Shown here: positions 1 to 54,159 of the stretch, one piece after another
Position numbering within the stretch: the first letter of the stretch is position 1
How the letters are laid out: the number at the start of each line of letters is the position of its first letter
Source: Prevotella sp.
GTDB lineage: Bacteria; Bacteroidota; Bacteroidia; Bacteroidales; Bacteroidaceae
Length of the DNA: 54,159 nucleotides
Assembly (NCBI GenBank): GCA_017430675.1
Contig: JAFRMM010000133.1
Coordinates: forward strand, 1-54,159
Reading direction: 5' to 3'
Notes under the pieces: generated by a model
The model's input: the letters and a program-made list of their open reading frames with translations, nothing else
Database searches by the model: none
What the model was told of the DNA's origin: nothing
Program-made: the position numbers and the translations under genes

Positions 1-315
1 CTCGAGAAGTTCGAGCCGAAGATCAAGCCCGGTGGCATCCTCATCTACGACGGTTTCGGTATCATCAACAAGCCGACGCGTAAGGACATCACCATCTATG
101 AGATCAACGCGATGGACAAGGCCGCCGAGATGAAGAACGGTAAGGTCTTTAATATGATCGTGCTGGGCGGACTGCTGAAGGTGGCTCCCGTCGTCAGCGA
201 CAAGGGTGTGGAGAAGGCTCTGAAGAAGACGCTCCCCGAGCGCCATCACGACCTGATCCCCCTGAACATGGAGGCCCTGAAGGAAGGTGCCAAGATCATC
301 GAAGAAGTCAAATAA
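1..315 (+). CDS. 2-oxoacid:ferredoxin oxidoreductase, gamma subunit (3' part)
   Basis: This is the C-terminal 104 residues of a gene that begins before the window; the frame is open from base 1. The segment GGILIYDGFGI followed by KNGKVFNMIVLGGLLK and a C-terminal LPERHHDLIPLN matches the end of the gamma (KorC/VorC-like) subunit of 2-oxoacid:ferredoxin oxidoreductases. These enzymes interconvert 2-oxoacids and acyl-CoA plus CO2 using ferredoxin in the cytoplasm. The substrate (2-oxoglutarate, branched-chain or aromatic oxoacid) cannot be read from this fragment. An XRE-cupin regulator and an acyl-CoA synthetase follow at once. That suggests activation of an acid to its CoA ester and reductive carboxylation to an oxoacid, which is my inference. 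Confidence 0.75.
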   Translation, partial: LEKFEPKIKPGGILIYDGFGIINKPTRKDITIYEINAMDKAAEMKNGKVFNMIVLGGLLKVAPVVSDKGVEKALKKTLPERHHDLIPLNMEALKEGAKIIEEVK

Positions 316-334
316 CAATAGGTAAGTTAGTGAT

Positions 335-916
335 ATGTCTGAACAATCAGTTATCGGACACAAGATCAAAGGGATCCGAGAGTCCAAGAACCTCTCCATT
401 GAGGAGATTGCAGAGAGCAGCGGTCTGTCTGTAGAGCAGATCAACAGTATCGAGAACGACCAGAACCTGCCTTCTCTGGGTCCGCTGATCAAGATCGCCC
501 GTGCTCTGGGTGTGCGTCTGGGAACCTTCATGGACGACAGCGACGCCCTGGGTCCTGTGGTCTGCCGTGCTGAGGACCGTGAGCGCGAGAGCAGCATCAG
601 TTTCTCCAACGGCGCCACCGATGCCCGTAAGCACATGGAGTATCATCCTCTGGCCCAGCAGAAGGCTGGCCGTCACATGGAACCGTTCGTCATCGACATC
701 AACCCCACGGAGAACCTCGACTACAAACTCTCTGCCCATGAGGGTGAAGAGTTTATCTACGTGATGAACGGTGAGTTGGAGATCGAGTACGGCAAGGAGA
801 AATATTCCTTGAAGGAGGGCGACAGCATCTTCTATGACTCCATCGTGAAACACCATGTGCATGGTGCCCCTGGTAAGAGTGCCAAGATCCTCGCAGTTGT
901 CTATATCCCCTTCTGA
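335..916 (+). CDS. XRE-family transcriptional regulator with cupin sensor domain
   Basis: A 193-residue two-domain regulator. Residues about 8-62 form an XRE helix-turn-helix ([20 protein letters not shown], then [15 protein letters not shown]). Residues about 110-190 form a single cupin barrel, with [19 protein letters not shown] as the first cupin motif and GDSIFYDS...HHVHG as the second. This architecture is a known family of small-molecule-responsive DNA-binding proteins, and the cupin presumably binds the effector. The gene lies 19 bases after the oxidoreductase subunit, and its stop codon is two bases from the start of the acyl-CoA synthetase. It therefore probably controls this operon in response to an acid or acyl-CoA. 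The effector is unknown. Confidence 0.88.
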
Positions 917-918
917 TT

Positions 919-2646
919 ATGAGCAATGTGAGATTAGATATGGCAGGCAGGCCATTGCCCGACAGGACCTATCCTGCCGAGACGGGTAGCGACGGCTATC
1001 AACTCTACGAGCGCACGCTCGGACAGTGGCTGGAGCACTGGGCTGAGACCACGCCCGACAAGGAGTATATCGTCTATTCCGACCGTGACCTGCGCTTCAC
1101 GTGGAGCAAGTTCAATGAGCGTGTCGATAATCTCGCCAAGGGCCTGATCGCCATTGGCGTGAAGAAGGGCTCGAACGTCGGTATCTGGGCGACGAACGTG
1201 CCCGACTGGCTGACGTTCCTCTACGCCACGGCGAAGATCGGTGCCGTACTGGTGACGGTGAACACCAACTACAAGCAGAACGAACTGGAGTATCTGTGTA
1301 AGGACTCTGACATGCACACCCTCTGTATCACGGACGGTACGTGGGACTGTAACTATGTCGATATGACCTACACGATGCTGCCAGAACTGAAGAACTGCGA
1401 GCGCGGTCATCTGAACAGCGAACGGTTTCCCTATATGAAGAACGTGGTGTTTATCGGCATGGAGAAGTACCGTGGTATGTTCAACACCGCCGAACTCCTG
1501 CTCTTGGGACAGAACATCGAGGACGAGGAACTCGACGAGATGAAGAAGAACGTTACCTGCCACGATGTCTGCAACATGCAATATACCTCTGGTACGACGG
1601 GCTTCCCCAAGGGTGTGATGCTCACGCACTATAACATCGCCAACGACGGTTACTTCACAGGCGAGAACATGGGCTTCACGCAGGACGACAAACTCTGCGT
1701 CTGTGTGCCGCTGTTCCACTGCTTCGGTGTGGTGCTCGCCACGATGAACTGTCTGACGCACGGCTGTACCGAGGTGATGGTCGAGAAGTTCGACCCCCTC
1801 GTGGTGCTGGCCTCTATCCATAAGGAGAGGTGTACGGCTGTCTATGGCGTACCTACGATGTTCATAGCCGAACTCGACCATCCGATGTTCAATATGTTCG
1901 ACGTGAGTTGTCTGCGCACGGGTATCATGGCGGGTTCGCTCTGTCCTGTGGAACTGATGAAGCGCGTCTCCGAGAAGATGTTCATGACCATCACGAGCGT
2001 CTATGGTCTGACGGAGTCGTCGCCCGGTATGACACAGACCTGTCTGAACGACTCCTTCGAGCAGCGCTGTACCACCGTAGGCCGTGACTATCCGTTTGTC
2101 GAGGTGAAGGTGCTCGATCCTGAGACCAACGAGGAATGTCCCGTGGGTGTGCAGGGTGAGATGTGCTGCCGGGGCTTCAACGTGATGAAGGGCTACTATA
2201 AGAATCCTGAGGCCACGGCTGAGGTCATCGACAAGAACGGATTCCTGCACTCTGGTGACCTCGGCGTGAAGGACGAGGACGGCTTCTACCGTATCACGGG
2301 CCGTATCAAGGACATGATCATCCGCGGTGGTGAGAATATCTATCCCCGCGAGATCGAGGAGTTCCTCTACCATATGCCCGGTATCAAGGACGTACAGGTG
2401 GCTGCTGTACCCTCGAAGAAGTATGGTGAGGCCGTGGGTGCCTTCATCATCCTCCAGCCCGGCGTGAAGATGGAGCCCGAGGACGTACAGGAGTTCTGTC
2501 GTGGCAAGATCGCCCGTTACAAGATCCCGAAGTACGTGTTCTTCATCGACGAGTTCCCGCTGACAGGCTCTGGCAAGATCCAGAAGTTCAGACTCAAGGA
2601 GATGAGCCTGGATCTCTGTAAGAAGTTCGGTTATGAGGTGATTTAA
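919..2646 (+). CDS. acyl-CoA synthetase (AMP-binding, ANL superfamily)
   Basis: A 575-residue cytoplasmic acid:CoA ligase. The AMP-binding P-loop [13 protein letters not shown] starts at Tyr222, followed by the usual Y-G-L-T-E-type motif ([11 protein letters not shown]), the adenylate Asp in HSGDLG, and the hinge motif [16 protein letters not shown]. The C-terminal catalytic lysine is in GSGKIQKF (Lys553). Length and motifs fit medium- or long-chain fatty acid, or branched or aromatic acid, CoA ligases; the specificity cannot be read directly. It starts two bases after the XRE-cupin gene, so the genes are almost certainly cotranscribed. With the upstream ferredoxin oxidoreductase it could feed activated acids into 2-oxoacid synthesis, which is plausible for a rumen or gut anaerobe that assimilates volatile acids (inference). 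Confidence 0.9.
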
Positions 2647-2676
2647 TCAGTACCAACTATAAAAGCCAACAATTAG

Positions 2677-4023
2677 ATGATGAAGAAATCAATCGTTCTG
2701 GCATCCCTGATGATGCTCACCATCCCTGTGATGGCCCTCACGCCTTGGAAGAAAGGCGGTTTTGAGACAGGTCAGTATCGTAACCTCTTCGTGGAGATGG
2801 GGTATAGCGAGGCTGACGTCAGTGCCAAACTCAACGAGGTCTTTAACGACGTGTTCCGTGGTCCCAACAAGGTGTATTTCGAGGTGGGCGACTCCATGGG
2901 CTATGTCTCTGACGTGAAGAACCACGACGCCCGCACGGAGGGTATGTCGTATGGCATGATGATCGCCGTGCAGTTTGGTGAGAAGGACATCTTCGACCGT
3001 CTGTGGCGCTGGAGCAAGAAATACATGCAGCATCAGGACGGCTCGCGCAAGGGCTATTTCGCCTGGAGTTGTAAGACGGACGGCACGCGCAATGCCGAGG
3101 GGGCTGCCAGCGATGGTGAACTCTACTTCATCACGGCCCTCATCTTCGCCTCCAACCGCTGGGGCAACGACACGGGCATCAACTACAAGGCTGAGGCCCA
3201 GAACATCCTTGACTGCATCCAGCCCAAGGAATACACGCCAGAGCCCCGTCAGGGTGGCTTCCCTGGCTTCGGTCCCCAGCAGACGGGTCCTCAGCAGATG
3301 TACCTCATAGATCCTGAGACGCAGTTGATCACCTTCACCCCTGACGGCTTCGGACAGCGCTATACCGACCCCTCTTACCACATCCCCGCCTTCTACGAGG
3401 TATGGGCGAAGTGGGCTAACGACGGACGCGCTGACTACTGGAACGAGTGCGCCAGGAAGAGCCGTGAGTTCCTGCACAAAGCCATCAACGGGCAGACGGG
3501 CCTGAATGCTGACATGTGCCAGTACGATGGCAGCGAGATGCAGATGCCCCGTTTCCCGGGTATGCCTCAGAATCAGAACGCCGCGCCCCATCGCTTTGGC
3601 AATAATAACTTCCGCTACGACTCCTGGCGCGTGCCCATGAACATCACGCTCGACTACGAGTGGAGTTGTGCCGATGGCGAGTGGCAGCGCTGGTATGGTG
3701 AGACCATCCAGAACTTCCTCTATAGTCAGGGTATTGACACCTTCGTCGATCAATACCGCGTGGATGGTTCCTTGCCTGAGGGGGATGAGATCCTGCAGGC
3801 TGGCGGCTTCCGCAAACTGCGCCACAGCATCGGTCTGGTGGCCACCTCTGCCGCTGCCTCGATGATGTGCAGCCACGACAAGAGCAAGGCGTTTGTGGAT
3901 GCCCTCTGGAATGCGAAGCACGAGCCCTTCGAGGATGGCTACTTCGATGCCTACTACGATGGTCTGCTGCGCCTCTTCGCCTTCATGCACCTGAGCGGCC
4001 ACTACCGCGTCATTCTACCTTGA
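2677..4023 (+). CDS. Secreted glycoside hydrolase family 8, probable reducing-end xylose-releasing exo-oligoxylanase
   Basis: A 448-residue protein with a signal peptide (MMKKSIVLASLMMLTIPVMA, then LTPW). It is a GH8 (alpha/alpha)6 barrel. The DARTEGMSYGMMIAVQ motif carries the catalytic acid Glu88, GAASDGELYF carries Asp146, and RYDSWRVPMN carries the probable base Asp315. The N-terminal GQYRNLF and the close DARTEGMSYGMM context resemble reducing-end exo-oligoxylanases (Rex) rather than GH8 endoglucanases. It would trim xylose from the reducing ends of xylo-oligosaccharides, probably in the periplasm or at the cell surface. It starts 30 bases after the acyl-CoA synthetase, without a clear promoter. 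It converges on the GH2 gene and the two reading frames overlap by 14 bases at their 3' ends. I saw no CBM or C-terminal sorting domain. Confidence 0.88.
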   Translation: MMKKSIVLASLMMLTIPVMALTPWKKGGFETGQYRNLFVEMGYSEADVSAKLNEVFNDVFRGPNKVYFEVGDSMGYVSDVKNHDARTEGMSYGMMIAVQFGEKDIFDRLWRWSKKYMQHQDGSRKGYFAWSCKTDGTRNAEGAASDGELYFITALIFASNRWGNDTGINYKAEAQNILDCIQPKEYTPEPRQGGFPGFGPQQTGPQQMYLIDPETQLITFTPDGFGQRYTDPSYHIPAFYEVWAKWANDGRADYWNECARKSREFLHKAINGQTGLNADMCQYDGSEMQMPRFPGMPQNQNAAPHRFGNNNFRYDSWRVPMNITLDYEWSCADGEWQRWYGETIQNFLYSQGIDTFVDQYRVDGSLPEGDEILQAGGFRKLRHSIGLVATSAAASMMCSHDKSKAFVDALWNAKHEPFEDGYFDAYYDGLLRLFAFMHLSGHYRVILP

Positions 4024-6520
4024 TATCAATCGTCTGTGAGAGCCGTCGCTGAGGGTCATTGACCTTGAGCGTCAGGATGCCTGGTTCCTTCGCACTGCGC
4101 ACGATGACCACGAGTTGGCCGTTGAAGAGTCTCATCGTGGGTGCCGTGAAGGACTCCAGGCTCGTCGCGTCACCGTTGCAGACGGCCTCGAACCGTCCCG
4201 CACCACTCACCTCGAAGGTCAACTGGTCGTCGGCCTGGGGGATGAGCGTGCCCTTGCCATCCGTCAGCGAGACGGTCACAAAGGCGAGGTCGTCGCCATC
4301 GCCAGTCAGACTCGCCTCCCTAGGATCCCTAGGATTTCTAGGACAGCCTATATTCTTAGTCCAAGCCTCCAGTTTCAGGGCGGCGGGCTTGCCGGCCGTC
4401 TTGACGGTCTGCTCGCCCGCGGCGTTGCCGTTGGCATCATAGACCACCACTTTGATCTCTCCGGGCTCATACTTCACGTTGTTCCAGCGCAGACGGTAAC
4501 GGTCAAGCCGACTGGTGGGATCCTTGGTGATCCTGCCCTGACTCTTCCCGTTCACGAAGAGTTCGCCCGAGGGATAGTCGGTATAGCAATACACGGGCGT
4601 CACCTTCCCCCGGCGCTCCTTGCCCCAGGTCCAGTGGGGCAGGAGATGGATGGTATGCTGCTCCTGATTCCATTTCGAGCGATAGAGCCAGTACCTGTCC
4701 TTGGGCAGTCCCGCGAGGTCGCAGATGCCGAAATAACTGCTGCGCGACGGCCAGTACTCGTCGTACGGCGTGGGTTCGCCGAGATAGTCATAGCCCGTCC
4801 ACACGAACTCGCCGATCACCCAGTCCTGGTCATCCTGCCACACCCAGTCGTCGTCGGGCAGGTTGCTCCATGAACAGTATTCCACGTCGTAACTCGAGCA
4901 CTGACCGTCGGCCTTCTTGATGGCCGTGGGGTCGTAAGTGGGAGCCCACGAGGCATACTGCGAATTATCGGTGACCTCCACGGGGAACTTATACACCCCG
5001 CGCGAACTGACCGTCGAGGCGGTCTCGGAGCCGAGGAGGAAGCCCTGCGGCAACTGGCCGATATTGTTCTGGTACTTATGCACGCGGTAGTTGAAGCCCG
5101 GCACGTCCATCACCTGGGCGAAACCGCTCTTCAGGGCCTCTTCCGCCTTGTCCATGCCCTGCGTCACAGGACGGGTGGGGTCCAACTGGTGACAGAGGTC
5201 CTGCAGGTGACGGGCGATCTCCCGTCCTTCCTCACTGTTCTGCTCGGGGATCTCGTTGCCGATGCTCCACATGATGATACAGGGATGGTTGCGGTTGGCG
5301 AGGATGAGGTTCTCGATGTCACGGTCGCTCCATTCCTTGAAGAACCGGGCGTAGCCGTTCTTGCACTTCGGGTAGATCCACATGTCGAAACTCTCGGCCA
5401 TCACCATCATGCCCAGGGAGTCGCAGATCTCCATCTGCATCTGACTGGGCATGTTGTGCGACGTACGGATGGCGTCGCAGCCCATCTCCTTCATCGTCTT
5501 GATCTGACGGATGAGGGCACTCTTGTTGATGGCGGCCCCGAGGGGACCGAGGTCGTGATGCAGACAGACACCCTTGATCTTCCGCGTCACACCGTTCAAC
5601 TGGAAACCGCCCTCCTTGGAGCACTTCACCGTTCGGATGCCGAAGCGCTGTGTCGTCCGGTCGAGCAGTTGGCCGTCCTGCGTGTAGAGGATATGCGCGG
5701 TATAGAGATAAGGTGTCTCGGGCGACCACAACTGGGGGTCCTGCACCTCGAAGGTGAAGGAGGCCTCACCCAGCACGTTCGTCGTGCCGGTATGCTGGTG
5801 GCCCACCACCTTCCCTGCGGCGTCGCGCAGTTCCACCTCGAAGACGGGCTTGTCACCCGGTCTGTTGCCACAGCCGACGTTCACCTCCACCGTGGCCTTG
5901 CCGCCGCCGATCTGTCGTGTGCAGATAAACGTCTTCCACGGGTCGATCCAGTCTGGTCCTGTCAGGATGAGTTTCACAGGACGGTAGATGCCCGCCCCGG
6001 GGTACCAGCGCGAACTCTCCTCCACGTTCTGCAGATCGACCTCCAGGAGATTATCCCCCGCCTTCATAAACGGCGTGAGATCCACGCGGAAGGCATTGTA
6101 GCCGTAGGCCCAGTAGCCCGCCTTCCGACCGTTGAGGCTGACGACGGGCTCCGCCATCGCCCCGTCGAACAGCAGTTCGGCATGATGGCAGTCGGCGGGG
6201 ATGGTGATGACGCGCCTGTAGTGGCCCTCACCGATCCAGGGCAGGGCCCCGCTGCGGCCGCTCTTCTCCGTGGCCTCCGTCTCACCGTTCTGTTCGATGG
6301 CCACGTTCTGCAGGTCCCATTTCTTGTCAAAGGGACCGCTGATGGCCCAGTCGTGGGGCACCCTGACGGTCTGCCATGCCTGTTTGTCGTCACTACGCTC
6401 GGCTTTGCCGCTTTGCTCTGCAAAGAACTGCCACCCGTCGCTCAGGGTGATCTCCTGACGGGTCTGTGCCGTGGCTGACACGGCGATGATCCATGATAGT
6501 GTTAGTAGTTTGATTCTCAT
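4010..6520 (-). CDS. Secreted glycoside hydrolase family 2 (beta-galactosidase-like)
   Basis: An 836-residue enzyme with a signal peptide (MRIKLLTLSWIIAVSATAQ). Domain order is a sugar-binding jelly roll (about 20-190), an immunoglobulin-like domain (about 190-300), the TIM barrel (about 300-600) and C-terminal Ig-like domains including a DUF4982-type region. The acid/base is Glu423 in IIMWSIGNEIPE and the nucleophile is probably Glu499 in LLGSETAS. This fits the Bacteroidetes GH2 group annotated as beta-galactosidase; beta-xylosidase or beta-glucuronidase activity cannot be excluded. It lies 15 bases downstream of the alpha/beta hydrolase on the same strand, so the two are probably an operon. 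Between the Ig domains a GCPRNPRDPREAS segment is encoded by three copies of the CTAGG micro-repeat (4320-4342). Confidence 0.88.
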   Translation of the reverse strand: MRIKLLTLSWIIAVSATAQTRQEITLSDGWQFFAEQSGKAERSDDKQAWQTVRVPHDWAISGPFDKKWDLQNVAIEQNGETEATEKSGRSGALPWIGEGHYRRVITIPADCHHAELLFDGAMAEPVVSLNGRKAGYWAYGYNAFRVDLTPFMKAGDNLLEVDLQNVEESSRWYPGAGIYRPVKLILTGPDWIDPWKTFICTRQIGGGKATVEVNVGCGNRPGDKPVFEVELRDAAGKVVGHQHTGTTNVLGEASFTFEVQDPQLWSPETPYLYTAHILYTQDGQLLDRTTQRFGIRTVKCSKEGGFQLNGVTRKIKGVCLHHDLGPLGAAINKSALIRQIKTMKEMGCDAIRTSHNMPSQMQMEICDSLGMMVMAESFDMWIYPKCKNGYARFFKEWSDRDIENLILANRNHPCIIMWSIGNEIPEQNSEEGREIARHLQDLCHQLDPTRPVTQGMDKAEEALKSGFAQVMDVPGFNYRVHKYQNNIGQLPQGFLLGSETASTVSSRGVYKFPVEVTDNSQYASWAPTYDPTAIKKADGQCSSYDVEYCSWSNLPDDDWVWQDDQDWVIGEFVWTGYDYLGEPTPYDEYWPSRSSYFGICDLAGLPKDRYWLYRSKWNQEQHTIHLLPHWTWGKERRGKVTPVYCYTDYPSGELFVNGKSQGRITKDPTSRLDRYRLRWNNVKYEPGEIKVVVYDANGNAAGEQTVKTAGKPAALKLEAWTKNIGCPRNPRDPREASLTGDGDDLAFVTVSLTDGKGTLIPQADDQLTFEVSGAGRFEAVCNGDATSLESFTAPTMRLFNGQLVVIVRSAKEPGILTLKVNDPQRRLSQTIDIKVE
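4320..4342. repeat. CTAGG micro-repeat inside the GH2 gene
   Basis: Three CTAGG cores start at 4320, 4329 and 4338, so the period is exactly 9 bases and the GH2 reading frame stays open. On the minus strand they encode the PRNPRDPR segment of a late linker. The same motif recurs in ilvD and between ilvD and ilvB. Confidence 0.8.
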
Positions 6521-6535
6521 ATCGTCATGTTTTTA

Positions 6536-8023
6536 TTATCGGATGATGATTTTCCGGCCGTTCCTGATATAGACGCCGCGCCGCGTGGGCTGACCCGCGA
6601 GACGACGGCCGCTGAGGTCGTACCAGTCAGGCGTGTCGTTGGACTGCACGATGCTCCGGATGCCCGTGGTCTGGTAGGGCAGGGTGGCGAGTTCACGGAT
6701 GCAGTCCTCCAGGGTGGTGCCCGTATAGAACTCATTGCCGGTATCCAAGTGGTTGCCGTTGTCCTTCGACTCGTAGAACGTCACGCGGTCGCCGAAGACG
6801 GCCTTGGCCAGTTGGTAGTTATGGACGGGCACCACCTTGTCCTCGATGCTATGGTAGAGACAGAGGGGATGCTCGGGTTGCCAGCCGATGGTGAGGTTGT
6901 TGCCCTGCAGCGCTCCGTACAGGTCTTCCAGCAGTCCGTCTCCCTCAGGCACGACGACGGGCTGGGTGGCATAGTCGGGATTCGCGTCGAGGATCTGCAG
7001 GAAGTAGTCGTAGGCCTCGGGCTTCAGGATATCCCTCAGTCGCATCTTCCCGTCTTCCGTCAGCAGGTCCCGGTAGTAGGTATTGTCGCCGTCCTTGCCC
7101 ATGGCATAGAGCAACCGCCATGCGACGGTGATCTGCTCCGTGGTCTTCTCCTTCGACGTGATCCAGTCGAGGATGCCCGTCTCCAGGAAGTGCTCCTGCA
7201 GGTAGTCGCTCACCGCGTGACCCGTCATCAACGGACTGTAGTCGCACAGTCCTTTCAGCATGAGGGGCATCACCACGGGCATGGCCATCTCTTCATCTTT
7301 CTGGTCGTTTTCTATATAATAGAGTAAGGTGGTCAGGGGGTCGTAGGGGCCGTCACCGCAGATGGCCCCCGACAGGCGCAGTTCGTCGGTGAGATGGTTC
7401 TGCTCGATGTACCGTTGGGTGGCCATGGCCACGGCCCCGCCCTGGGAGTAGCCGATGCAGATGGTGCGCCAGTCGTCGCGGAAGGGATGGCGCAGGTCGG
7501 CGAGCCTCTCGTCGTTCTGGTAGAGCAGGATGCCGTAGCGCGCCGCGTCGGTCACCTGTCTCGCCGTGATCTCCTCGCACAGATAGGGGTGGGCGCGACC
7601 GACGGTGGCCCCGTAACCCTCGTAGTCGGGCACGATCACCAGGTTATGGTAGGACTGGTCGCTCTGCGGGTTCTGGGTCTCCAGTCCGCTGCCGGCATGG
7701 TACATCAGCGCATAGACATCGGAGTTGAGGATGCCCGTGTTGCCGAACTCCGACGGACATTGCTCGTTGCTCGTGATGGTGGCGTGACAGCCGAGGATCA
7801 CGTTATTGACATGCTCCACCTCCGTACCGCCCTCGGGCACACAGGCCAGGGCCGTCAGGGTGACGGGATCGCCCGTGGCACTGACCGAGGGGTAACTGTA
7901 GGTGAAGAACCACATGTCGCACACCCAGTCGTGCTGCAGTGCGATGACCTCCTGTGCCGAGACCATGTCCGCACCGCAGGAAAACAGGAGGGCGGCGATC
8001 CATACAGACAGTTTCCGTATCAT
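6536..8023 (-). CDS. Secreted alpha/beta hydrolase (lipase/esterase-like) with T9SS-like C-terminal tail
   Basis: A 495-residue exported hydrolase. I chose the ATG at 8023 because it is followed by a signal peptide (MIRKLSVWIAALLFSCGADM...). A longer in-frame start at 8119 would lie upstream of the -7 box at 8054-8062. The nucleophile elbow is IGYSQGGAV with Ser193, the upstream VPDYEGYGAT fits an oxyanion strand, and a late DNGNHLD supplies a probable catalytic His. The fold resembles secretory lipases and acyl or feruloyl esterases; the substrate is unknown. The C-terminus DWYDLSGRRLAG...GVYIRNGRKIIIR is the short sorting-like tail common on exported Prevotella proteins. With GH2 directly downstream, it may remove ester side groups from plant polysaccharides (inference). 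Confidence 0.8.
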   Translation of the reverse strand: MIRKLSVWIAALLFSCGADMVSAQEVIALQHDWVCDMWFFTYSYPSVSATGDPVTLTALACVPEGGTEVEHVNNVILGCHATITSNEQCPSEFGNTGILNSDVYALMYHAGSGLETQNPQSDQSYHNLVIVPDYEGYGATVGRAHPYLCEEITARQVTDAARYGILLYQNDERLADLRHPFRDDWRTICIGYSQGGAVAMATQRYIEQNHLTDELRLSGAICGDGPYDPLTTLLYYIENDQKDEEMAMPVVMPLMLKGLCDYSPLMTGHAVSDYLQEHFLETGILDWITSKEKTTEQITVAWRLLYAMGKDGDNTYYRDLLTEDGKMRLRDILKPEAYDYFLQILDANPDYATQPVVVPEGDGLLEDLYGALQGNNLTIGWQPEHPLCLYHSIEDKVVPVHNYQLAKAVFGDRVTFYESKDNGNHLDTGNEFYTGTTLEDCIRELATLPYQTTGIRSIVQSNDTPDWYDLSGRRLAGQPTRRGVYIRNGRKIIIR

Positions 8024-8053
8024 GGACAGTTTCCGGTTATTTGTATATCTGCT

Positions 8054-8062
8054 GCAAAGATA
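8054..8062 (-). promoter_or_regulatory. -7 box of the hydrolase-GH2 operon
   Basis: Reads TATCTTTGC on the minus strand, matching the Bacteroidetes -7 box TAnnTTTG. No good TTTG -33 box lies at the usual distance. It sits 31 bases upstream of the chosen hydrolase start. Confidence 0.6.
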
Positions 8063-8080
8063 CGAAAAAATTCTCTGCAA

Positions 8081-8112
8081 TTTGCATATCTTCATAAAAA
8101 TTATTATCTTTG
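8081..8112 (+). promoter_or_regulatory. Promoter of the ilvDBN operon
   Basis: TTTG at 8081-8084, a 20-base spacer, then TATCTTTG at 8105-8112. This is a perfect Bacteroidetes sigma-ABfr promoter. Transcription would begin near 8119, which rules out the longer in-frame ATG at 8110 and supports the ilvD start at 8146. I saw no leader peptide or T-box. Confidence 0.8.
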
Positions 8113-8145
8113 CACCCAATTCAAATAGGAACTAAACGTAAGAAT

Positions 8146-10004
8146 ATGAAACACCAGTTGAGAAGTGCGGTCTGCACAGAGGGTAGGCGGATGGCCGGGG
8201 CGCGGGCGCTCTGGGTGGCCACGGGTATGAAGCGCGAGCAGTTCGGCAAGCCGATCATCGCCGTCGTCAACTCATTTACCCAGTTCGTGCCGGGACATAC
8301 CCACCTGCATGAGATCGGACAGATCGTACGTGAGGAGATAGAGAAGATGGGCTGCTATGCGGCTGAGTTCAATACGATCGCCATCGACGACGGCATCGCC
8401 ATGGGTCACGACGGCATGCTCTACTCCCTGCCCAGCCGTGACATCATCGCCGACAGCGTGGAGTACATGGTCAATGCCCACAAGGCCGACGCCATGATCT
8501 GCATCTCCAACTGCGACAAGGTGACGCCGGGCATGCTCATGGCCTCGATGCGCCTGAACATCCCGACGGTGTTCTGCAGTGGCGGTCCGATGGAGGCTGG
8601 CAGATGGCGCGGCGAGAATGCCGACCTTATCACGGCGATGGTGAAGGGTGCCGATCCCTCCGTCTCCGACGAAGAGATGCAGGAACTGGAGAACTGTGCC
8701 TGTCCGGGTTGCGGCTCGTGCTCGGGCATGTTCACCGCCAACTCGATGAACTCATTGACCGAGGCCATCGGTCTCTCCCTCCCCGGCAACGGTACGATCC
8801 TCGCCACCCATACCAACCGCATCGAACTGTTCAAGGCCGCCGCCCGTCAGGTGGTTAGGAACGCCTTCGCCTACTACGAGGACGGCGACGAGAGCGTATT
8901 GCCGCGCTCCATCGCCACGCGCAAGGCCTTCCTCAATGCCATGGCCCTCGACATCGCCATGGGCGGCAGCACGAATACCGTGCTCCATCTGCTCGCCGTG
9001 GCCCAGGAGGCTGGCACCGACTTCACCATGTGGATATCGACGAACTGTCGCGCCGTGTGCCCTGCCTCTGCAAACTGGCCCCGAACACGCAGAAATACAG
9101 TGTCCAGGAGTGCAACCGCGCCGGTGGCATCCTCGGCATCCTCAACGAACTGAACAAGGGCGGGCTCATTGATGGCTCTGCCATCCGCGTGGATGGGATG
9201 AGCCTGGCTGAAGCGATGGAGAGATATGATATCCTAGGAGATCCTAGAGATCCTAGGATTTCTAGGGAATCTAGGGATTCTAGGGATCCTAGGGAATCTA
9301 GGGATCCTGGGGATCCTAGGGCCATCTACTTCTCCGCCCCGGGGAATCGCTTCTCCACGAAGATGGGCTCGCAGAGCGAGTACTATCCCGCCCTCGATAC
9401 CGACCGCGCCGGGGGCTGCATCCGCGACCTCGCCCACGCCTATACCAAGGACGGCGGTCTGGCCGTGCTCTTCGGCAATATCGCCCAGGACGGCTGTGTG
9501 GTGAAGACCGCCGGCGTCGATGAGGCACTGTGGCACTTCGAGGGTCCTGCCGTCTGCTTCGACTCGCAGGAAGATGCCTGTGAGGGCATCCTCGGTGGTA
9601 AGGTGAAATCAGGCGACTGCGTGGTGATCACCCACGAGGGCCCGAAGGGCGGTCCCGGCATGCAGGAGATGCTCTATCCTACCTCTTATATTAAGAGTAT
9701 GCATCTCGGCAAGGAGTGCGCGCTGATCACCGACGGCCGTTTCTCAGGCGGTACCAGCGGTCTCTCCATCGGTCATATCTCGCCCGAGGCCGCCAATGGC
9801 GGCAATATCGGTAAGATCAAGGATGGCGACATCATCGTCATTGATATCCCCAGCCGCAGCATCAGCGTGAGACTCTCCGACGAGGAACTCGCCGCGCGCC
9901 CGCAGCAGCCGCTGAAGCGCCAGCGCGAGGTATCCAAGGCGCTCCGCGCTTACGCGCAGAGCGTCGCCAGCGCCGACAAGGGCGGAGTAAGGATAATATC
10001 CTAG
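8146..10004 (+). pseudogene. ilvD: ilvD, dihydroxy-acid dehydratase, with a one-base frameshift
   Basis: The enzyme makes 2-oxoacids in valine and isoleucine synthesis using an Fe-S cluster. The first frame (8146 to about 9030) has the cluster cysteines Cys119 and Cys123 in CISNCDK, and [11 protein letters not shown]; Lys125 is the likely carbamylated lysine. The rest ([10 protein letters not shown]..., [33 protein letters not shown]) lies in another frame. The shift falls at 9028-9033, where ATG TG GAT lacks one base of an expected three-base codon between Met and Asp. Adding one base gives a normal 619-residue protein. Both halves are well conserved, so this is either a very recent mutation or a sequencing error. 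There is no slippery run at the site. A 30-residue stretch (9231-9320) is micro-repeat DNA read as DPR/ESR tripeptides, and the stop codon is inside the first unit of another repeat array. Confidence 0.85.
9231..9320 (+). repeat. CTAGG micro-repeat array inside ilvD (9-bp period)
   Basis: Ten units of the form atYCTAGGG, with cores at 9234, 9244, 9253 and then every 9 bases to 9316 (the ninth is CTGGGG). The array reads as DPR, ESR and DSR tripeptides in the frame of the ilvD 3' half. It lies where IlvD proteins have a variable hinge, between ERYDI and [13 protein letters not shown]. Confidence 0.9.
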
Positions 10005-10109
10005 GAAATCCTAGGCAATCCTAGGAAATCCTAGGCAATCCTAGGAAATCCTAGGCAATCCTAGGCAATCCTAGGCAATCCTAGGAAATCCTAGGCAATC
10101 CTAGGAAAA
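10001..10109. repeat. CTAGG micro-repeat array between ilvD and ilvB (10-bp period)
   Basis: Eleven head-to-tail units of CTAGGMAATC, where M is A or C, the last one running into an A-rich tract. Every core is the palindrome CCTAGG, repeated at 10 bases, one helical turn. The ilvD stop codon (10002-10004) is part of the first unit. A purine-rich stretch (10106-10132) follows, up to the ilvB start. Confidence 0.93.
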
Positions 10110-10135
10110 ACTAAAAAAAAAAAGAAAAAAAAATA

Positions 10136-11851
10136 ATGCAAAAAGAAAAGATTACAGGCTCTAAGGCGCTGATGCGGGCGCTGCAGGCCGAAGGTGTAAA
10201 GACCATCTTCGGCTATCCCGGCGGCTCGATCATGCCCGTCTATGACTCGCTCTACGACTACACCCGCGGTCTGAAGAAGTGCTTCGACCATATCCTCGTG
10301 CGCCACGAGCAGGCGGCCACCCATGCCGCCGAGGGCTATGCCCGTGTCTCGGGTGAGGTGGGCGTGGCCCTGGTGACGAGCGGCCCCGGTGTCACGAACA
10401 CGCTGACGGGCGTGGCCGATGCCATGCTCGACTCCACGCCCATCGTGGTCATCGCCGGTCAGGTGCCCATCGCCGCCCTCGGCACCGACGCCTTCCAGGA
10501 GGTCGATCTCGTGGGTGTGTCGCAGCCGATCACGAAGTGGAGTTACCAGATCCGCCATGCCGAGGATGTGGCGTGGGCCGTGAGCCGGGCGTTCTACATC
10601 GCCCGAACGGGCCGTCCCGGTCCCGTGGTGCTCGACTTCGCGAAGAATGCCCAGGTCGAGGAGGTCGAGTGGGAGCCCTGCAGGGTCGATTTCGTGCGTT
10701 CCTACGTGCCTTATCCGAAACTCGACGAGAAGGCCGTCCGTGAGGCCGCCGACCTGATCAACCATGCCAAGAAGCCCCTCGCCCTCGTAGGTCAGGGTGT
10801 CGAACTGGGCAACGCCCAACAGGAACTCGTGCGCTTCCTGGAGAAAGCCGATATCCCCGCCGGGCGCACGATGCTCGGTCTCTCCGCCCTGCCCAGCACC
10901 CATCCGCTGAACGTCGGTATGCTGGGCATGCACGGCAACTACGCGCCGAACATCAAGGAACAGGAGTGCGACGTGCTGATCGCCATCGGCATGCGCTTCT
11001 CCGACCGTGTGACGGGTAACCTGAAGACCTACGCCAAACAGGCGAAGATCATCCACCTCGATATCGACCACAGTGAGATCGACAAGAACGTGAAGACCGA
11101 CGTGGCGGTGATCGCCGACTGCAAGGAGTCGCTGCCCGCCATCACCGCCCTGATCGAGAAGGCTGACCACCAGACGTGGCGCGACTCGTTCAAGCCCTTG
11201 CAGGAGAAGGAGCGCGTGAAGGTCATCGAACCCGCCATCCATCCCAAGGAGGGTCCGCTGCTGATGGGTGAGGTGGTGAACGCCGTGGCCGAACAGGCGC
11301 CCGACGATGCCATCCTCGTCACTGATGTGGGTCAGAACCAACTCTTCGCCACGCGTTACTTCAAGTACCACCATAAGCGCAGCATCTGCACCAGCGGTGG
11401 TCTGGGCACGATGGGCTACGGCATGCCCGCCGCCATCGGCGCCACCTTCGCCGCCCCCGAGCGCACCGTCTGCTGCTTCATGGGCGACGGCGGCTTCCAG
11501 ATGTGCATCGAGGAACTGGGTACCATCATGGAACAGAAGGCGCCCGTGAAGATGATCCTGATGAACAACCACGACCTGGGCAACGTGCGCCAGTGGCAGG
11601 ACATGTTCTGGCTGCGCCGCAAGTCGTTCACCAAGATGATGAACCCCGACTACTCGAAGATCGCGCAGGGCTATGGCATCGCCTATCAGGCTGTCACCGA
11701 CCGTCAGGACCTGTCGGCAGCCATTGAGCGGATGCTGAAGACCGACGGACCGTTTATCCTGGAGTGCGCCATCATGGAGGACGACGACGTGCTGCCGATG
11801 ACCCCGCCGGGCATGAACGTCGATGACATGATGCTGGAAATTGATAATTGA
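10136..11851 (+). CDS. ilvB: Acetolactate synthase, large (catalytic) subunit
   Basis: A 571-residue thiamine-diphosphate enzyme that joins two pyruvates, or pyruvate and 2-oxobutyrate, in the first common step of branched-chain amino acid synthesis. The N-terminal domain has FGYPGGSIMPVYD and the cofactor-activating Glu58 in RHEQAATHAAEGYAR. The central domain covers residues about 190-330. The C-terminal TPP/Mg motif is GDGGFQMCIEELGTI with NNHDLGNVRQWQ. Length is normal. It starts after an A-rich tract with no clear Shine-Dalgarno sequence. It is cotranscribed with ilvD upstream and ilvN downstream. The stop codon (11849-11851) falls inside a 7-bp tandem repeat. Confidence 0.96.
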   Translation: MQKEKITGSKALMRALQAEGVKTIFGYPGGSIMPVYDSLYDYTRGLKKCFDHILVRHEQAATHAAEGYARVSGEVGVALVTSGPGVTNTLTGVADAMLDSTPIVVIAGQVPIAALGTDAFQEVDLVGVSQPITKWSYQIRHAEDVAWAVSRAFYIARTGRPGPVVLDFAKNAQVEEVEWEPCRVDFVRSYVPYPKLDEKAVREAADLINHAKKPLALVGQGVELGNAQQELVRFLEKADIPAGRTMLGLSALPSTHPLNVGMLGMHGNYAPNIKEQECDVLIAIGMRFSDRVTGNLKTYAKQAKIIHLDIDHSEIDKNVKTDVAVIADCKESLPAITALIEKADHQTWRDSFKPLQEKERVKVIEPAIHPKEGPLLMGEVVNAVAEQAPDDAILVTDVGQNQLFATRYFKYHHKRSICTSGGLGTMGYGMPAAIGATFAAPERTVCCFMGDGGFQMCIEELGTIMEQKAPVKMILMNNHDLGNVRQWQDMFWLRRKSFTKMMNPDYSKIAQGYGIAYQAVTDRQDLSAAIERMLKTDGPFILECAIMEDDDVLPMTPPGMNVDDMMLEIDN

Positions 11852-11870
11852 TAATGGATAATGGATAATT
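11843..11870. repeat. GATAATK heptamer repeat at the ilvB-ilvN junction
   Basis: Four tandem copies of GATAATT or GATAATG, immediately followed by GATGG, which supplies the ilvN ATG. The repeat supplies the last codons and the stop codon of ilvB, so it forms the whole intergenic junction. Confidence 0.9.
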
Positions 11871-11871
11871 G

Positions 11872-12414
11872 ATGGAAAAGAAAAAACTATATACGCTGCT
11901 GGTGTATTCCGATAACGTGGCCGGTATTCTGAACCAGGTGACGGCGGTGTTTACCCGCCGTCAGGTGAACATCGAGAGCCTGAACGTGTCGGCCTCCAGC
12001 ATCCCCGGGGTGCATAAATACACCATCACCGCCTGGAGCGACGAGGACCAGATCATCAAGATTGCCCGTCAGATCGAGAAGAAGATCGATGTGGTGAAGG
12101 CCAACTACTTCACCGACGATCAGTTGTTCATCCGTGAGGCCGGCCTGTATAAGTTGCAGACGGACCTGGTGCTCAACAATCCCGAGATCTCGCGCACCAT
12201 CCGCCGCTTCGACGCGCATATCATCGAGGTGAACCCCACCTACACGATCGTCATGAAGCACGGCATCACGGAGGATATCATCTCCCTCTACCGTGCCCTC
12301 GACACCTTCGGCTGTGTGCTGCAATACACGCGGTCGGGGCGTATCGCCGTCACCCGCGGCACGCAGGAGCAGGTCAGCGAGTTCCTCGAGGAGCGCGAGA
12401 AGTATCACGGATGA
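11872..12414 (+). CDS. ilvN: Acetolactate synthase, small (regulatory) subunit
   Basis: A 180-residue regulatory subunit. The N-terminal ACT domain (about 6-80) begins LYTLLVYSDNVAGILNQVTA and contains RRQVNIESLNVSAS; this is the site of valine feedback inhibition in the family. The C-terminal domain (about 90-180) contains the activation region. I chose the ATG at 11872; a TTG codon immediately before it is also in frame. The 3' end overlaps the end of the convergent VapE-type gene by 41 bases. Gene order ilvD-ilvB-ilvN matches other Bacteroidales; ilvC is not in the window. Confidence 0.94.
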   Translation: MEKKKLYTLLVYSDNVAGILNQVTAVFTRRQVNIESLNVSASSIPGVHKYTITAWSDEDQIIKIARQIEKKIDVVKANYFTDDQLFIREAGLYKLQTDLVLNNPEISRTIRRFDAHIIEVNPTYTIVMKHGITEDIISLYRALDTFGCVLQYTRSGRIAVTRGTQEQVSEFLEEREKYHG

Positions 12415-14485
12415 GCCGCAGGTAGTAGCCGCGCTCGGTCCTGGTCTTGCACTGCCGCCAGCGCAGTCTCTTGATGGCCAGCCCCAGATTGGTGAGGTTG
12501 GGCACGTCGTCGGCCTTCAGGTGCCTCGACATCTCTTTCTGGATCGCCGTTGCGGTCCAGAAATATTCTTTCTTATGGATGGCGACGGGCTCGAACAGTT
12601 GTGAGAGCACCATCTCCGGGGCCGACTCCTGCTGGTACTGGCCGTTGTGCAGTTGTATCTCCCGCTCGTCGGCACTGGTGAACCAATAGACGCAGTCTGG
12701 ACGGCGCAGTTCCGTGACGGCCTGGGCGTACATCTGACGGTAGGGGATCCTGCCGCCCAGGTCGGCCTTGCCCGTCACCTCCACGCAGAGGTAGCGGCGC
12801 GTGCCGTCGCCCGAGGGGAGGGGTGTCAGGTCGTTGGTGGTGGCGATGAACGAGCAGAGCCTCGGCGTCATCGTGTACTGGTCGGAGCGCATGCGACGGA
12901 TCTGCACGTCCTTCTCCGTGAGCAGACGCTTGATCTTCGCCTGTTCGCGGCTCGTCTTGGCGTCGTACTCGTCGATGTTCACGAGCCACATGCGTCCCAG
13001 CACGCGCTCCACCTGCTCGGCATTGTCCATCTTGATGTCCTTCATGTAGTACTCGCGCATCGACTCGGGGAGGATATGGTTGCAGAACTGTGTCTTCAGG
13101 TAGCCCTGGTCGCCGATGAGCAGGGGCACCATCGAGTTGCCGTAGTCCTTGTTGATGTTCAGGGCCTGGGCCACCATCGCCAGGAACCAGCGGTGGAAGT
13201 ACTTGGGCCAGAGGGGGTAGTCGGTGGGGAGCCGGCGGGCGTAGTCCTCGATGTAGTCGTGCTCGCCGTCCCAGTCGCCGCAGCCGCTGAGGAACTCGTG
13301 GATGGGGTTGTAGTCCTGGATATGGGCTGACTCGATATAGGTGCGGAAGTCGTTGATCCAACTCTCGCCGCCCTCCTTCATCTCCTCGACGACGAGGCTC
13401 TTCAACTGTCTGTCGCCCAGGGGTTGCCACTGTTTGAACCTGAGGTCGTTGGGCCGGTACTCGGTGATGCCCTTGACGACGTTATAGCGCAGTTCGTAGC
13501 GGCGCGAGAGGAAGTTCTCGATGCTCCGCATCACGCGTTCCTTCTCATTCATCTGCGAGAGGGGCTTGCCCTTGTAGGGTGTCTTGTAGGTGTTGCGGAA
13601 GGTCTTGCGGATGAGACTGTTGCCGAGGGCCTTGAAACGGGCGTTCCACGAGGCGCGCCTGACGCAGCCCTCCTCGGCGAGACGGGCCTTGCGGCAGTAG
13701 TCGGCGAGCGCCTGCAGGCACTGCTCCGGGTTGCCGGGGTGGTCGTCGAGGGCCTTGGAGAGACAGATCTGGAACTCCATCTGGATGCGCTCGCGCTCGT
13801 CGTCGTCGGGGTACCAGACGACGGTGCCGTCATCGTCGGTCTTCGTGCCCTCGTAGGCCTTCAGCGGGTCGCCCTGCTCGCGCACCACGGGCAGCGGCTC
13901 CGCCTCGGGGTTGTAGTAGAGCAGGGGGTCGTGGCTCATGCGGCAGCCGTCGGTGAGCGCCATCTCCCTGACGAGCAGGTCGCACTGTGCCAGGGCACCG
14001 TAGAGACGGGCGGCACTCTCGTGGGCGTCGGCCAGGAACGACAGGTAGTCGTCGCCGTCCAGCGCCCTTCCCTTGTCGTACTGGCACCTGACGACGACCT
14101 TCAGCGTGATGCCGCTCACACCTGCGAAGGCCAGCATGGTATAGGGTATCTGGCGCACGCGGGCGCGCATCTCCGCCACGTGGAGGATGCCCTGCGGACA
14201 GGGGATGTCGAGCAGGAGGAGCGCCGTGAACCGGTTGGGCTGCGACAGCCCGTCCCTGCCGAACGTGGCGGGGAAGATGAGGTAGGGCAGGGCGTCGGTC
14301 TCCGTCAGATGGTAGCGCGGCGTCCCTTCCTTCATCATCAGGCGCGACTGCATGGCTGCTGCCGCGATACGGTCGGCTGCCTCCTTGTTCTGTCCTGAGG
14401 CCATCTGCTTCACGACGGCACTGAGTTCCACACTGACGGGGGTGCTGAACTCACCCGCCTTGGTCTTGATCCTTGTAATTTTCAT
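12374..14485 (-). CDS. VapE/BT4734-type protein (predicted P-loop helicase or primase-associated ATPase)
   Basis: A 703-residue protein. Residues about 1-250 match the BT4734/VirE N-terminal domain, and residues about 400-640 are a VapE-like P-loop ATPase. The Walker A is GDQGYLKT with Lys464, the Walker B is MWLVNIDEYDA, and a sensor-like segment is FIATTNDLTPLPSGDGTRRY. Such proteins occur in phage satellites and Bacteroidetes mobile elements and are thought to act in replication. I chose the ATG at 14485 because the alternative at 14518 lies inside the -7 box. The last nine residues (DTSRAPRGTR region) are read from the antisense of ilvN, suggesting that the gene arrived next to ilvN and lost its own stop. 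A long inverted repeat with iterons lies just upstream of its promoter. Confidence 0.85.
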   Translation of the reverse strand: MKITRIKTKAGEFSTPVSVELSAVVKQMASGQNKEAADRIAAAAMQSRLMMKEGTPRYHLTETDALPYLIFPATFGRDGLSQPNRFTALLLLDIPCPQGILHVAEMRARVRQIPYTMLAFAGVSGITLKVVVRCQYDKGRALDGDDYLSFLADAHESAARLYGALAQCDLLVREMALTDGCRMSHDPLLYYNPEAEPLPVVREQGDPLKAYEGTKTDDDGTVVWYPDDDERERIQMEFQICLSKALDDHPGNPEQCLQALADYCRKARLAEEGCVRRASWNARFKALGNSLIRKTFRNTYKTPYKGKPLSQMNEKERVMRSIENFLSRRYELRYNVVKGITEYRPNDLRFKQWQPLGDRQLKSLVVEEMKEGGESWINDFRTYIESAHIQDYNPIHEFLSGCGDWDGEHDYIEDYARRLPTDYPLWPKYFHRWFLAMVAQALNINKDYGNSMVPLLIGDQGYLKTQFCNHILPESMREYYMKDIKMDNAEQVERVLGRMWLVNIDEYDAKTSREQAKIKRLLTEKDVQIRRMRSDQYTMTPRLCSFIATTNDLTPLPSGDGTRRYLCVEVTGKADLGGRIPYRQMYAQAVTELRRPDCVYWFTSADEREIQLHNGQYQQESAPEMVLSQLFEPVAIHKKEYFWTATAIQKEMSRHLKADDVPNLTNLGLAIKRLRWRQCKTRTERGYYLRLIRDTSRAPRGTR

Positions 14486-14514
14486 ACGGCTTTCTGTGGT
14501 TTGGATTCTTTTGT

Positions 14515-14547
14515 GCAAAGTTACGGAAAATACTTGAATCTACCAAG
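14515..14547 (-). promoter_or_regulatory. Promoter of the VapE-type gene
   Basis: Minus strand TAACTTTGC at 14523-14515 is a good -7 box. A weak -33 (CTTGG, about 14547-14543) lies about 20 bases upstream. The box overlaps the alternative ATG at 14518, which therefore cannot be transcribed as a start codon. Confidence 0.6.
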
Positions 14548-14570
14548 AAATTCCCGTTAAAAATACATAA

Positions 14571-15039
14571 AAACATAGCCGTCTGCGCCGTCTTTTGTGT
14601 AATCTGCTGTATATGAGCAAGTTAATGACGGCTATGTTTGCCAAAAACCACGCCGAAACCCCGCCGAAACCCCGCCGTCATTTGTCGCCACTCCGCCGTC
14701 GTTCTTTCGTGGCTCCGTAGTTACCTTGCGCCCTTCCTCTCGCCCGTCCGGTAGTTACTTTTGGTTGAATTCTCTAGAGAATTGGACCGTACGGTGGCTC
14801 CGTAGAATCGTATAGTGGCTCCGTAGGGTCGTGCGGTGGCTCCGTAGAAACGATGGATACTGCTATCTGAGTATGGGTGCTGTTTTTTGACGGCGGAGCA
14901 ACGATAAATGACGGCGGAGTGGCGACAAATGACGGCGGGGTTTCGGCGGGGTTTCGGCGTGGTTTTTGGCAGACATAGCCGTCATTTTCTCTTTGAGAAT
15001 CAGACGATTACGCAAAAGACGGCGCAGACGGCTATGTTT
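14571..15039. repeat. 469-bp inverted-repeat structure with iterons (no gene)
   Basis: Most of the 797-base gene-free stretch 14486-15282. The inner arms 14624-14703 and 14907-14986 are 80 bases long and differ at two positions when one is reverse-complemented. The outer arms (14571-14604 and about 15006-15039) also match with few changes. The motif AACATAGCCGTC occurs four times in alternating orientation, so each arm can fold on itself. The arms are rich in CCGCCGAAAC steps. The loop holds the palindrome aattctctagagaatt (14768-14783) and the iterons described separately. A small open frame at 14908-15102 lies inside one arm and is not convincing. The rest of the gap (15040-15282) has a G8 tract at 15123-15130 and the promoter of the next operon. 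Confidence 0.88.
14791..14853 (+). repeat. Three 21-bp iterons
   Basis: Three direct repeats of NNNGTGGCTCCGTAGNNNCGW with exact 21-bp spacing (cores at 14794, 14815 and 14836). A fourth core lies at 14709-14720. Spacing of two helical turns is typical of initiator-protein binding sites in replication origins; that role is inferred here. Confidence 0.85.
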
Positions 15040-15259
15040 ATATCATTTTCTTTAAGATTTTCGATGCTCATGTCCGTTCCGCGGCAACGTCTCGAAATTT
15101 GATCAAACGGACCCTCATTTTAGGGGGGGGTAATTTTCTCCTGCCATTTTATGGCAATCATAATTGACGTATGTCAAGGATTTTCAAAAAATCGCGGTAG
15201 TTTTACAATTTTTAACAAAATATCACGCGTAACGTATTTTTTCTTTAAAAGAAATACCC

Positions 15260-15267
15260 TATATTTG
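15260..15267 (+). promoter_or_regulatory. -7 box of the fimbrial operon
   Basis: TATATTTG matches TAnnTTTG and is 15 bases upstream of the ATG at 15283. The -33 region is T-rich without an exact TTTG. This is the only promoter-like sequence I saw ahead of the long plus-strand gene run. Confidence 0.5.
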
Positions 15268-15282
15268 CAGTTAAAATATGTT

Positions 15283-15879
15283 ATGAAAGTGAGATTCATC
15301 GACAAATTAGCCGTTAGTTTCGTGGCGCTCGTAGCGCTGACGAGTGTAGGAGAGGTGAAGGCACAGACGTTCGCCGTGAAGAACAACCTCCTGTACGATG
15401 TCACGCTGACGCCCAACCTCGGGTTCGACCTCAAGGTCGATTCCCTGTGGACCGTCGGTGCCGTCGTGGGCCTGAACGCCTGGGACATCAACAAGGACAC
15501 CAACAAGAAGTGGCGCCATGTGCTCGTCGAGCCGAACTTCCGCCGCTGGCTCAACGGTGAGGCGTTCCATAAGCGCTACATCGAGGGCGACCTGATCTAC
15601 AGCCATTACAACGTGGGCAACACCCGCATCCCCTTCGGGCTCTACGGAGCCGTGAAGGACCGCCGTCTGCAGGGCGACCTCCTCGCCCTCGGCGGGAAGT
15701 ACGGCTACTCGTGGATCATGGCGCGCCACTGGCGCATCGAGGCCGAGGCGGGCATCGCCGTCGGCTACGCCTGGTTCAAGGAGTACGAGTGTCCCGCCTG
15801 TGGCATGCAACTCGGCGAGGGCGACCGCATCTTCCTCCTGCCCCAACTCGGCGTCAACATCGTGTATATCATCAACTGA
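15283..15879 (+). CDS. DUF3575 family exported protein of a fimbrial locus
   Basis: A 198-residue exported protein. The signal peptide is MKVRFIDKLAVSFVALVALT...VKAQ, followed by FAVKNNLLYDVTLTPNLGFD, characteristic of the DUF3575 family. Alternating hydrophobic strands and the aromatic C-terminus (LGVNIVYIIN) suggest a small outer-membrane beta barrel. In Bacteroidales this family commonly opens Mfa/Fim fimbrial gene clusters, as here; its function is not established. I chose the ATG at 15283 because the longer open frame from 15151 lies upstream of the -7 box at 15260. The next gene starts 24 bases downstream. Confidence 0.82.
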   Translation: MKVRFIDKLAVSFVALVALTSVGEVKAQTFAVKNNLLYDVTLTPNLGFDLKVDSLWTVGAVVGLNAWDINKDTNKKWRHVLVEPNFRRWLNGEAFHKRYIEGDLIYSHYNVGNTRIPFGLYGAVKDRRLQGDLLALGGKYGYSWIMARHWRIEAEAGIAVGYAWFKEYECPACGMQLGEGDRIFLLPQLGVNIVYIIN

Positions 15880-15903
15880 AAAAAAGTATAAACAAATAAA
15901 AAA

Positions 15904-17814
15904 ATGAAGCGTATGAAGAAAAATTCAATCTATGCCTTGATGAGTGCGATAGCACTTGCTGGCGCAGTGGGATTCTGCGGTTGCTCCTCGTCGAGCGACG
16001 AGATCATTGACAATCCGGACTACAATCCGGAGACGAACTCGGTGAAGACCTCCATCACTCTCAGTATCAACCCTGCCAATACCAGTGCAGGCACCCGTCA
16101 GACGAATGCCATCGTGCAGAATGCTGCTTCGGACTTCAGGGGAATAACGAGTATGTACCTGGTGCCGGCAACTGCAGCGATTACCGGTGCCACCTCCATG
16201 ACGAAGAAACTCAACTTAGGTGACTTCGCAACTACTGATTACACCGCAGATTCAAAAAACTATAAGACTTATGCTAATCAGGAAGTGGCAGTAGGCGTTA
16301 GTCAATTTCTCTTCCTGGGCAAGGCTTCAGGTGCAGCAACATCTGCTTCTACACCTGCCCAAAAGTTGGCAAGCGGTTATACGACTAACACATTTGCTGA
16401 TGACCTCACAGCGACATCTACTGTGGCAGATCTGAAAGTAACAGCAGGTACCATCCTTAGTAGCACAGATGCCTGGGATACTCAGACCAATGCCTTGGCT
16501 GATTATCTTTTTTCTGTTGCCAACGCCGATGGATGGGCAGGAAATGAAAATGCCAGCCTGAATAACATGCATACCCTTTTCTGCCGCACCAGTCTGACGG
16601 CCGGTTCTGCCAATGCAGTCCTGCTGACCCTCCAGAACCTGTACCGGAAAATCGACGGACTTGATACAACAACCGTCAACAATATCCGTAATGCCATCTT
16701 AGCAGAGGGAAAGGCACGAGTACAATCAGGTACTGGAAGTAACGCAGTATTGGAGTGGCAAAGTTCTTGCACATTCAAGGACTTCCCCGCATCATTAGGC
16801 CTGCCTGATGGCGCTGCTCATTACAAGTATGTGGCTGCAGTTGGTGAAACTCCTGCGAAATTCGAATATACTACTGCAACTGGTACAGAGAATACACTGA
16901 CAACGGCCGCCACGGCTTACGTCTATCCCAATGAACTCTATTATCTGACAAATACTCCTATCAAGACCACTGCGAACAAGACGGTGACGTGGCCTACTAC
17001 GACCACAGCCTGGGCAACCGCTGGCAACTGGCCAGAGACCACTTGGACAGGTACCGCTGTCGCCGGTGACACGAAGAACATTGCATTGCAGTATAATATC
17101 CAGTACGGTTCTGCCCGTCTGGCCACACAGGTGAAATGTGGAGAAGCAAAACTTTACGATAATGCCATCGCATTAGATACAGATCATCCAACCAAAAATA
17201 GGGAAATTACTGTGGCGGCTAACTCCTTCAAGTTGACGGGCGTGATCGTGGGTGGTCAGCCGCAACAGGTAGGCTGGAACTTCCTGCCCACTACAACAAC
17301 AGGTTTCGGAAAAGCCCTGTATGACCGTGTGGATGAAATTGACGTGTCATCGACGACGGACTATTCGACTCCCAACTATACCTTGGTCTTCGATAATTAT
17401 AAATCGGATACAGAGGCCCCGAATGTAAGTATCTGTTTGGAATTCCTGAATAATTCGGGTCAGGATTTCTATGGAAAAGATGGTCTGATCCTGAACGGAC
17501 AGAAGTTCTATCTGGTAGGCTCATTGGATATGTCGGGTAAAGACAGTCCCGTTACAACAACCGACGACGCTACTTTGAAAGCCTATGTCCCCAGCAGGGC
17601 ACTTCGCGCCTTCATCCAGGACTATACCACTACCGCACAGTTTCTCATTACGGCTGGTACTGAAACAGGAACGGGAGAGGCTGGCGTCGGATCTCTGGGC
17701 AAGGCCCTTTCCACTGTGCCCGACCTCCGCACATCGGAACAGGAAATCGGACTGTCTGTCGATCTGACCTGGGAGGCGGGTCTCACATTCCAAGATATCG
17801 TACTTGGTCAATAA
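15904..17814 (+). CDS. Fimbrillin-like lipoprotein, probable major subunit (Mfa1/FimA family)
   Basis: A 636-residue lipoprotein precursor with lipobox VGFCGC (Cys25 or Cys27). FimA/Mfa1-type subunits are lipidated, moved to the outer membrane and cut by an Arg-specific protease before polymerising; SAGTR before QTNAIVQ (about residue 60) is a possible cut site. The C-terminal half has the pattern YVYPNELYYLTNTP, LTGVIVGGQ, FYLVGSLDMSG and RAFIQDYTTTAQFLIT, ending in LGLSVDLTWE-like strands; the final strands are used for donor-strand exchange in this family. It is a paralogue of the protein at 19246. It is Ala/Thr-rich and less GC-rich than its neighbours. As the first fimbrillin of the operon it is the best candidate for the shaft subunit. 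Confidence 0.8.
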   Translation: MKRMKKNSIYALMSAIALAGAVGFCGCSSSSDEIIDNPDYNPETNSVKTSITLSINPANTSAGTRQTNAIVQNAASDFRGITSMYLVPATAAITGATSMTKKLNLGDFATTDYTADSKNYKTYANQEVAVGVSQFLFLGKASGAATSASTPAQKLASGYTTNTFADDLTATSTVADLKVTAGTILSSTDAWDTQTNALADYLFSVANADGWAGNENASLNNMHTLFCRTSLTAGSANAVLLTLQNLYRKIDGLDTTTVNNIRNAILAEGKARVQSGTGSNAVLEWQSSCTFKDFPASLGLPDGAAHYKYVAAVGETPAKFEYTTATGTENTLTTAATAYVYPNELYYLTNTPIKTTANKTVTWPTTTTAWATAGNWPETTWTGTAVAGDTKNIALQYNIQYGSARLATQVKCGEAKLYDNAIALDTDHPTKNREITVAANSFKLTGVIVGGQPQQVGWNFLPTTTTGFGKALYDRVDEIDVSSTTDYSTPNYTLVFDNYKSDTEAPNVSICLEFLNNSGQDFYGKDGLILNGQKFYLVGSLDMSGKDSPVTTTDDATLKAYVPSRALRAFIQDYTTTAQFLITAGTETGTGEAGVGSLGKALSTVPDLRTSEQEIGLSVDLTWEAGLTFQDIVLGQ

Positions 17815-17836
17815 TCCACAAGGATAGGAAGTGCTG

Positions 17837-19228
17837 ATGGACAGACACGTGAAGACATATAGCCTGTTGCTCTCCCTGCTGACGGCGGTGAGTTGTTCGG
17901 TGATCGACGAGGACCTGAGCGACTGCGTCGAGCAGGCGAAGATGGACTATGAGTTGCGCCTGGTGACGAACATGACCACCGAGTTGAAGACGCAACTCAC
18001 CACGCAGACCGACCTGAACATCGCCCAGGCGCTGCGTACCCAGTTGAGCGATGTCTTCACCGACTTCGCCCACGACGTCGATCTGTCGTTCTACGACACG
18101 CAGGGCGACTCGGCCCGTCTGCAGCACGACGAGCATATCATGGACGCCAACCAGGCCAGTTATGCCCTGAACCTGCCCATGCGCCAGTATATGCACCTGG
18201 CCACGGCCAACATCATCGACAATGAACTGGTGACGCTGGAGGACGATGACAACTGTCACCGTGCCCGTCTGCAGCAGGTGGCCCGCGACACCATCGACTC
18301 CCACGGTACGGGTGTCTTCACGGCCCGTCAGTCCATGGAGGTGCTGGAGGGCATCGACCAGAACTTCAACGTGCACCTCTATATGGCCAACTGTGCCGCC
18401 ACGCTGGTGATCGACCCCAGGGGACATGGGGATCTGGACAAGATACGTGTCTATAGCACGGGATTTGCCACGGGCTTCAACCTCTGCGACAGCACCTACC
18501 TCTTTGACGGGCGTTCGCCTGTTGTCAGGACAATGCGCTCGGAATCAGACAACGGGAATGAGTTGGCTTTCACGTCGGTGACCTTCCCGTCGAGGGATCC
18601 CGAGGCGGCTGGTACGCGTGCCATCATTGAGACCGAGGAGCCGTTTGTCGCCCAGCCTGGTGAGCCGCTTTGGGAAATCCAGGTCTATGTGCCCCAGTCC
18701 GACGGCAGCATCACAAGAAGCGTGCTCAGCGTCAAGACGCCACTGCGCGCAGGACAGTTTAAGATCATCAAGTGCTGGATCGGGGATGAGGGAGATATTA
18801 ACGTTCCCAACAATCCTGATAATCCTGACAATCCAGATAATCCCGACAATCCCGATAATCCCGATAACCCGGACAACCCGGATAATCCCGATAACCCGGA
18901 TAATCCCGATAATCCCGATAATCCCGATAATCCCGATAACCCGGATAATCCTGATAATCCCGATAATCCGGACAATCCCGATAATCCGGACAATCCCGAC
19001 AACCCGGATAATCCTGATAACCCGGATAATCCAGACAATCCGGATAATCCAGACAATCCAGATAATCCTGATAACCCTGATAACCCGGATAATCCTGATA
19101 ATCCGGACAACCCGGATCCTGGTCCTGGCCCAGAACCTGAACCTGAGCCTGACACCATCAATAGTGATGTGACTGTCTCAGTGACACTCAACTGGAATCC
19201 AGGCGGTGTCTATAATTCGGATCTCTAA
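17837..19228 (+). CDS. FimB/Mfa2-type fimbrial anchor lipoprotein with NPD repeat tail
   Basis: A 463-residue lipoprotein. Its lipobox ends at Cys20 (LLTAVSCSVIDEDLSDC), and CxxIxEDLSDC is the signature of the FimB/Mfa2 family, which anchors fimbriae to the outer membrane and limits their length. The family domain covers residues about 20-320. Residues 326-427 are 34 perfect Asn-Pro-Asp repeats (DNA 18812-19117). A PGPGPEPEPEPD segment and the short end VTLNWNPGGVYNSDL follow. The repeat is probably an extended spacer, which ordinary Mfa2 proteins lack. An in-frame GTG at 17831 is an alternative start. Genes for fimbrillins lie on both sides. Confidence 0.82.
   Translation: MDRHVKTYSLLLSLLTAVSCSVIDEDLSDCVEQAKMDYELRLVTNMTTELKTQLTTQTDLNIAQALRTQLSDVFTDFAHDVDLSFYDTQGDSARLQHDEHIMDANQASYALNLPMRQYMHLATANIIDNELVTLEDDDNCHRARLQQVARDTIDSHGTGVFTARQSMEVLEGIDQNFNVHLYMANCAATLVIDPRGHGDLDKIRVYSTGFATGFNLCDSTYLFDGRSPVVRTMRSESDNGNELAFTSVTFPSRDPEAAGTRAIIETEEPFVAQPGEPLWEIQVYVPQSDGSITRSVLSVKTPLRAGQFKIIKCWIGDEGDINVPNNPDNPDNPDNPDNPDNPDNPDNPDNPDNPDNPDNPDNPDNPDNPDNPDNPDNPDNPDNPDNPDNPDNPDNPDNPDNPDNPDNPDNPDNPDNPDNPDNPDNPDPGPGPEPEPEPDTINSDVTVSVTLNWNPGGVYNSDL
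18812..19117 (+). repeat. 34 tandem 9-bp units encoding Asn-Pro-Asp
   Basis: Units of AAYCCNGAY from 18812 to 19117 (306 bases, 34 copies). Synonymous third positions vary from unit to unit, so the peptide repeat is under selection or is old. The array nevertheless has long near-identical stretches that could change in copy number. Confidence 0.93.
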
Positions 19229-19245
19229 AATAAATAAGTACGCGC

Positions 19246-21057
19246 ATGAGAGACCATACAACGATAGCAATGTCCAAGCGGCATCAGATCATCAGTCTGA
19301 TGCTCCTGCTCGCTGTCGTGCTCTCAGGTTGCGCCGAGAGCGGAACGAATGTCATTGACGAGCCTCCCACACCGCCCGTCGTCGTCGAAGAACCCACAGG
19401 GCACAAGGAGCCCGTCAGTCTGCTCCTCGCCTGTGCACCGGCATCCTCCGCGATGGCCCTGACACGACTGGCAGACGAGGTGGTGCAGTCGGGGACGACT
19501 TACCGTACCATCAGCGACTTCCGCGTTCTTGCCAAGAGGGAAACGGCATCAGGAGCCACCTTCTCAGACAGTTCGGTGGATACTCCCGAGAAGCAGATTG
19601 ACTATACCGAGAGTCCCGATGACTATCAGTATTATCACTCCGGCTACTGCAGCATGGTGGAGGGCGTGAACGCCTGTCTGGTGTATGCCAAGGCAGCCAC
19701 CAGCACCAGCAACGCCACAAAGGCGTATAACGGCAGTCTGAGACCGGACATCAATGCCATCCCGACATGGATATCCTCGACAGACCAGATCCGCTTCACC
19801 CTTGAGCCCATCCTCGACGCCACCGTGGCGCGGGAGACAGGGAATGACCGTGAGGCATGGGAGACAGAGGTATGGGCCCTGGCCAATGCCCTGACGGCCA
19901 TTGTCGATGCCGCCCAGACTGTGATTGGAGATAACACCTACGCCTGGAAGACTTCCACGAACATCATCCTGAAGAATCTCTTCCAGAGGTTCACGAACAA
20001 TGGTGCCGACCTGCCCGGCTCCGCCGCCAGTGTGAAGCAGTGGATGCTCGCCCTGGCTGCAGCGGCAGAGTACTATCATGGGGCAGGCCTTGTTGCCGTG
20101 GGAGATGATGAGAAAGCCATCCTTGCGATCATCAAGACCCAGGCCGAGACGGCGGCTGCGGCTGTCACGGGTACCTATCCGCGCGGTATCAACCTGCCCG
20201 ACGGGGCTGCCGTGGTGAGATGGACGGGCGAGAAGTTCGAGCCGCAGATGCAGACGACGACGCTCGACAACATCAACTCCGTGTCGCGCTTCGTCTATCC
20301 TCCAGCACTCTACTATTTCGTGGATAGCGACATCGTGACCTCTACAGATGTGAGGAATTACAAGGATTATGCTGCTACCCAGAAGTGGAGTGCATTCTTA
20401 ACGACATATTTCCCGGGTACTGAAATAGCCTCCTCTACCCAGACCGCCGCCGTCAAGGATCCCCTGCAGTACGGCGTGGCGCATCTGGCGATGCGGGTGA
20501 AGGCCAGTGCCGATGCATTAGAATATGGTGAGGGCAGCGAGCACACCATAGCCATCAGTGATCTGACACTGACAGGCGTGATCATCGGCGGCCAGCGCCC
20601 TGTGGGCTATGACTTCAAGCCGACGGACGCCTCCACCTACGACATGAGTTTCATCTACGACAGTCAGGTGAACGGCACCTTGACGACTACCTACGCGCCC
20701 TATCACACACTGGCGCTGGAAAGCGTCGAGGGGGAGAACGTGAACATTATCCTGGAGTTCCAGTATGCCGACGGGGAGGGGAAAAAAGAATTCAAGAGCC
20801 TGGACGGCTATGTCTATCCCGGCACGCGCTTCTATCTGGTGGGCGAGGCTGACCTGACAGGTAAGACGACTGAGGCTGACTATACGAAACGGGTGTTTAC
20901 CCAAGACTATACGACCACGGTCGAGATGACGGTGACTTCGCTGGAGAAGGCCTATAACGTGCTGCCCAGCATCCTGTCGAACAATCTGGAGATCGGTGTG
21001 ATGACCACCCCGCAATGGATAGCGGCAGAGCCGCCCGAGACCGTGGTGATGGATTAA
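19246..21057 (+). CDS. Fimbrillin-like lipoprotein, paralogue of the 15904 protein
   Basis: A 603-residue lipoprotein with lipobox VVLSGC (Cys29); Met9 at 19270 is an alternative start. The C-terminal half shares its pattern with the protein at 15904: LPDGAA, RFVYPPALYYFVDSDI, LTGVIIGGQRPVGYDF, RFYLVGEADLTG, RVFTQDYTTTVEMTV and the final LEIGVMTTPQW. This supports one FimA/Mfa1-like fold. The N-terminal halves diverge strongly, as expected for exposed fimbrial surfaces. It may be an alternative or accessory shaft subunit. It lies 17 bases after the Mfa2-type gene and 18 before the next lipoprotein. Confidence 0.78.
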   Translation: MRDHTTIAMSKRHQIISLMLLLAVVLSGCAESGTNVIDEPPTPPVVVEEPTGHKEPVSLLLACAPASSAMALTRLADEVVQSGTTYRTISDFRVLAKRETASGATFSDSSVDTPEKQIDYTESPDDYQYYHSGYCSMVEGVNACLVYAKAATSTSNATKAYNGSLRPDINAIPTWISSTDQIRFTLEPILDATVARETGNDREAWETEVWALANALTAIVDAAQTVIGDNTYAWKTSTNIILKNLFQRFTNNGADLPGSAASVKQWMLALAAAAEYYHGAGLVAVGDDEKAILAIIKTQAETAAAAVTGTYPRGINLPDGAAVVRWTGEKFEPQMQTTTLDNINSVSRFVYPPALYYFVDSDIVTSTDVRNYKDYAATQKWSAFLTTYFPGTEIASSTQTAAVKDPLQYGVAHLAMRVKASADALEYGEGSEHTIAISDLTLTGVIIGGQRPVGYDFKPTDASTYDMSFIYDSQVNGTLTTTYAPYHTLALESVEGENVNIILEFQYADGEGKKEFKSLDGYVYPGTRFYLVGEADLTGKTTEADYTKRVFTQDYTTTVEMTVTSLEKAYNVLPSILSNNLEIGVMTTPQWIAAEPPETVVMD

Positions 21058-21075
21058 AAAGAGACAGAAAAGACA

Positions 21076-22344
21076 ATGAGATACGATCTTGAACATATCG
21101 GACGATGGCTGGGCGCACTGCTGGTGCTGCTCCTCACGGCCTGTTCCTCCTCCTCTTCTTCGGGAGGTGACGATCCTGAGCCGACGGGAAAGCCCGCCCT
21201 CAAGATCTACGTCTTCCCCCCAGACCGTCCCGTCGTGACCCGTGCCGACGTGGGCAACGTGGATGCTTCCGACGCGGAGAACCAGATCCATACCATCTGC
21301 GTGTGGGTGTTCGAGAGAAATGAGACCAACCTCGGCAACAGTCTGCTCGTCGGACATATCAACCTGAACAACTTCTCACTCTCCGAGACGGGCAGCGGTG
21401 AGATCACGCTGGACGTCACCGACGCCTTTGCAGACAAGATCAGCAATGCCCCGACTATTGACTATCGTCCCAAGGTGGATGTCTATGTGGCGGCCAACGT
21501 CACTTCTTCCAACTGCGGTCTGACACTGAACAGTCTGATGAAGAACGGAGAGACAACAGAGAGCGAGGTGGAAGCACTTCTCATCGAAAACCATTTCGGT
21601 CTCACGACGAAGGTGTCGGAGGTGCCGGCCGACGGACTGCCCATGTCGGGCGTGCTGAAGAACCAGCAGATATCGGGCACCTCCCCCGTGTTCCGGGTCG
21701 GTTCGCCGACGACGCTGGCCACCGTCCGACTGGTGCGCGCCGTGTCGAAGGTGAGGTTCGTGTTCTGCCAGTCCACCGCCAATAATGACAACCTCACGAT
21801 CAACAGGATCGACCTGGGCTATGTGCCCGCCGAGGCTGCTGCCGTCCAACTGCCAGCAAAGGAATATCTGTTCCTCGAAGGACCCTATCCCAACTATCTC
21901 AAGAACATCCCCGACGGTGTCAGCCGCGAGGCGGTGACGACCATGGTGTCCAGTGTCAGCGACATCAACAGGAACGACAGCCTGTCGGCGTACAGTTATG
22001 CGGCCCCCATGAGCGGACAGGATTACGAGAACCATATCAACTGGGGTATCAAGCAAGAGAAACTCTCGGAGGTGGGCCGCTTCTACCTGCGGGAGTCCGA
22101 TAACGGCCTTGCCGGAAAGATCTACTATACGATCGTGAAGGAAGGGGAGACCTCGGGAGTGATGAAGGAGAGGGTCTTCAAGACCACGGGCACGACAGGT
22201 GCGACGGACGATAATGACTTCACACGTAACCACACGTGGATCGTGTATGGCTATTTCGTCACGAGCGGTGACCTGGAGGTGAGTGCCGTCGAGATCAAGG
22301 ACTGGGTGACGAGTGACACCCCCGCTGAGGTATATAACTGGTAG
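21076..22344 (+). CDS. Fimbrial minor/tip subunit-like lipoprotein (FimA/Mfa-like)
   Basis: A 422-residue lipoprotein with a hydrophobic leader and lipobox LLTAC (Cys23), followed by a Ser/Gly-rich tether. The motifs VYVAANV, DGLPMSGV, LVRAVSKVRFVF and FTRNHTWIVYGYF with a final Trp-rich strand are typical of FimA/P1-type fimbrial subunits and tip proteins in Bacteroidales. It starts 18 bases after the 19246 gene and is followed after five bases by another fimbrillin, so it is part of the same transcript. The exact position in the fimbria (tip or accessory) is inferred from size and order only. Confidence 0.75.
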   Translation: MRYDLEHIGRWLGALLVLLLTACSSSSSSGGDDPEPTGKPALKIYVFPPDRPVVTRADVGNVDASDAENQIHTICVWVFERNETNLGNSLLVGHINLNNFSLSETGSGEITLDVTDAFADKISNAPTIDYRPKVDVYVAANVTSSNCGLTLNSLMKNGETTESEVEALLIENHFGLTTKVSEVPADGLPMSGVLKNQQISGTSPVFRVGSPTTLATVRLVRAVSKVRFVFCQSTANNDNLTINRIDLGYVPAEAAAVQLPAKEYLFLEGPYPNYLKNIPDGVSREAVTTMVSSVSDINRNDSLSAYSYAAPMSGQDYENHINWGIKQEKLSEVGRFYLRESDNGLAGKIYYTIVKEGETSGVMKERVFKTTGTTGATDDNDFTRNHTWIVYGYFVTSGDLEVSAVEIKDWVTSDTPAEVYNW

Positions 22345-22349
22345 GAAGT

Positions 22350-23462
22350 ATGATGATGACGGAGAAGATGACATATCGCTGGTTGTGGAACTGCCTGATA
22401 GCAGGCGGTCTCCTGCTGCCGACGGGCTGTGCCGACGACAGCACCGGACCGTTGCCGGAGCCGGAGGAGGACAACCGGCTGGAACTGAGCGCCGTCACCC
22501 GTACCACCGGTGCCACCGCCATGCCCGATGCCGACCAAACCATCCAGGTCTATCTGGCCACGGAGGACAGTTATCAGAGCGGCACGTTCGAGCACACCGC
22601 CGGCGGCGGCTGGACAACATCAGGCCTTACCGTGAAGGAGGAGGCACCATATTATATATATGGCTATATGCCCTCAACGGTCACCGGTACCGTATCAGTC
22701 GCTGCCACCGACCTCGGCGGGGACTACTCGAAGGGCATCGACCTCATGCTGTCGGGCCTGCCCTGCATCACCACGGAGGATGTCTGTGTGATCGTCGGCG
22801 TGCAGCGGGTGACCAGTCCCACGGTATCACCCGACAAGCCCACCGTCACGGAGGGCAGTTACGGCTATCGCGCCGGTACCAAGGGACAGAACTACGTCAA
22901 TCTGCTGATGGCCCACCTCTACTCAAGGCTGGATATGAGTTTCAAGATCGATCCCAACTATGCCGAACTCCGCAGCATCCACTTGAAGAAGGTCATCCTG
23001 ACGTCGAAATACGGCTCCGCGGCGGTTACCGTCAGCATCAGGGACGGGGCGGGGATAGGCAGTCCGGCCTTCCCGGCAGCGAGCGAAGAGAACGAGGGTC
23101 TGCCGAAGACGTTGTTCGAGAGTTCAACGACTGAGCCTGTTGTTCCTGAGAAGGTGCTTGACAAGGCACTCGGCAGTGCGGAGATGGCCCTCGACATCCC
23201 TGCCTACTTACTCCCTGTCACGGCAGCGGCGGGCAGCAATTACAACCTGACCCTGACAACCACGTATGATGTCTGGGACAGAGGCTCCGGGCAGAACCTG
23301 GGGGAGAGGACATCGGTGAACAAGATCACGCTCAACTCCTCGGCTGTCAGACCCGGAAATGAGCAGAAACTGATCCTGACCGTGAAACCTACCTATCTGT
23401 ATATCCTGTCGGACAATGACCTGGACAATCCGGTGATTGACGTGAATGCAGGAGGCGAATAA
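22350..23462 (+). CDS. Fimbrillin family lipoprotein (Mfa-like)
   Basis: A 370-residue lipoprotein with lipobox LPTGC (Cys27). The segments LELSAVTRTTG, YYIYGYMP, GQNYVNLLMAHLYSRLDMSF and LRSIHLKKVILTS match the large fimbrillin family (Mfa_like_1) of Bacteroidales; these proteins form stacked beta domains on fimbriae. VTRTTGA near residue 50 could be an Arg-protease maturation site. It starts five bases after the preceding gene and is followed 18 bases later by the 3957-residue giant gene. Its place makes it the last ordinary-sized fimbrial component before the giant proteins. Confidence 0.82.
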   Translation: MMMTEKMTYRWLWNCLIAGGLLLPTGCADDSTGPLPEPEEDNRLELSAVTRTTGATAMPDADQTIQVYLATEDSYQSGTFEHTAGGGWTTSGLTVKEEAPYYIYGYMPSTVTGTVSVAATDLGGDYSKGIDLMLSGLPCITTEDVCVIVGVQRVTSPTVSPDKPTVTEGSYGYRAGTKGQNYVNLLMAHLYSRLDMSFKIDPNYAELRSIHLKKVILTSKYGSAAVTVSIRDGAGIGSPAFPAASEENEGLPKTLFESSTTEPVVPEKVLDKALGSAEMALDIPAYLLPVTAAAGSNYNLTLTTTYDVWDRGSGQNLGERTSVNKITLNSSAVRPGNEQKLILTVKPTYLYILSDNDLDNPVIDVNAGGE

Positions 23463-23480
23463 TAAAAAGAAGAGAAGACA

Positions 23481-26400
23481 ATGATGTTGAAACGGATATA
23501 TACGCTATTATTGACGAACGGCATGCGACAGCCGCTCCTGTTGCTCCTTTTGCTGACAGGCATGCAGATGCGTGCGCAGATCCAGATCGGAGGCAGCATC
23601 TATGGTGGCGGCAATGAGGGTAAGGTGAGCGGCAACTCCACCGTCACCCTGAGGGCCGGTAATCTCAATAGTGTCTTCGGCGGCGCCCGAATGGCCGACG
23701 TCGGCGGCAGGGCCTTCGTGCATATCGACGGCGAACATGCCTCCGACTATATACTGGCCAACTACGTCTATGGCGGCAACGACATATCCGGAAAGATCGG
23801 CACGTCGGCAACGACGCCCACGGAACTGACCAAAGCCTCGGACAATGGCATCGACGCGACGTGGAACGCCTTCGTGCGCATCTCCACCAAGACCGAAATG
23901 GTGAGTAACAAGGAAGAAGAGGTTGCCAATGCCAAGAAGATCTATATCGGCCAACTCTTCGGCGGCGGCAACGGTGCCTATGACTATGAAAATGACTATC
24001 CAAGCCTGACCAAGCCCGTATTGGACAAGACCTATCTGGAGATCCTGGGCGGCTCGATCGTCTATGCCTACGGCGGCGGCAATAATGCCACCGTGGAGAA
24101 GAATACCGTGATCTGCCTGGACAACCCGAGTAAGGTCGTCAACAGCATCAAGGACACCAGAATCACAACGGAGGGGGGCGGTGAACTGCTGACGAATGAG
24201 CGTTTTACGGATGGTATGGGAGTGAGTATCGCCCTTTCCTATCCCAGCAGTGATGAGTATCAGATCGGCCGTTTCTTCGGTGGCAACAACCAGGCCCCGA
24301 TGGACATCCGTCCGACGTGGTACCTGAACCGTGGAAAGGTCAGGGATCTCTATAGCGGCGGCAATGCCGGTGCCATGACTTACAGAGAGGGTCTCATGCT
24401 GATCATCAGCAGTCCTGACATGACCATCGACAATGTCTATGGTGGCTGTCGCATGGCCGACGTGAACCCCTACAAGTACGACATGCCGAGGATGGACGGC
24501 ACTTTCAATGGCGTGGCCTATCACTTCCCTCAAGGTTACGCCGCCCGTCTGCTGATTACCGGCGGTGACATCAACAATGTCTATGGCGGCAACGATATAT
24601 CGGGTACCGTCTATGGCGGCAATGCCGTGGGCATCCACAGCAAGGTGAACGGTGATATCTACGGCGGTGGTAACGGCTCCTATACCTATACGGACAATAA
24701 GGACCTGAAGGGGGATCCCACCTACGGCGACGTCTATTATGATGTCAATAAGATCTTGGGGAAGTCCGAGGGCTCTACGTTTACAGGTCTGGAGTCCGTC
24801 AAGGCCCTCAATGAGTTCCGTCCGAATGCAGAGCGCGTGTCCGTCAGACTGGTGGGAACGGAAGACGCCCCCCTGATCCTTAATGGTTCGGTCTATTGCG
24901 GCGGTAACAGTGCCACGCTGGAGAACAAGACACCCAACAAGGAGGCCACCGCCGAACTGAAGATCGGTTCCTACGTCATTGCCGACAATGTGTTCCTCGG
25001 CAGTAACGGCGAGAACATGATCAAGTCCGACATCCTGAAGTTGTACAAGGGGTCATACGACGAAAAGGACTTTAGTAAGATTGACCTTGCCAATACGACA
25101 GACAAGGACAATGGCAAGACGCAGTTCGACATCTACATGGATGCCGTGGCCTTGAGCATAAAGCCTTCCGTGGTGTTCGACACAGCGACCGACGGTCATG
25201 AATACGATCCCTATACCACTCAGATCGGCTCGTTCTACTGCGGTGGAAACGTGGGTAGTGTCACGACTGACAACGCCATCGATATCGGCTTCGACCACGA
25301 GGTCATCATCTTCGACAAACTGGTGGGCGGCTCCAACAATGCCGATGTGGATGTACTGTATGATGATGATGGTGTAACTCCACTCAATGCCGCCTATCAG
25401 GGTGGTGTCCTGGGAGGAACGGACGCTGACGGCAACAAACTGATCCTCACCCTGAGCGGTCTGAAGATCCAGCCCAAGCGCTGGAACACAGAGAAGACGG
25501 CTCTGGTGTGGAATACCATCTCGTCTGCCACGGGAAATGAAGTCCCTTCTCCCTATGATAACTATACAGGTGAAAGCACCGAAGCCGACGTTGACCGCCG
25601 GTTGAAGGGCGGCAATATCTACGGCGGCTGTTATAACAGCGGCCATATCAACGGCAATGTGGTGATCAACCTGAACTCCTCGGTGGTGGATCGCAAGGGC
25701 GAGTATGCCATCTTCGACAAGATAGAGGAAAACGAGGGTGAGGCCATCCTGTATAACAATGAAAAGAGTTTCAATATCCTGGAGCGCCGTTCGGGCGTGA
25801 TCCTCGACGAGCAGGGCATGGACGTGCTCGGCAAGGCCCTCAACGTGTTCGGCGGCGGCTATGGTGAAAACTCCGAGATCTGGGGCAACACCACCATCAA
25901 CCTGGTGGCGGGCTACACCTTCCAGATCTTCGGCGGCGGTGAGAAGGGCGCCATCGGCAAGGGCGTCAGAAACGCGACGACGAAAAAACTTGAATATAAT
26001 ACATACGACGAGAAATATAGTTGCACGATCAATGTGAGGGGTGCTTACCCGGGCACCTACCGCGGCGATACGGATAATAGTGACGGTGCCGAGGATAATG
26101 ACGACATGGCCGAGGCGGAATTCATCTACGGCGGTTCCTTCGAGGCGCCGATCGCGGGCAATACGCAGATCAACCTCGGCAACGGCCGTGTCTTCAACAC
26201 CTTCGCCGGCTCATGTAATGCCGACATCCTCGGACATACCGAGACCTATGTGGGACGGCAGGTGAATGATGACGGTTCCTATGGCCCTGGCTTCCCGTGG
26301 GTGCGCGACCATCTCTATGGGGCCAACGACCTCGGCGGACGCATTCTCGGAGAGGGAGACGACGACTGCGACTTCTCGAACCGTGTCAGTACGACCGCTA

Positions 26401-29400
26401 ACACCATGGTGTATAGTACTGATATGCCGAAGGCTTCTGCCTACATCGAATACACCCAGGGCCGTGTGGATTATATCTACGGCGGCTGCTATGGTGTGTA
26501 TGACTATACAGATTCGTATTTCAGTGCCTATACCCATGATGATGGCACTGCCAAGGACGGCTTCACCAAGCCCCGCATGGGTCATGCCTTCATCAACTTC
26601 AAGCCCAACACCAACACCCGCAATGCCGTGAGCAAGATCTTCGGTGCCGGTCAGGGCTACAAGCACGAGAAGGAGATGAATGAGATGCAGAAGAGCAGTT
26701 ACGTGCTCATCGATGCTCCCGACAACGATAATTTCAAGGACATGGAAGTGTTCGGTGCCGGCTCCTACGGCGGGCTGGGCATGAGCGTCTCCAAGGCTGA
26801 CGCTGCTGCCGACCTCGACAATGTCTCTGCTGTCATCGACCTGGTGAGAGGAAAGATCGCCAATGTCTATGGTGCCAGTTGGAACGAGGGCGTGACCCGC
26901 CGCACGGTCGTCAATGTGCCGGATGGATCGACCATCAACGTCAGTAACATCTTCGGCGGCGCATACGGCGCAGACCCCCTGATCCCCTGTGATGTCTATG
27001 AGGCGCATGTGAACTACGGCAGTGAGGCTGCCACCGTGCGCGGCGGAAATATCTATGGCGGCAACAACGCGGCTGACCGCACGCTGTATGGTCAGGTGAA
27101 CGTGAGCAAGCCTGTCTGGAAAGACAGGGACGCCGGGAAACTGGCCGTCGTCTATGGTGCCGGCTACGGTAAGGATTCCTGGTCGCAATATACCGAGGTG
27201 AACCTGAATGACGGTGCGAAGGTGGGCTATGTCTATGGTGGAGGTTTTGACGGTAAGGTGCTTAACCTGGAGACGGTGAACAAATGGAAAGAGGTTGATC
27301 CGGACCTGGACCTGACGTTAGGTTCCGACTATGTGGATTATGGCCTGGACATCCCTGATGATGATCCAGACGCCTATCTGGTGAAGAAAAACCCCCTTGG
27401 CACGAAGACCAATACCAATGTCTATATCAACAAAGGGGCAACGGTCGGTGCGATAACCGTATCCGCGGAGGGTCAGAAAAACATCATCGACGGCTATGCC
27501 TATGGTGGTGGAAAGGGTGGCGATGCCATCGTCAGCGGCACCACCTACATCGGTCTGCATGGCGGTGTGGTCGGCAAGGACATCTATGGTGCCGGCGACG
27601 GCGGTAGCGTGCTCGATGAGCGAGGTGTGGCAAAGGATGATGATGAGACCAATGACTTCATTGCCCAGACCAACGCCTATATCGAGGGCGGCACCTTGCG
27701 TAAGGTCTTCGGCGGCGGCTATCAGGGGCATGTGGGCAAGCACACCGGCGAGGAGGTCGATGGCAAGTTCGTCGCCGTGGCAGGTAACGTCCTGGATGAT
27801 ATTCCCGGTGAGACGAACGTCGTGATCGGCATCCGCAAGGACCAGGTGTTCCCGGATGATTACGAATTCTATAATTACGACAGCAATAATCGTGGTGACA
27901 GCCTGACCTATTACAAGGGTGTGCCCGCCATCCAGTGGAATGCCTACGGGGCAGGAGAGGGCGGCTCCGTCTTCGGCACCTCTCACCTGACCTTCAACAA
28001 CGGCTACGTCGGCTATGATTATAAGGGCCTGGATGAACATGGCCATGAAGTCTATGAGCCGAAACTGGACAACGAGACTGTCTCCGGAACGGCGGGAATC
28101 GGTCAGTTGAAGGACTACGGCAGCGTGTTCGGTGCCGGCTACGACGACAAGAGCAGTTCGGACTTCACGGACATCAAGGTCTGGGGCGGCGTGATCCGCG
28201 GCAGTCTCTATGGCGGCGGCGAGATCTCCACCGTCGGCCGTGGCAGGGCGGAGAACTTTACTGGTGTGGATCGTCAGGTGACAGAGATCTACCTGCCGGG
28301 AGGTACGCATATAGAGATGTACAACGGTCATGTGCAGCGCCACGTGTTCGGTGGCGGCAAGGGGTATAACCTCTATGGCTACGGCGGCACCAACGAACTC
28401 TATACCGACGGCTATGTGTTCGGCAAGACCGAGGTGTATATCCACGGCGGTCAGGTAGGCACGACGGAAGGGCTCGCCGAGGGCTACGGCAACGTGTTCG
28501 GCGGCGGCGATGTCGGCTTTGTCTATGGCACGGGTTACTTCGACCAATATACGGCAGCCGAGAAGGCCGATAATCCCAAAGGCTCGACGGGCTCGCCCGA
28601 CCACTGGTACTACTATGGCAGTTATCAGTGCCATACAGCCTACGGGCCCTACAAAGTAGGAGATATCATCAGCAGTCGGGCCTTTGGGAACATGGGGACT
28701 GAAGAAAAGGAATACTGGACGGAGGGTAAATACCTGACGGAAGACTGTAAGGTGGTCGTCGCGCCCTATCTGCAGAAGAGGACCGACGGTAGTGAAACGA
28801 TTGGTGATCATGAGTATAATAAGTACGACTACGTGATCACCGACGACCTGAACAAGTTGGCCAAGACGAAGAGTGACGGTGCGTGGAGCGGTGACTGGAC
28901 GAAACTCTACACCGGCGACAAACTGGCCAGCGGCGAAGTCAATCCTAACGATCCGGTAGAGCGTGGCGTGCATATCTGTAATGCCGTGTTCGCCGGTGGC
29001 AACGTGTCGTCGAACAGCGACCAGACCTACAGTAATGCCAAGACCGTTTTCGGCAACACCACCGCCACGCTCTATGACGTGTATCACCGTGACTTCATCA
29101 CGGTGGGTACCGAGCATATCGGCGGCCTCTACGGCGGCGGCAACCTCTCCCTGGTGGATGGCTACCGTGAGTTGAACATCACCAACTATGGTACCGACTA
29201 TTACGCCATGAACACGCAGATATCCTATGAAGAGTACCAGACCCTGACCAACCGCGAGCGCGCCTACTTCAAGTTGGAGTATGAATGGATTAGTGCAGCG
29301 GATCAGATTACATTTGAGAATGGTGATACTTACGATAAGCCTACCTCTTCGACGGGTAGGATCAGTGAGGATGACTATCTGGCGTTGCTCGAGAAATATT

Positions 29401-32400
29401 CGTCAGAGGCAGATCAGACAAAGATCAAAGATGCCTTCAAGCCGTGGGGCTTCTGCTCCATCTATGCAGGGCGACTGCTGAACACCATCCAGCGTACTGA
29501 CTTCTGTGGCGTGTATGGAAGCCGTCTGGTGCTGCAAGGGGCCAAGGACCGTGTGGCGACGGACGAGAACACGTCCAATGCCGCATCCGTCTATACCATC
29601 AACCGCGTCGGTGAGTTGTCGCTCAACCAGCAGAGGTCTGTCGTACCCGGCGAGACCACCGGAAACGATGCGCTCCACGGCAACTACTTCGGCATCTACA
29701 GTGTGGTGAACTATCTGGGCCACCTCACCAGCGACGTGAAGTTCGAAGATACTTATACTAAATACGATGACGGTCAAGCCGTAACGGTCCCGGGTTATAC
29801 CTATTACAGTTGGAAGAAAGAACGCCTGAAGAACCGCGACCGGAACAACGGCACCTGTGTCAACCAGGTGGCCCTGGCTTCGGGTGTGTTCCTCGAGGTG
29901 ACGACGGAGTACAGCACCAAGACGAATAAGATCTACGGCGACATCACCGGCATCGTGGAACTCGACCTGATCAACGTGAAGAAGGATATCGAGGGCGGCG
30001 GCTATGTCTATGCCAGAAACGAGCACGGAGCAAGAACGTATCACTCAGACTATGTAAACGTCATTCTCTCGGAGTATAACAAGCCCAAGACAGTCGAGGG
30101 TGTGACACTGCGCGACGAGGCCCGCACCTATAAGCGCTATACTTACTCTACGACAGAACTTCTCGATCACGAGACCTCAGGCAACTTCATCCATAAGAAG
30201 AAGCGCATCATCGATGACTGCTATCCCCATAACGGTGTCTATAATGACCTCTACAAACAGTCGCCCGCCCACTACTGGTATATCAAGGGTGAGGTGTATA
30301 TCTACGACCGTGAGGTGACGGCCTATGCGGGCTCCGCCACGGCCTACTCGAAGGACGTGAATCTGCCGCTCACCATCTCGGCGGCCTCGGAAGGCAAACT
30401 CCAGTTGCTCAACGTACAGCCCAACCTCTATGCCTATTGGGCCGACAAGGAACGCAGTGCTAAGATCGGTGAAGACGGCGTGCTGGTGAACAACGAGACG
30501 GAGACCTATTATCTGAACGATGTCATCACCTGGTGGGACTGGAACCAGTTGCCCTCCGACGAACAGAAATACTTCGTGAAGGATACCTACGTCAATGTGG
30601 ATAGTTGTACGATCGACGGCATATCCTACAAGGCCGGTACCTACGTCTTGGCAGCCATGCCGACAACCACCACGTTCGGGACCGTCACCGACAGTAAGGG
30701 TGAAAACGTGAATACAGCGGAGGGCATCAGTAACCTGTTCCGCTCGTCGAACAACATCAGCCACGGCAAGGGCTATGTGCTGACCTTCGACATGGACAGT
30801 CCTAAAGACTGGGACGACTGGTACAGCAAACTCCTCGACACTACCTCTGGCGATGACAAGGTGTCGAAGGAGACATATAACAATGGGACAACCGTCAAGG
30901 ACGACTATATCGAGGGCCCGACCTACCGGCTGAAAGAGGGGCAGTCGGGCGGTCTCTATGGACAGCGTACCTATGATGCAGGTGAGATCCTCTCCAAAGA
31001 GGTGTATGAAGACTATACCAATACCGTGGGTTCCATGGCCAGTAGTTATACTGATCAGGCCGAGGTGGAACGTGCATACGTGGCCAAGGTGAGTTATGAC
31101 AATATCGTGGCCGGCTATCCCATCTCCGTGACGGCTTACGGCAACCTGTCTGCTGCGGTGCAAGCAAACTATGAAACGGCCATGGTCTGCACCAATACCA
31201 TCCAGTTGGGCGACAATGATTTCATCCTCCTGGGCGACCTTGTGGCGGTAGATAAGGATAGTAATGGAGAACTAACGGCAACAGGATTAGCGGAACTGCA
31301 GGCCATCGCAGACAAATACATGACCTATAACAACGGCAAGCAGAATGCTGATCCAGTCACAGAGGACGAGGCCCTCGAGTATGTCAAGTCGTGCCTGTCG
31401 GATGCCTACTATTGCACGGTGGGCGGAAAGTACGGCGGACAGTACTTCAAGTCAGGCCAGAACTACAGTGCCATCAAGTCGTGGTGCTCACTGTCTGAGG
31501 AGGACCGCGAGAAGTTTGACTTTAACTACGATGCCTTCGACGTGCTGGTCGATCCGTCGTACCCCGGTGAGGGTAATACCGATGTCTATGATGCTAACGG
31601 ACAGACGCTGTACAGTGCCGTAGAGCCTATGGAATATACGGCTGTCTATTCGGGTAATCTGCCATTTACCTATCATGAGAATAACAATAATACAACTCAT
31701 ACGATACAAGCAAGTGCGACCACTGAACAGAAAACCATCTCGAGAGAGGATTTCGAGAAGATCCTGAACGAGCAGCGCAACTATACGAGCATCACAGTGC
31801 CCAAGGGCAGTGCACAGTACACGGCGTATATTGCCACGAAGACCTTCATAGACGGTGGCATCCCGGTGGCTGAAGGAGAGAACATCACGGAAAAATTCAG
31901 TTCTCTCTCCAAGAACGTCAGGGAAGACACCAGTGGAACTTACAGGAAAGAGGTTACATTAGCGAATACTGATACTCAGAATAACGTGGTGGTCTATTAC
32001 TGCTATAAAGACTATACGCCAGCCACCACCACCATTACTCCTCAAAGTGGAACCCTGGGCAGTACAGGATCTGTCATCTCGTCTGCCGACTTCAGTAATC
32101 TGCAGAATGACCAGAAGAACTTTGTCATTCAGGGTAAGGAGCCTACGGGCACCATCACGCTCTATGTCAGCGGACAGTCGCAGCCCAAGGACGTGTTGTC
32201 GGAGAAGATCATCACCGTGGTCTATCAATACACCTATTATGAGTCGGACGAAGACAGTGAGGGCACCTCGCTGGTGAACGAACTCCACGTGCTGAACATC
32301 CACCTGAAACTGGAGAGCGGCGTGCCGGAGATCGGTCCGCTGAGCACACCGCCCACGGTGCTGCCGGGCACTACGGTGGGACTGAAGACCCCGTCCGTGA

Positions 32401-35354
32401 ATCCCGGACTGTATGAACCGATCTCCAACGGCTGGGAGATGTATTCCAGTTCCATGGATGCCGATATGCACCGCAACGGCGAGCCGTTCTCGAACAACGG
32501 CACGCGCCTCTACTGGTATCAGAACCAGAAGGTATGGGTGGCCTACTATACGAAGACCATCCTCGGCTATACCTACTCGAACCCCGTGCAGATCAGCGTG
32601 GCCAACTACCACGACCTCGACGACGTGATGAAGGACAAGGATCACCACATGTACGTGGATTGTCCGGACGTGTTGCGTCCCTCGAAGATCTACATCGACA
32701 ACCGTACGTGTGAGTCTAATTCCGCGATGAGCGAACTCGACCTGCTGAAAGACTTCTTCGACCTGAGTGTGACTGGTGCCACGAACGGTCATGCCGCACT
32801 CGACAACTATGTCAAGGGCTGTGCCAATCTGGACTTCATCCTCAACAGCGATGTCAGTCCGAAGGCATACGCCAATAACTGGACGCCTATCGGCACCGCG
32901 TCGCAATGCTTCGAGGGTACGCTCCACGGCGATGGCTATACCGTCAGCGGACTGGATCACTCGCTGTTCGACTATCTCTGCGGCAGTGTCTATAACCTCG
33001 GCGTGACGGGCTCGTTCTCCTCGGCCGGTGTCGTCGATCATGGTGCTGGCTATGTGGAGAACTGCTGGATCAACACCACCGGCACACCCGACGGTAGTGT
33101 CAGAGCCGTCTTCGGCGACCCGACCCGTGGCAGTGGGACGCAGATCGTGAACTGTTACTATCAGGATACCAAGAACTATAGTACCACCGATAACGGCAGA
33201 GGTCTGGCCCGTGCGATGAGCGACCAGGAATTCTACAACGGTACGGTGGCCTATAACCTGAACAACTTCTATCTGAACCGGCGCTACTATAACGGCATAG
33301 GGCAGACGGAAACCACGAAGTGGTATTACTGCCTGCCGGTGAACAAGGCGGACAATACGCTGCCTGAGAATCTGAGTATATGCTATTATCCTGAGTCGCC
33401 GGATGCCAAGTATGGAAATGTGGGCTACGTGGAAAGCCGTTATGCCAATGAGGACTTTATCTATGCCGGCGGTAGGATCCCTGATGGCATAGACATCCAC
33501 CAGAGGTCAGTGACGTCAGGTGATAATACGGCGATCCGTTATGCGCCCATCTGGCCCGACGACTACCTCTTCTTCGGACAGCGACTGAACTACGGCTATG
33601 GCACCGAGTCGCATGATGCCCACCCGACACATCTGATAAAGGTCAATGAACGGGTACCGCAGAGTGAGAGCAGTAACCGCGTCTATCGTGCACCGGCCTA
33701 CTTCCAGTCGTCTGCGCTCGACGTTGCCCACTTCAACTTGAAGGCCTATCTGGCTGCCTATTCCGCATCGACTTCCATCACGGATACTGACCGTAGGCCA
33801 GCGTACCCGAACATGACGGCCATCGACTTCGCCGGACATCAGGAAGGGACAGGATCAGGGGCGTTCGAGCAGGACTATCACGGAAAACTGTTCTATCAGC
33901 CGTTGCTCGATGATGACGGTCTGATCAGTGTGTCCAACAACGGTGAGACGAAGAACCTGCTGGTCTATGCACCTTCGGACGAGGCCAACCAGAAGACGAA
34001 CACGGTGCTGAACGCTTACTTCGCCAATGAGCCGACGTTCGGGTTTAACGAAGATAACATGTTCCAGAGCGACGATACGCCAGAGAACTACCATCGTGTG
34101 GCCGTCGCCGAAACGGGTGAGATGGTCGGACATCTCGTGCAGGCCACGCTTACGAATGGTATGCCGACAGCCACCACAGACCACCTGCTCGTGGATAAGC
34201 AGGACTTCGACTGTCCGATATCCTATACGATGGCCTCTGGCAAGCGTATGTGGTATCAGCGTACGCCAGACAACAGCAAGTTCGTGACTCTGGCATCCGG
34301 TGAAACGAAGGGATGGGATGCCGTCAGTCTGCCGTTTGAGGTGCAAAAGGTGACGACCCAGCAGAAGGGTGAGATCAGTCACTTCTATACTGGCAGCACG
34401 ACCGGTCATGAGTACTGGCTCCGCCAGTTTGCCGGAAACGTGAAGCAGAAGAAGGATGAGAATGGTCTGAATGTGGCTGGCGTGTTCACGGCCGACTTCA
34501 ACTCGATGGACGCTAGAGCCGCTACAGATGAAAACGAGTATAATTATGGTAATACGTTCCTGTGGGATTACTATTATTCCAAGAATCCGAATGATAATGT
34601 CTATGGTGACGATGCCAACGCTGATGACTATAAACAGTATTATAATGGCAGTCACTCACATGCGGGCTATCCGTTGCAGCAACCGGGCACGGCCTATCTG
34701 ATCGGCTTCCCGGGCGCCTCCTATTACGAGTTCGACCTGAGCGGCCAATGGACGGCATCTCATACGGCAACGCCCGCTCCCGCCCAACTCAACAAGCAGA
34801 CCGTCACCTTCATTTCGGCAACAGGTATAACCATCCGTGTCAGCGACAATGAAAAGGAAGGGACAGAGATCAGCAGCAATAAGTTCCAGCCCAACTACCT
34901 GACTAAGAAGTTGGAAGACCATGACTACCTGCTGAATAATGACGGTAACAGTTTCGATAAGGCTTCTGCCACTTCGACCACAGTACCGTTCCGTCCGTAC
35001 TTGTACGTGGTGAATACCTCTGGCTCGTCACCCACCCGAAATGGTGCACAGAAGGATTCCGTCAACCATGTCGTCTTCGGCGGGGATGTGCCTGAGATGA
35101 AGTTGGCTTCCAAGCCCATCAGTTCGCTGGAAGATCCCGGTAACCTGATCGTCAAGGGCGGCAAGAAGAAGATCACGGTAGAGTCGCAGTTGCGCTATAC
35201 GGTCGATGTGCGCATCGTCACACCGGCAGGTATCACGCTATCGACCTACAGCATCGAGCCCGGTGAGGTTGTGGAGACCCGTGTGCAGAGTCCCGGTGTC
35301 TATATCGTCGAGGGTGAGAACGGAAAGTATATCAAGAAAGTGATAGTGAGATAA
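23481..35354 (+). CDS. Giant secreted YGGGN-repeat protein with T9SS-like C-terminal domain
   Basis: A 3957-residue exported protein whose signal peptide ends near MQMRAQ (about residue 33). Residues about 33-1890 contain about 38 degenerate repeats of the form hxYGGGNxAxVxGxTxVxh, for example SIYGGGNEGKVSGNSTVTL. They probably fold as a beta solenoid. Residues about 1730-2890 carry a different repeat, ISxxxYxxLxxxxRxYF (about 10 copies). A GLUG-like stretch lies at about 3100-3240 (DYLCGSVYNLGVTGSF). The last 85 residues, ending in SPGVYIVEGENGKYIKKVIV, resemble a T9SS type A sorting domain, which would place the protein on the cell surface. I do not recognise a named family. Position in the fimbrial operon suggests an adhesin or giant surface fibre. 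Confidence 0.8.
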   Translation: MMLKRIYTLLLTNGMRQPLLLLLLLTGMQMRAQIQIGGSIYGGGNEGKVSGNSTVTLRAGNLNSVFGGARMADVGGRAFVHIDGEHASDYILANYVYGGNDISGKIGTSATTPTELTKASDNGIDATWNAFVRISTKTEMVSNKEEEVANAKKIYIGQLFGGGNGAYDYENDYPSLTKPVLDKTYLEILGGSIVYAYGGGNNATVEKNTVICLDNPSKVVNSIKDTRITTEGGGELLTNERFTDGMGVSIALSYPSSDEYQIGRFFGGNNQAPMDIRPTWYLNRGKVRDLYSGGNAGAMTYREGLMLIISSPDMTIDNVYGGCRMADVNPYKYDMPRMDGTFNGVAYHFPQGYAARLLITGGDINNVYGGNDISGTVYGGNAVGIHSKVNGDIYGGGNGSYTYTDNKDLKGDPTYGDVYYDVNKILGKSEGSTFTGLESVKALNEFRPNAERVSVRLVGTEDAPLILNGSVYCGGNSATLENKTPNKEATAELKIGSYVIADNVFLGSNGENMIKSDILKLYKGSYDEKDFSKIDLANTTDKDNGKTQFDIYMDAVALSIKPSVVFDTATDGHEYDPYTTQIGSFYCGGNVGSVTTDNAIDIGFDHEVIIFDKLVGGSNNADVDVLYDDDGVTPLNAAYQGGVLGGTDADGNKLILTLSGLKIQPKRWNTEKTALVWNTISSATGNEVPSPYDNYTGESTEADVDRRLKGGNIYGGCYNSGHINGNVVINLNSSVVDRKGEYAIFDKIEENEGEAILYNNEKSFNILERRSGVILDEQGMDVLGKALNVFGGGYGENSEIWGNTTINLVAGYTFQIFGGGEKGAIGKGVRNATTKKLEYNTYDEKYSCTINVRGAYPGTYRGDTDNSDGAEDNDDMAEAEFIYGGSFEAPIAGNTQINLGNGRVFNTFAGSCNADILGHTETYVGRQVNDDGSYGPGFPWVRDHLYGANDLGGRILGEGDDDCDFSNRVSTTANTMVYSTDMPKASAYIEYTQGRVDYIYGGCYGVYDYTDSYFSAYTHDDGTAKDGFTKPRMGHAFINFKPNTNTRNAVSKIFGAGQGYKHEKEMNEMQKSSYVLIDAPDNDNFKDMEVFGAGSYGGLGMSVSKADAAADLDNVSAVIDLVRGKIANVYGASWNEGVTRRTVVNVPDGSTINVSNIFGGAYGADPLIPCDVYEAHVNYGSEAATVRGGNIYGGNNAADRTLYGQVNVSKPVWKDRDAGKLAVVYGAGYGKDSWSQYTEVNLNDGAKVGYVYGGGFDGKVLNLETVNKWKEVDPDLDLTLGSDYVDYGLDIPDDDPDAYLVKKNPLGTKTNTNVYINKGATVGAITVSAEGQKNIIDGYAYGGGKGGDAIVSGTTYIGLHGGVVGKDIYGAGDGGSVLDERGVAKDDDETNDFIAQTNAYIEGGTLRKVFGGGYQGHVGKHTGEEVDGKFVAVAGNVLDDIPGETNVVIGIRKDQVFPDDYEFYNYDSNNRGDSLTYYKGVPAIQWNAYGAGEGGSVFGTSHLTFNNGYVGYDYKGLDEHGHEVYEPKLDNETVSGTAGIGQLKDYGSVFGAGYDDKSSSDFTDIKVWGGVIRGSLYGGGEISTVGRGRAENFTGVDRQVTEIYLPGGTHIEMYNGHVQRHVFGGGKGYNLYGYGGTNELYTDGYVFGKTEVYIHGGQVGTTEGLAEGYGNVFGGGDVGFVYGTGYFDQYTAAEKADNPKGSTGSPDHWYYYGSYQCHTAYGPYKVGDIISSRAFGNMGTEEKEYWTEGKYLTEDCKVVVAPYLQKRTDGSETIGDHEYNKYDYVITDDLNKLAKTKSDGAWSGDWTKLYTGDKLASGEVNPNDPVERGVHICNAVFAGGNVSSNSDQTYSNAKTVFGNTTATLYDVYHRDFITVGTEHIGGLYGGGNLSLVDGYRELNITNYGTDYYAMNTQISYEEYQTLTNRERAYFKLEYEWISAADQITFENGDTYDKPTSSTGRISEDDYLALLEKYSSEADQTKIKDAFKPWGFCSIYAGRLLNTIQRTDFCGVYGSRLVLQGAKDRVATDENTSNAASVYTINRVGELSLNQQRSVVPGETTGNDALHGNYFGIYSVVNYLGHLTSDVKFEDTYTKYDDGQAVTVPGYTYYSWKKERLKNRDRNNGTCVNQVALASGVFLEVTTEYSTKTNKIYGDITGIVELDLINVKKDIEGGGYVYARNEHGARTYHSDYVNVILSEYNKPKTVEGVTLRDEARTYKRYTYSTTELLDHETSGNFIHKKKRIIDDCYPHNGVYNDLYKQSPAHYWYIKGEVYIYDREVTAYAGSATAYSKDVNLPLTISAASEGKLQLLNVQPNLYAYWADKERSAKIGEDGVLVNNETETYYLNDVITWWDWNQLPSDEQKYFVKDTYVNVDSCTIDGISYKAGTYVLAAMPTTTTFGTVTDSKGENVNTAEGISNLFRSSNNISHGKGYVLTFDMDSPKDWDDWYSKLLDTTSGDDKVSKETYNNGTTVKDDYIEGPTYRLKEGQSGGLYGQRTYDAGEILSKEVYEDYTNTVGSMASSYTDQAEVERAYVAKVSYDNIVAGYPISVTAYGNLSAAVQANYETAMVCTNTIQLGDNDFILLGDLVAVDKDSNGELTATGLAELQAIADKYMTYNNGKQNADPVTEDEALEYVKSCLSDAYYCTVGGKYGGQYFKSGQNYSAIKSWCSLSEEDREKFDFNYDAFDVLVDPSYPGEGNTDVYDANGQTLYSAVEPMEYTAVYSGNLPFTYHENNNNTTHTIQASATTEQKTISREDFEKILNEQRNYTSITVPKGSAQYTAYIATKTFIDGGIPVAEGENITEKFSSLSKNVREDTSGTYRKEVTLANTDTQNNVVVYYCYKDYTPATTTITPQSGTLGSTGSVISSADFSNLQNDQKNFVIQGKEPTGTITLYVSGQSQPKDVLSEKIITVVYQYTYYESDEDSEGTSLVNELHVLNIHLKLESGVPEIGPLSTPPTVLPGTTVGLKTPSVNPGLYEPISNGWEMYSSSMDADMHRNGEPFSNNGTRLYWYQNQKVWVAYYTKTILGYTYSNPVQISVANYHDLDDVMKDKDHHMYVDCPDVLRPSKIYIDNRTCESNSAMSELDLLKDFFDLSVTGATNGHAALDNYVKGCANLDFILNSDVSPKAYANNWTPIGTASQCFEGTLHGDGYTVSGLDHSLFDYLCGSVYNLGVTGSFSSAGVVDHGAGYVENCWINTTGTPDGSVRAVFGDPTRGSGTQIVNCYYQDTKNYSTTDNGRGLARAMSDQEFYNGTVAYNLNNFYLNRRYYNGIGQTETTKWYYCLPVNKADNTLPENLSICYYPESPDAKYGNVGYVESRYANEDFIYAGGRIPDGIDIHQRSVTSGDNTAIRYAPIWPDDYLFFGQRLNYGYGTESHDAHPTHLIKVNERVPQSESSNRVYRAPAYFQSSALDVAHFNLKAYLAAYSASTSITDTDRRPAYPNMTAIDFAGHQEGTGSGAFEQDYHGKLFYQPLLDDDGLISVSNNGETKNLLVYAPSDEANQKTNTVLNAYFANEPTFGFNEDNMFQSDDTPENYHRVAVAETGEMVGHLVQATLTNGMPTATTDHLLVDKQDFDCPISYTMASGKRMWYQRTPDNSKFVTLASGETKGWDAVSLPFEVQKVTTQQKGEISHFYTGSTTGHEYWLRQFAGNVKQKKDENGLNVAGVFTADFNSMDARAATDENEYNYGNTFLWDYYYSKNPNDNVYGDDANADDYKQYYNGSHSHAGYPLQQPGTAYLIGFPGASYYEFDLSGQWTASHTATPAPAQLNKQTVTFISATGITIRVSDNEKEGTEISSNKFQPNYLTKKLEDHDYLLNNDGNSFDKASATSTTVPFRPYLYVVNTSGSSPTRNGAQKDSVNHVVFGGDVPEMKLASKPISSLEDPGNLIVKGGKKKITVESQLRYTVDVRIVTPAGITLSTYSIEPGEVVETRVQSPGVYIVEGENGKYIKKVIVR

Positions 35355-35389
35355 AAACGAGAATATTAATAATTTAAAATGATACGATT

Positions 35390-36751
35390 ATGAAAAAGTT
35401 AATGAATCGAATGTGGATGTTAGCCCTGCTGACGATAGTCAGTACGGTGGCTATGGCTCAGGAAGTCCGAGTGGATATTGACGACTTTGTCGGTGGTCAG
35501 ATCGGAGTGACAAACCAGGCATTTGCCGAAGACGAGAATGGCGATGCCACTGACGATGTCATCGTCACCATCACGGTGACGCCTGACGATGACTACTATA
35601 TCGCCAAGAGTGATATCGAGGTGGTGCTGACCCGCTCTGGCGAGCAGGTCTCCACCCGTGAGGGCAATCCCTCCTTCGCCGAGCCCCTGAAACTGAGCGG
35701 AGAGGATCCTGATCCCCTGACCGAGGAGCGCTCCTACACCTTCACCGTTCCCGCCGGTTTCGGTGCGTGGGTGAATAAGGCCACGTTCCATGAGGTGGAG
35801 ATCGTGAAGGATGACGACATCAGCGGTGCCGACTCGCAGATCGAATGGGCCTTGGCAGAGGGTGTCCTGACCATCTCGGGCACTGGCGGCACGAAGGACT
35901 TCGACACGAAGGACGGTGGTACTCCCTGGAATGGCGAGGAGGTGACCAGTGTTGTCATCGATAAGGGTGTGACCAGCCTGGGTGCCAGTCTCTTCGCAGG
36001 CTGCACCAACCTGACCAGTATCACCATCGCGAATGCCGAGCAGGTGCTGGCTTTGGGCGAGGGTGCCATCCCCGAAGGCGTGGAGATCGACGTGCACGGC
36101 AACCTCTATAATGAGTATATGATCACGGAAGGGTGGGAGGACCTCAACGTCGTCAGCAGCGATGCCGTACAGATCGAGGGCTTTACGTTCAGTGAGGATA
36201 ACGGGTATGACACCTTCGTCAGCGACAAGGCCGTGGTCGTGCCGTCCGTGCTGAAGGCCTATACCATCACGGATATCAATGAGAAGGGTCTCGTGCTCAA
36301 GGAAGTCACCAAGATAGCCGCCGGTGAGCCCGTACTGGTGTTCACCGACGAGCGGAAGATCAGTGATTTCTATACGGTGGAAGCCGGAGAGGTGGAGGGC
36401 GAGTCCAAGAACTTGCTGAAGGTGGCCCCGGAAGGCGGTCAGGAGGTGAAACTCGGTGAGGTCTATCTGCTGTACAATGATGTGTTCTACTACAGTCAGG
36501 CCGGCACGATCCCCGAGGGCGGCGTGTATCTGACGCAAGCGACAGAAGAGGAAAAACCCCTGGAGAAGACCCGCTCATATTATATATTAGGTACGCGCGG
36601 GGACACCACGGGCATCGCCGCCCTGCGCACCGACGGCACCCTGGGCTCCTCCGCCTCCGCATGGTATGGCCTTGACGGCCGCCGCTACGACACCCTTCCC
36701 ACCCGCAAGGGCATCTACATCAAGGATGGCAAGAAGGTCGTGATCAAGTAA
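35390..36751 (+). CDS. Exported protein with N-module, BspA-like LRR segment and T9SS-like tail
   Basis: A 453-residue exported protein; the signal peptide ends at VAMAQ. Residues about 25-130 are a divergent copy of the N-terminal module found at the start of the proteins at 37905 and 43294 (VTVTPDDDYYIAKSDIEV, then YTFTVPAGFGAWVNKATF). Residues about 150-240 resemble a BspA-type leucine-rich repeat (GVTSLGASLFAGCTNLTSI). The C-terminal region has the pattern of Prevotella secreted proteins, ending in WYGLDGRRYDT and GIYIKDGKKVVIK, a sorting-like tail. It lies 35 bases after the giant gene. It may be a small surface protein acting with the giant ones. Confidence 0.75.
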   Translation: MKKLMNRMWMLALLTIVSTVAMAQEVRVDIDDFVGGQIGVTNQAFAEDENGDATDDVIVTITVTPDDDYYIAKSDIEVVLTRSGEQVSTREGNPSFAEPLKLSGEDPDPLTEERSYTFTVPAGFGAWVNKATFHEVEIVKDDDISGADSQIEWALAEGVLTISGTGGTKDFDTKDGGTPWNGEEVTSVVIDKGVTSLGASLFAGCTNLTSITIANAEQVLALGEGAIPEGVEIDVHGNLYNEYMITEGWEDLNVVSSDAVQIEGFTFSEDNGYDTFVSDKAVVVPSVLKAYTITDINEKGLVLKEVTKIAAGEPVLVFTDERKISDFYTVEAGEVEGESKNLLKVAPEGGQEVKLGEVYLLYNDVFYYSQAGTIPEGGVYLTQATEEEKPLEKTRSYYILGTRGDTTGIAALRTDGTLGSSASAWYGLDGRRYDTLPTRKGIYIKDGKKVVIK

Positions 36752-36772
36752 GGGAAGATGTAAAGATGTGAT

Positions 36773-37873
36773 ATGGTAAACGAGATGCAGAAGACAGAAG
36801 TGTTTACTCCAGTTGTGGCTCATTGGGAAAGTCGTCCAGATGTAAGTTTTGGCGATTTGACCAATGCTGTCATAAACGTTCACTTGTGTTCATACCAGTC
36901 AGCTGTTAAAGCCATCAATCGTTATGCAACCATGCGTAACTGGCTGATTGGTTTCTTCATCGTGGAATACCAGCAGAAAGGAAAGGACCGTGCTGTTTAT
37001 GGTGAGAGACTGCTGAAGCGCCTTGAAGAATCGTTAGATACTCGGGGCTTGAATGTCACACTTTTCCAAAACTGTCGACAATTCTATGCATGCTATCCTC
37101 AAGTGGCAGAATTGTTCCATTTTAAGATTCAACCAACAGCGTTGGGTGAATTGGTTACTGATGGAAACACTTTGGTCAGTAGGCTTTCGTTTGCACATAT
37201 AACGGAATTAACGCATGTTAAAGATGCAACAACTCGGCTTTTTTATGAGAAAGAGTGTATAAAATGTGGATGGAGTGTCAGAGAACTACACCGTTTCATC
37301 GTTACTAATCTTCATGTACGTGTTGGCTTGAGCCAGAATCCTGTTACTGCAATGGCTACACTTCCAGTAAGCAAAAGTAATAATTCATTAGATATTCGTC
37401 AACCTTATACATTTGAATTTCTCGGACTGAAAGCAACTGAGGTCCTTAAGGAAAGTGATATTGAGGAGGCCTTGCTAAACCATCTGCAAGAATTCTTGTT
37501 GGAAATGGGCAAGGGATTCTGTTTTGAAGCCAGGCAAAAGCGTCTCATTATCGATGATGAATACTATTATGCAGATTTGGTATTCTATCACCGAATCTTA
37601 CATTGTAGCATAATCATCGAATTAAAAAATGACGAATTCCGTCATGAACATCTCGGGCAACTTAATGCATATGTGTCTTATTATAAAGAGAATGAGATGC
37701 ACGATGGTGATAACCCGCCTGTAGGGATCCTCCTATGTACAAAAGCAGGTAAGGAAATGGTGGAATATGCTCTTGCGGGCATGGATAACAAAGTGTTCGT
37801 CTCCACTTACCTTTTACAGTTGCCTGATAAATCAGTTCTTGAACAGTTTATTAAAGATAATAATAACGAATAG
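36773..37873 (+). CDS. YhcG/DUF1016 family PD-(D/E)XK nuclease-domain protein
   Basis: A 366-residue cytoplasmic protein. The N-terminal DUF1016 domain (about 20-170) has the pattern YQSAVKAINRYATMRNWLIG, FIVEYQQKGKDRAVYGERLL and FYACYPQ. The C-terminal YhcG domain has a PD-(D/E)XK core with YYADLVFYHR (Asp) and SIIIELKND (Glu, Lys), then HLGQLNAYVSYY. Members are predicted nucleases of unclear role and often occur as isolated or transferred genes. The gene is visibly more AT-rich than its neighbours and uses many A/T third positions, pointing to acquisition. It sits between secreted-protein genes with gaps of 21 and 31 bases on the same strand, so it would be transcribed with them. Confidence 0.88.
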   Translation: MVNEMQKTEVFTPVVAHWESRPDVSFGDLTNAVINVHLCSYQSAVKAINRYATMRNWLIGFFIVEYQQKGKDRAVYGERLLKRLEESLDTRGLNVTLFQNCRQFYACYPQVAELFHFKIQPTALGELVTDGNTLVSRLSFAHITELTHVKDATTRLFYEKECIKCGWSVRELHRFIVTNLHVRVGLSQNPVTAMATLPVSKSNNSLDIRQPYTFEFLGLKATEVLKESDIEEALLNHLQEFLLEMGKGFCFEARQKRLIIDDEYYYADLVFYHRILHCSIIIELKNDEFRHEHLGQLNAYVSYYKENEMHDGDNPPVGILLCTKAGKEMVEYALAGMDNKVFVSTYLLQLPDKSVLEQFIKDNNNE

Positions 37874-37904
37874 AATAATAAGACTCAAGATATAGACACG
37901 AGAT

Positions 37905-40900
37905 ATGTTGAAGACATATATGACACGGATATTCGCCCTGGCCCTGCTGACGATGGTCAGCATGGGGGCTTGGGCTGACGTGAAGGTCGTATATGGTGAG
38001 GACGGCAAGGACACCTATAAGTGGACGGGCGGCGAGATTACCGCTTCGGTGGGCGAAGAGAAAGGTGGCGAGGTGACCGTCACCCTGACTGTCACGCCCG
38101 ACAACGGCTACACGATCAGCAAGAGTGATATCGAAGTCTATGCTACCATATCTCCTAACGGCACCCGTGCCGACGATCCTCAGATCAGCGGCACACTGGA
38201 ACTCAAGGGCGACGACCCCAAGGACCTCTCCGAGAAGCGCGACTACACCGTCACCGTCAAATCCAACTTCGGCGTGTGGGTGAAAACTGCCAACTTCAAG
38301 ATAAAGGACTCGAAAGGTGGCGGAAATAGAGGTGGGGTTATAGAAATATCAACTCTCCAGGGCTTGCAAGACATTAGCAATAACACTGCTGGCAACTATA
38401 GAATAATTGCCGACATTGATAATGCCGGCACTTTCTCCACCATCGAATCATTCAGCGGCACGCTGGAGGCCGCAATTGATCCAACCACCAATATGCCTTA
38501 CCGCATTACGAGCCTCAGTGCACCACTCTTTACTACACTCACTGGCACGGTGAAGAACTTGGTAATTGAGAGCGTGAACATTTCTGGTCATGATGGCAAT
38601 ACTGGTGCCATTGCCTGTACGGCTAACGACGCAGCCCGCATCTATAACGTGGGCATTCTCAGTGGTTCTGTTGGTGGCACGGCAGATACTGGCGGTCTTG
38701 TTGGTCTTCTTGACGGAACAGCGCGCGTCATCAACTGTTATAGTTATGCCGACATTACCAACGGCAGCAACGTGGGCGGTATTGTGGGTAACAACAATCA
38801 GACCACCACGGCGGCCAGCATCAATACCATGGTGATGAACTGTATGTTCTATGGAGACATCACTGGTGGCTCCACCGTCTCGCCCGTTTACGGCGGCAAC
38901 AACATCAACAATTTGCAGGGGGGGCTGAACACATTCAACTATTACGCCTACGACAAGTTGAAGACTAAGGCCATCAGCAGCGATAAGTACAACTGTGCAT
39001 TGGCTGTGGAAGAGAAATATTTGAATCGTTTTGAATTCTACCGTCTGTTGCTCAATAGCAACAAGAAGTTGGCCGCCGTCTACGCCTCTACTTCCACTGT
39101 TACTGTCGATCCCGCTGACATGGCGAAATGGGTGCTTGAGACGGCGGACCGCACTATCGATAGCCCCAAGCCCTACCCTGTGCTGAAGCAACAAGGCGTT
39201 TTTTATCCCTCCATCATTAATCCCGACATCACCAATGCCCCCGACAGCGCAACAGTGGGACGTAATCATGGGGGCAAACTGAACAAGACTCTCTCGGTGA
39301 CCATAGCCACCACCAAGAGCGATGGCGGACAGACCTGGCCAGCAGAAGCGTCAATCACCACAACGAGCCTGACCCTGCAACGCACCGATAAGGACTTCGA
39401 CCGCTTCAACTACAACTACGACAAGGTGCAGTTGCCTTATTACAACGATGTAGGTGAAGGCAACTGCACGGGCAATCGCGTGGTGACGGGCTGGAAAATT
39501 ACGGACATCACCCCTATCGATGACGACCCCTATACTTCGGACAACTACCCCACATCTGGCATCAAGGACTACCCCGACCATAACTATGCCGACCGCAAGA
39601 GTTCCAACAAAGATCTCTATACGGTGAGCAAGCGCGTCTTCTCGCAGGGTGCCTATTTCGACGTGCCCTACGGTGTCACTTCCATTACCATCGAGCCCTA
39701 CTGGGCCAAGTGCGCCTACATCTCCGACCCCAATTATGACGTGGTGTACAAAGATGATTACTCTGGCAAGCAGAATGTCACCCAGACCGGCACTCAGGTG
39801 ACTGTAGGAACCACCAAATTCAACGACCAAAGGATAGAAACCACAGTCGCCAATGCCCTCAGTTATATCAAAAATAATCTCAGCGGCTATGGCTCCACCG
39901 TCTATGACAATGCCGTCGTATTGGTAGGCAACCTTCATTTGGATGGTGTGCCGTCGAATGGAACCACACCCTTCACCATGATGTCGGTGGACGCGGACAA
40001 CGACCATGAGCCCGACTATAGCCTGATATACCATCATAAAGGCCGTACGGCGATAGCACCCATCCGCTTCGACTTCCTGGCCATCCCCGGCACGGCCCAG
40101 GCGCAGAAGCCCAATGGTGCAAGCCTCATCTGCAACTTCACCATCTTCAAGACCAAAGGCTGGTTTGAAACCACCAACACAGCATTTTTCTATTCTTCAC
40201 AATTGGAGTATGAGAACTTGGATAGTAATACAAAAACAGATGCCCCTCTCATTCTTCTTGGTGGTGTCATCGACCAGTTTGTATCGACACAGAAAACTAG
40301 CGTGACAGGCAAAACCATCTACATCCATGTCGGTGGCAACGTGTGGATTAACGAGTTCGGTATGGGTACTCACAGTGATGGTGCTTATGCTACGCCTCAT
40401 GTGCCAGTGTCGGTGACGGGCGGCGAGTTCCCAGGCTTTTACCTCACTGGAACCTACAAGGCAGATGCTGCAGTAAGTACAGACAATGCAGAATGTTACA
40501 TCAGCGGCGGCTATTTCCATGAGGCTGCAGGAGCGTCGCTGGAACAGATTGACGGCAATGTACGCTGGCAAATCTATAACGCCGACATAGACGAATTCTT
40601 TGGCGGTGGTATTAACGATGCCAAGCCTATTACAGGTGATGTTACTGTAGATATCTATAACAGCCACGTGACCACCTACTGTGGTGGCCCCAAATTTGGC
40701 AATATGCAAGCAGACAAAAAAGTCACCACAAATGCCGAGGACTGCGTCTTCGGCACCTATTTTGGTGCAGGATTCGGCGGCACCTCACTTGCCAAGAAGA
40801 AATACTACGATGGGACTTCTCCCAATTGGGGAAAAACCCTACAAGGCTACTATACTACTGATAGGGGGAAATATTTTGATGGAGAAACGACTAACAGCAA

Positions 40901-41681
40901 AAATGGAGGCGGCAATGATGACCAATATGGTAAAAAAGGTCCAGGTGTGGCCACCGATTTCGACTATGAGTTTTTCGTTTGGAGTAGCGGTCAGACCGGC
41001 GGACGATTCTATGTCAAGTTCGCCTCGTTTTCGCTGGCGCAGTGCAACGACGTGGAATCCACATTGAAGGAATGCACCGTCGAGAACAACTTCTATGGTG
41101 GTGGCAGCCTTGGTAAGGTGGATGGCACAGTAACCTCGGAACTTGAGGATTGCAGAGTAAAAGGTAATGTTTTTGGTGCAGGATATTCTGCCTCGCTGCC
41201 ATCCCTTCAAGTGAGGGATGCCGGCTTTGCGCCGAACGGCAGCAACGGATACCAGATACCAAACTACAATAGCGCTTCGGGTATGTTTGAACCAGGAGTT
41301 TCTTCTGGAATCACCACATTTACATGGAAAAATGCATCAGAAGCCGGTGTCACATTGACCAACAATAATTCGGGAAGTGATTTAAATACCGATCACCTTA
41401 TTTATACCGATATGAACCTCAGCCATTCCAACCTCGGCTCTGTGGCTGGTAACGTCACCCTCACCATCAAGGGTAGCAGCGTGATTGGAACAGCAGGTGA
41501 CACCACTGGTAAGAAAGGCAATGTCTTCGGTGGCGGTGAGTCGAGTTACGTCACTGGTGCAGGCAATAAAGTCACCGTCAATATTCAGGGTGATACTAAG
41601 GTATATGGCAACGTCTTCGGCGGCGGTGACGAGGGTGTCGTGGAAGGCAGTACGCAGGTGAACATCGAGACTGGCGATTAG
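37905..41681 (+). CDS. Large secreted protein: N-module, GLUG-like region, YGGGN repeats at the end
   Basis: A 1258-residue exported protein (signal ends at MGAWA). Residues about 25-130 are the N-module (VYGEDGKDTYKW, LTVTPDNGYTISKSDIEVYA, FGVWVKTANF). Residues about 150-330 contain GLUG-like repeats (GTVKNLVIESVNISG, TGGLVGLLDGTARVINCYS, NVGGIVGNNN). A large middle domain shared with the protein at 43294 follows (ISDPNYDVVYKDD, AVVLVGNLHLDG, DADNDHEPDYSL). About five YGGGN-type units close the protein (YGGGSLGKVDG, NVFGGGESSYV, NVFGGGDEGVVEGSTQV). It ends directly after a repeat unit, with no T9SS sorting tail, unlike the 23481 product. Its N-module DNA is nearly the same as at 43318-43693. 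Confidence 0.75.
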   Translation: MLKTYMTRIFALALLTMVSMGAWADVKVVYGEDGKDTYKWTGGEITASVGEEKGGEVTVTLTVTPDNGYTISKSDIEVYATISPNGTRADDPQISGTLELKGDDPKDLSEKRDYTVTVKSNFGVWVKTANFKIKDSKGGGNRGGVIEISTLQGLQDISNNTAGNYRIIADIDNAGTFSTIESFSGTLEAAIDPTTNMPYRITSLSAPLFTTLTGTVKNLVIESVNISGHDGNTGAIACTANDAARIYNVGILSGSVGGTADTGGLVGLLDGTARVINCYSYADITNGSNVGGIVGNNNQTTTAASINTMVMNCMFYGDITGGSTVSPVYGGNNINNLQGGLNTFNYYAYDKLKTKAISSDKYNCALAVEEKYLNRFEFYRLLLNSNKKLAAVYASTSTVTVDPADMAKWVLETADRTIDSPKPYPVLKQQGVFYPSIINPDITNAPDSATVGRNHGGKLNKTLSVTIATTKSDGGQTWPAEASITTTSLTLQRTDKDFDRFNYNYDKVQLPYYNDVGEGNCTGNRVVTGWKITDITPIDDDPYTSDNYPTSGIKDYPDHNYADRKSSNKDLYTVSKRVFSQGAYFDVPYGVTSITIEPYWAKCAYISDPNYDVVYKDDYSGKQNVTQTGTQVTVGTTKFNDQRIETTVANALSYIKNNLSGYGSTVYDNAVVLVGNLHLDGVPSNGTTPFTMMSVDADNDHEPDYSLIYHHKGRTAIAPIRFDFLAIPGTAQAQKPNGASLICNFTIFKTKGWFETTNTAFFYSSQLEYENLDSNTKTDAPLILLGGVIDQFVSTQKTSVTGKTIYIHVGGNVWINEFGMGTHSDGAYATPHVPVSVTGGEFPGFYLTGTYKADAAVSTDNAECYISGGYFHEAAGASLEQIDGNVRWQIYNADIDEFFGGGINDAKPITGDVTVDIYNSHVTTYCGGPKFGNMQADKKVTTNAEDCVFGTYFGAGFGGTSLAKKKYYDGTSPNWGKTLQGYYTTDRGKYFDGETTNSKNGGGNDDQYGKKGPGVATDFDYEFFVWSSGQTGGRFYVKFASFSLAQCNDVESTLKECTVENNFYGGGSLGKVDGTVTSELEDCRVKGNVFGAGYSASLPSLQVRDAGFAPNGSNGYQIPNYNSASGMFEPGVSSGITTFTWKNASEAGVTLTNNNSGSDLNTDHLIYTDMNLSHSNLGSVAGNVTLTIKGSSVIGTAGDTTGKKGNVFGGGESSYVTGAGNKVTVNIQGDTKVYGNVFGGGDEGVVEGSTQVNIETGD
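37918..38300 (+). repeat. N-module DNA, copy 1 of a near-identical pair
   Basis: This stretch matches 43318-43693 over about 375 bases with scattered differences. A 66-base run at 38027-38092 is identical to 43425-43490. The copies are direct repeats 5.4 kb apart. Confidence 0.88.
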
Positions 41682-41713
41682 GCGAAAAAGAGTAACAGAC
41701 AACGACAACAGTT

Positions 41714-43288
41714 ATGGGAACATATATCAATATAGGCAATGTAGGATTCCAGCGTGCAAGGAATAGTGAGTATGTGGACAAGTCGGGACTGATAGCAGTC
41801 GTGAATAGTACGCTTTTCACCGAACGCTGTTTCAGTTGCGTCACTCGCTGTCGCCGTTTCGGCAAGTCGATGGCGGCCAAGATGCTGTATGCCTACTACG
41901 ATCACTCGTGCGACTCGCGAAGTCTGTTCACGGACTTGGAGATTGCCCATGACCCGTCGTTCGAGAAACATCTGAACAAGTATCCCGCCATCTACCTTGA
42001 CATGACGGACTTCGTATCCAGATATAAAGGTGACGATATTGTCGATAAGATAGATGCCGCCCTTTTGGCTGATGTGAGCAAAGCCTATCAAGATGTACCA
42101 ATGGAGGAGGATGACTGTCTGATGGATTACATGCTGCGGGTTAGCGAAACCAAACAACAGCAGTTTGTCTTTATCATCGACGAGTGGGATGCCATCTGCC
42201 GCGAGTTTTCTCCTGGTACGACGGCAATGGATGCATACGTCGGCTGGCTGCGGCGGATGTTTAAGAGCCAACAGGCTATGCGGGTGTTCGCCTGTGCCTA
42301 TATGACGGGGATATTGCCTGTGAAGAAATACAAGACCGAGTCGGCACTGAACAATTTCGCTGAGTATTCCATGGTGGAGCCTATGGACATGTCTCATTTC
42401 TTCGGGTTCACTAAGACTGAAGTCCTGTCGCTGGCAGAGAAGCATGGTGTGGACTTCACTGAATTGGAGAAATGGTATGATGGCTATCAAATAGGTGATG
42501 AGCAGTCTATCTTCAATCCCAATAGTGTGATGATGGCCTTGAAGAGCCGTCGCTGTCGCAGTTTCTGGGCCGCTACAGGTGCCTTCGATGCCGTGGCTGG
42601 CTATATCAATATGAACTTCGATGGCCTGAAGGATGACATCATCAGCATGCTGGCCGGTGGAAGGTGCGAGGTGGATCCAACGGGATTCCAGAACGACATG
42701 TCAGTGATAAGGACGAAGGACGATGCACTAACGATACTTATCCACCTGGGCTATCTCTCTTTCGACTGGCGTGAGAGCGAGTGCTATATCCCTAACCGCG
42801 AGGTGGCTGGCGAGATGGTGAATGCAGTGAAGGCCAACAACTGGCAGCGGCTAATCACTGCCATCGACCAGTCGAAGCAGTTATTACAGGCGACGCTCGA
42901 CGGCGACGAGGAGGCTGTGGCCCATGGCATAGAGGTGGCTCACGACGAGAACACCAGTATCCTGAGTTATAACAATGAGAACTCTTTGGCTTGTGTACTC
43001 TCCATAGCCTACTATTATGCTCGCAATGACTATGTGATGCATAGAGAGTTGGCCACGGGAAAAGGTTTTGCTGATATGGTGCTGATTCCACGAAAAAACG
43101 TCGATTCGCCAGCCATCGTGCTGGAACTGAAAGTGAACAAGGATGCCGATACGGCCATCTCGCAGATATTTCGCAAGGATTATCCTGCGAAAGTGCGGGA
43201 GTACTGCGACCGTCTGCTGCTCGTGGGCATCAACTATGACCGCGACACCAAACAGCATACTTGTCAGATCGATAGAATAGAGAACTGA
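41714..43288 (+). CDS. AAA-ATPase-like / PD-(D/E)XK nuclease-superfamily protein
   Basis: A 524-residue cytoplasmic protein of the common Bacteroidetes AAA-ATPase_like plus DUF1703-type family. The N-terminal signature NVGFQRARNSEYVDKSGLI is followed by the Walker A-like CRRFGKSMAAKML and Walker B FVFIIDEWDAICRE. The C-terminal PD-(D/E)XK domain has GFADMVLIPR (Asp) and AIVLELKVNKD (Glu, Lys), then ISQIFRKDYP. The usual first position of this P-loop, RPRRFGKS, is here RCRRFGKS. The biological role of the family is unsettled; it is expanded in gut Bacteroidales. It lies between two paralogous giant-protein genes, five bases ahead of the second one. Confidence 0.88.
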   Translation: MGTYINIGNVGFQRARNSEYVDKSGLIAVVNSTLFTERCFSCVTRCRRFGKSMAAKMLYAYYDHSCDSRSLFTDLEIAHDPSFEKHLNKYPAIYLDMTDFVSRYKGDDIVDKIDAALLADVSKAYQDVPMEEDDCLMDYMLRVSETKQQQFVFIIDEWDAICREFSPGTTAMDAYVGWLRRMFKSQQAMRVFACAYMTGILPVKKYKTESALNNFAEYSMVEPMDMSHFFGFTKTEVLSLAEKHGVDFTELEKWYDGYQIGDEQSIFNPNSVMMALKSRRCRSFWAATGAFDAVAGYINMNFDGLKDDIISMLAGGRCEVDPTGFQNDMSVIRTKDDALTILIHLGYLSFDWRESECYIPNREVAGEMVNAVKANNWQRLITAIDQSKQLLQATLDGDEEAVAHGIEVAHDENTSILSYNNENSLACVLSIAYYYARNDYVMHRELATGKGFADMVLIPRKNVDSPAIVLELKVNKDADTAISQIFRKDYPAKVREYCDRLLLVGINYDRDTKQHTCQIDRIEN

Positions 43289-43293
43289 AGGAA

Positions 43294-46200
43294 ATGATTC
43301 GAGATATGAAGAAGGCAATGACACGGATATTCGTCCTGGCCCTGCTGATGATGGTCAGCATGGGGGCATGGGCTGACGTGAAGGTCGTATATGGCGAGGA
43401 CGGCGAGGACACCTGCAAGTTCATGGGCGGCGAGATTACCGCTTCGGTGGGCGAAGAGAAAGGTGGCGAGGTGACCGTCACCCTGACTGTAGCCCCCGAC
43501 GACGGCTACACCATTACCAAAGACGATATCGAAGTCTATGCTACCATGACTCCTAACGGCACCCGTGCCGATGATCCCCAGATCAGCGGCACACTGGAAC
43601 TCAAAGGCGACGACCCCAAGGACCTCTCCGAGAAGCGCGACTACACCGTTACCGTTAAATCCACCTTCGGTGTGTGGGTGAAAGGGGCAAACTTCCAAGA
43701 AAATGGTTCAAAGACTGAACCGACAAGAGTAGACTATTCAGGAGTTTATTATATTGCCAATAACAACACGAATGCATATGTTCAAAATGCGGGTACAAAC
43801 TGGTATATGGTTCCGGCTTCCAACGGGGGCGACGAAAATGTATCAAAAACAGCATGGACATACAACAACGATGCCAACACGCCGCTGGTGACAACCTATC
43901 AGACACAAAAGAATGAGAATTCCATTTGGGTTGTAGAGAAGTCTGGAGACTACTATCATATCATTCACGCCTTAACAGGTATGTATATGGTCTATAACGA
44001 CCCTGTTTACAACAACCGCCGAGCCTTTCACCTTGAAAGCACAGACTCTCCTGGAGAGACCGCCTTGTATGCCATTACTTATCAAAGTAGTTCATCTCCG
44101 TCATATTATAATATTAGATATAATAAACTGACTACGAGCAATCGTTTTCTGAATCCCTCAAAAGGCAACAAAGCATACTATTATGGTCTGACTGCTGACA
44201 ACCAAACTGAAGTCGCTGGTATCATCGGTATTTACAGTGAAGGCGCAGACAAAGGTTCGATGTGGTTTCTTGAGAACGCCCTCCTGTCCGCCCCAACTAT
44301 CACATATAACTATGAAGACAACAACTTCACCATTAGTTACGACAAGATTCCCGTCGGCTTCGATATTCTCTATACCACTGACGGTAGTGACCCAACCATC
44401 AATGGCAGTACTACAAATATAGTTACAACTACTACAGAGCGCAGTACAACAGTAGAGGTGACAGGACGCTACACGGTGAAGGCTGTAGTTGCCCGCTATG
44501 GGTTGGTTTTGACAGAAGTGGCTTCACAACTTGTAGGTATTCCTGACGATCCAACTATTACCCCTCCATCGGATTGTAACAATTTGGTGGAAATGTCAGC
44601 CGGCGGTGCCACGATTTATTATACTCTTGACGGTACTGACCCCGATAATAGCAGTAACCTCTATTCCGAGCCTTTTGCGTTGAATAAGGATGTAACCATT
44701 AAGGCTGTATCTTATAACGGTAATATACGGTCGGCAAACATTATCACTCAAGAATACACCCCTCCTTACACCGTCAAACCAATTATTAGTCGTAATGGTA
44801 TAACGGTCATTATTACCGGCTCTGGCACTATATACTACACTGATGACGGAACCGATCCGGATGCAAACAGCACTCCTTATACAGGTGCTATCACCCTCAG
44901 CGACGGCAGCGGAACGAAAACTTTCAAGGCTGTGGCGAAGGATGACAGCAAAGGATTGTCATGCGTGGCCGAGTTGACCATTAATTTAGGCTATTTCATC
45001 AACGACCTGACGAAGTTGCAGGATATCACGTCGCATCTGAGCGAGCGGTGCATCATCACCAACTACATTGATGCCAGCGATTTTAATGCTAGCATCAGCG
45101 GCTTCACAGGCATTTTCGACGGAGGCTATTATACTATCAGTGGACTCACCGTGCCCTTGTTCGACAATCTCAACGGCGGCACGGTGAAGAACGTCGTTCT
45201 CAGCGAGGTTGATGTAAGTGGCAATGGCGCCATCTGCAACACGGCTGACGGAGCGACAAAAATCTATAACTGCGGTGTGTTGTCTGGAACAGTCAATGGC
45301 ACTGGGAATGTGGGTGGTTTAGTGGGGCAAATCAACAGCGGCTCCAGCGTGCGTGTGGTGAACTGCTATAATTTTGCTGAGGTAAAAGGCGGCACTACTA
45401 TGGCAGGCATTGTGGGCAACAACCTGGGCACTGTTGGCAATGTGCGCATCGCACTTTGCATGATGTATGGAAAAATGGCTGGCACATCGCCCGTCTATGC
45501 CGGCAACCATGTGTCCAACGTTCAGAACTTCACCGAGTATAACTACTGGCGCTACCGTTCGGAGCTGACTTACTCCACCTATAACGACCAGTTGGCCATC
45601 GACAAGGACGAATACCTGACGCGCTTCCCTTTCTACCGCCATATCTTGAACACCCACCGCGAACTGGCGGCCTACTTCCTCTTCGCTGACAATACCACGA
45701 CGGGCAGTGTGGATGACATCACCTCAGAACAGGTGGCAGAGATAGGCCATTGGGTGCTTGACAAGAGCAAAGCCCCTTATCCCATTATAGAAGAATGGAG
45801 GACGAATACGAGGAAAGTAATTGATGCTCCTGCCAGAGCAACGGTGAATGTTGGTGACGACAATCATTCCATCACTTCACTTTCAGTTACCATTAAAATT
45901 GACGGCTCTCAATACACTGCTTCCTTGCCCATTACCGGTATGGACGAAGCCAACTACGACTACACGTGGGGAAAGGTGGTGCTACCCTTCGCCAACGAAT
46001 TCAAGATAAATACAGACTATAGCAAAATATGCACGGGATGGAAGATTACCAGCATCACAGGCGGCAAAGGAGCAACATTTGAGAACTACAACTTCTCTGA
46101 CCGCAACTGCACGGATAAAGACCTCTACGAAACCTCTGGATACATCTATGCACAGGGTGGCAACTACATCGTGCCCTACGGTGTGACAGCCATTACCATT

Positions 46201-48114
46201 GAGGCTAACTTCGCTACTGCCTACTATCTGAGTGACCCGGCTTACGACATAGGGTTGAATGCCAACTATGGTGGGGCGGCCAACCTTGGCGGCACAGTGC
46301 CTACTACCTACTATCAAGACCGCCCCGTAGCCATCAATCTGGAGACGTTGCTTACTAACATGCCAACGGCAGACAATCCTCACGAACAGGCCATTGTGCT
46401 GGTGGGCAACTATCACTTTAACGACGGCGATTTGGGTTCTGGCAATTATGAAAAGGCATTCACGCTGATGAGCATTGATGCCGACAACAACCAGGAGCCA
46501 GACTACGGCTTCTATGCGTACAACAGTGCTGACCGACCGGGAGCCCCTTCCATGCGTTTCGACTTCTTGCCTGTCATTCCCGTAGGTATGGCTGCTCACG
46601 TGAACGGTAGTACAGGTTTCCCGGGCGTACCTATCTGGAAGGTGCGTGGCTGGTTTGAGATGACAGAGACCTGTGTTTTCTACACCAGCCAGTGCGAAAT
46701 AGATTCGGGTAACTTTAATAGTACTGATAACGGTAGGGGCAATAACCGATGGATTGTCAACAGTGGCTATTTCGTACAGATTGTACGTTCAAGAGACAAA
46801 GACTGTAACAGGGTTAGTTATATACACATGGGGGGCAACGTCTTTGTGGAAGAATTCTATCCAGGCTCTCACTCCGATAAGGATAAGACAACGACCATTG
46901 TTCCTGTCAATGTTACTGGTGGAGAAATCAAGGAATGCTTTATGACTGGTTATAGTTCACAAAACAAAGTCAAGGCTCAGGGTGATGACATTTACTTCTG
47001 GTGTGCCGGCGGCAAAATTCATAAGTTCCTTGGGGCTTATGTGGAAACGCCGACACCCAAGACTAGTGGGGCGAAAGTGAACATGACAGCGAAGATTGAC
47101 CATGCCATTATAGGTCGTTACTTCGGTGGCGGTACTTCGGCAAAGGCTTCTATTGGCGGAAACATTACTACTACCATCAACAATAGCAAGGTTGATTTCT
47201 TCTGCGGAGGTCCTGAATTCAGTAGCGCTACTGAAGCCCCGGTGGTTGTGACGAATGCTACTAATACCATCTTTGGCGAATACTACGGAGCAGGCTATGG
47301 AGGAACTTCTATCACCTACGCACGAGTTGATCAACAAAACAGTGTAGATATATCAAATGATAAAACTTACCCAATATCGTTTGGCAACGTTTATAAACGT
47401 TTGAATAAGACAAGCGATGGTATCGGTACGTGCTATAAGTTCGAATACATCTACCACTCATATAGTCGCGTGGCCGTGGCACGTTCCTACACAGGCTATG
47501 CCCAGTTCTCGCTGGCTACCACAGGCAACGTGACCAACAACCTGACTGGGTGTCAAGTCAGTAAACTTACCGCCGACCAAACGTTATCAGGAGAGGGGAC
47601 TACGGGCGATTTTTATGGTGCGGGCTGTCAGGGTAAGGTCAGCGGAACGGTGAACTCAACACTGACAAGTTGCGAGATCGATGGTAGTGCCTACGGCGGC
47701 GGTTTCAAGGCGGAGTCGAACGAAGTGAAGGTATATACCTCTGATGGGCCAACCTATTCTGTTTATAAAAAGGAGATGGCCCTCTTCACTGACTTCGGGG
47801 AATTTCCAACACCACAGACTTTCACGTGGATAGCAGGTACTGGTGACTCCAATGACTCTGCCAAGACACTGTGCACAGGTATGACCCAAGATGCAATGAA
47901 CCAACTCGGCAACGTCACAGGTGCCATCTCAATCACTATTGATGGCGGTACAGTGGCAGAGGATGTCTATGGTGGTGGCAATGAGAGTAAATCACTCGAC
48001 AATACGACGGTCACGCTTAAAGGTGATCTTATAGTAGGTCGTAATGTCTTCGGTGGAGGTAACGAGGCCGATGTAGTTGGCAGCGCGACGGTGAACATTA
48101 TAGATGAAGAATAG
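43294..48114 (+). CDS. Giant secreted protein: N-module, trefoil-like and chitobiase-C-like domains, GLUG, YGGGN end
   Basis: A 1606-residue exported protein (signal ends at MGAWA; Met5 at 43306 is an alternative start). Residues about 28-135 are the N-module. Residues about 145-330 look like a beta-trefoil-like domain (uncertain). Three chitobiase/hexosaminidase C-terminal-type repeats follow (about 330-570), each with an IYYTxDGTDPD signature (ILYTTDGSDP, IYYTLDGTDPD, IYYTDDGTDPD). A GLUG-like region (GTVKNVVLSEVDVSG, NVGGLVGQ) lies at about 600-730. From there the protein is colinear with the one at 37905 and ends in YGGGN units (DVYGGGNESKS, NVFGGGNEADVVGSATV), without a sorting tail. It appears to be a duplicate of the 37905 gene with inserted carbohydrate-binding-like domains. 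Confidence 0.78.
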   Translation: MIRDMKKAMTRIFVLALLMMVSMGAWADVKVVYGEDGEDTCKFMGGEITASVGEEKGGEVTVTLTVAPDDGYTITKDDIEVYATMTPNGTRADDPQISGTLELKGDDPKDLSEKRDYTVTVKSTFGVWVKGANFQENGSKTEPTRVDYSGVYYIANNNTNAYVQNAGTNWYMVPASNGGDENVSKTAWTYNNDANTPLVTTYQTQKNENSIWVVEKSGDYYHIIHALTGMYMVYNDPVYNNRRAFHLESTDSPGETALYAITYQSSSSPSYYNIRYNKLTTSNRFLNPSKGNKAYYYGLTADNQTEVAGIIGIYSEGADKGSMWFLENALLSAPTITYNYEDNNFTISYDKIPVGFDILYTTDGSDPTINGSTTNIVTTTTERSTTVEVTGRYTVKAVVARYGLVLTEVASQLVGIPDDPTITPPSDCNNLVEMSAGGATIYYTLDGTDPDNSSNLYSEPFALNKDVTIKAVSYNGNIRSANIITQEYTPPYTVKPIISRNGITVIITGSGTIYYTDDGTDPDANSTPYTGAITLSDGSGTKTFKAVAKDDSKGLSCVAELTINLGYFINDLTKLQDITSHLSERCIITNYIDASDFNASISGFTGIFDGGYYTISGLTVPLFDNLNGGTVKNVVLSEVDVSGNGAICNTADGATKIYNCGVLSGTVNGTGNVGGLVGQINSGSSVRVVNCYNFAEVKGGTTMAGIVGNNLGTVGNVRIALCMMYGKMAGTSPVYAGNHVSNVQNFTEYNYWRYRSELTYSTYNDQLAIDKDEYLTRFPFYRHILNTHRELAAYFLFADNTTTGSVDDITSEQVAEIGHWVLDKSKAPYPIIEEWRTNTRKVIDAPARATVNVGDDNHSITSLSVTIKIDGSQYTASLPITGMDEANYDYTWGKVVLPFANEFKINTDYSKICTGWKITSITGGKGATFENYNFSDRNCTDKDLYETSGYIYAQGGNYIVPYGVTAITIEANFATAYYLSDPAYDIGLNANYGGAANLGGTVPTTYYQDRPVAINLETLLTNMPTADNPHEQAIVLVGNYHFNDGDLGSGNYEKAFTLMSIDADNNQEPDYGFYAYNSADRPGAPSMRFDFLPVIPVGMAAHVNGSTGFPGVPIWKVRGWFEMTETCVFYTSQCEIDSGNFNSTDNGRGNNRWIVNSGYFVQIVRSRDKDCNRVSYIHMGGNVFVEEFYPGSHSDKDKTTTIVPVNVTGGEIKECFMTGYSSQNKVKAQGDDIYFWCAGGKIHKFLGAYVETPTPKTSGAKVNMTAKIDHAIIGRYFGGGTSAKASIGGNITTTINNSKVDFFCGGPEFSSATEAPVVVTNATNTIFGEYYGAGYGGTSITYARVDQQNSVDISNDKTYPISFGNVYKRLNKTSDGIGTCYKFEYIYHSYSRVAVARSYTGYAQFSLATTGNVTNNLTGCQVSKLTADQTLSGEGTTGDFYGAGCQGKVSGTVNSTLTSCEIDGSAYGGGFKAESNEVKVYTSDGPTYSVYKKEMALFTDFGEFPTPQTFTWIAGTGDSNDSAKTLCTGMTQDAMNQLGNVTGAISITIDGGTVAEDVYGGGNESKSLDNTTVTLKGDLIVGRNVFGGGNEADVVGSATVNIIDEE
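43318..43693 (+). repeat. N-module DNA, copy 2 of a near-identical pair
   Basis: Direct repeat of 37918-38300; see that entry. Recombination between the copies would remove about 5.4 kb, including the AAA-ATPase gene and most of the 37905 gene, and fuse the two giant genes in frame. Confidence 0.88.
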
Positions 48115-48150
48115 AAGAGGTAAGATAGAAGGAATGTAAAAGAACAAGAT

Positions 48151-51100
48151 ATGACAAAAGATAGGAACTACACTTTTATGAAACCCCTGCGGGCTGTGCT
48201 CGTGGTTTCCTTGGCAATGCTGACGACCACAACAGCCATGGCACAGGGCGTTGTCGTCAATGGCAATGTCTATGGCGGCGGCAATAAGGCCGACGTGAAA
48301 GTCAACACTGAGGTAAACATCAGTGCTGGTACAGTCCGAGGCAATGTCTTCGGAGGAGGCAAGGGTACAGCAGACTCGTTCGAGTGTGAGAAAGCCATGG
48401 TGGGAGATGAGGAGGATCCTGGTGTAGATGAATCCGGTAACCTGAAAGATGGCGGAACGAAAGTCACCATCAGCAACGGCACGGTGAATGGTACAGTCTA
48501 TGGCGGCGGTGAGGTAGGCCGCGTGGAAAGGAACACGGAGGTGACGATAGGTGACGAGTCCGGGACAGGCACACCCGTTATCAAAGGCAACGTGTTCGGT
48601 GGAGGCGCAGGTGTCATGACACATGGCTATTCAGCACTGGTTCGTGGCAAGGCTACCGTCACCGTTCAGGGTAAAGCCAAGGTGGAAAAAAGCGTCTATG
48701 GCGGCGGCGAGATCGCCTCGGTGGGCCGATATAAAGTTAAGAAGGCTCCAAACGTTCCCGAGGACGCACCAGACTGGGTGCCTGTAGGAATGCCGTATTC
48801 CTTGAAAAATGAAAACAATGGAAGTGGCAATTGTACTGTCAAAATCAAGGGCCAAGCCGAAATCGGTCCCAACGGCTTGAAGATGAAGGGTACGACATCG
48901 GGAAAGCCCGATGACACAGGACATGTGTTTGGCGCCGGCAAGGGCGTGCTGCCGGGCATTTATTCTTATGCCGATACTGCTCACATGCCCAAACGTATGA
49001 TGCGCCGTGATTCCTATAAACCCACTACTACCACACCTCTACCCACTTACTGGATGTCTGTTTATGAAGACGATGACACATATATATGGGAATATTTTGA
49101 TACTGAGGCCAAATATCTGACGTTTATCGAGACGATGGCCTTGGCCACCCAGGGCAAGGTGACCATTGGCAATGATGCTGCTACGGACAAGCCGTTTGTC
49201 AAGGGCTCCGTCTATGGTGGCAGCGAGAACGGTCATGTACAGCATGATACTTATGTGGAGATAAAGAGTGGTCAGATTGGCTGCGGTAAGGATGCGACGG
49301 ACCCATACGGTGACAATGTGTGGTCTTCCACTACTCCGCCAGCAACTGATCTGGCATGTGCCAGTTGGGACTATGATTTTGCAGATTATACAACGGGTGG
49401 TGCACCTTACGACCCGTTCGCTACAGATGCTGGTACATACGACTACAGTGAGTATTCGGACATTCCAGAAACAGTATTAGAAAGGCTGGCATCAACGGAA
49501 GGAGGAAAGCCTGAAGGTAAGGACGGTCATACCTACTTCGGCAACGTGTTTGGCGGCGGTAGCGGTGTCGTCCCCTATGCGCCAGGCAAATGGCATCGTG
49601 CGGCAGGTTCTGTAGGTGGCAATACCCAGGTGGATATTACCGGCGGACATATCCTGACCTGTGTCTATGGCGGCAACGAGCAGACCGATGTGGGTAAGTA
49701 CACTGAGGATGCGGATAGTGCGCTGACGATACCTGTAGAAAATACGGGAAAATGTACGATCAACATGTCGGGCGGTACCGTGGGTGTGCCACGTACCAAG
49801 GAAATGATTCTGCGAAATCCAGCCAATGGACATATCTATGGAGCGGGCATGGGTGACAAGCGCATCTTCTTTAATACGTGGACAAATGTCAGTGAGACTT
49901 CTGTGAACGTGACGGGTGGAACGGTCTATGGTTCTGTCTATGGCGGCGGTCAGGATGGTCACGTGATAGGTGATGCTGTAACGACCATTCGTCAGGATTC
50001 TGATGACAAACCGACCGTCATCGGCTGTGACGGCACATCCGGTTACGACGGTAACGTATTCGGAGGAGGCCAGGGCTCTATTACGGCATTGACGGCTGGT
50101 GTCGTAGGCGGTAATGTGGATCTTAAGATCCAGGGCGGTACGATGAATGGTTCCGTCTATGGCGGAGGAAGAATCGCCTCCGTGGGAACCTATTTCGCCA
50201 TGGCAACTAATCGAAAGTATGGCTGGATGCAAGATGGTGATGATCATGGCTGTATTTCCCTTGACCTGACTGGCGGCACCATCGGGCAGAATGTCTATGG
50301 CGGTTGCATGGGTACGACGGATAATGCGGAACTGAGAGACAGTTTGGGTAAGTCGAAGAATGTCATTTTGCACTTGAACAAGGGTGTGAAGGATAATGAA
50401 AAAGGCTGCGTCGTGAAGAAGGATATCTTTGGCTGTAACAATGTGTTCGGTTCGCCAGTGGGCAGTGACACTGTACATATCCATGGTACTCAGAATGCCA
50501 GTAAATCGGAAATTACTGACAAGGTAAAAGCCAACAGCACCACCGATTTCTCCCAATACGATGTGCGTGCCGTCTATGGCGGTGGTAACCTGGCAGCCTA
50601 CACGCCGACGGATGCGGATTCCGATGATGAAACGAAGCAAGCCAATGCACATACCACCGTCATCATTGACGGCTGTGGCAGAACAAGTATCGGGCAGGTG
50701 TATGGTGGCGGTAATGCTGCCTCGACACCGGCTACCGAGGTGACAATCAATGGTACGTATGAGATTGGTGAACTGTTTGGTGGCGGTAATGGATATGACA
50801 AACTACCTGACGGTTCGGACAACCCAGGTGCTAACGTCGGATATACGGCCTATGGTACTGAATATGATCCTCCCGCCAGTTCGAAGGAGGAGCGAACAAC
50901 GAAGTTCGGCTATGGTTCCGGTAAGGCTGCAGTCAATATCTATGGTGGACTGGTACATATTGTTTTTGGTGGTTCAAACACCAAGGGTAATGTGCGTCAG
51001 TCGGCTGTGACCATGCTTGAAGACATGAGTACGTGTGATTTCTGCGTGGATGAGGCCTACGGTGGCGGCAAGAGTGCGCCGATGGATGCTGAGGCTGTAC

Positions 51101-51978
51101 TGCACATGGCCTGTATCCCAGGTCTGAGTGTTGCCTATGGTGGGGCAGAGGCTGCCGATATCATGGGCAATGTGACGCTGAACATCACCAACGGTACCTT
51201 CGACCGTGTGTTCGGCGGCAACAACATGAGCGGCACCATCAACGGCTCCATCACGGTGAACATTGAGGAGAAGGGTTGTAGGCCTGTTATCATCGGACAA
51301 CTCTATGGTGGTGGCAACCAGGCCGGTTACTCCATCTATGGTTATAAGAAGGATAGCCAAACCGGTAAACAGGTACCCATAGAAAGTGCCAATGATCCGG
51401 AGGCACAGTCTGTGGCGTATGATGATCCTGTTGTGAACATCAAGTCGTTTACCAGCATCGGTGATGTATATGGTGGAGGTCTTGGTGAAACTGCTGTGAT
51501 GGTGGGTAGCCCGACGGTGAATATCAATGTGGTTGAAGGTAAATTTGCATCGGACAATCAATCTGTGATAGGCGATGAGAAGGCTGTCTTGAATGGTGTC
51601 CTTGTCAATAAAGAAGAGTCTGGATATCCTACAGGTAGTTATCCTGTTCCGTCTCATGCGAGCGGAAAGATCGGTGTCATTAACAACGTATTTGGTGGTG
51701 GCAATGCCGCCAAGGTTATCGGTAGTACAAACGTCAAGATTGGTACAGAGGATGTTTATGTGGTGAAGACAGTTGAAGTGGGTGCCAGTGTGGCAGGTCT
51801 CTATACGCTTAACGGAACAGCATATACTGCTGCTGCTACAGATAACGCTGAAGAAGGTGTTACCTACTATGAGAAGAAAGAGGTGGGCGCCGACATCCGC
51901 GGCAATGTCTATGGCGGTGGTAACCAGGCCGAGGTCACCGGCGACACCAATGTCAATGTCGGTAGGAAAGTAGAGTAG
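48151..51978 (+). CDS. Giant secreted YGGGN-repeat protein without other domains
   Basis: A 1275-residue exported protein; the signal peptide is MKPLRAVLVVSLAMLTTTTAMAQ, starting at Met10 (48178), so 48178 is an alternative start. From the mature N-terminus, VVVNGNVYGGGNKADVKV, to the last residues, NVYGGGNQAEVTGDTNVNV, it consists of about 26 YGGGN-type units (NVFGGGKG, TVYGGGEVGRV, SVYGGGEIASV, QVYGGGNAAST, DVYGGGLGETA and so on) spaced about 25-80 residues apart with variable inserts. It is thus the purest example of the repeat family in the window. It has no N-module and no sorting tail. A beta-solenoid surface or extracellular fibre is my inference. Confidence 0.78.
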   Translation: MTKDRNYTFMKPLRAVLVVSLAMLTTTTAMAQGVVVNGNVYGGGNKADVKVNTEVNISAGTVRGNVFGGGKGTADSFECEKAMVGDEEDPGVDESGNLKDGGTKVTISNGTVNGTVYGGGEVGRVERNTEVTIGDESGTGTPVIKGNVFGGGAGVMTHGYSALVRGKATVTVQGKAKVEKSVYGGGEIASVGRYKVKKAPNVPEDAPDWVPVGMPYSLKNENNGSGNCTVKIKGQAEIGPNGLKMKGTTSGKPDDTGHVFGAGKGVLPGIYSYADTAHMPKRMMRRDSYKPTTTTPLPTYWMSVYEDDDTYIWEYFDTEAKYLTFIETMALATQGKVTIGNDAATDKPFVKGSVYGGSENGHVQHDTYVEIKSGQIGCGKDATDPYGDNVWSSTTPPATDLACASWDYDFADYTTGGAPYDPFATDAGTYDYSEYSDIPETVLERLASTEGGKPEGKDGHTYFGNVFGGGSGVVPYAPGKWHRAAGSVGGNTQVDITGGHILTCVYGGNEQTDVGKYTEDADSALTIPVENTGKCTINMSGGTVGVPRTKEMILRNPANGHIYGAGMGDKRIFFNTWTNVSETSVNVTGGTVYGSVYGGGQDGHVIGDAVTTIRQDSDDKPTVIGCDGTSGYDGNVFGGGQGSITALTAGVVGGNVDLKIQGGTMNGSVYGGGRIASVGTYFAMATNRKYGWMQDGDDHGCISLDLTGGTIGQNVYGGCMGTTDNAELRDSLGKSKNVILHLNKGVKDNEKGCVVKKDIFGCNNVFGSPVGSDTVHIHGTQNASKSEITDKVKANSTTDFSQYDVRAVYGGGNLAAYTPTDADSDDETKQANAHTTVIIDGCGRTSIGQVYGGGNAASTPATEVTINGTYEIGELFGGGNGYDKLPDGSDNPGANVGYTAYGTEYDPPASSKEERTTKFGYGSGKAAVNIYGGLVHIVFGGSNTKGNVRQSAVTMLEDMSTCDFCVDEAYGGGKSAPMDAEAVLHMACIPGLSVAYGGAEAADIMGNVTLNITNGTFDRVFGGNNMSGTINGSITVNIEEKGCRPVIIGQLYGGGNQAGYSIYGYKKDSQTGKQVPIESANDPEAQSVAYDDPVVNIKSFTSIGDVYGGGLGETAVMVGSPTVNINVVEGKFASDNQSVIGDEKAVLNGVLVNKEESGYPTGSYPVPSHASGKIGVINNVFGGGNAAKVIGSTNVKIGTEDVYVVKTVEVGASVAGLYTLNGTAYTAAATDNAEEGVTYYEKKEVGADIRGNVYGGGNQAEVTGDTNVNVGRKVE

Positions 51979-51980
51979 GG

Positions 51981-52742
51981 ATGATCATGGACAAGATAGG
52001 AACATACGAATTCATGGCGGAGCCGTTCTATTGTGACTTTCAGGGACGGCTGTTCATGGGACACTTGGGCAACCACATGCTGAACGCGGCGGACTTCCAC
52101 TCGACGGCGCGCGGCTTCGGCATGCAGTATCTGATGACGATCAAACGGTCGTGGGTGCTCTCACGCCTGGCCATCGAGATGGACGAGATGCCGAGGATGT
52201 ATTCCAAGTTCAACGTGGAGACGTGGGTGGAGAGTGCCATGCGCTACTTCACCTCGCGTAACTTCCGTGTGGTGGATGGCGACGGCAGGGTGTATGGCTA
52301 TGGCCGTTCCATCTGGGCGATGATCGACACGGAGAGCCGTCAGCCGACAGACATCTATTCCATCGACAACGGGGCCATCAACAACTGGATCGTGAAGGAC
52401 AAGGACTGTCCCATTGACAAGGGCGGACGGGTGAAGATGGGCGAGGAGACTGAACTGTGCCGCACCATCGACACCTATTATAACGACGTGGATATCAACG
52501 GACACATCAATTCCGTGAAATACATTGAGCACGTGCTCGACCTCTGGGATCTCGACTGGTACAGGGCGCATCAGATCAAGCGCTTCGAGATCGCCTACGT
52601 GGCAGAGGCCCATGCGGGGGACAGGCTGAGTTTCTATCAGGAACAGACAGGCGACCTCGAATTCTGCGTCCGCATCATGAAGACCGACCCTGACACGGGC
52701 GAGGATACCGAGTCGTGCCGCAGCAAAGTGACCTTTACTTAA
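51981..52742 (+). CDS. Acyl-[acyl-carrier-protein] thioesterase
   Basis: A 253-residue cytoplasmic double hot-dog enzyme that releases fatty acids from acyl carrier protein. The signature YNDVDINGHINSVKYIEHVLD (about 173-193) holds the active-site Asn and His. The N-terminal hot-dog half contains GMQYLMT and RMYSKFNVETWVES, and the length is normal. It starts two bases after the giant gene's stop codon, though an ATG six bases later (51987) is also possible. This close spacing suggests translational coupling to the giant-protein operon, but the metabolic link is not obvious and it may be a neighbour by chance. Confidence 0.9.
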   Translation: MIMDKIGTYEFMAEPFYCDFQGRLFMGHLGNHMLNAADFHSTARGFGMQYLMTIKRSWVLSRLAIEMDEMPRMYSKFNVETWVESAMRYFTSRNFRVVDGDGRVYGYGRSIWAMIDTESRQPTDIYSIDNGAINNWIVKDKDCPIDKGGRVKMGEETELCRTIDTYYNDVDINGHINSVKYIEHVLDLWDLDWYRAHQIKRFEIAYVAEAHAGDRLSFYQEQTGDLEFCVRIMKTDPDTGEDTESCRSKVTFT

Positions 52743-52759
52743 ATACCACTGTATAACAT

Positions 52760-52846
52760 ACTACGAATTTCACGAATTAAACTAATTCGGCTGCGCCAGA
52801 ATAATCCGCAGTAGAAATAATTAGTTTAATTCGTGAAATTCGTAGT
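52760..52846. repeat. Perfect 28-bp inverted repeat between convergent genes
   Basis: The left arm 52760-52787 begins ACTACGAATTTCACG and the right arm 52819-52846 is its exact reverse complement; the loop is 31 bases. It lies between the ends of the thioesterase and GH5 genes. It could act as a bidirectional terminator or be an intergenic mobile repeat; no T-run follows closely. Confidence 0.92.
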
Positions 52847-52869
52847 CTTATATTTATATTTCGTGGTGT

Positions 52870-54036
52870 TTACTCCTCAAGACCTTTGCCAGACATGAGG
52901 AGTTCCACGAGTGGGTAGTCCTTGTAGCAGTGGCGCTGCTGGTCCCAGAAGCCGAAGTCGGCATCGTAGCACCAGGTAGTCCAGGCGATGTCGAACTCGT
53001 CGAAGACGGTCAGCATGTCGCGGTACCAGTTGTAGGCCAGTTCACGATCTACGGGCTCATAGACACCCCACTCACCGCAGAACAGTTGCAGGTCGTACTT
53101 CTTGGCAGCCTCGATGGCATCCTTAAACTGCTCACGGATCTTGTCGATGTTCCAGACTTCCTCGGTATAGGGCTTCAGTTCAGGTTTGATGGCGTCGGGC
53201 GCGGCATCGTAGTCTTCCTTCGACACGAGCACGCCGGGATAGTTCACCTTACCCTTGTAGGCTGCACACAGGGGTGACCACCAGGCGCCGTAGTGGGTCA
53301 CAAGCATCGGGTTGTAGTAGTGGAAGGAGAGGATGATGTTCTTGTCGCCCTCGGGCACCTTCAGGTACTTGATGGTCTGGTGACCCTGCCACAGATTCGA
53401 GCCGATGACCAGTGTGCGCTGGGGCTCCAGTTCGCGCAGCGCCTTGTGTACCTTGGCAATCAACTGGTTCCACTGCTCGTGCTCCTCGGCCACGGGCTCG
53501 TTCATGAACTCGTAGGCCACCCAGTCGTTGCTGCGGTCCTTCAGGAATTCCGACAACTGGCGCCAGAGGTTGATGAGTCCCTCCTGTGCCTCCTCCGAGG
53601 TGAAGAGGGTGTTGGCGGCCTGGTCTGCCTCGTTCACGGCATTGAAGTAGTGGGAACGGATGATGTGGAGATCGACGATGGCACGGAGGTTGTGCTGGCG
53701 GGCCCAGTCGAGGGCGTTGTTCAGCAGGTCCCACGCCTCGGGCAGTTTATTGCCCTGCTCGTCCCAGAACTGTACCTCGTCGATGGGGATGCGCACGAAG
53801 TCGAAGCCCAGTTCCTCCAGACGGGCGAAGTCGTCCTCCTGGATATGGAGGCGACGGGCTTCCCCGCGCTGCTCCGACTGCGAGAGCCAGTGGCTGATAT
53901 TAGTGCCGCGCTTGATGCGGAAGTTATTCACTTGTCCTGCCTGATCCTGATTCTGACTCTGACTCTTGTTCTGGCATGACATGGTTACAAACAGTGCCGC
54001 AATGATGACGGCCAAAGTAATGACTTTTTTACTCAT
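52870..54036 (-). CDS. Glycoside hydrolase family 5 lipoprotein (endoglucanase-like)
   Basis: A 388-residue lipoprotein. I chose the ATG at 54036 because it gives a clean lipoprotein signal (lipobox VTMSC, Cys21), followed by a Gln/Ser/Asn-rich tether. A longer start at 54096 lies inside the promoter. The GH5 barrel begins RGTNISHWLSQSE; the acid/base is Glu180 in YEFMNEPVAE and the nucleophile is Glu322 in LFCGEWGVYEP. The conserved HYYNPMLVTH supplies further active-site residues. The substrate is probably a beta-glucan or mannan, hydrolysed at the cell surface. It has its own promoter. Confidence 0.9.
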   Translation of the reverse strand: MSKKVITLAVIIAALFVTMSCQNKSQSQNQDQAGQVNNFRIKRGTNISHWLSQSEQRGEARRLHIQEDDFARLEELGFDFVRIPIDEVQFWDEQGNKLPEAWDLLNNALDWARQHNLRAIVDLHIIRSHYFNAVNEADQAANTLFTSEEAQEGLINLWRQLSEFLKDRSNDWVAYEFMNEPVAEEHEQWNQLIAKVHKALRELEPQRTLVIGSNLWQGHQTIKYLKVPEGDKNIILSFHYYNPMLVTHYGAWWSPLCAAYKGKVNYPGVLVSKEDYDAAPDAIKPELKPYTEEVWNIDKIREQFKDAIEAAKKYDLQLFCGEWGVYEPVDRELAYNWYRDMLTVFDEFDIAWTTWCYDADFGFWDQQRHCYKDYPLVELLMSGKGLEE

Positions 54037-54064
54037 AGTTGTTGTGGTTTTGTATTGTTTTGCT

Positions 54065-54097
54065 GCAAAGATAATTATTTTCTCGCAAAAGTCCAAA
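54065..54097 (-). promoter_or_regulatory. Promoter of the GH5 gene
   Basis: On the minus strand, TTTG (54097-54094), a 20-base spacer and TATCTTTGC (54073-54065). This is a perfect Bacteroidetes promoter, 28 bases upstream of the chosen GH5 start. Confidence 0.8.
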
Positions 54098-54102
54098 TAA
54101 AA

Positions 54103-54134
54103 TTTGGCTTTTTGCTCACTTATTTGTATCTTTG
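54103..54134 (+). promoter_or_regulatory. Promoter for a plus-strand gene beyond the window
   Basis: TTTG (54103-54106), a 20-base spacer and TATCTTTG (54127-54134). It is divergent from the GH5 promoter, with the -33 boxes five bases apart. An ATG at 54150 (ATGCGGGCT) may start the next gene, which leaves the window. Confidence 0.7.
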
Positions 54135-54159
54135 CAATGCTATTTAAAAATGCGGGCTA

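Follow-up and report, generated by a model that had tools for sequence, protein, structure and literature searches.

A fimbrial gene run linked to giant repeat proteins in Prevotella and its relatives

Can giant repeat proteins belong to the same operon as a fimbria? The question is raised by a 54,159-nt contig of Prevotella sp. (JAFRMM010000133.1, GenBank assembly GCA_017430675.1), the whole of which was analyzed and is referred to here as the window. Its ORF listing contains an uninterrupted series of 14 plus-strand ORFs at 15283-52742, separated from g1 to g14 by 24, 16, 17, 18, 5, 18, 35, 21, 31, 32, 5, 36, and 2 bases, all 13 measured gaps matching the range of 2-36 bases given in the first-pass annotation of this DNA. 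A chance arrangement was rejected, since the same arrangement recurs in relatives; the run is thus genuine and conserved. Its features are as follows.

15260-15267, +: promoter box TANNTTTG ahead of the operon, plus-strand copy where the run begins
15283-15879, +: F1 (g1), DUF3575 protein (Pfam PF12099; barrel match below cut-off)
15904-17814, +: F2 (g2), large fimbrillin-like lipoprotein, candidate shaft subunit (lipobox Cys, Arg; F4 homologue)
17831-19228, +: F3 (g3), Mfa2/FimB-type anchor lipoprotein with NPD repeat linker (PF08842 in relatives)
19246-21057, +: F4 (g4), large fimbrillin-like lipoprotein, F2 paralogue (hhalign; lipobox Cys, Arg)
21076-22344, +: F5 (g5), FimA/Mfa1-family pilin (NF038041, PF06321 in relatives, PDB 3r4r, TR)
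22350-23462, +: F6 (g6), fimbrillin adjoining the giant, candidate tip adapter (structural model matches)
23481-35354, +: G1 (g7), 3957-aa giant with signal peptide (by eye), beta-solenoid, further domains, and T9SS tail
23568-29150, +: G1 YGGGN repeat region, about residues 30-1890
23592-23660, +: G1 N-terminal terminal coil (coil pattern and profile searches)
35097-35351, +: G1 T9SS type A sorting tail (TIGR04183)
35390-36751, +: g8, 453-aa secreted protein with KGIYIxxGKK tail; N-terminal domain common to g10/g12
36773-37873, +: g9, YhcG/DUF1016 nuclease, apparent passenger (PF06250, E = 4.2e-53)
37905-41681, +: g10, second-giant body chain (aligns with the body part of fused second giants, for example at 68% with L064)
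41607-41669, +: g10 C-terminal terminal coil (coil pattern)
41714-43288, +: g11, AAA-ATPase_like plus PDDEXK_9 protein, apparent passenger (Pfam)
43294-48114, +: g12, second-giant body chain (Fn3_assoc/CHB_HEX_C_1 matches)
48037-48099, +: g12 C-terminal coil, near-canonical, missing the strict pattern
48151-51978, +: g13, second-giant solenoid chain, corresponding to the C-terminal half of the fused form (L050 alignment)
48262-48321, +: g13 N-terminal terminal coil (coil pattern)
51901-51966, +: g13 C-terminal terminal coil (coil pattern)
51981-52742, +: g14, acyl-ACP thioesterase, adjacent (Pfam)

Fimbrial genes at the head of the run

The earlier description of g1 as a DUF3575 protein and of g2-g6 as lipoproteins was borne out by the Pfam match of g1 (E = 9.4e-46) and by a lipobox (SPII) Cys conserved in all aligned sequences of F6 (24/24), F3 (25/25), F5 (23/23), F4 (20/20), and F2 (20/20), the alignments comprising 24 of 79, 25 of 54, 23 of 54, 20 of 46, and 20 of 91 ORFs, respectively. 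An Arg lies at a median of 32-38 residues past the Cys in F5 (23/23), F2 (20/20, median 38), F4 (18/20), and F6 (21/24), and occurs as TR in 22/23, 17/20, 13/20, and 15/24 sequences, respectively. In F3, Arg-rich columns are found 21, 47, and 74 residues past the Cys, with TR in 0, 0, and 2 of 25 sequences, and there is no comparable TR motif. We take an Arg some 30-40 residues after the Cys to mark the processing site of pilins that polymerise, a site that the anchor is expected to lack.

Profile searches place these proteins with varying confidence. PF08842 was detected in 8/25 F3 members at E ≤ 0.1 (best 7.8e-8; the window copy not among them), and the PDB matches of F3 were chance-like. 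The window copy of F5 matched NF038041 at E = 3.6e-9, below the cut-off, and PDB 3r4r at E = 3.3e-4; PF06321 was detected in 17/23 F5 members at E ≤ 0.1, the window copy again not among them. By sequence alone, F6 reached only E = 0.12 against the PDB; the F6 model, the only one judged in this way, has structural matches that point to a pilin fold of two beta-sandwich domains. F2 and F4 are homologous (hhalign E = 4e-105); profile searches returned no Pfam match and no convincing PDB match for F2, and no PDB match for F4. Judged from sequence and structure prediction, F3, F5, and F6 are type V (Fim/Mfa) pilus proteins, and F2 and F4 probably are as well. The locus thus combines the SPII Cys, an Arg site in the pilins but not in the anchor, and a FimA/Mfa1 pilin together with an Mfa2/FimB anchor, as expected of a type V fimbria.

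Promoter, linkage, and passenger genes

The first-pass annotation had seen one promoter-like box. The box at 15260-15267 stands as the copy at the start of the run, but it is not single: the two strands of the window together contain 20 copies of TANNTTTG (a mean of 13.85 being expected by chance; at least 20 copies in 6/100 shuffles). Two further plus-strand copies, at 14633 and 14756, are intergenic, 500-650 bases upstream of 15260-15267, and the six within the run are all inside ORFs, with 0 in gaps. A 137-nt inverted repeat at 14567-15043 has the boxes at 14633 and 14756 within its span and the box at 15260 outside it; a role as an invertible promoter is not supported for the latter and may concern the two other boxes. 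Among loci from the best 80 of 294 relatives, the Bacteroidetes promoter box was found at −250 to +20 of F1 in 34/38 cases versus 7.1 expected from single-base shuffles of the same stretches, compared with 14/314 at F2-F6 (18.5 expected), 4/80 at G1 (4.3 expected), and 8/102 at the downstream secreted genes (5.1 expected). The box is thus enriched at the first gene and at chance level elsewhere, which argues for one operon; several promoters inside the run are not supported, the internal box frequency being near chance.

To assess linkage, loci were collected by a scan seeded only with G1, from which the best 80 of 294 relatives were kept, so that distant giants are under-sampled. The carriers include many Prevotella relatives, largely from ruminants, the genomes behind the 80 loci are largely MAGs, and the counts are not phylogenetically independent. 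Among these best 80 of 294, F6 is the gene immediately before G1 in 76 of the 79 loci whose giant start could be read, at a median distance of 15 nt; the identity of the giants, taken over the best segment, falls as low as 36%. The 10-kb flanks of the 80 loci contain F1 in 44, F2 in 57, F3 in 53, F4 in 43, F5 in 53, and F6 in 76 cases; the full F1-F5 set is not in every flank. In 301 family genomes, G1 occurs in 44 (47 places) and is absent from 257. F6 is upstream at 43/47 places, the other four being, by arithmetic, at or near contig ends, and is present in 42/44 G1 genomes versus 6/257 others. The second giant, G2, is found in 35/44 G1 genomes (its body is missing in 9/44) versus 0/257 without G1, and 32/37 G2 places are downstream of G1 on the same strand. 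F3 is upstream at only 19/47 G1 places and occurs without a G1 match in 17 of the family genomes; the fimbria may therefore exist without the giant.

The proposal that the giants are distal members of one fimbrial operon is supported by this conserved linkage, the promoter box, and the tracking of G1 by G2. Relatives in which the giants are never near fimbrial genes, named beforehand as evidence against it, were not the pattern found: one locus of the 79 (L037) is a clear exception, its two genes upstream being an SDR and an amidotransferase gene, with no fimbrial gene directly upstream.

Most distal genes had been described as secreted, which holds for five of the eight (g7, g8, g10, g12, and g13), in which a signal-peptide-like start was recognized by eye, and not for g9, g11, and g14; by eye, no such start was seen in g9 or g11. 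From their annotation and distribution, these three look like passengers outside the conserved set. Counting the window with the best 80 of 294 relatives, the g9 and g11 families occur in only 4/81 and 6/81 loci, and a new mobile or toxin system was rejected on these counts. The g14 family was found at 0 of the 80 remaining loci, some of whose flanks may end before its position, and g14 was not retained as a member of the system. Passenger genes within the operon lie on its strand in 29/30 cases, among which at least one, a 1773-aa entry (L050), is a G1 piece and a 208-aa entry (L004) may be a family-protein fragment. An inserted "HNYALPGxYHIT" protein had no Pfam transposase match and reached only 22.8 bits with NCBIfam REP_Tyr_transpos, versus a cut-off of 80.

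The giants and their terminal coils

G1 contains 34 YGGG-type motifs, 33 of them within the repeat region, versus 1.8 in shuffles, and its residues 30-800 are confidently modelled as a beta-solenoid (pLDDT 93.0, pTM 0.93). No Pfam family was detected at E 0.01, hence no vWF match, and Foldseek returned no PDB match of the model below E 1.9; a viral-type tail fibre was rejected, with no BFVD match below E 0.069. Named database entries for G1 relatives read "hypothetical protein." Xylanibacter brevis has a G1 relative of 3818 aa with 53% identity. The G1 tail of the window matches TIGR04183 at E = 4.1e-4 (20.3 bits, under the curated cut-off of 23). In the relatives, for which 30 of 72 tails were scanned, TIGR04183 was detected at E ≤ 0.5 in 29/30 (best 3.3e-8) and PF18962 in 14/30, and in profile comparison the tail weakly matches the RgpB CTD over its full length (5hfs, E = 0.4). 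SprA is present in 43/44 G1 genomes versus 190/257 without G1 among the 301 family genomes.

From their alignments, g10, g12, and g13 are assigned as pieces of one second-giant (G2) system. G2 is one chain in most relatives showing both halves, 21 loci with one visible part being left out of these counts, and three chains in the window. g13 aligns to residues 1869-3080 of the fused chain of L050 at 50% and has 25 YGGG motifs versus 0.9 in shuffles. In one genome, G2 has 7949 aa. Scanned in the same way as the G1 tails, 0/36 G2 tails matched TIGR04183 at E ≤ 0.5; G2 has a signal peptide and YGGGN repeats but no T9SS tail, and no way for it to cross the outer membrane is apparent. No Pfam autotransporter match was found in g7, g10, g12, or g13, the export tail of G1 being of the T9SS instead. 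The N-terminus of g8 is 42% identical to those of g10/g12, and g8 has a weak LRR_5 match (Pfam); its tail is not supported as a T9SS signal, TIGR04183 being detected in only 1/22 relatives.

The first coil of G1 and the last coil of G2 have a common sequence that internal coils seldom show. In split G2 chains, this terminal coil is found at the break in 11/14 cases (L022 being set aside as ambiguous) versus 1/36 fused chains at the same place, as located by alignments in repeat regions, which may be off; L010 (856 aa), L013, and L044, complete chains without the coil motif, look truncated and stand outside the 36. Where chains are split, the coil occurs on either side (at the end of g10 and at the start of g13) and matches the G1 N-terminus. 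The pattern was written after the ends had been inspected, and the search was therefore repeated with profiles from the other protein and the YGGG core masked.

Alternative explanations and comparison with known systems

We favor, with a probability of roughly 0.7, the reading that a single operon provides both a type V (Fim/Mfa) fimbria and giant surface partners working with it in attachment. The pilins would be lipidated, cut by an Arg-specific protease, and polymerised by strand exchange; G1 would cross the outer membrane by the T9SS, as Mfa5 does, and be presented alongside the fibre, forming a long adhesive rod, with F6 as the likely adapter between the two. Such a structure would probably serve to hold the cell to plant particles, mucus, or other cells.

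T9SS-tailed proteins usually become attached to surface lipopolysaccharide or are released, and G1 has its own T9SS tail, so the giants might instead be T9SS surface adhesins in their own right, placed in the operon for co-regulation only and making no fibre contact. The G1 of L037, with no fimbrial genes directly upstream, and the F3-type anchors without a G1 match fit this account, which we nevertheless consider unlikely: F6 tracks G1 nearly one to one, and its position immediately before G1 in all but three of the 79 loci speaks against it, as co-regulation needs no constant pilin neighbour. The same linkage, among the best 80 of 294 and with giants of as little as 36% identity, makes it highly improbable that the order arose by accident when giant genes were recently inserted downstream of a fimbrial operon in a single lineage, even if passenger genes do insert in the operon.

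Within the favored reading of a fimbria with giant partners, we tentatively raise the possibility that G1 and G2 form two-part rods (multi-part if G2 is split) joined end to end by the terminal coil. The last coil of G2 would stack on the first coil of G1, lengthening the rod; split G2 chains would rejoin via the same coil, and chain breaks would be tolerated in evolution because it is a ready-made joint. G2, without a T9SS tail, would be exported only as a passenger on G1, and the appendage would comprise ~5000-12000 residues on a type V fimbria. The matched end coils as a docking surface are proposed here as new. Solenoid ends need protection, and it is also possible, if doubtful, that the coil is an end cap that blocks stacking, a function that would likewise need the same coil at N- and C-termini. 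Against capping, the first element of the G1 model is already a strand (model residues 6-12), with no separate cap in the secondary structure, and the coil flanking the breaks matches the N-terminus of a different protein.

The first-pass annotation knew of no such described system. No paper describing it was found by title or abstract start in open-licence PMC (subscription papers and preprints being outside this scope), yet there is a precedent for part of it: according to PMC7835359, Mfa5 of P. gingivalis is a large T9SS-exported protein of the Mfa operon and a tip protein, whose export stops when the T9SS is blocked. The Mfa1 cluster combines anchor, shaft, and accessory pilins carrying N-terminal signal peptides and lipidation with one exceptionally large member, the only one to have a T9SS signal domain (PMC7835359), and the present locus resembles it in this layout. 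Mfa5 has 1228 aa with vWF and Ig-like domains, whereas G1, a fimbrial-cluster member with a T9SS tail, has ~4000 aa, an N-terminal beta-solenoid, and no Pfam match. Unlike the Mfa1 fimbria, the present system has a second giant without a T9SS tail, a DUF3575 gene leading the operon, and F2/F4 without a solved relative. Bacteroides FimA/Mfa-like pilins (BF1861, BVU_2522, and kin) show only 6-17% sequence identity over the pilin matches, and F6 differs in being tied to a giant. As for the self-associating and adhesive beta-helices of antigen 43 and pertactin, Foldseek returned no PDB match of the G1 model below E 1.9, and G1 differs from them in its T9SS export tail and in showing no autotransporter barrel match. 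The G1 tail resembles that of T9SS type A cargo (gingipain-type CTD); G1 differs from such cargo in size, repeat architecture, and its tailless partner.

Prevotella relatives of the gut and rumen need a hold on particles or mucus, and to our knowledge their adhesins are poorly known. The locus would be a second instance of the Mfa5 logic, different in structure, in which lipoprotein pilins are combined with one T9SS giant, and its matched end coils suggest a testable way of assembling and exporting a giant that has no T9SS tail. With an operon of ~30 kb or more, mostly two giant solenoids, and G1 in 44/301 genomes, this would be a major surface structure.

The gene run and its family matches

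The run of closely spaced genes described in the first-pass annotation was confirmed: 14 plus-strand open reading frames (ORFs; g1 to g14), with gaps of 2 to 36 bases, occupy positions 15283–52742. The first 6 (F1 to F6) comprise a DUF3575 protein and 5 fimbrial lipoproteins, of which F3 is the anchor and F6 the fimbrillin preceding G1 (g7), a 3,957-residue YGGGN-repeat protein with a predicted beta-solenoid and a T9SS tail. Searches against Pfam and NCBIfam identified g1 as DUF3575, g9 as a YhcG/DUF1016 nuclease, g11 as an AAA-ATPase_like plus PDDEXK_9 protein, and g14 as an acyl-ACP thioesterase; g5 gave a weak Mfa1-like match and g8 a weak LRR_5 match, a stretch of g10 matched Peptidase_M26_N, and g12 matched Fn3_assoc and CHB_HEX_C_1. 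The sole match of g3 was a repeat-driven NCBIfam one, far under the cut-off, and g2, g4, g6, g7, and g13 matched no Pfam or NCBIfam family at an E value of 0.01. Further features of the window are as follows.

9231–9321 and 9998–10108: tandem arrays of 9- to 10-base units sharing the core ATCCTAGG, separated by about 0.7 kb
12374–14518 (−): VapE-like/BT4734-like gene
14567–15043: inverted repeat (137 nt, 89% complementary, 203-nt spacer) between the VapE-like gene and the operon promoter, spanning 2 plus-strand TANNTTTG boxes (Bacteroidetes-type promoter box)
15260–15267: TANNTTTG box heading the operon
18812–19117 (F3 anchor gene): 34 copies of a 9-base unit encoding an NPD repeat

Among 24 aligned relatives, 2 (L022 and L076) carry PGPDPG-type repeats at the NPD site of F3, and the NPD repeat looks like a length-variable linker. 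The DUF3575 product reaches at least 400 residues in 29 of the 44 loci with a complete ORF, against 198 residues here; the extra C-terminal part of one long product (L002, 969–2540) has TPR matches.

Linkage of the first giant to the fimbrillin

A protein search with G1 scored 1,790 candidates and yielded 1,617 relatives at an E value of 0.001, and the 119 matches listed besides the window's own share 52% to 64% identity over 95% to 100% of the 3,957 residues. Relatives with a name are annotated as hypothetical proteins and come from Xylanibacter brevis, Prevotella sp., and a Bacteroidaceae bacterium; judged from these alignments, G1 is a conserved full-length family. A GTDB scan whose seed alignment (A1) comprised only giants provided the best 80 of 294 relatives with flanks of up to 10 kb, and about 60 of these 80 loci, judged from their titles, bear ruminant-host or RUG/RGIG/RUI labels. 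In 76 of the 79 loci with a readable giant start, the gene directly preceding G1 is F6, encoded on the same strand (median gap, 15 nt). The exceptions are L062, L063, and L037, the last with SDR and amidotransferase genes upstream of the giant. Upstream flanks of the 80 loci contained F1 in 44, F2 in 57, F3 in 53, F4 in 43, F5 in 53, and F6 in 76.

In the 301-genome family sample, the G1 core domain occurs at 47 places in 44 genomes, and at 43 of these 47 places F6 lies no more than 16 kb upstream on the same strand of the same contig. According to our own arithmetic, 3 of the remaining 4 are fragments or begin within the giant; at the fourth (G149) the contig extends about 1.3 kb upstream, and the genome contains no F6 match. 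F6 is present in 42 of the 44 giant genomes versus 6 of the 257 others. For F3, an upstream match was obtained at only 19 of the 47 places, and 17 genomes without a giant match contain F3. Two giant loci (L044 and L051) lie about 32 kb apart on CACXXT010000010.1, and G239 has 2 giant places on the same contig.

The second giant and the terminal coils

The products of g10 and g12 map to the body, and that of g13 to the C-terminal half, of one larger protein in relatives (G2), the 2 parts forming a single chain in 32 loci and separate chains in 6; 21 further loci show one part only. The G2 body (E value of 1e-20) was found in 35 of the 301 genomes, every one with G1, and in none of the 257 genomes without G1; it was not detected at this threshold in 9 of the 44 G1 genomes. 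G2 follows G1 at 32 of 37 places (same strand, within 25 kb), and the other 5 are on other contigs. The longest complete chains have 7,949 (G165), 5,352 (G145), and 4,994 (G254) residues; the first, with 120 YGGx motifs, directly follows a 4,164-residue G1 (L082-L081). The products of g8, g10, and g12 have in common an N-terminal domain (about 135 residues, 42% identity), and g10 and g12 are 72% identical in the first 175 residues versus 33% in the remaining alignable part.

Q[IV]x[IV]xGx[VI][YF]GGG[ND] directly follows the signal peptide in 60 of 74 G1 chains longer than 3,000 residues, and the last coil starts at most 45 residues from the end in 35 of 36 complete motif-bearing G2 chains (3 further chains, outside the 36, lack the motif). 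The pattern GxVYGGGNxAxVxGxTxVxV fits 45 of 74 G1 first coils and 28 of 35 G2 last coils, versus 0 of 1,709 and 23 of 901 other coils, respectively. When a profile from one giant was applied to the other with the YGGG core masked, the G1 first-coil profile ranked the G2 last coil best in 21 of 31 chains (4.2 expected) and within the top 3 in all 31; conversely, the G2 last-coil profile ranked the G1 first coil best in 55 of 74 chains (3.1 expected) and within the top 3 in 64. The pattern stands at the body end in 11 of 14 body chains stopping there versus 1 of 36 running on (Fisher, 1.1e-7), and in the window it occurs at the ends of g10 and g13 and at the start of g13, with a near match ending g12. 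We read the terminal coil as a putative joint between chains; the rival explanation makes it a cap.

Operon structure and likeness to the Mfa system

TANNTTTG boxes, counted from −250 to +20 of gene starts with expectations from shuffles, precede F1 in 34 of 38 cases (7.1 expected), F2 to F6 in 14 of 314 (18.5), G1 in 4 of 80 (4.3), and downstream secreted genes in 8 of 102 (5.1). Of 30 foreign genes of at least 200 codons situated from G1 to the last G2 part, 29 share the operon strand, the 29 including at least one G1 piece (L050, 1,773 aa) and a possible family-protein fragment (L004, 208 aa). The box distribution and the strand of the foreign genes are each consistent with a probable single operon read from one leading promoter.

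Eleven loci (L008, L017, L023, L024, L032, L036, L045, L051, L052, L058, and L069) carry between G1 and G2 a recurrent protein of 400 to 540 residues with a GxYHIT-like stretch near its start, and the one tested showed weak likeness to REP-associated transposases; the interval holds RhuM and YhcG genes in other loci. In L040 and L041, proteins that by eye start like the VapE-like protein are encoded within the giant locus, where inverted repeats of 37 to 57 nt lie about 2.4 kb apart; similar repeats were not found in L057.

Titles and abstract openings in the open-licence PMC literature yielded no description of this fimbria-giant system, and by the tests made G1 is not an Mfa5 homologue. According to PMC7835359, Mfa5 is exceptionally large, is alone among Mfa proteins in having a T9SS signal domain, and ceases to be exported when T9SS is blocked. 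By analogy with this large, T9SS-dependent Mfa protein, the locus would work like the Mfa system.
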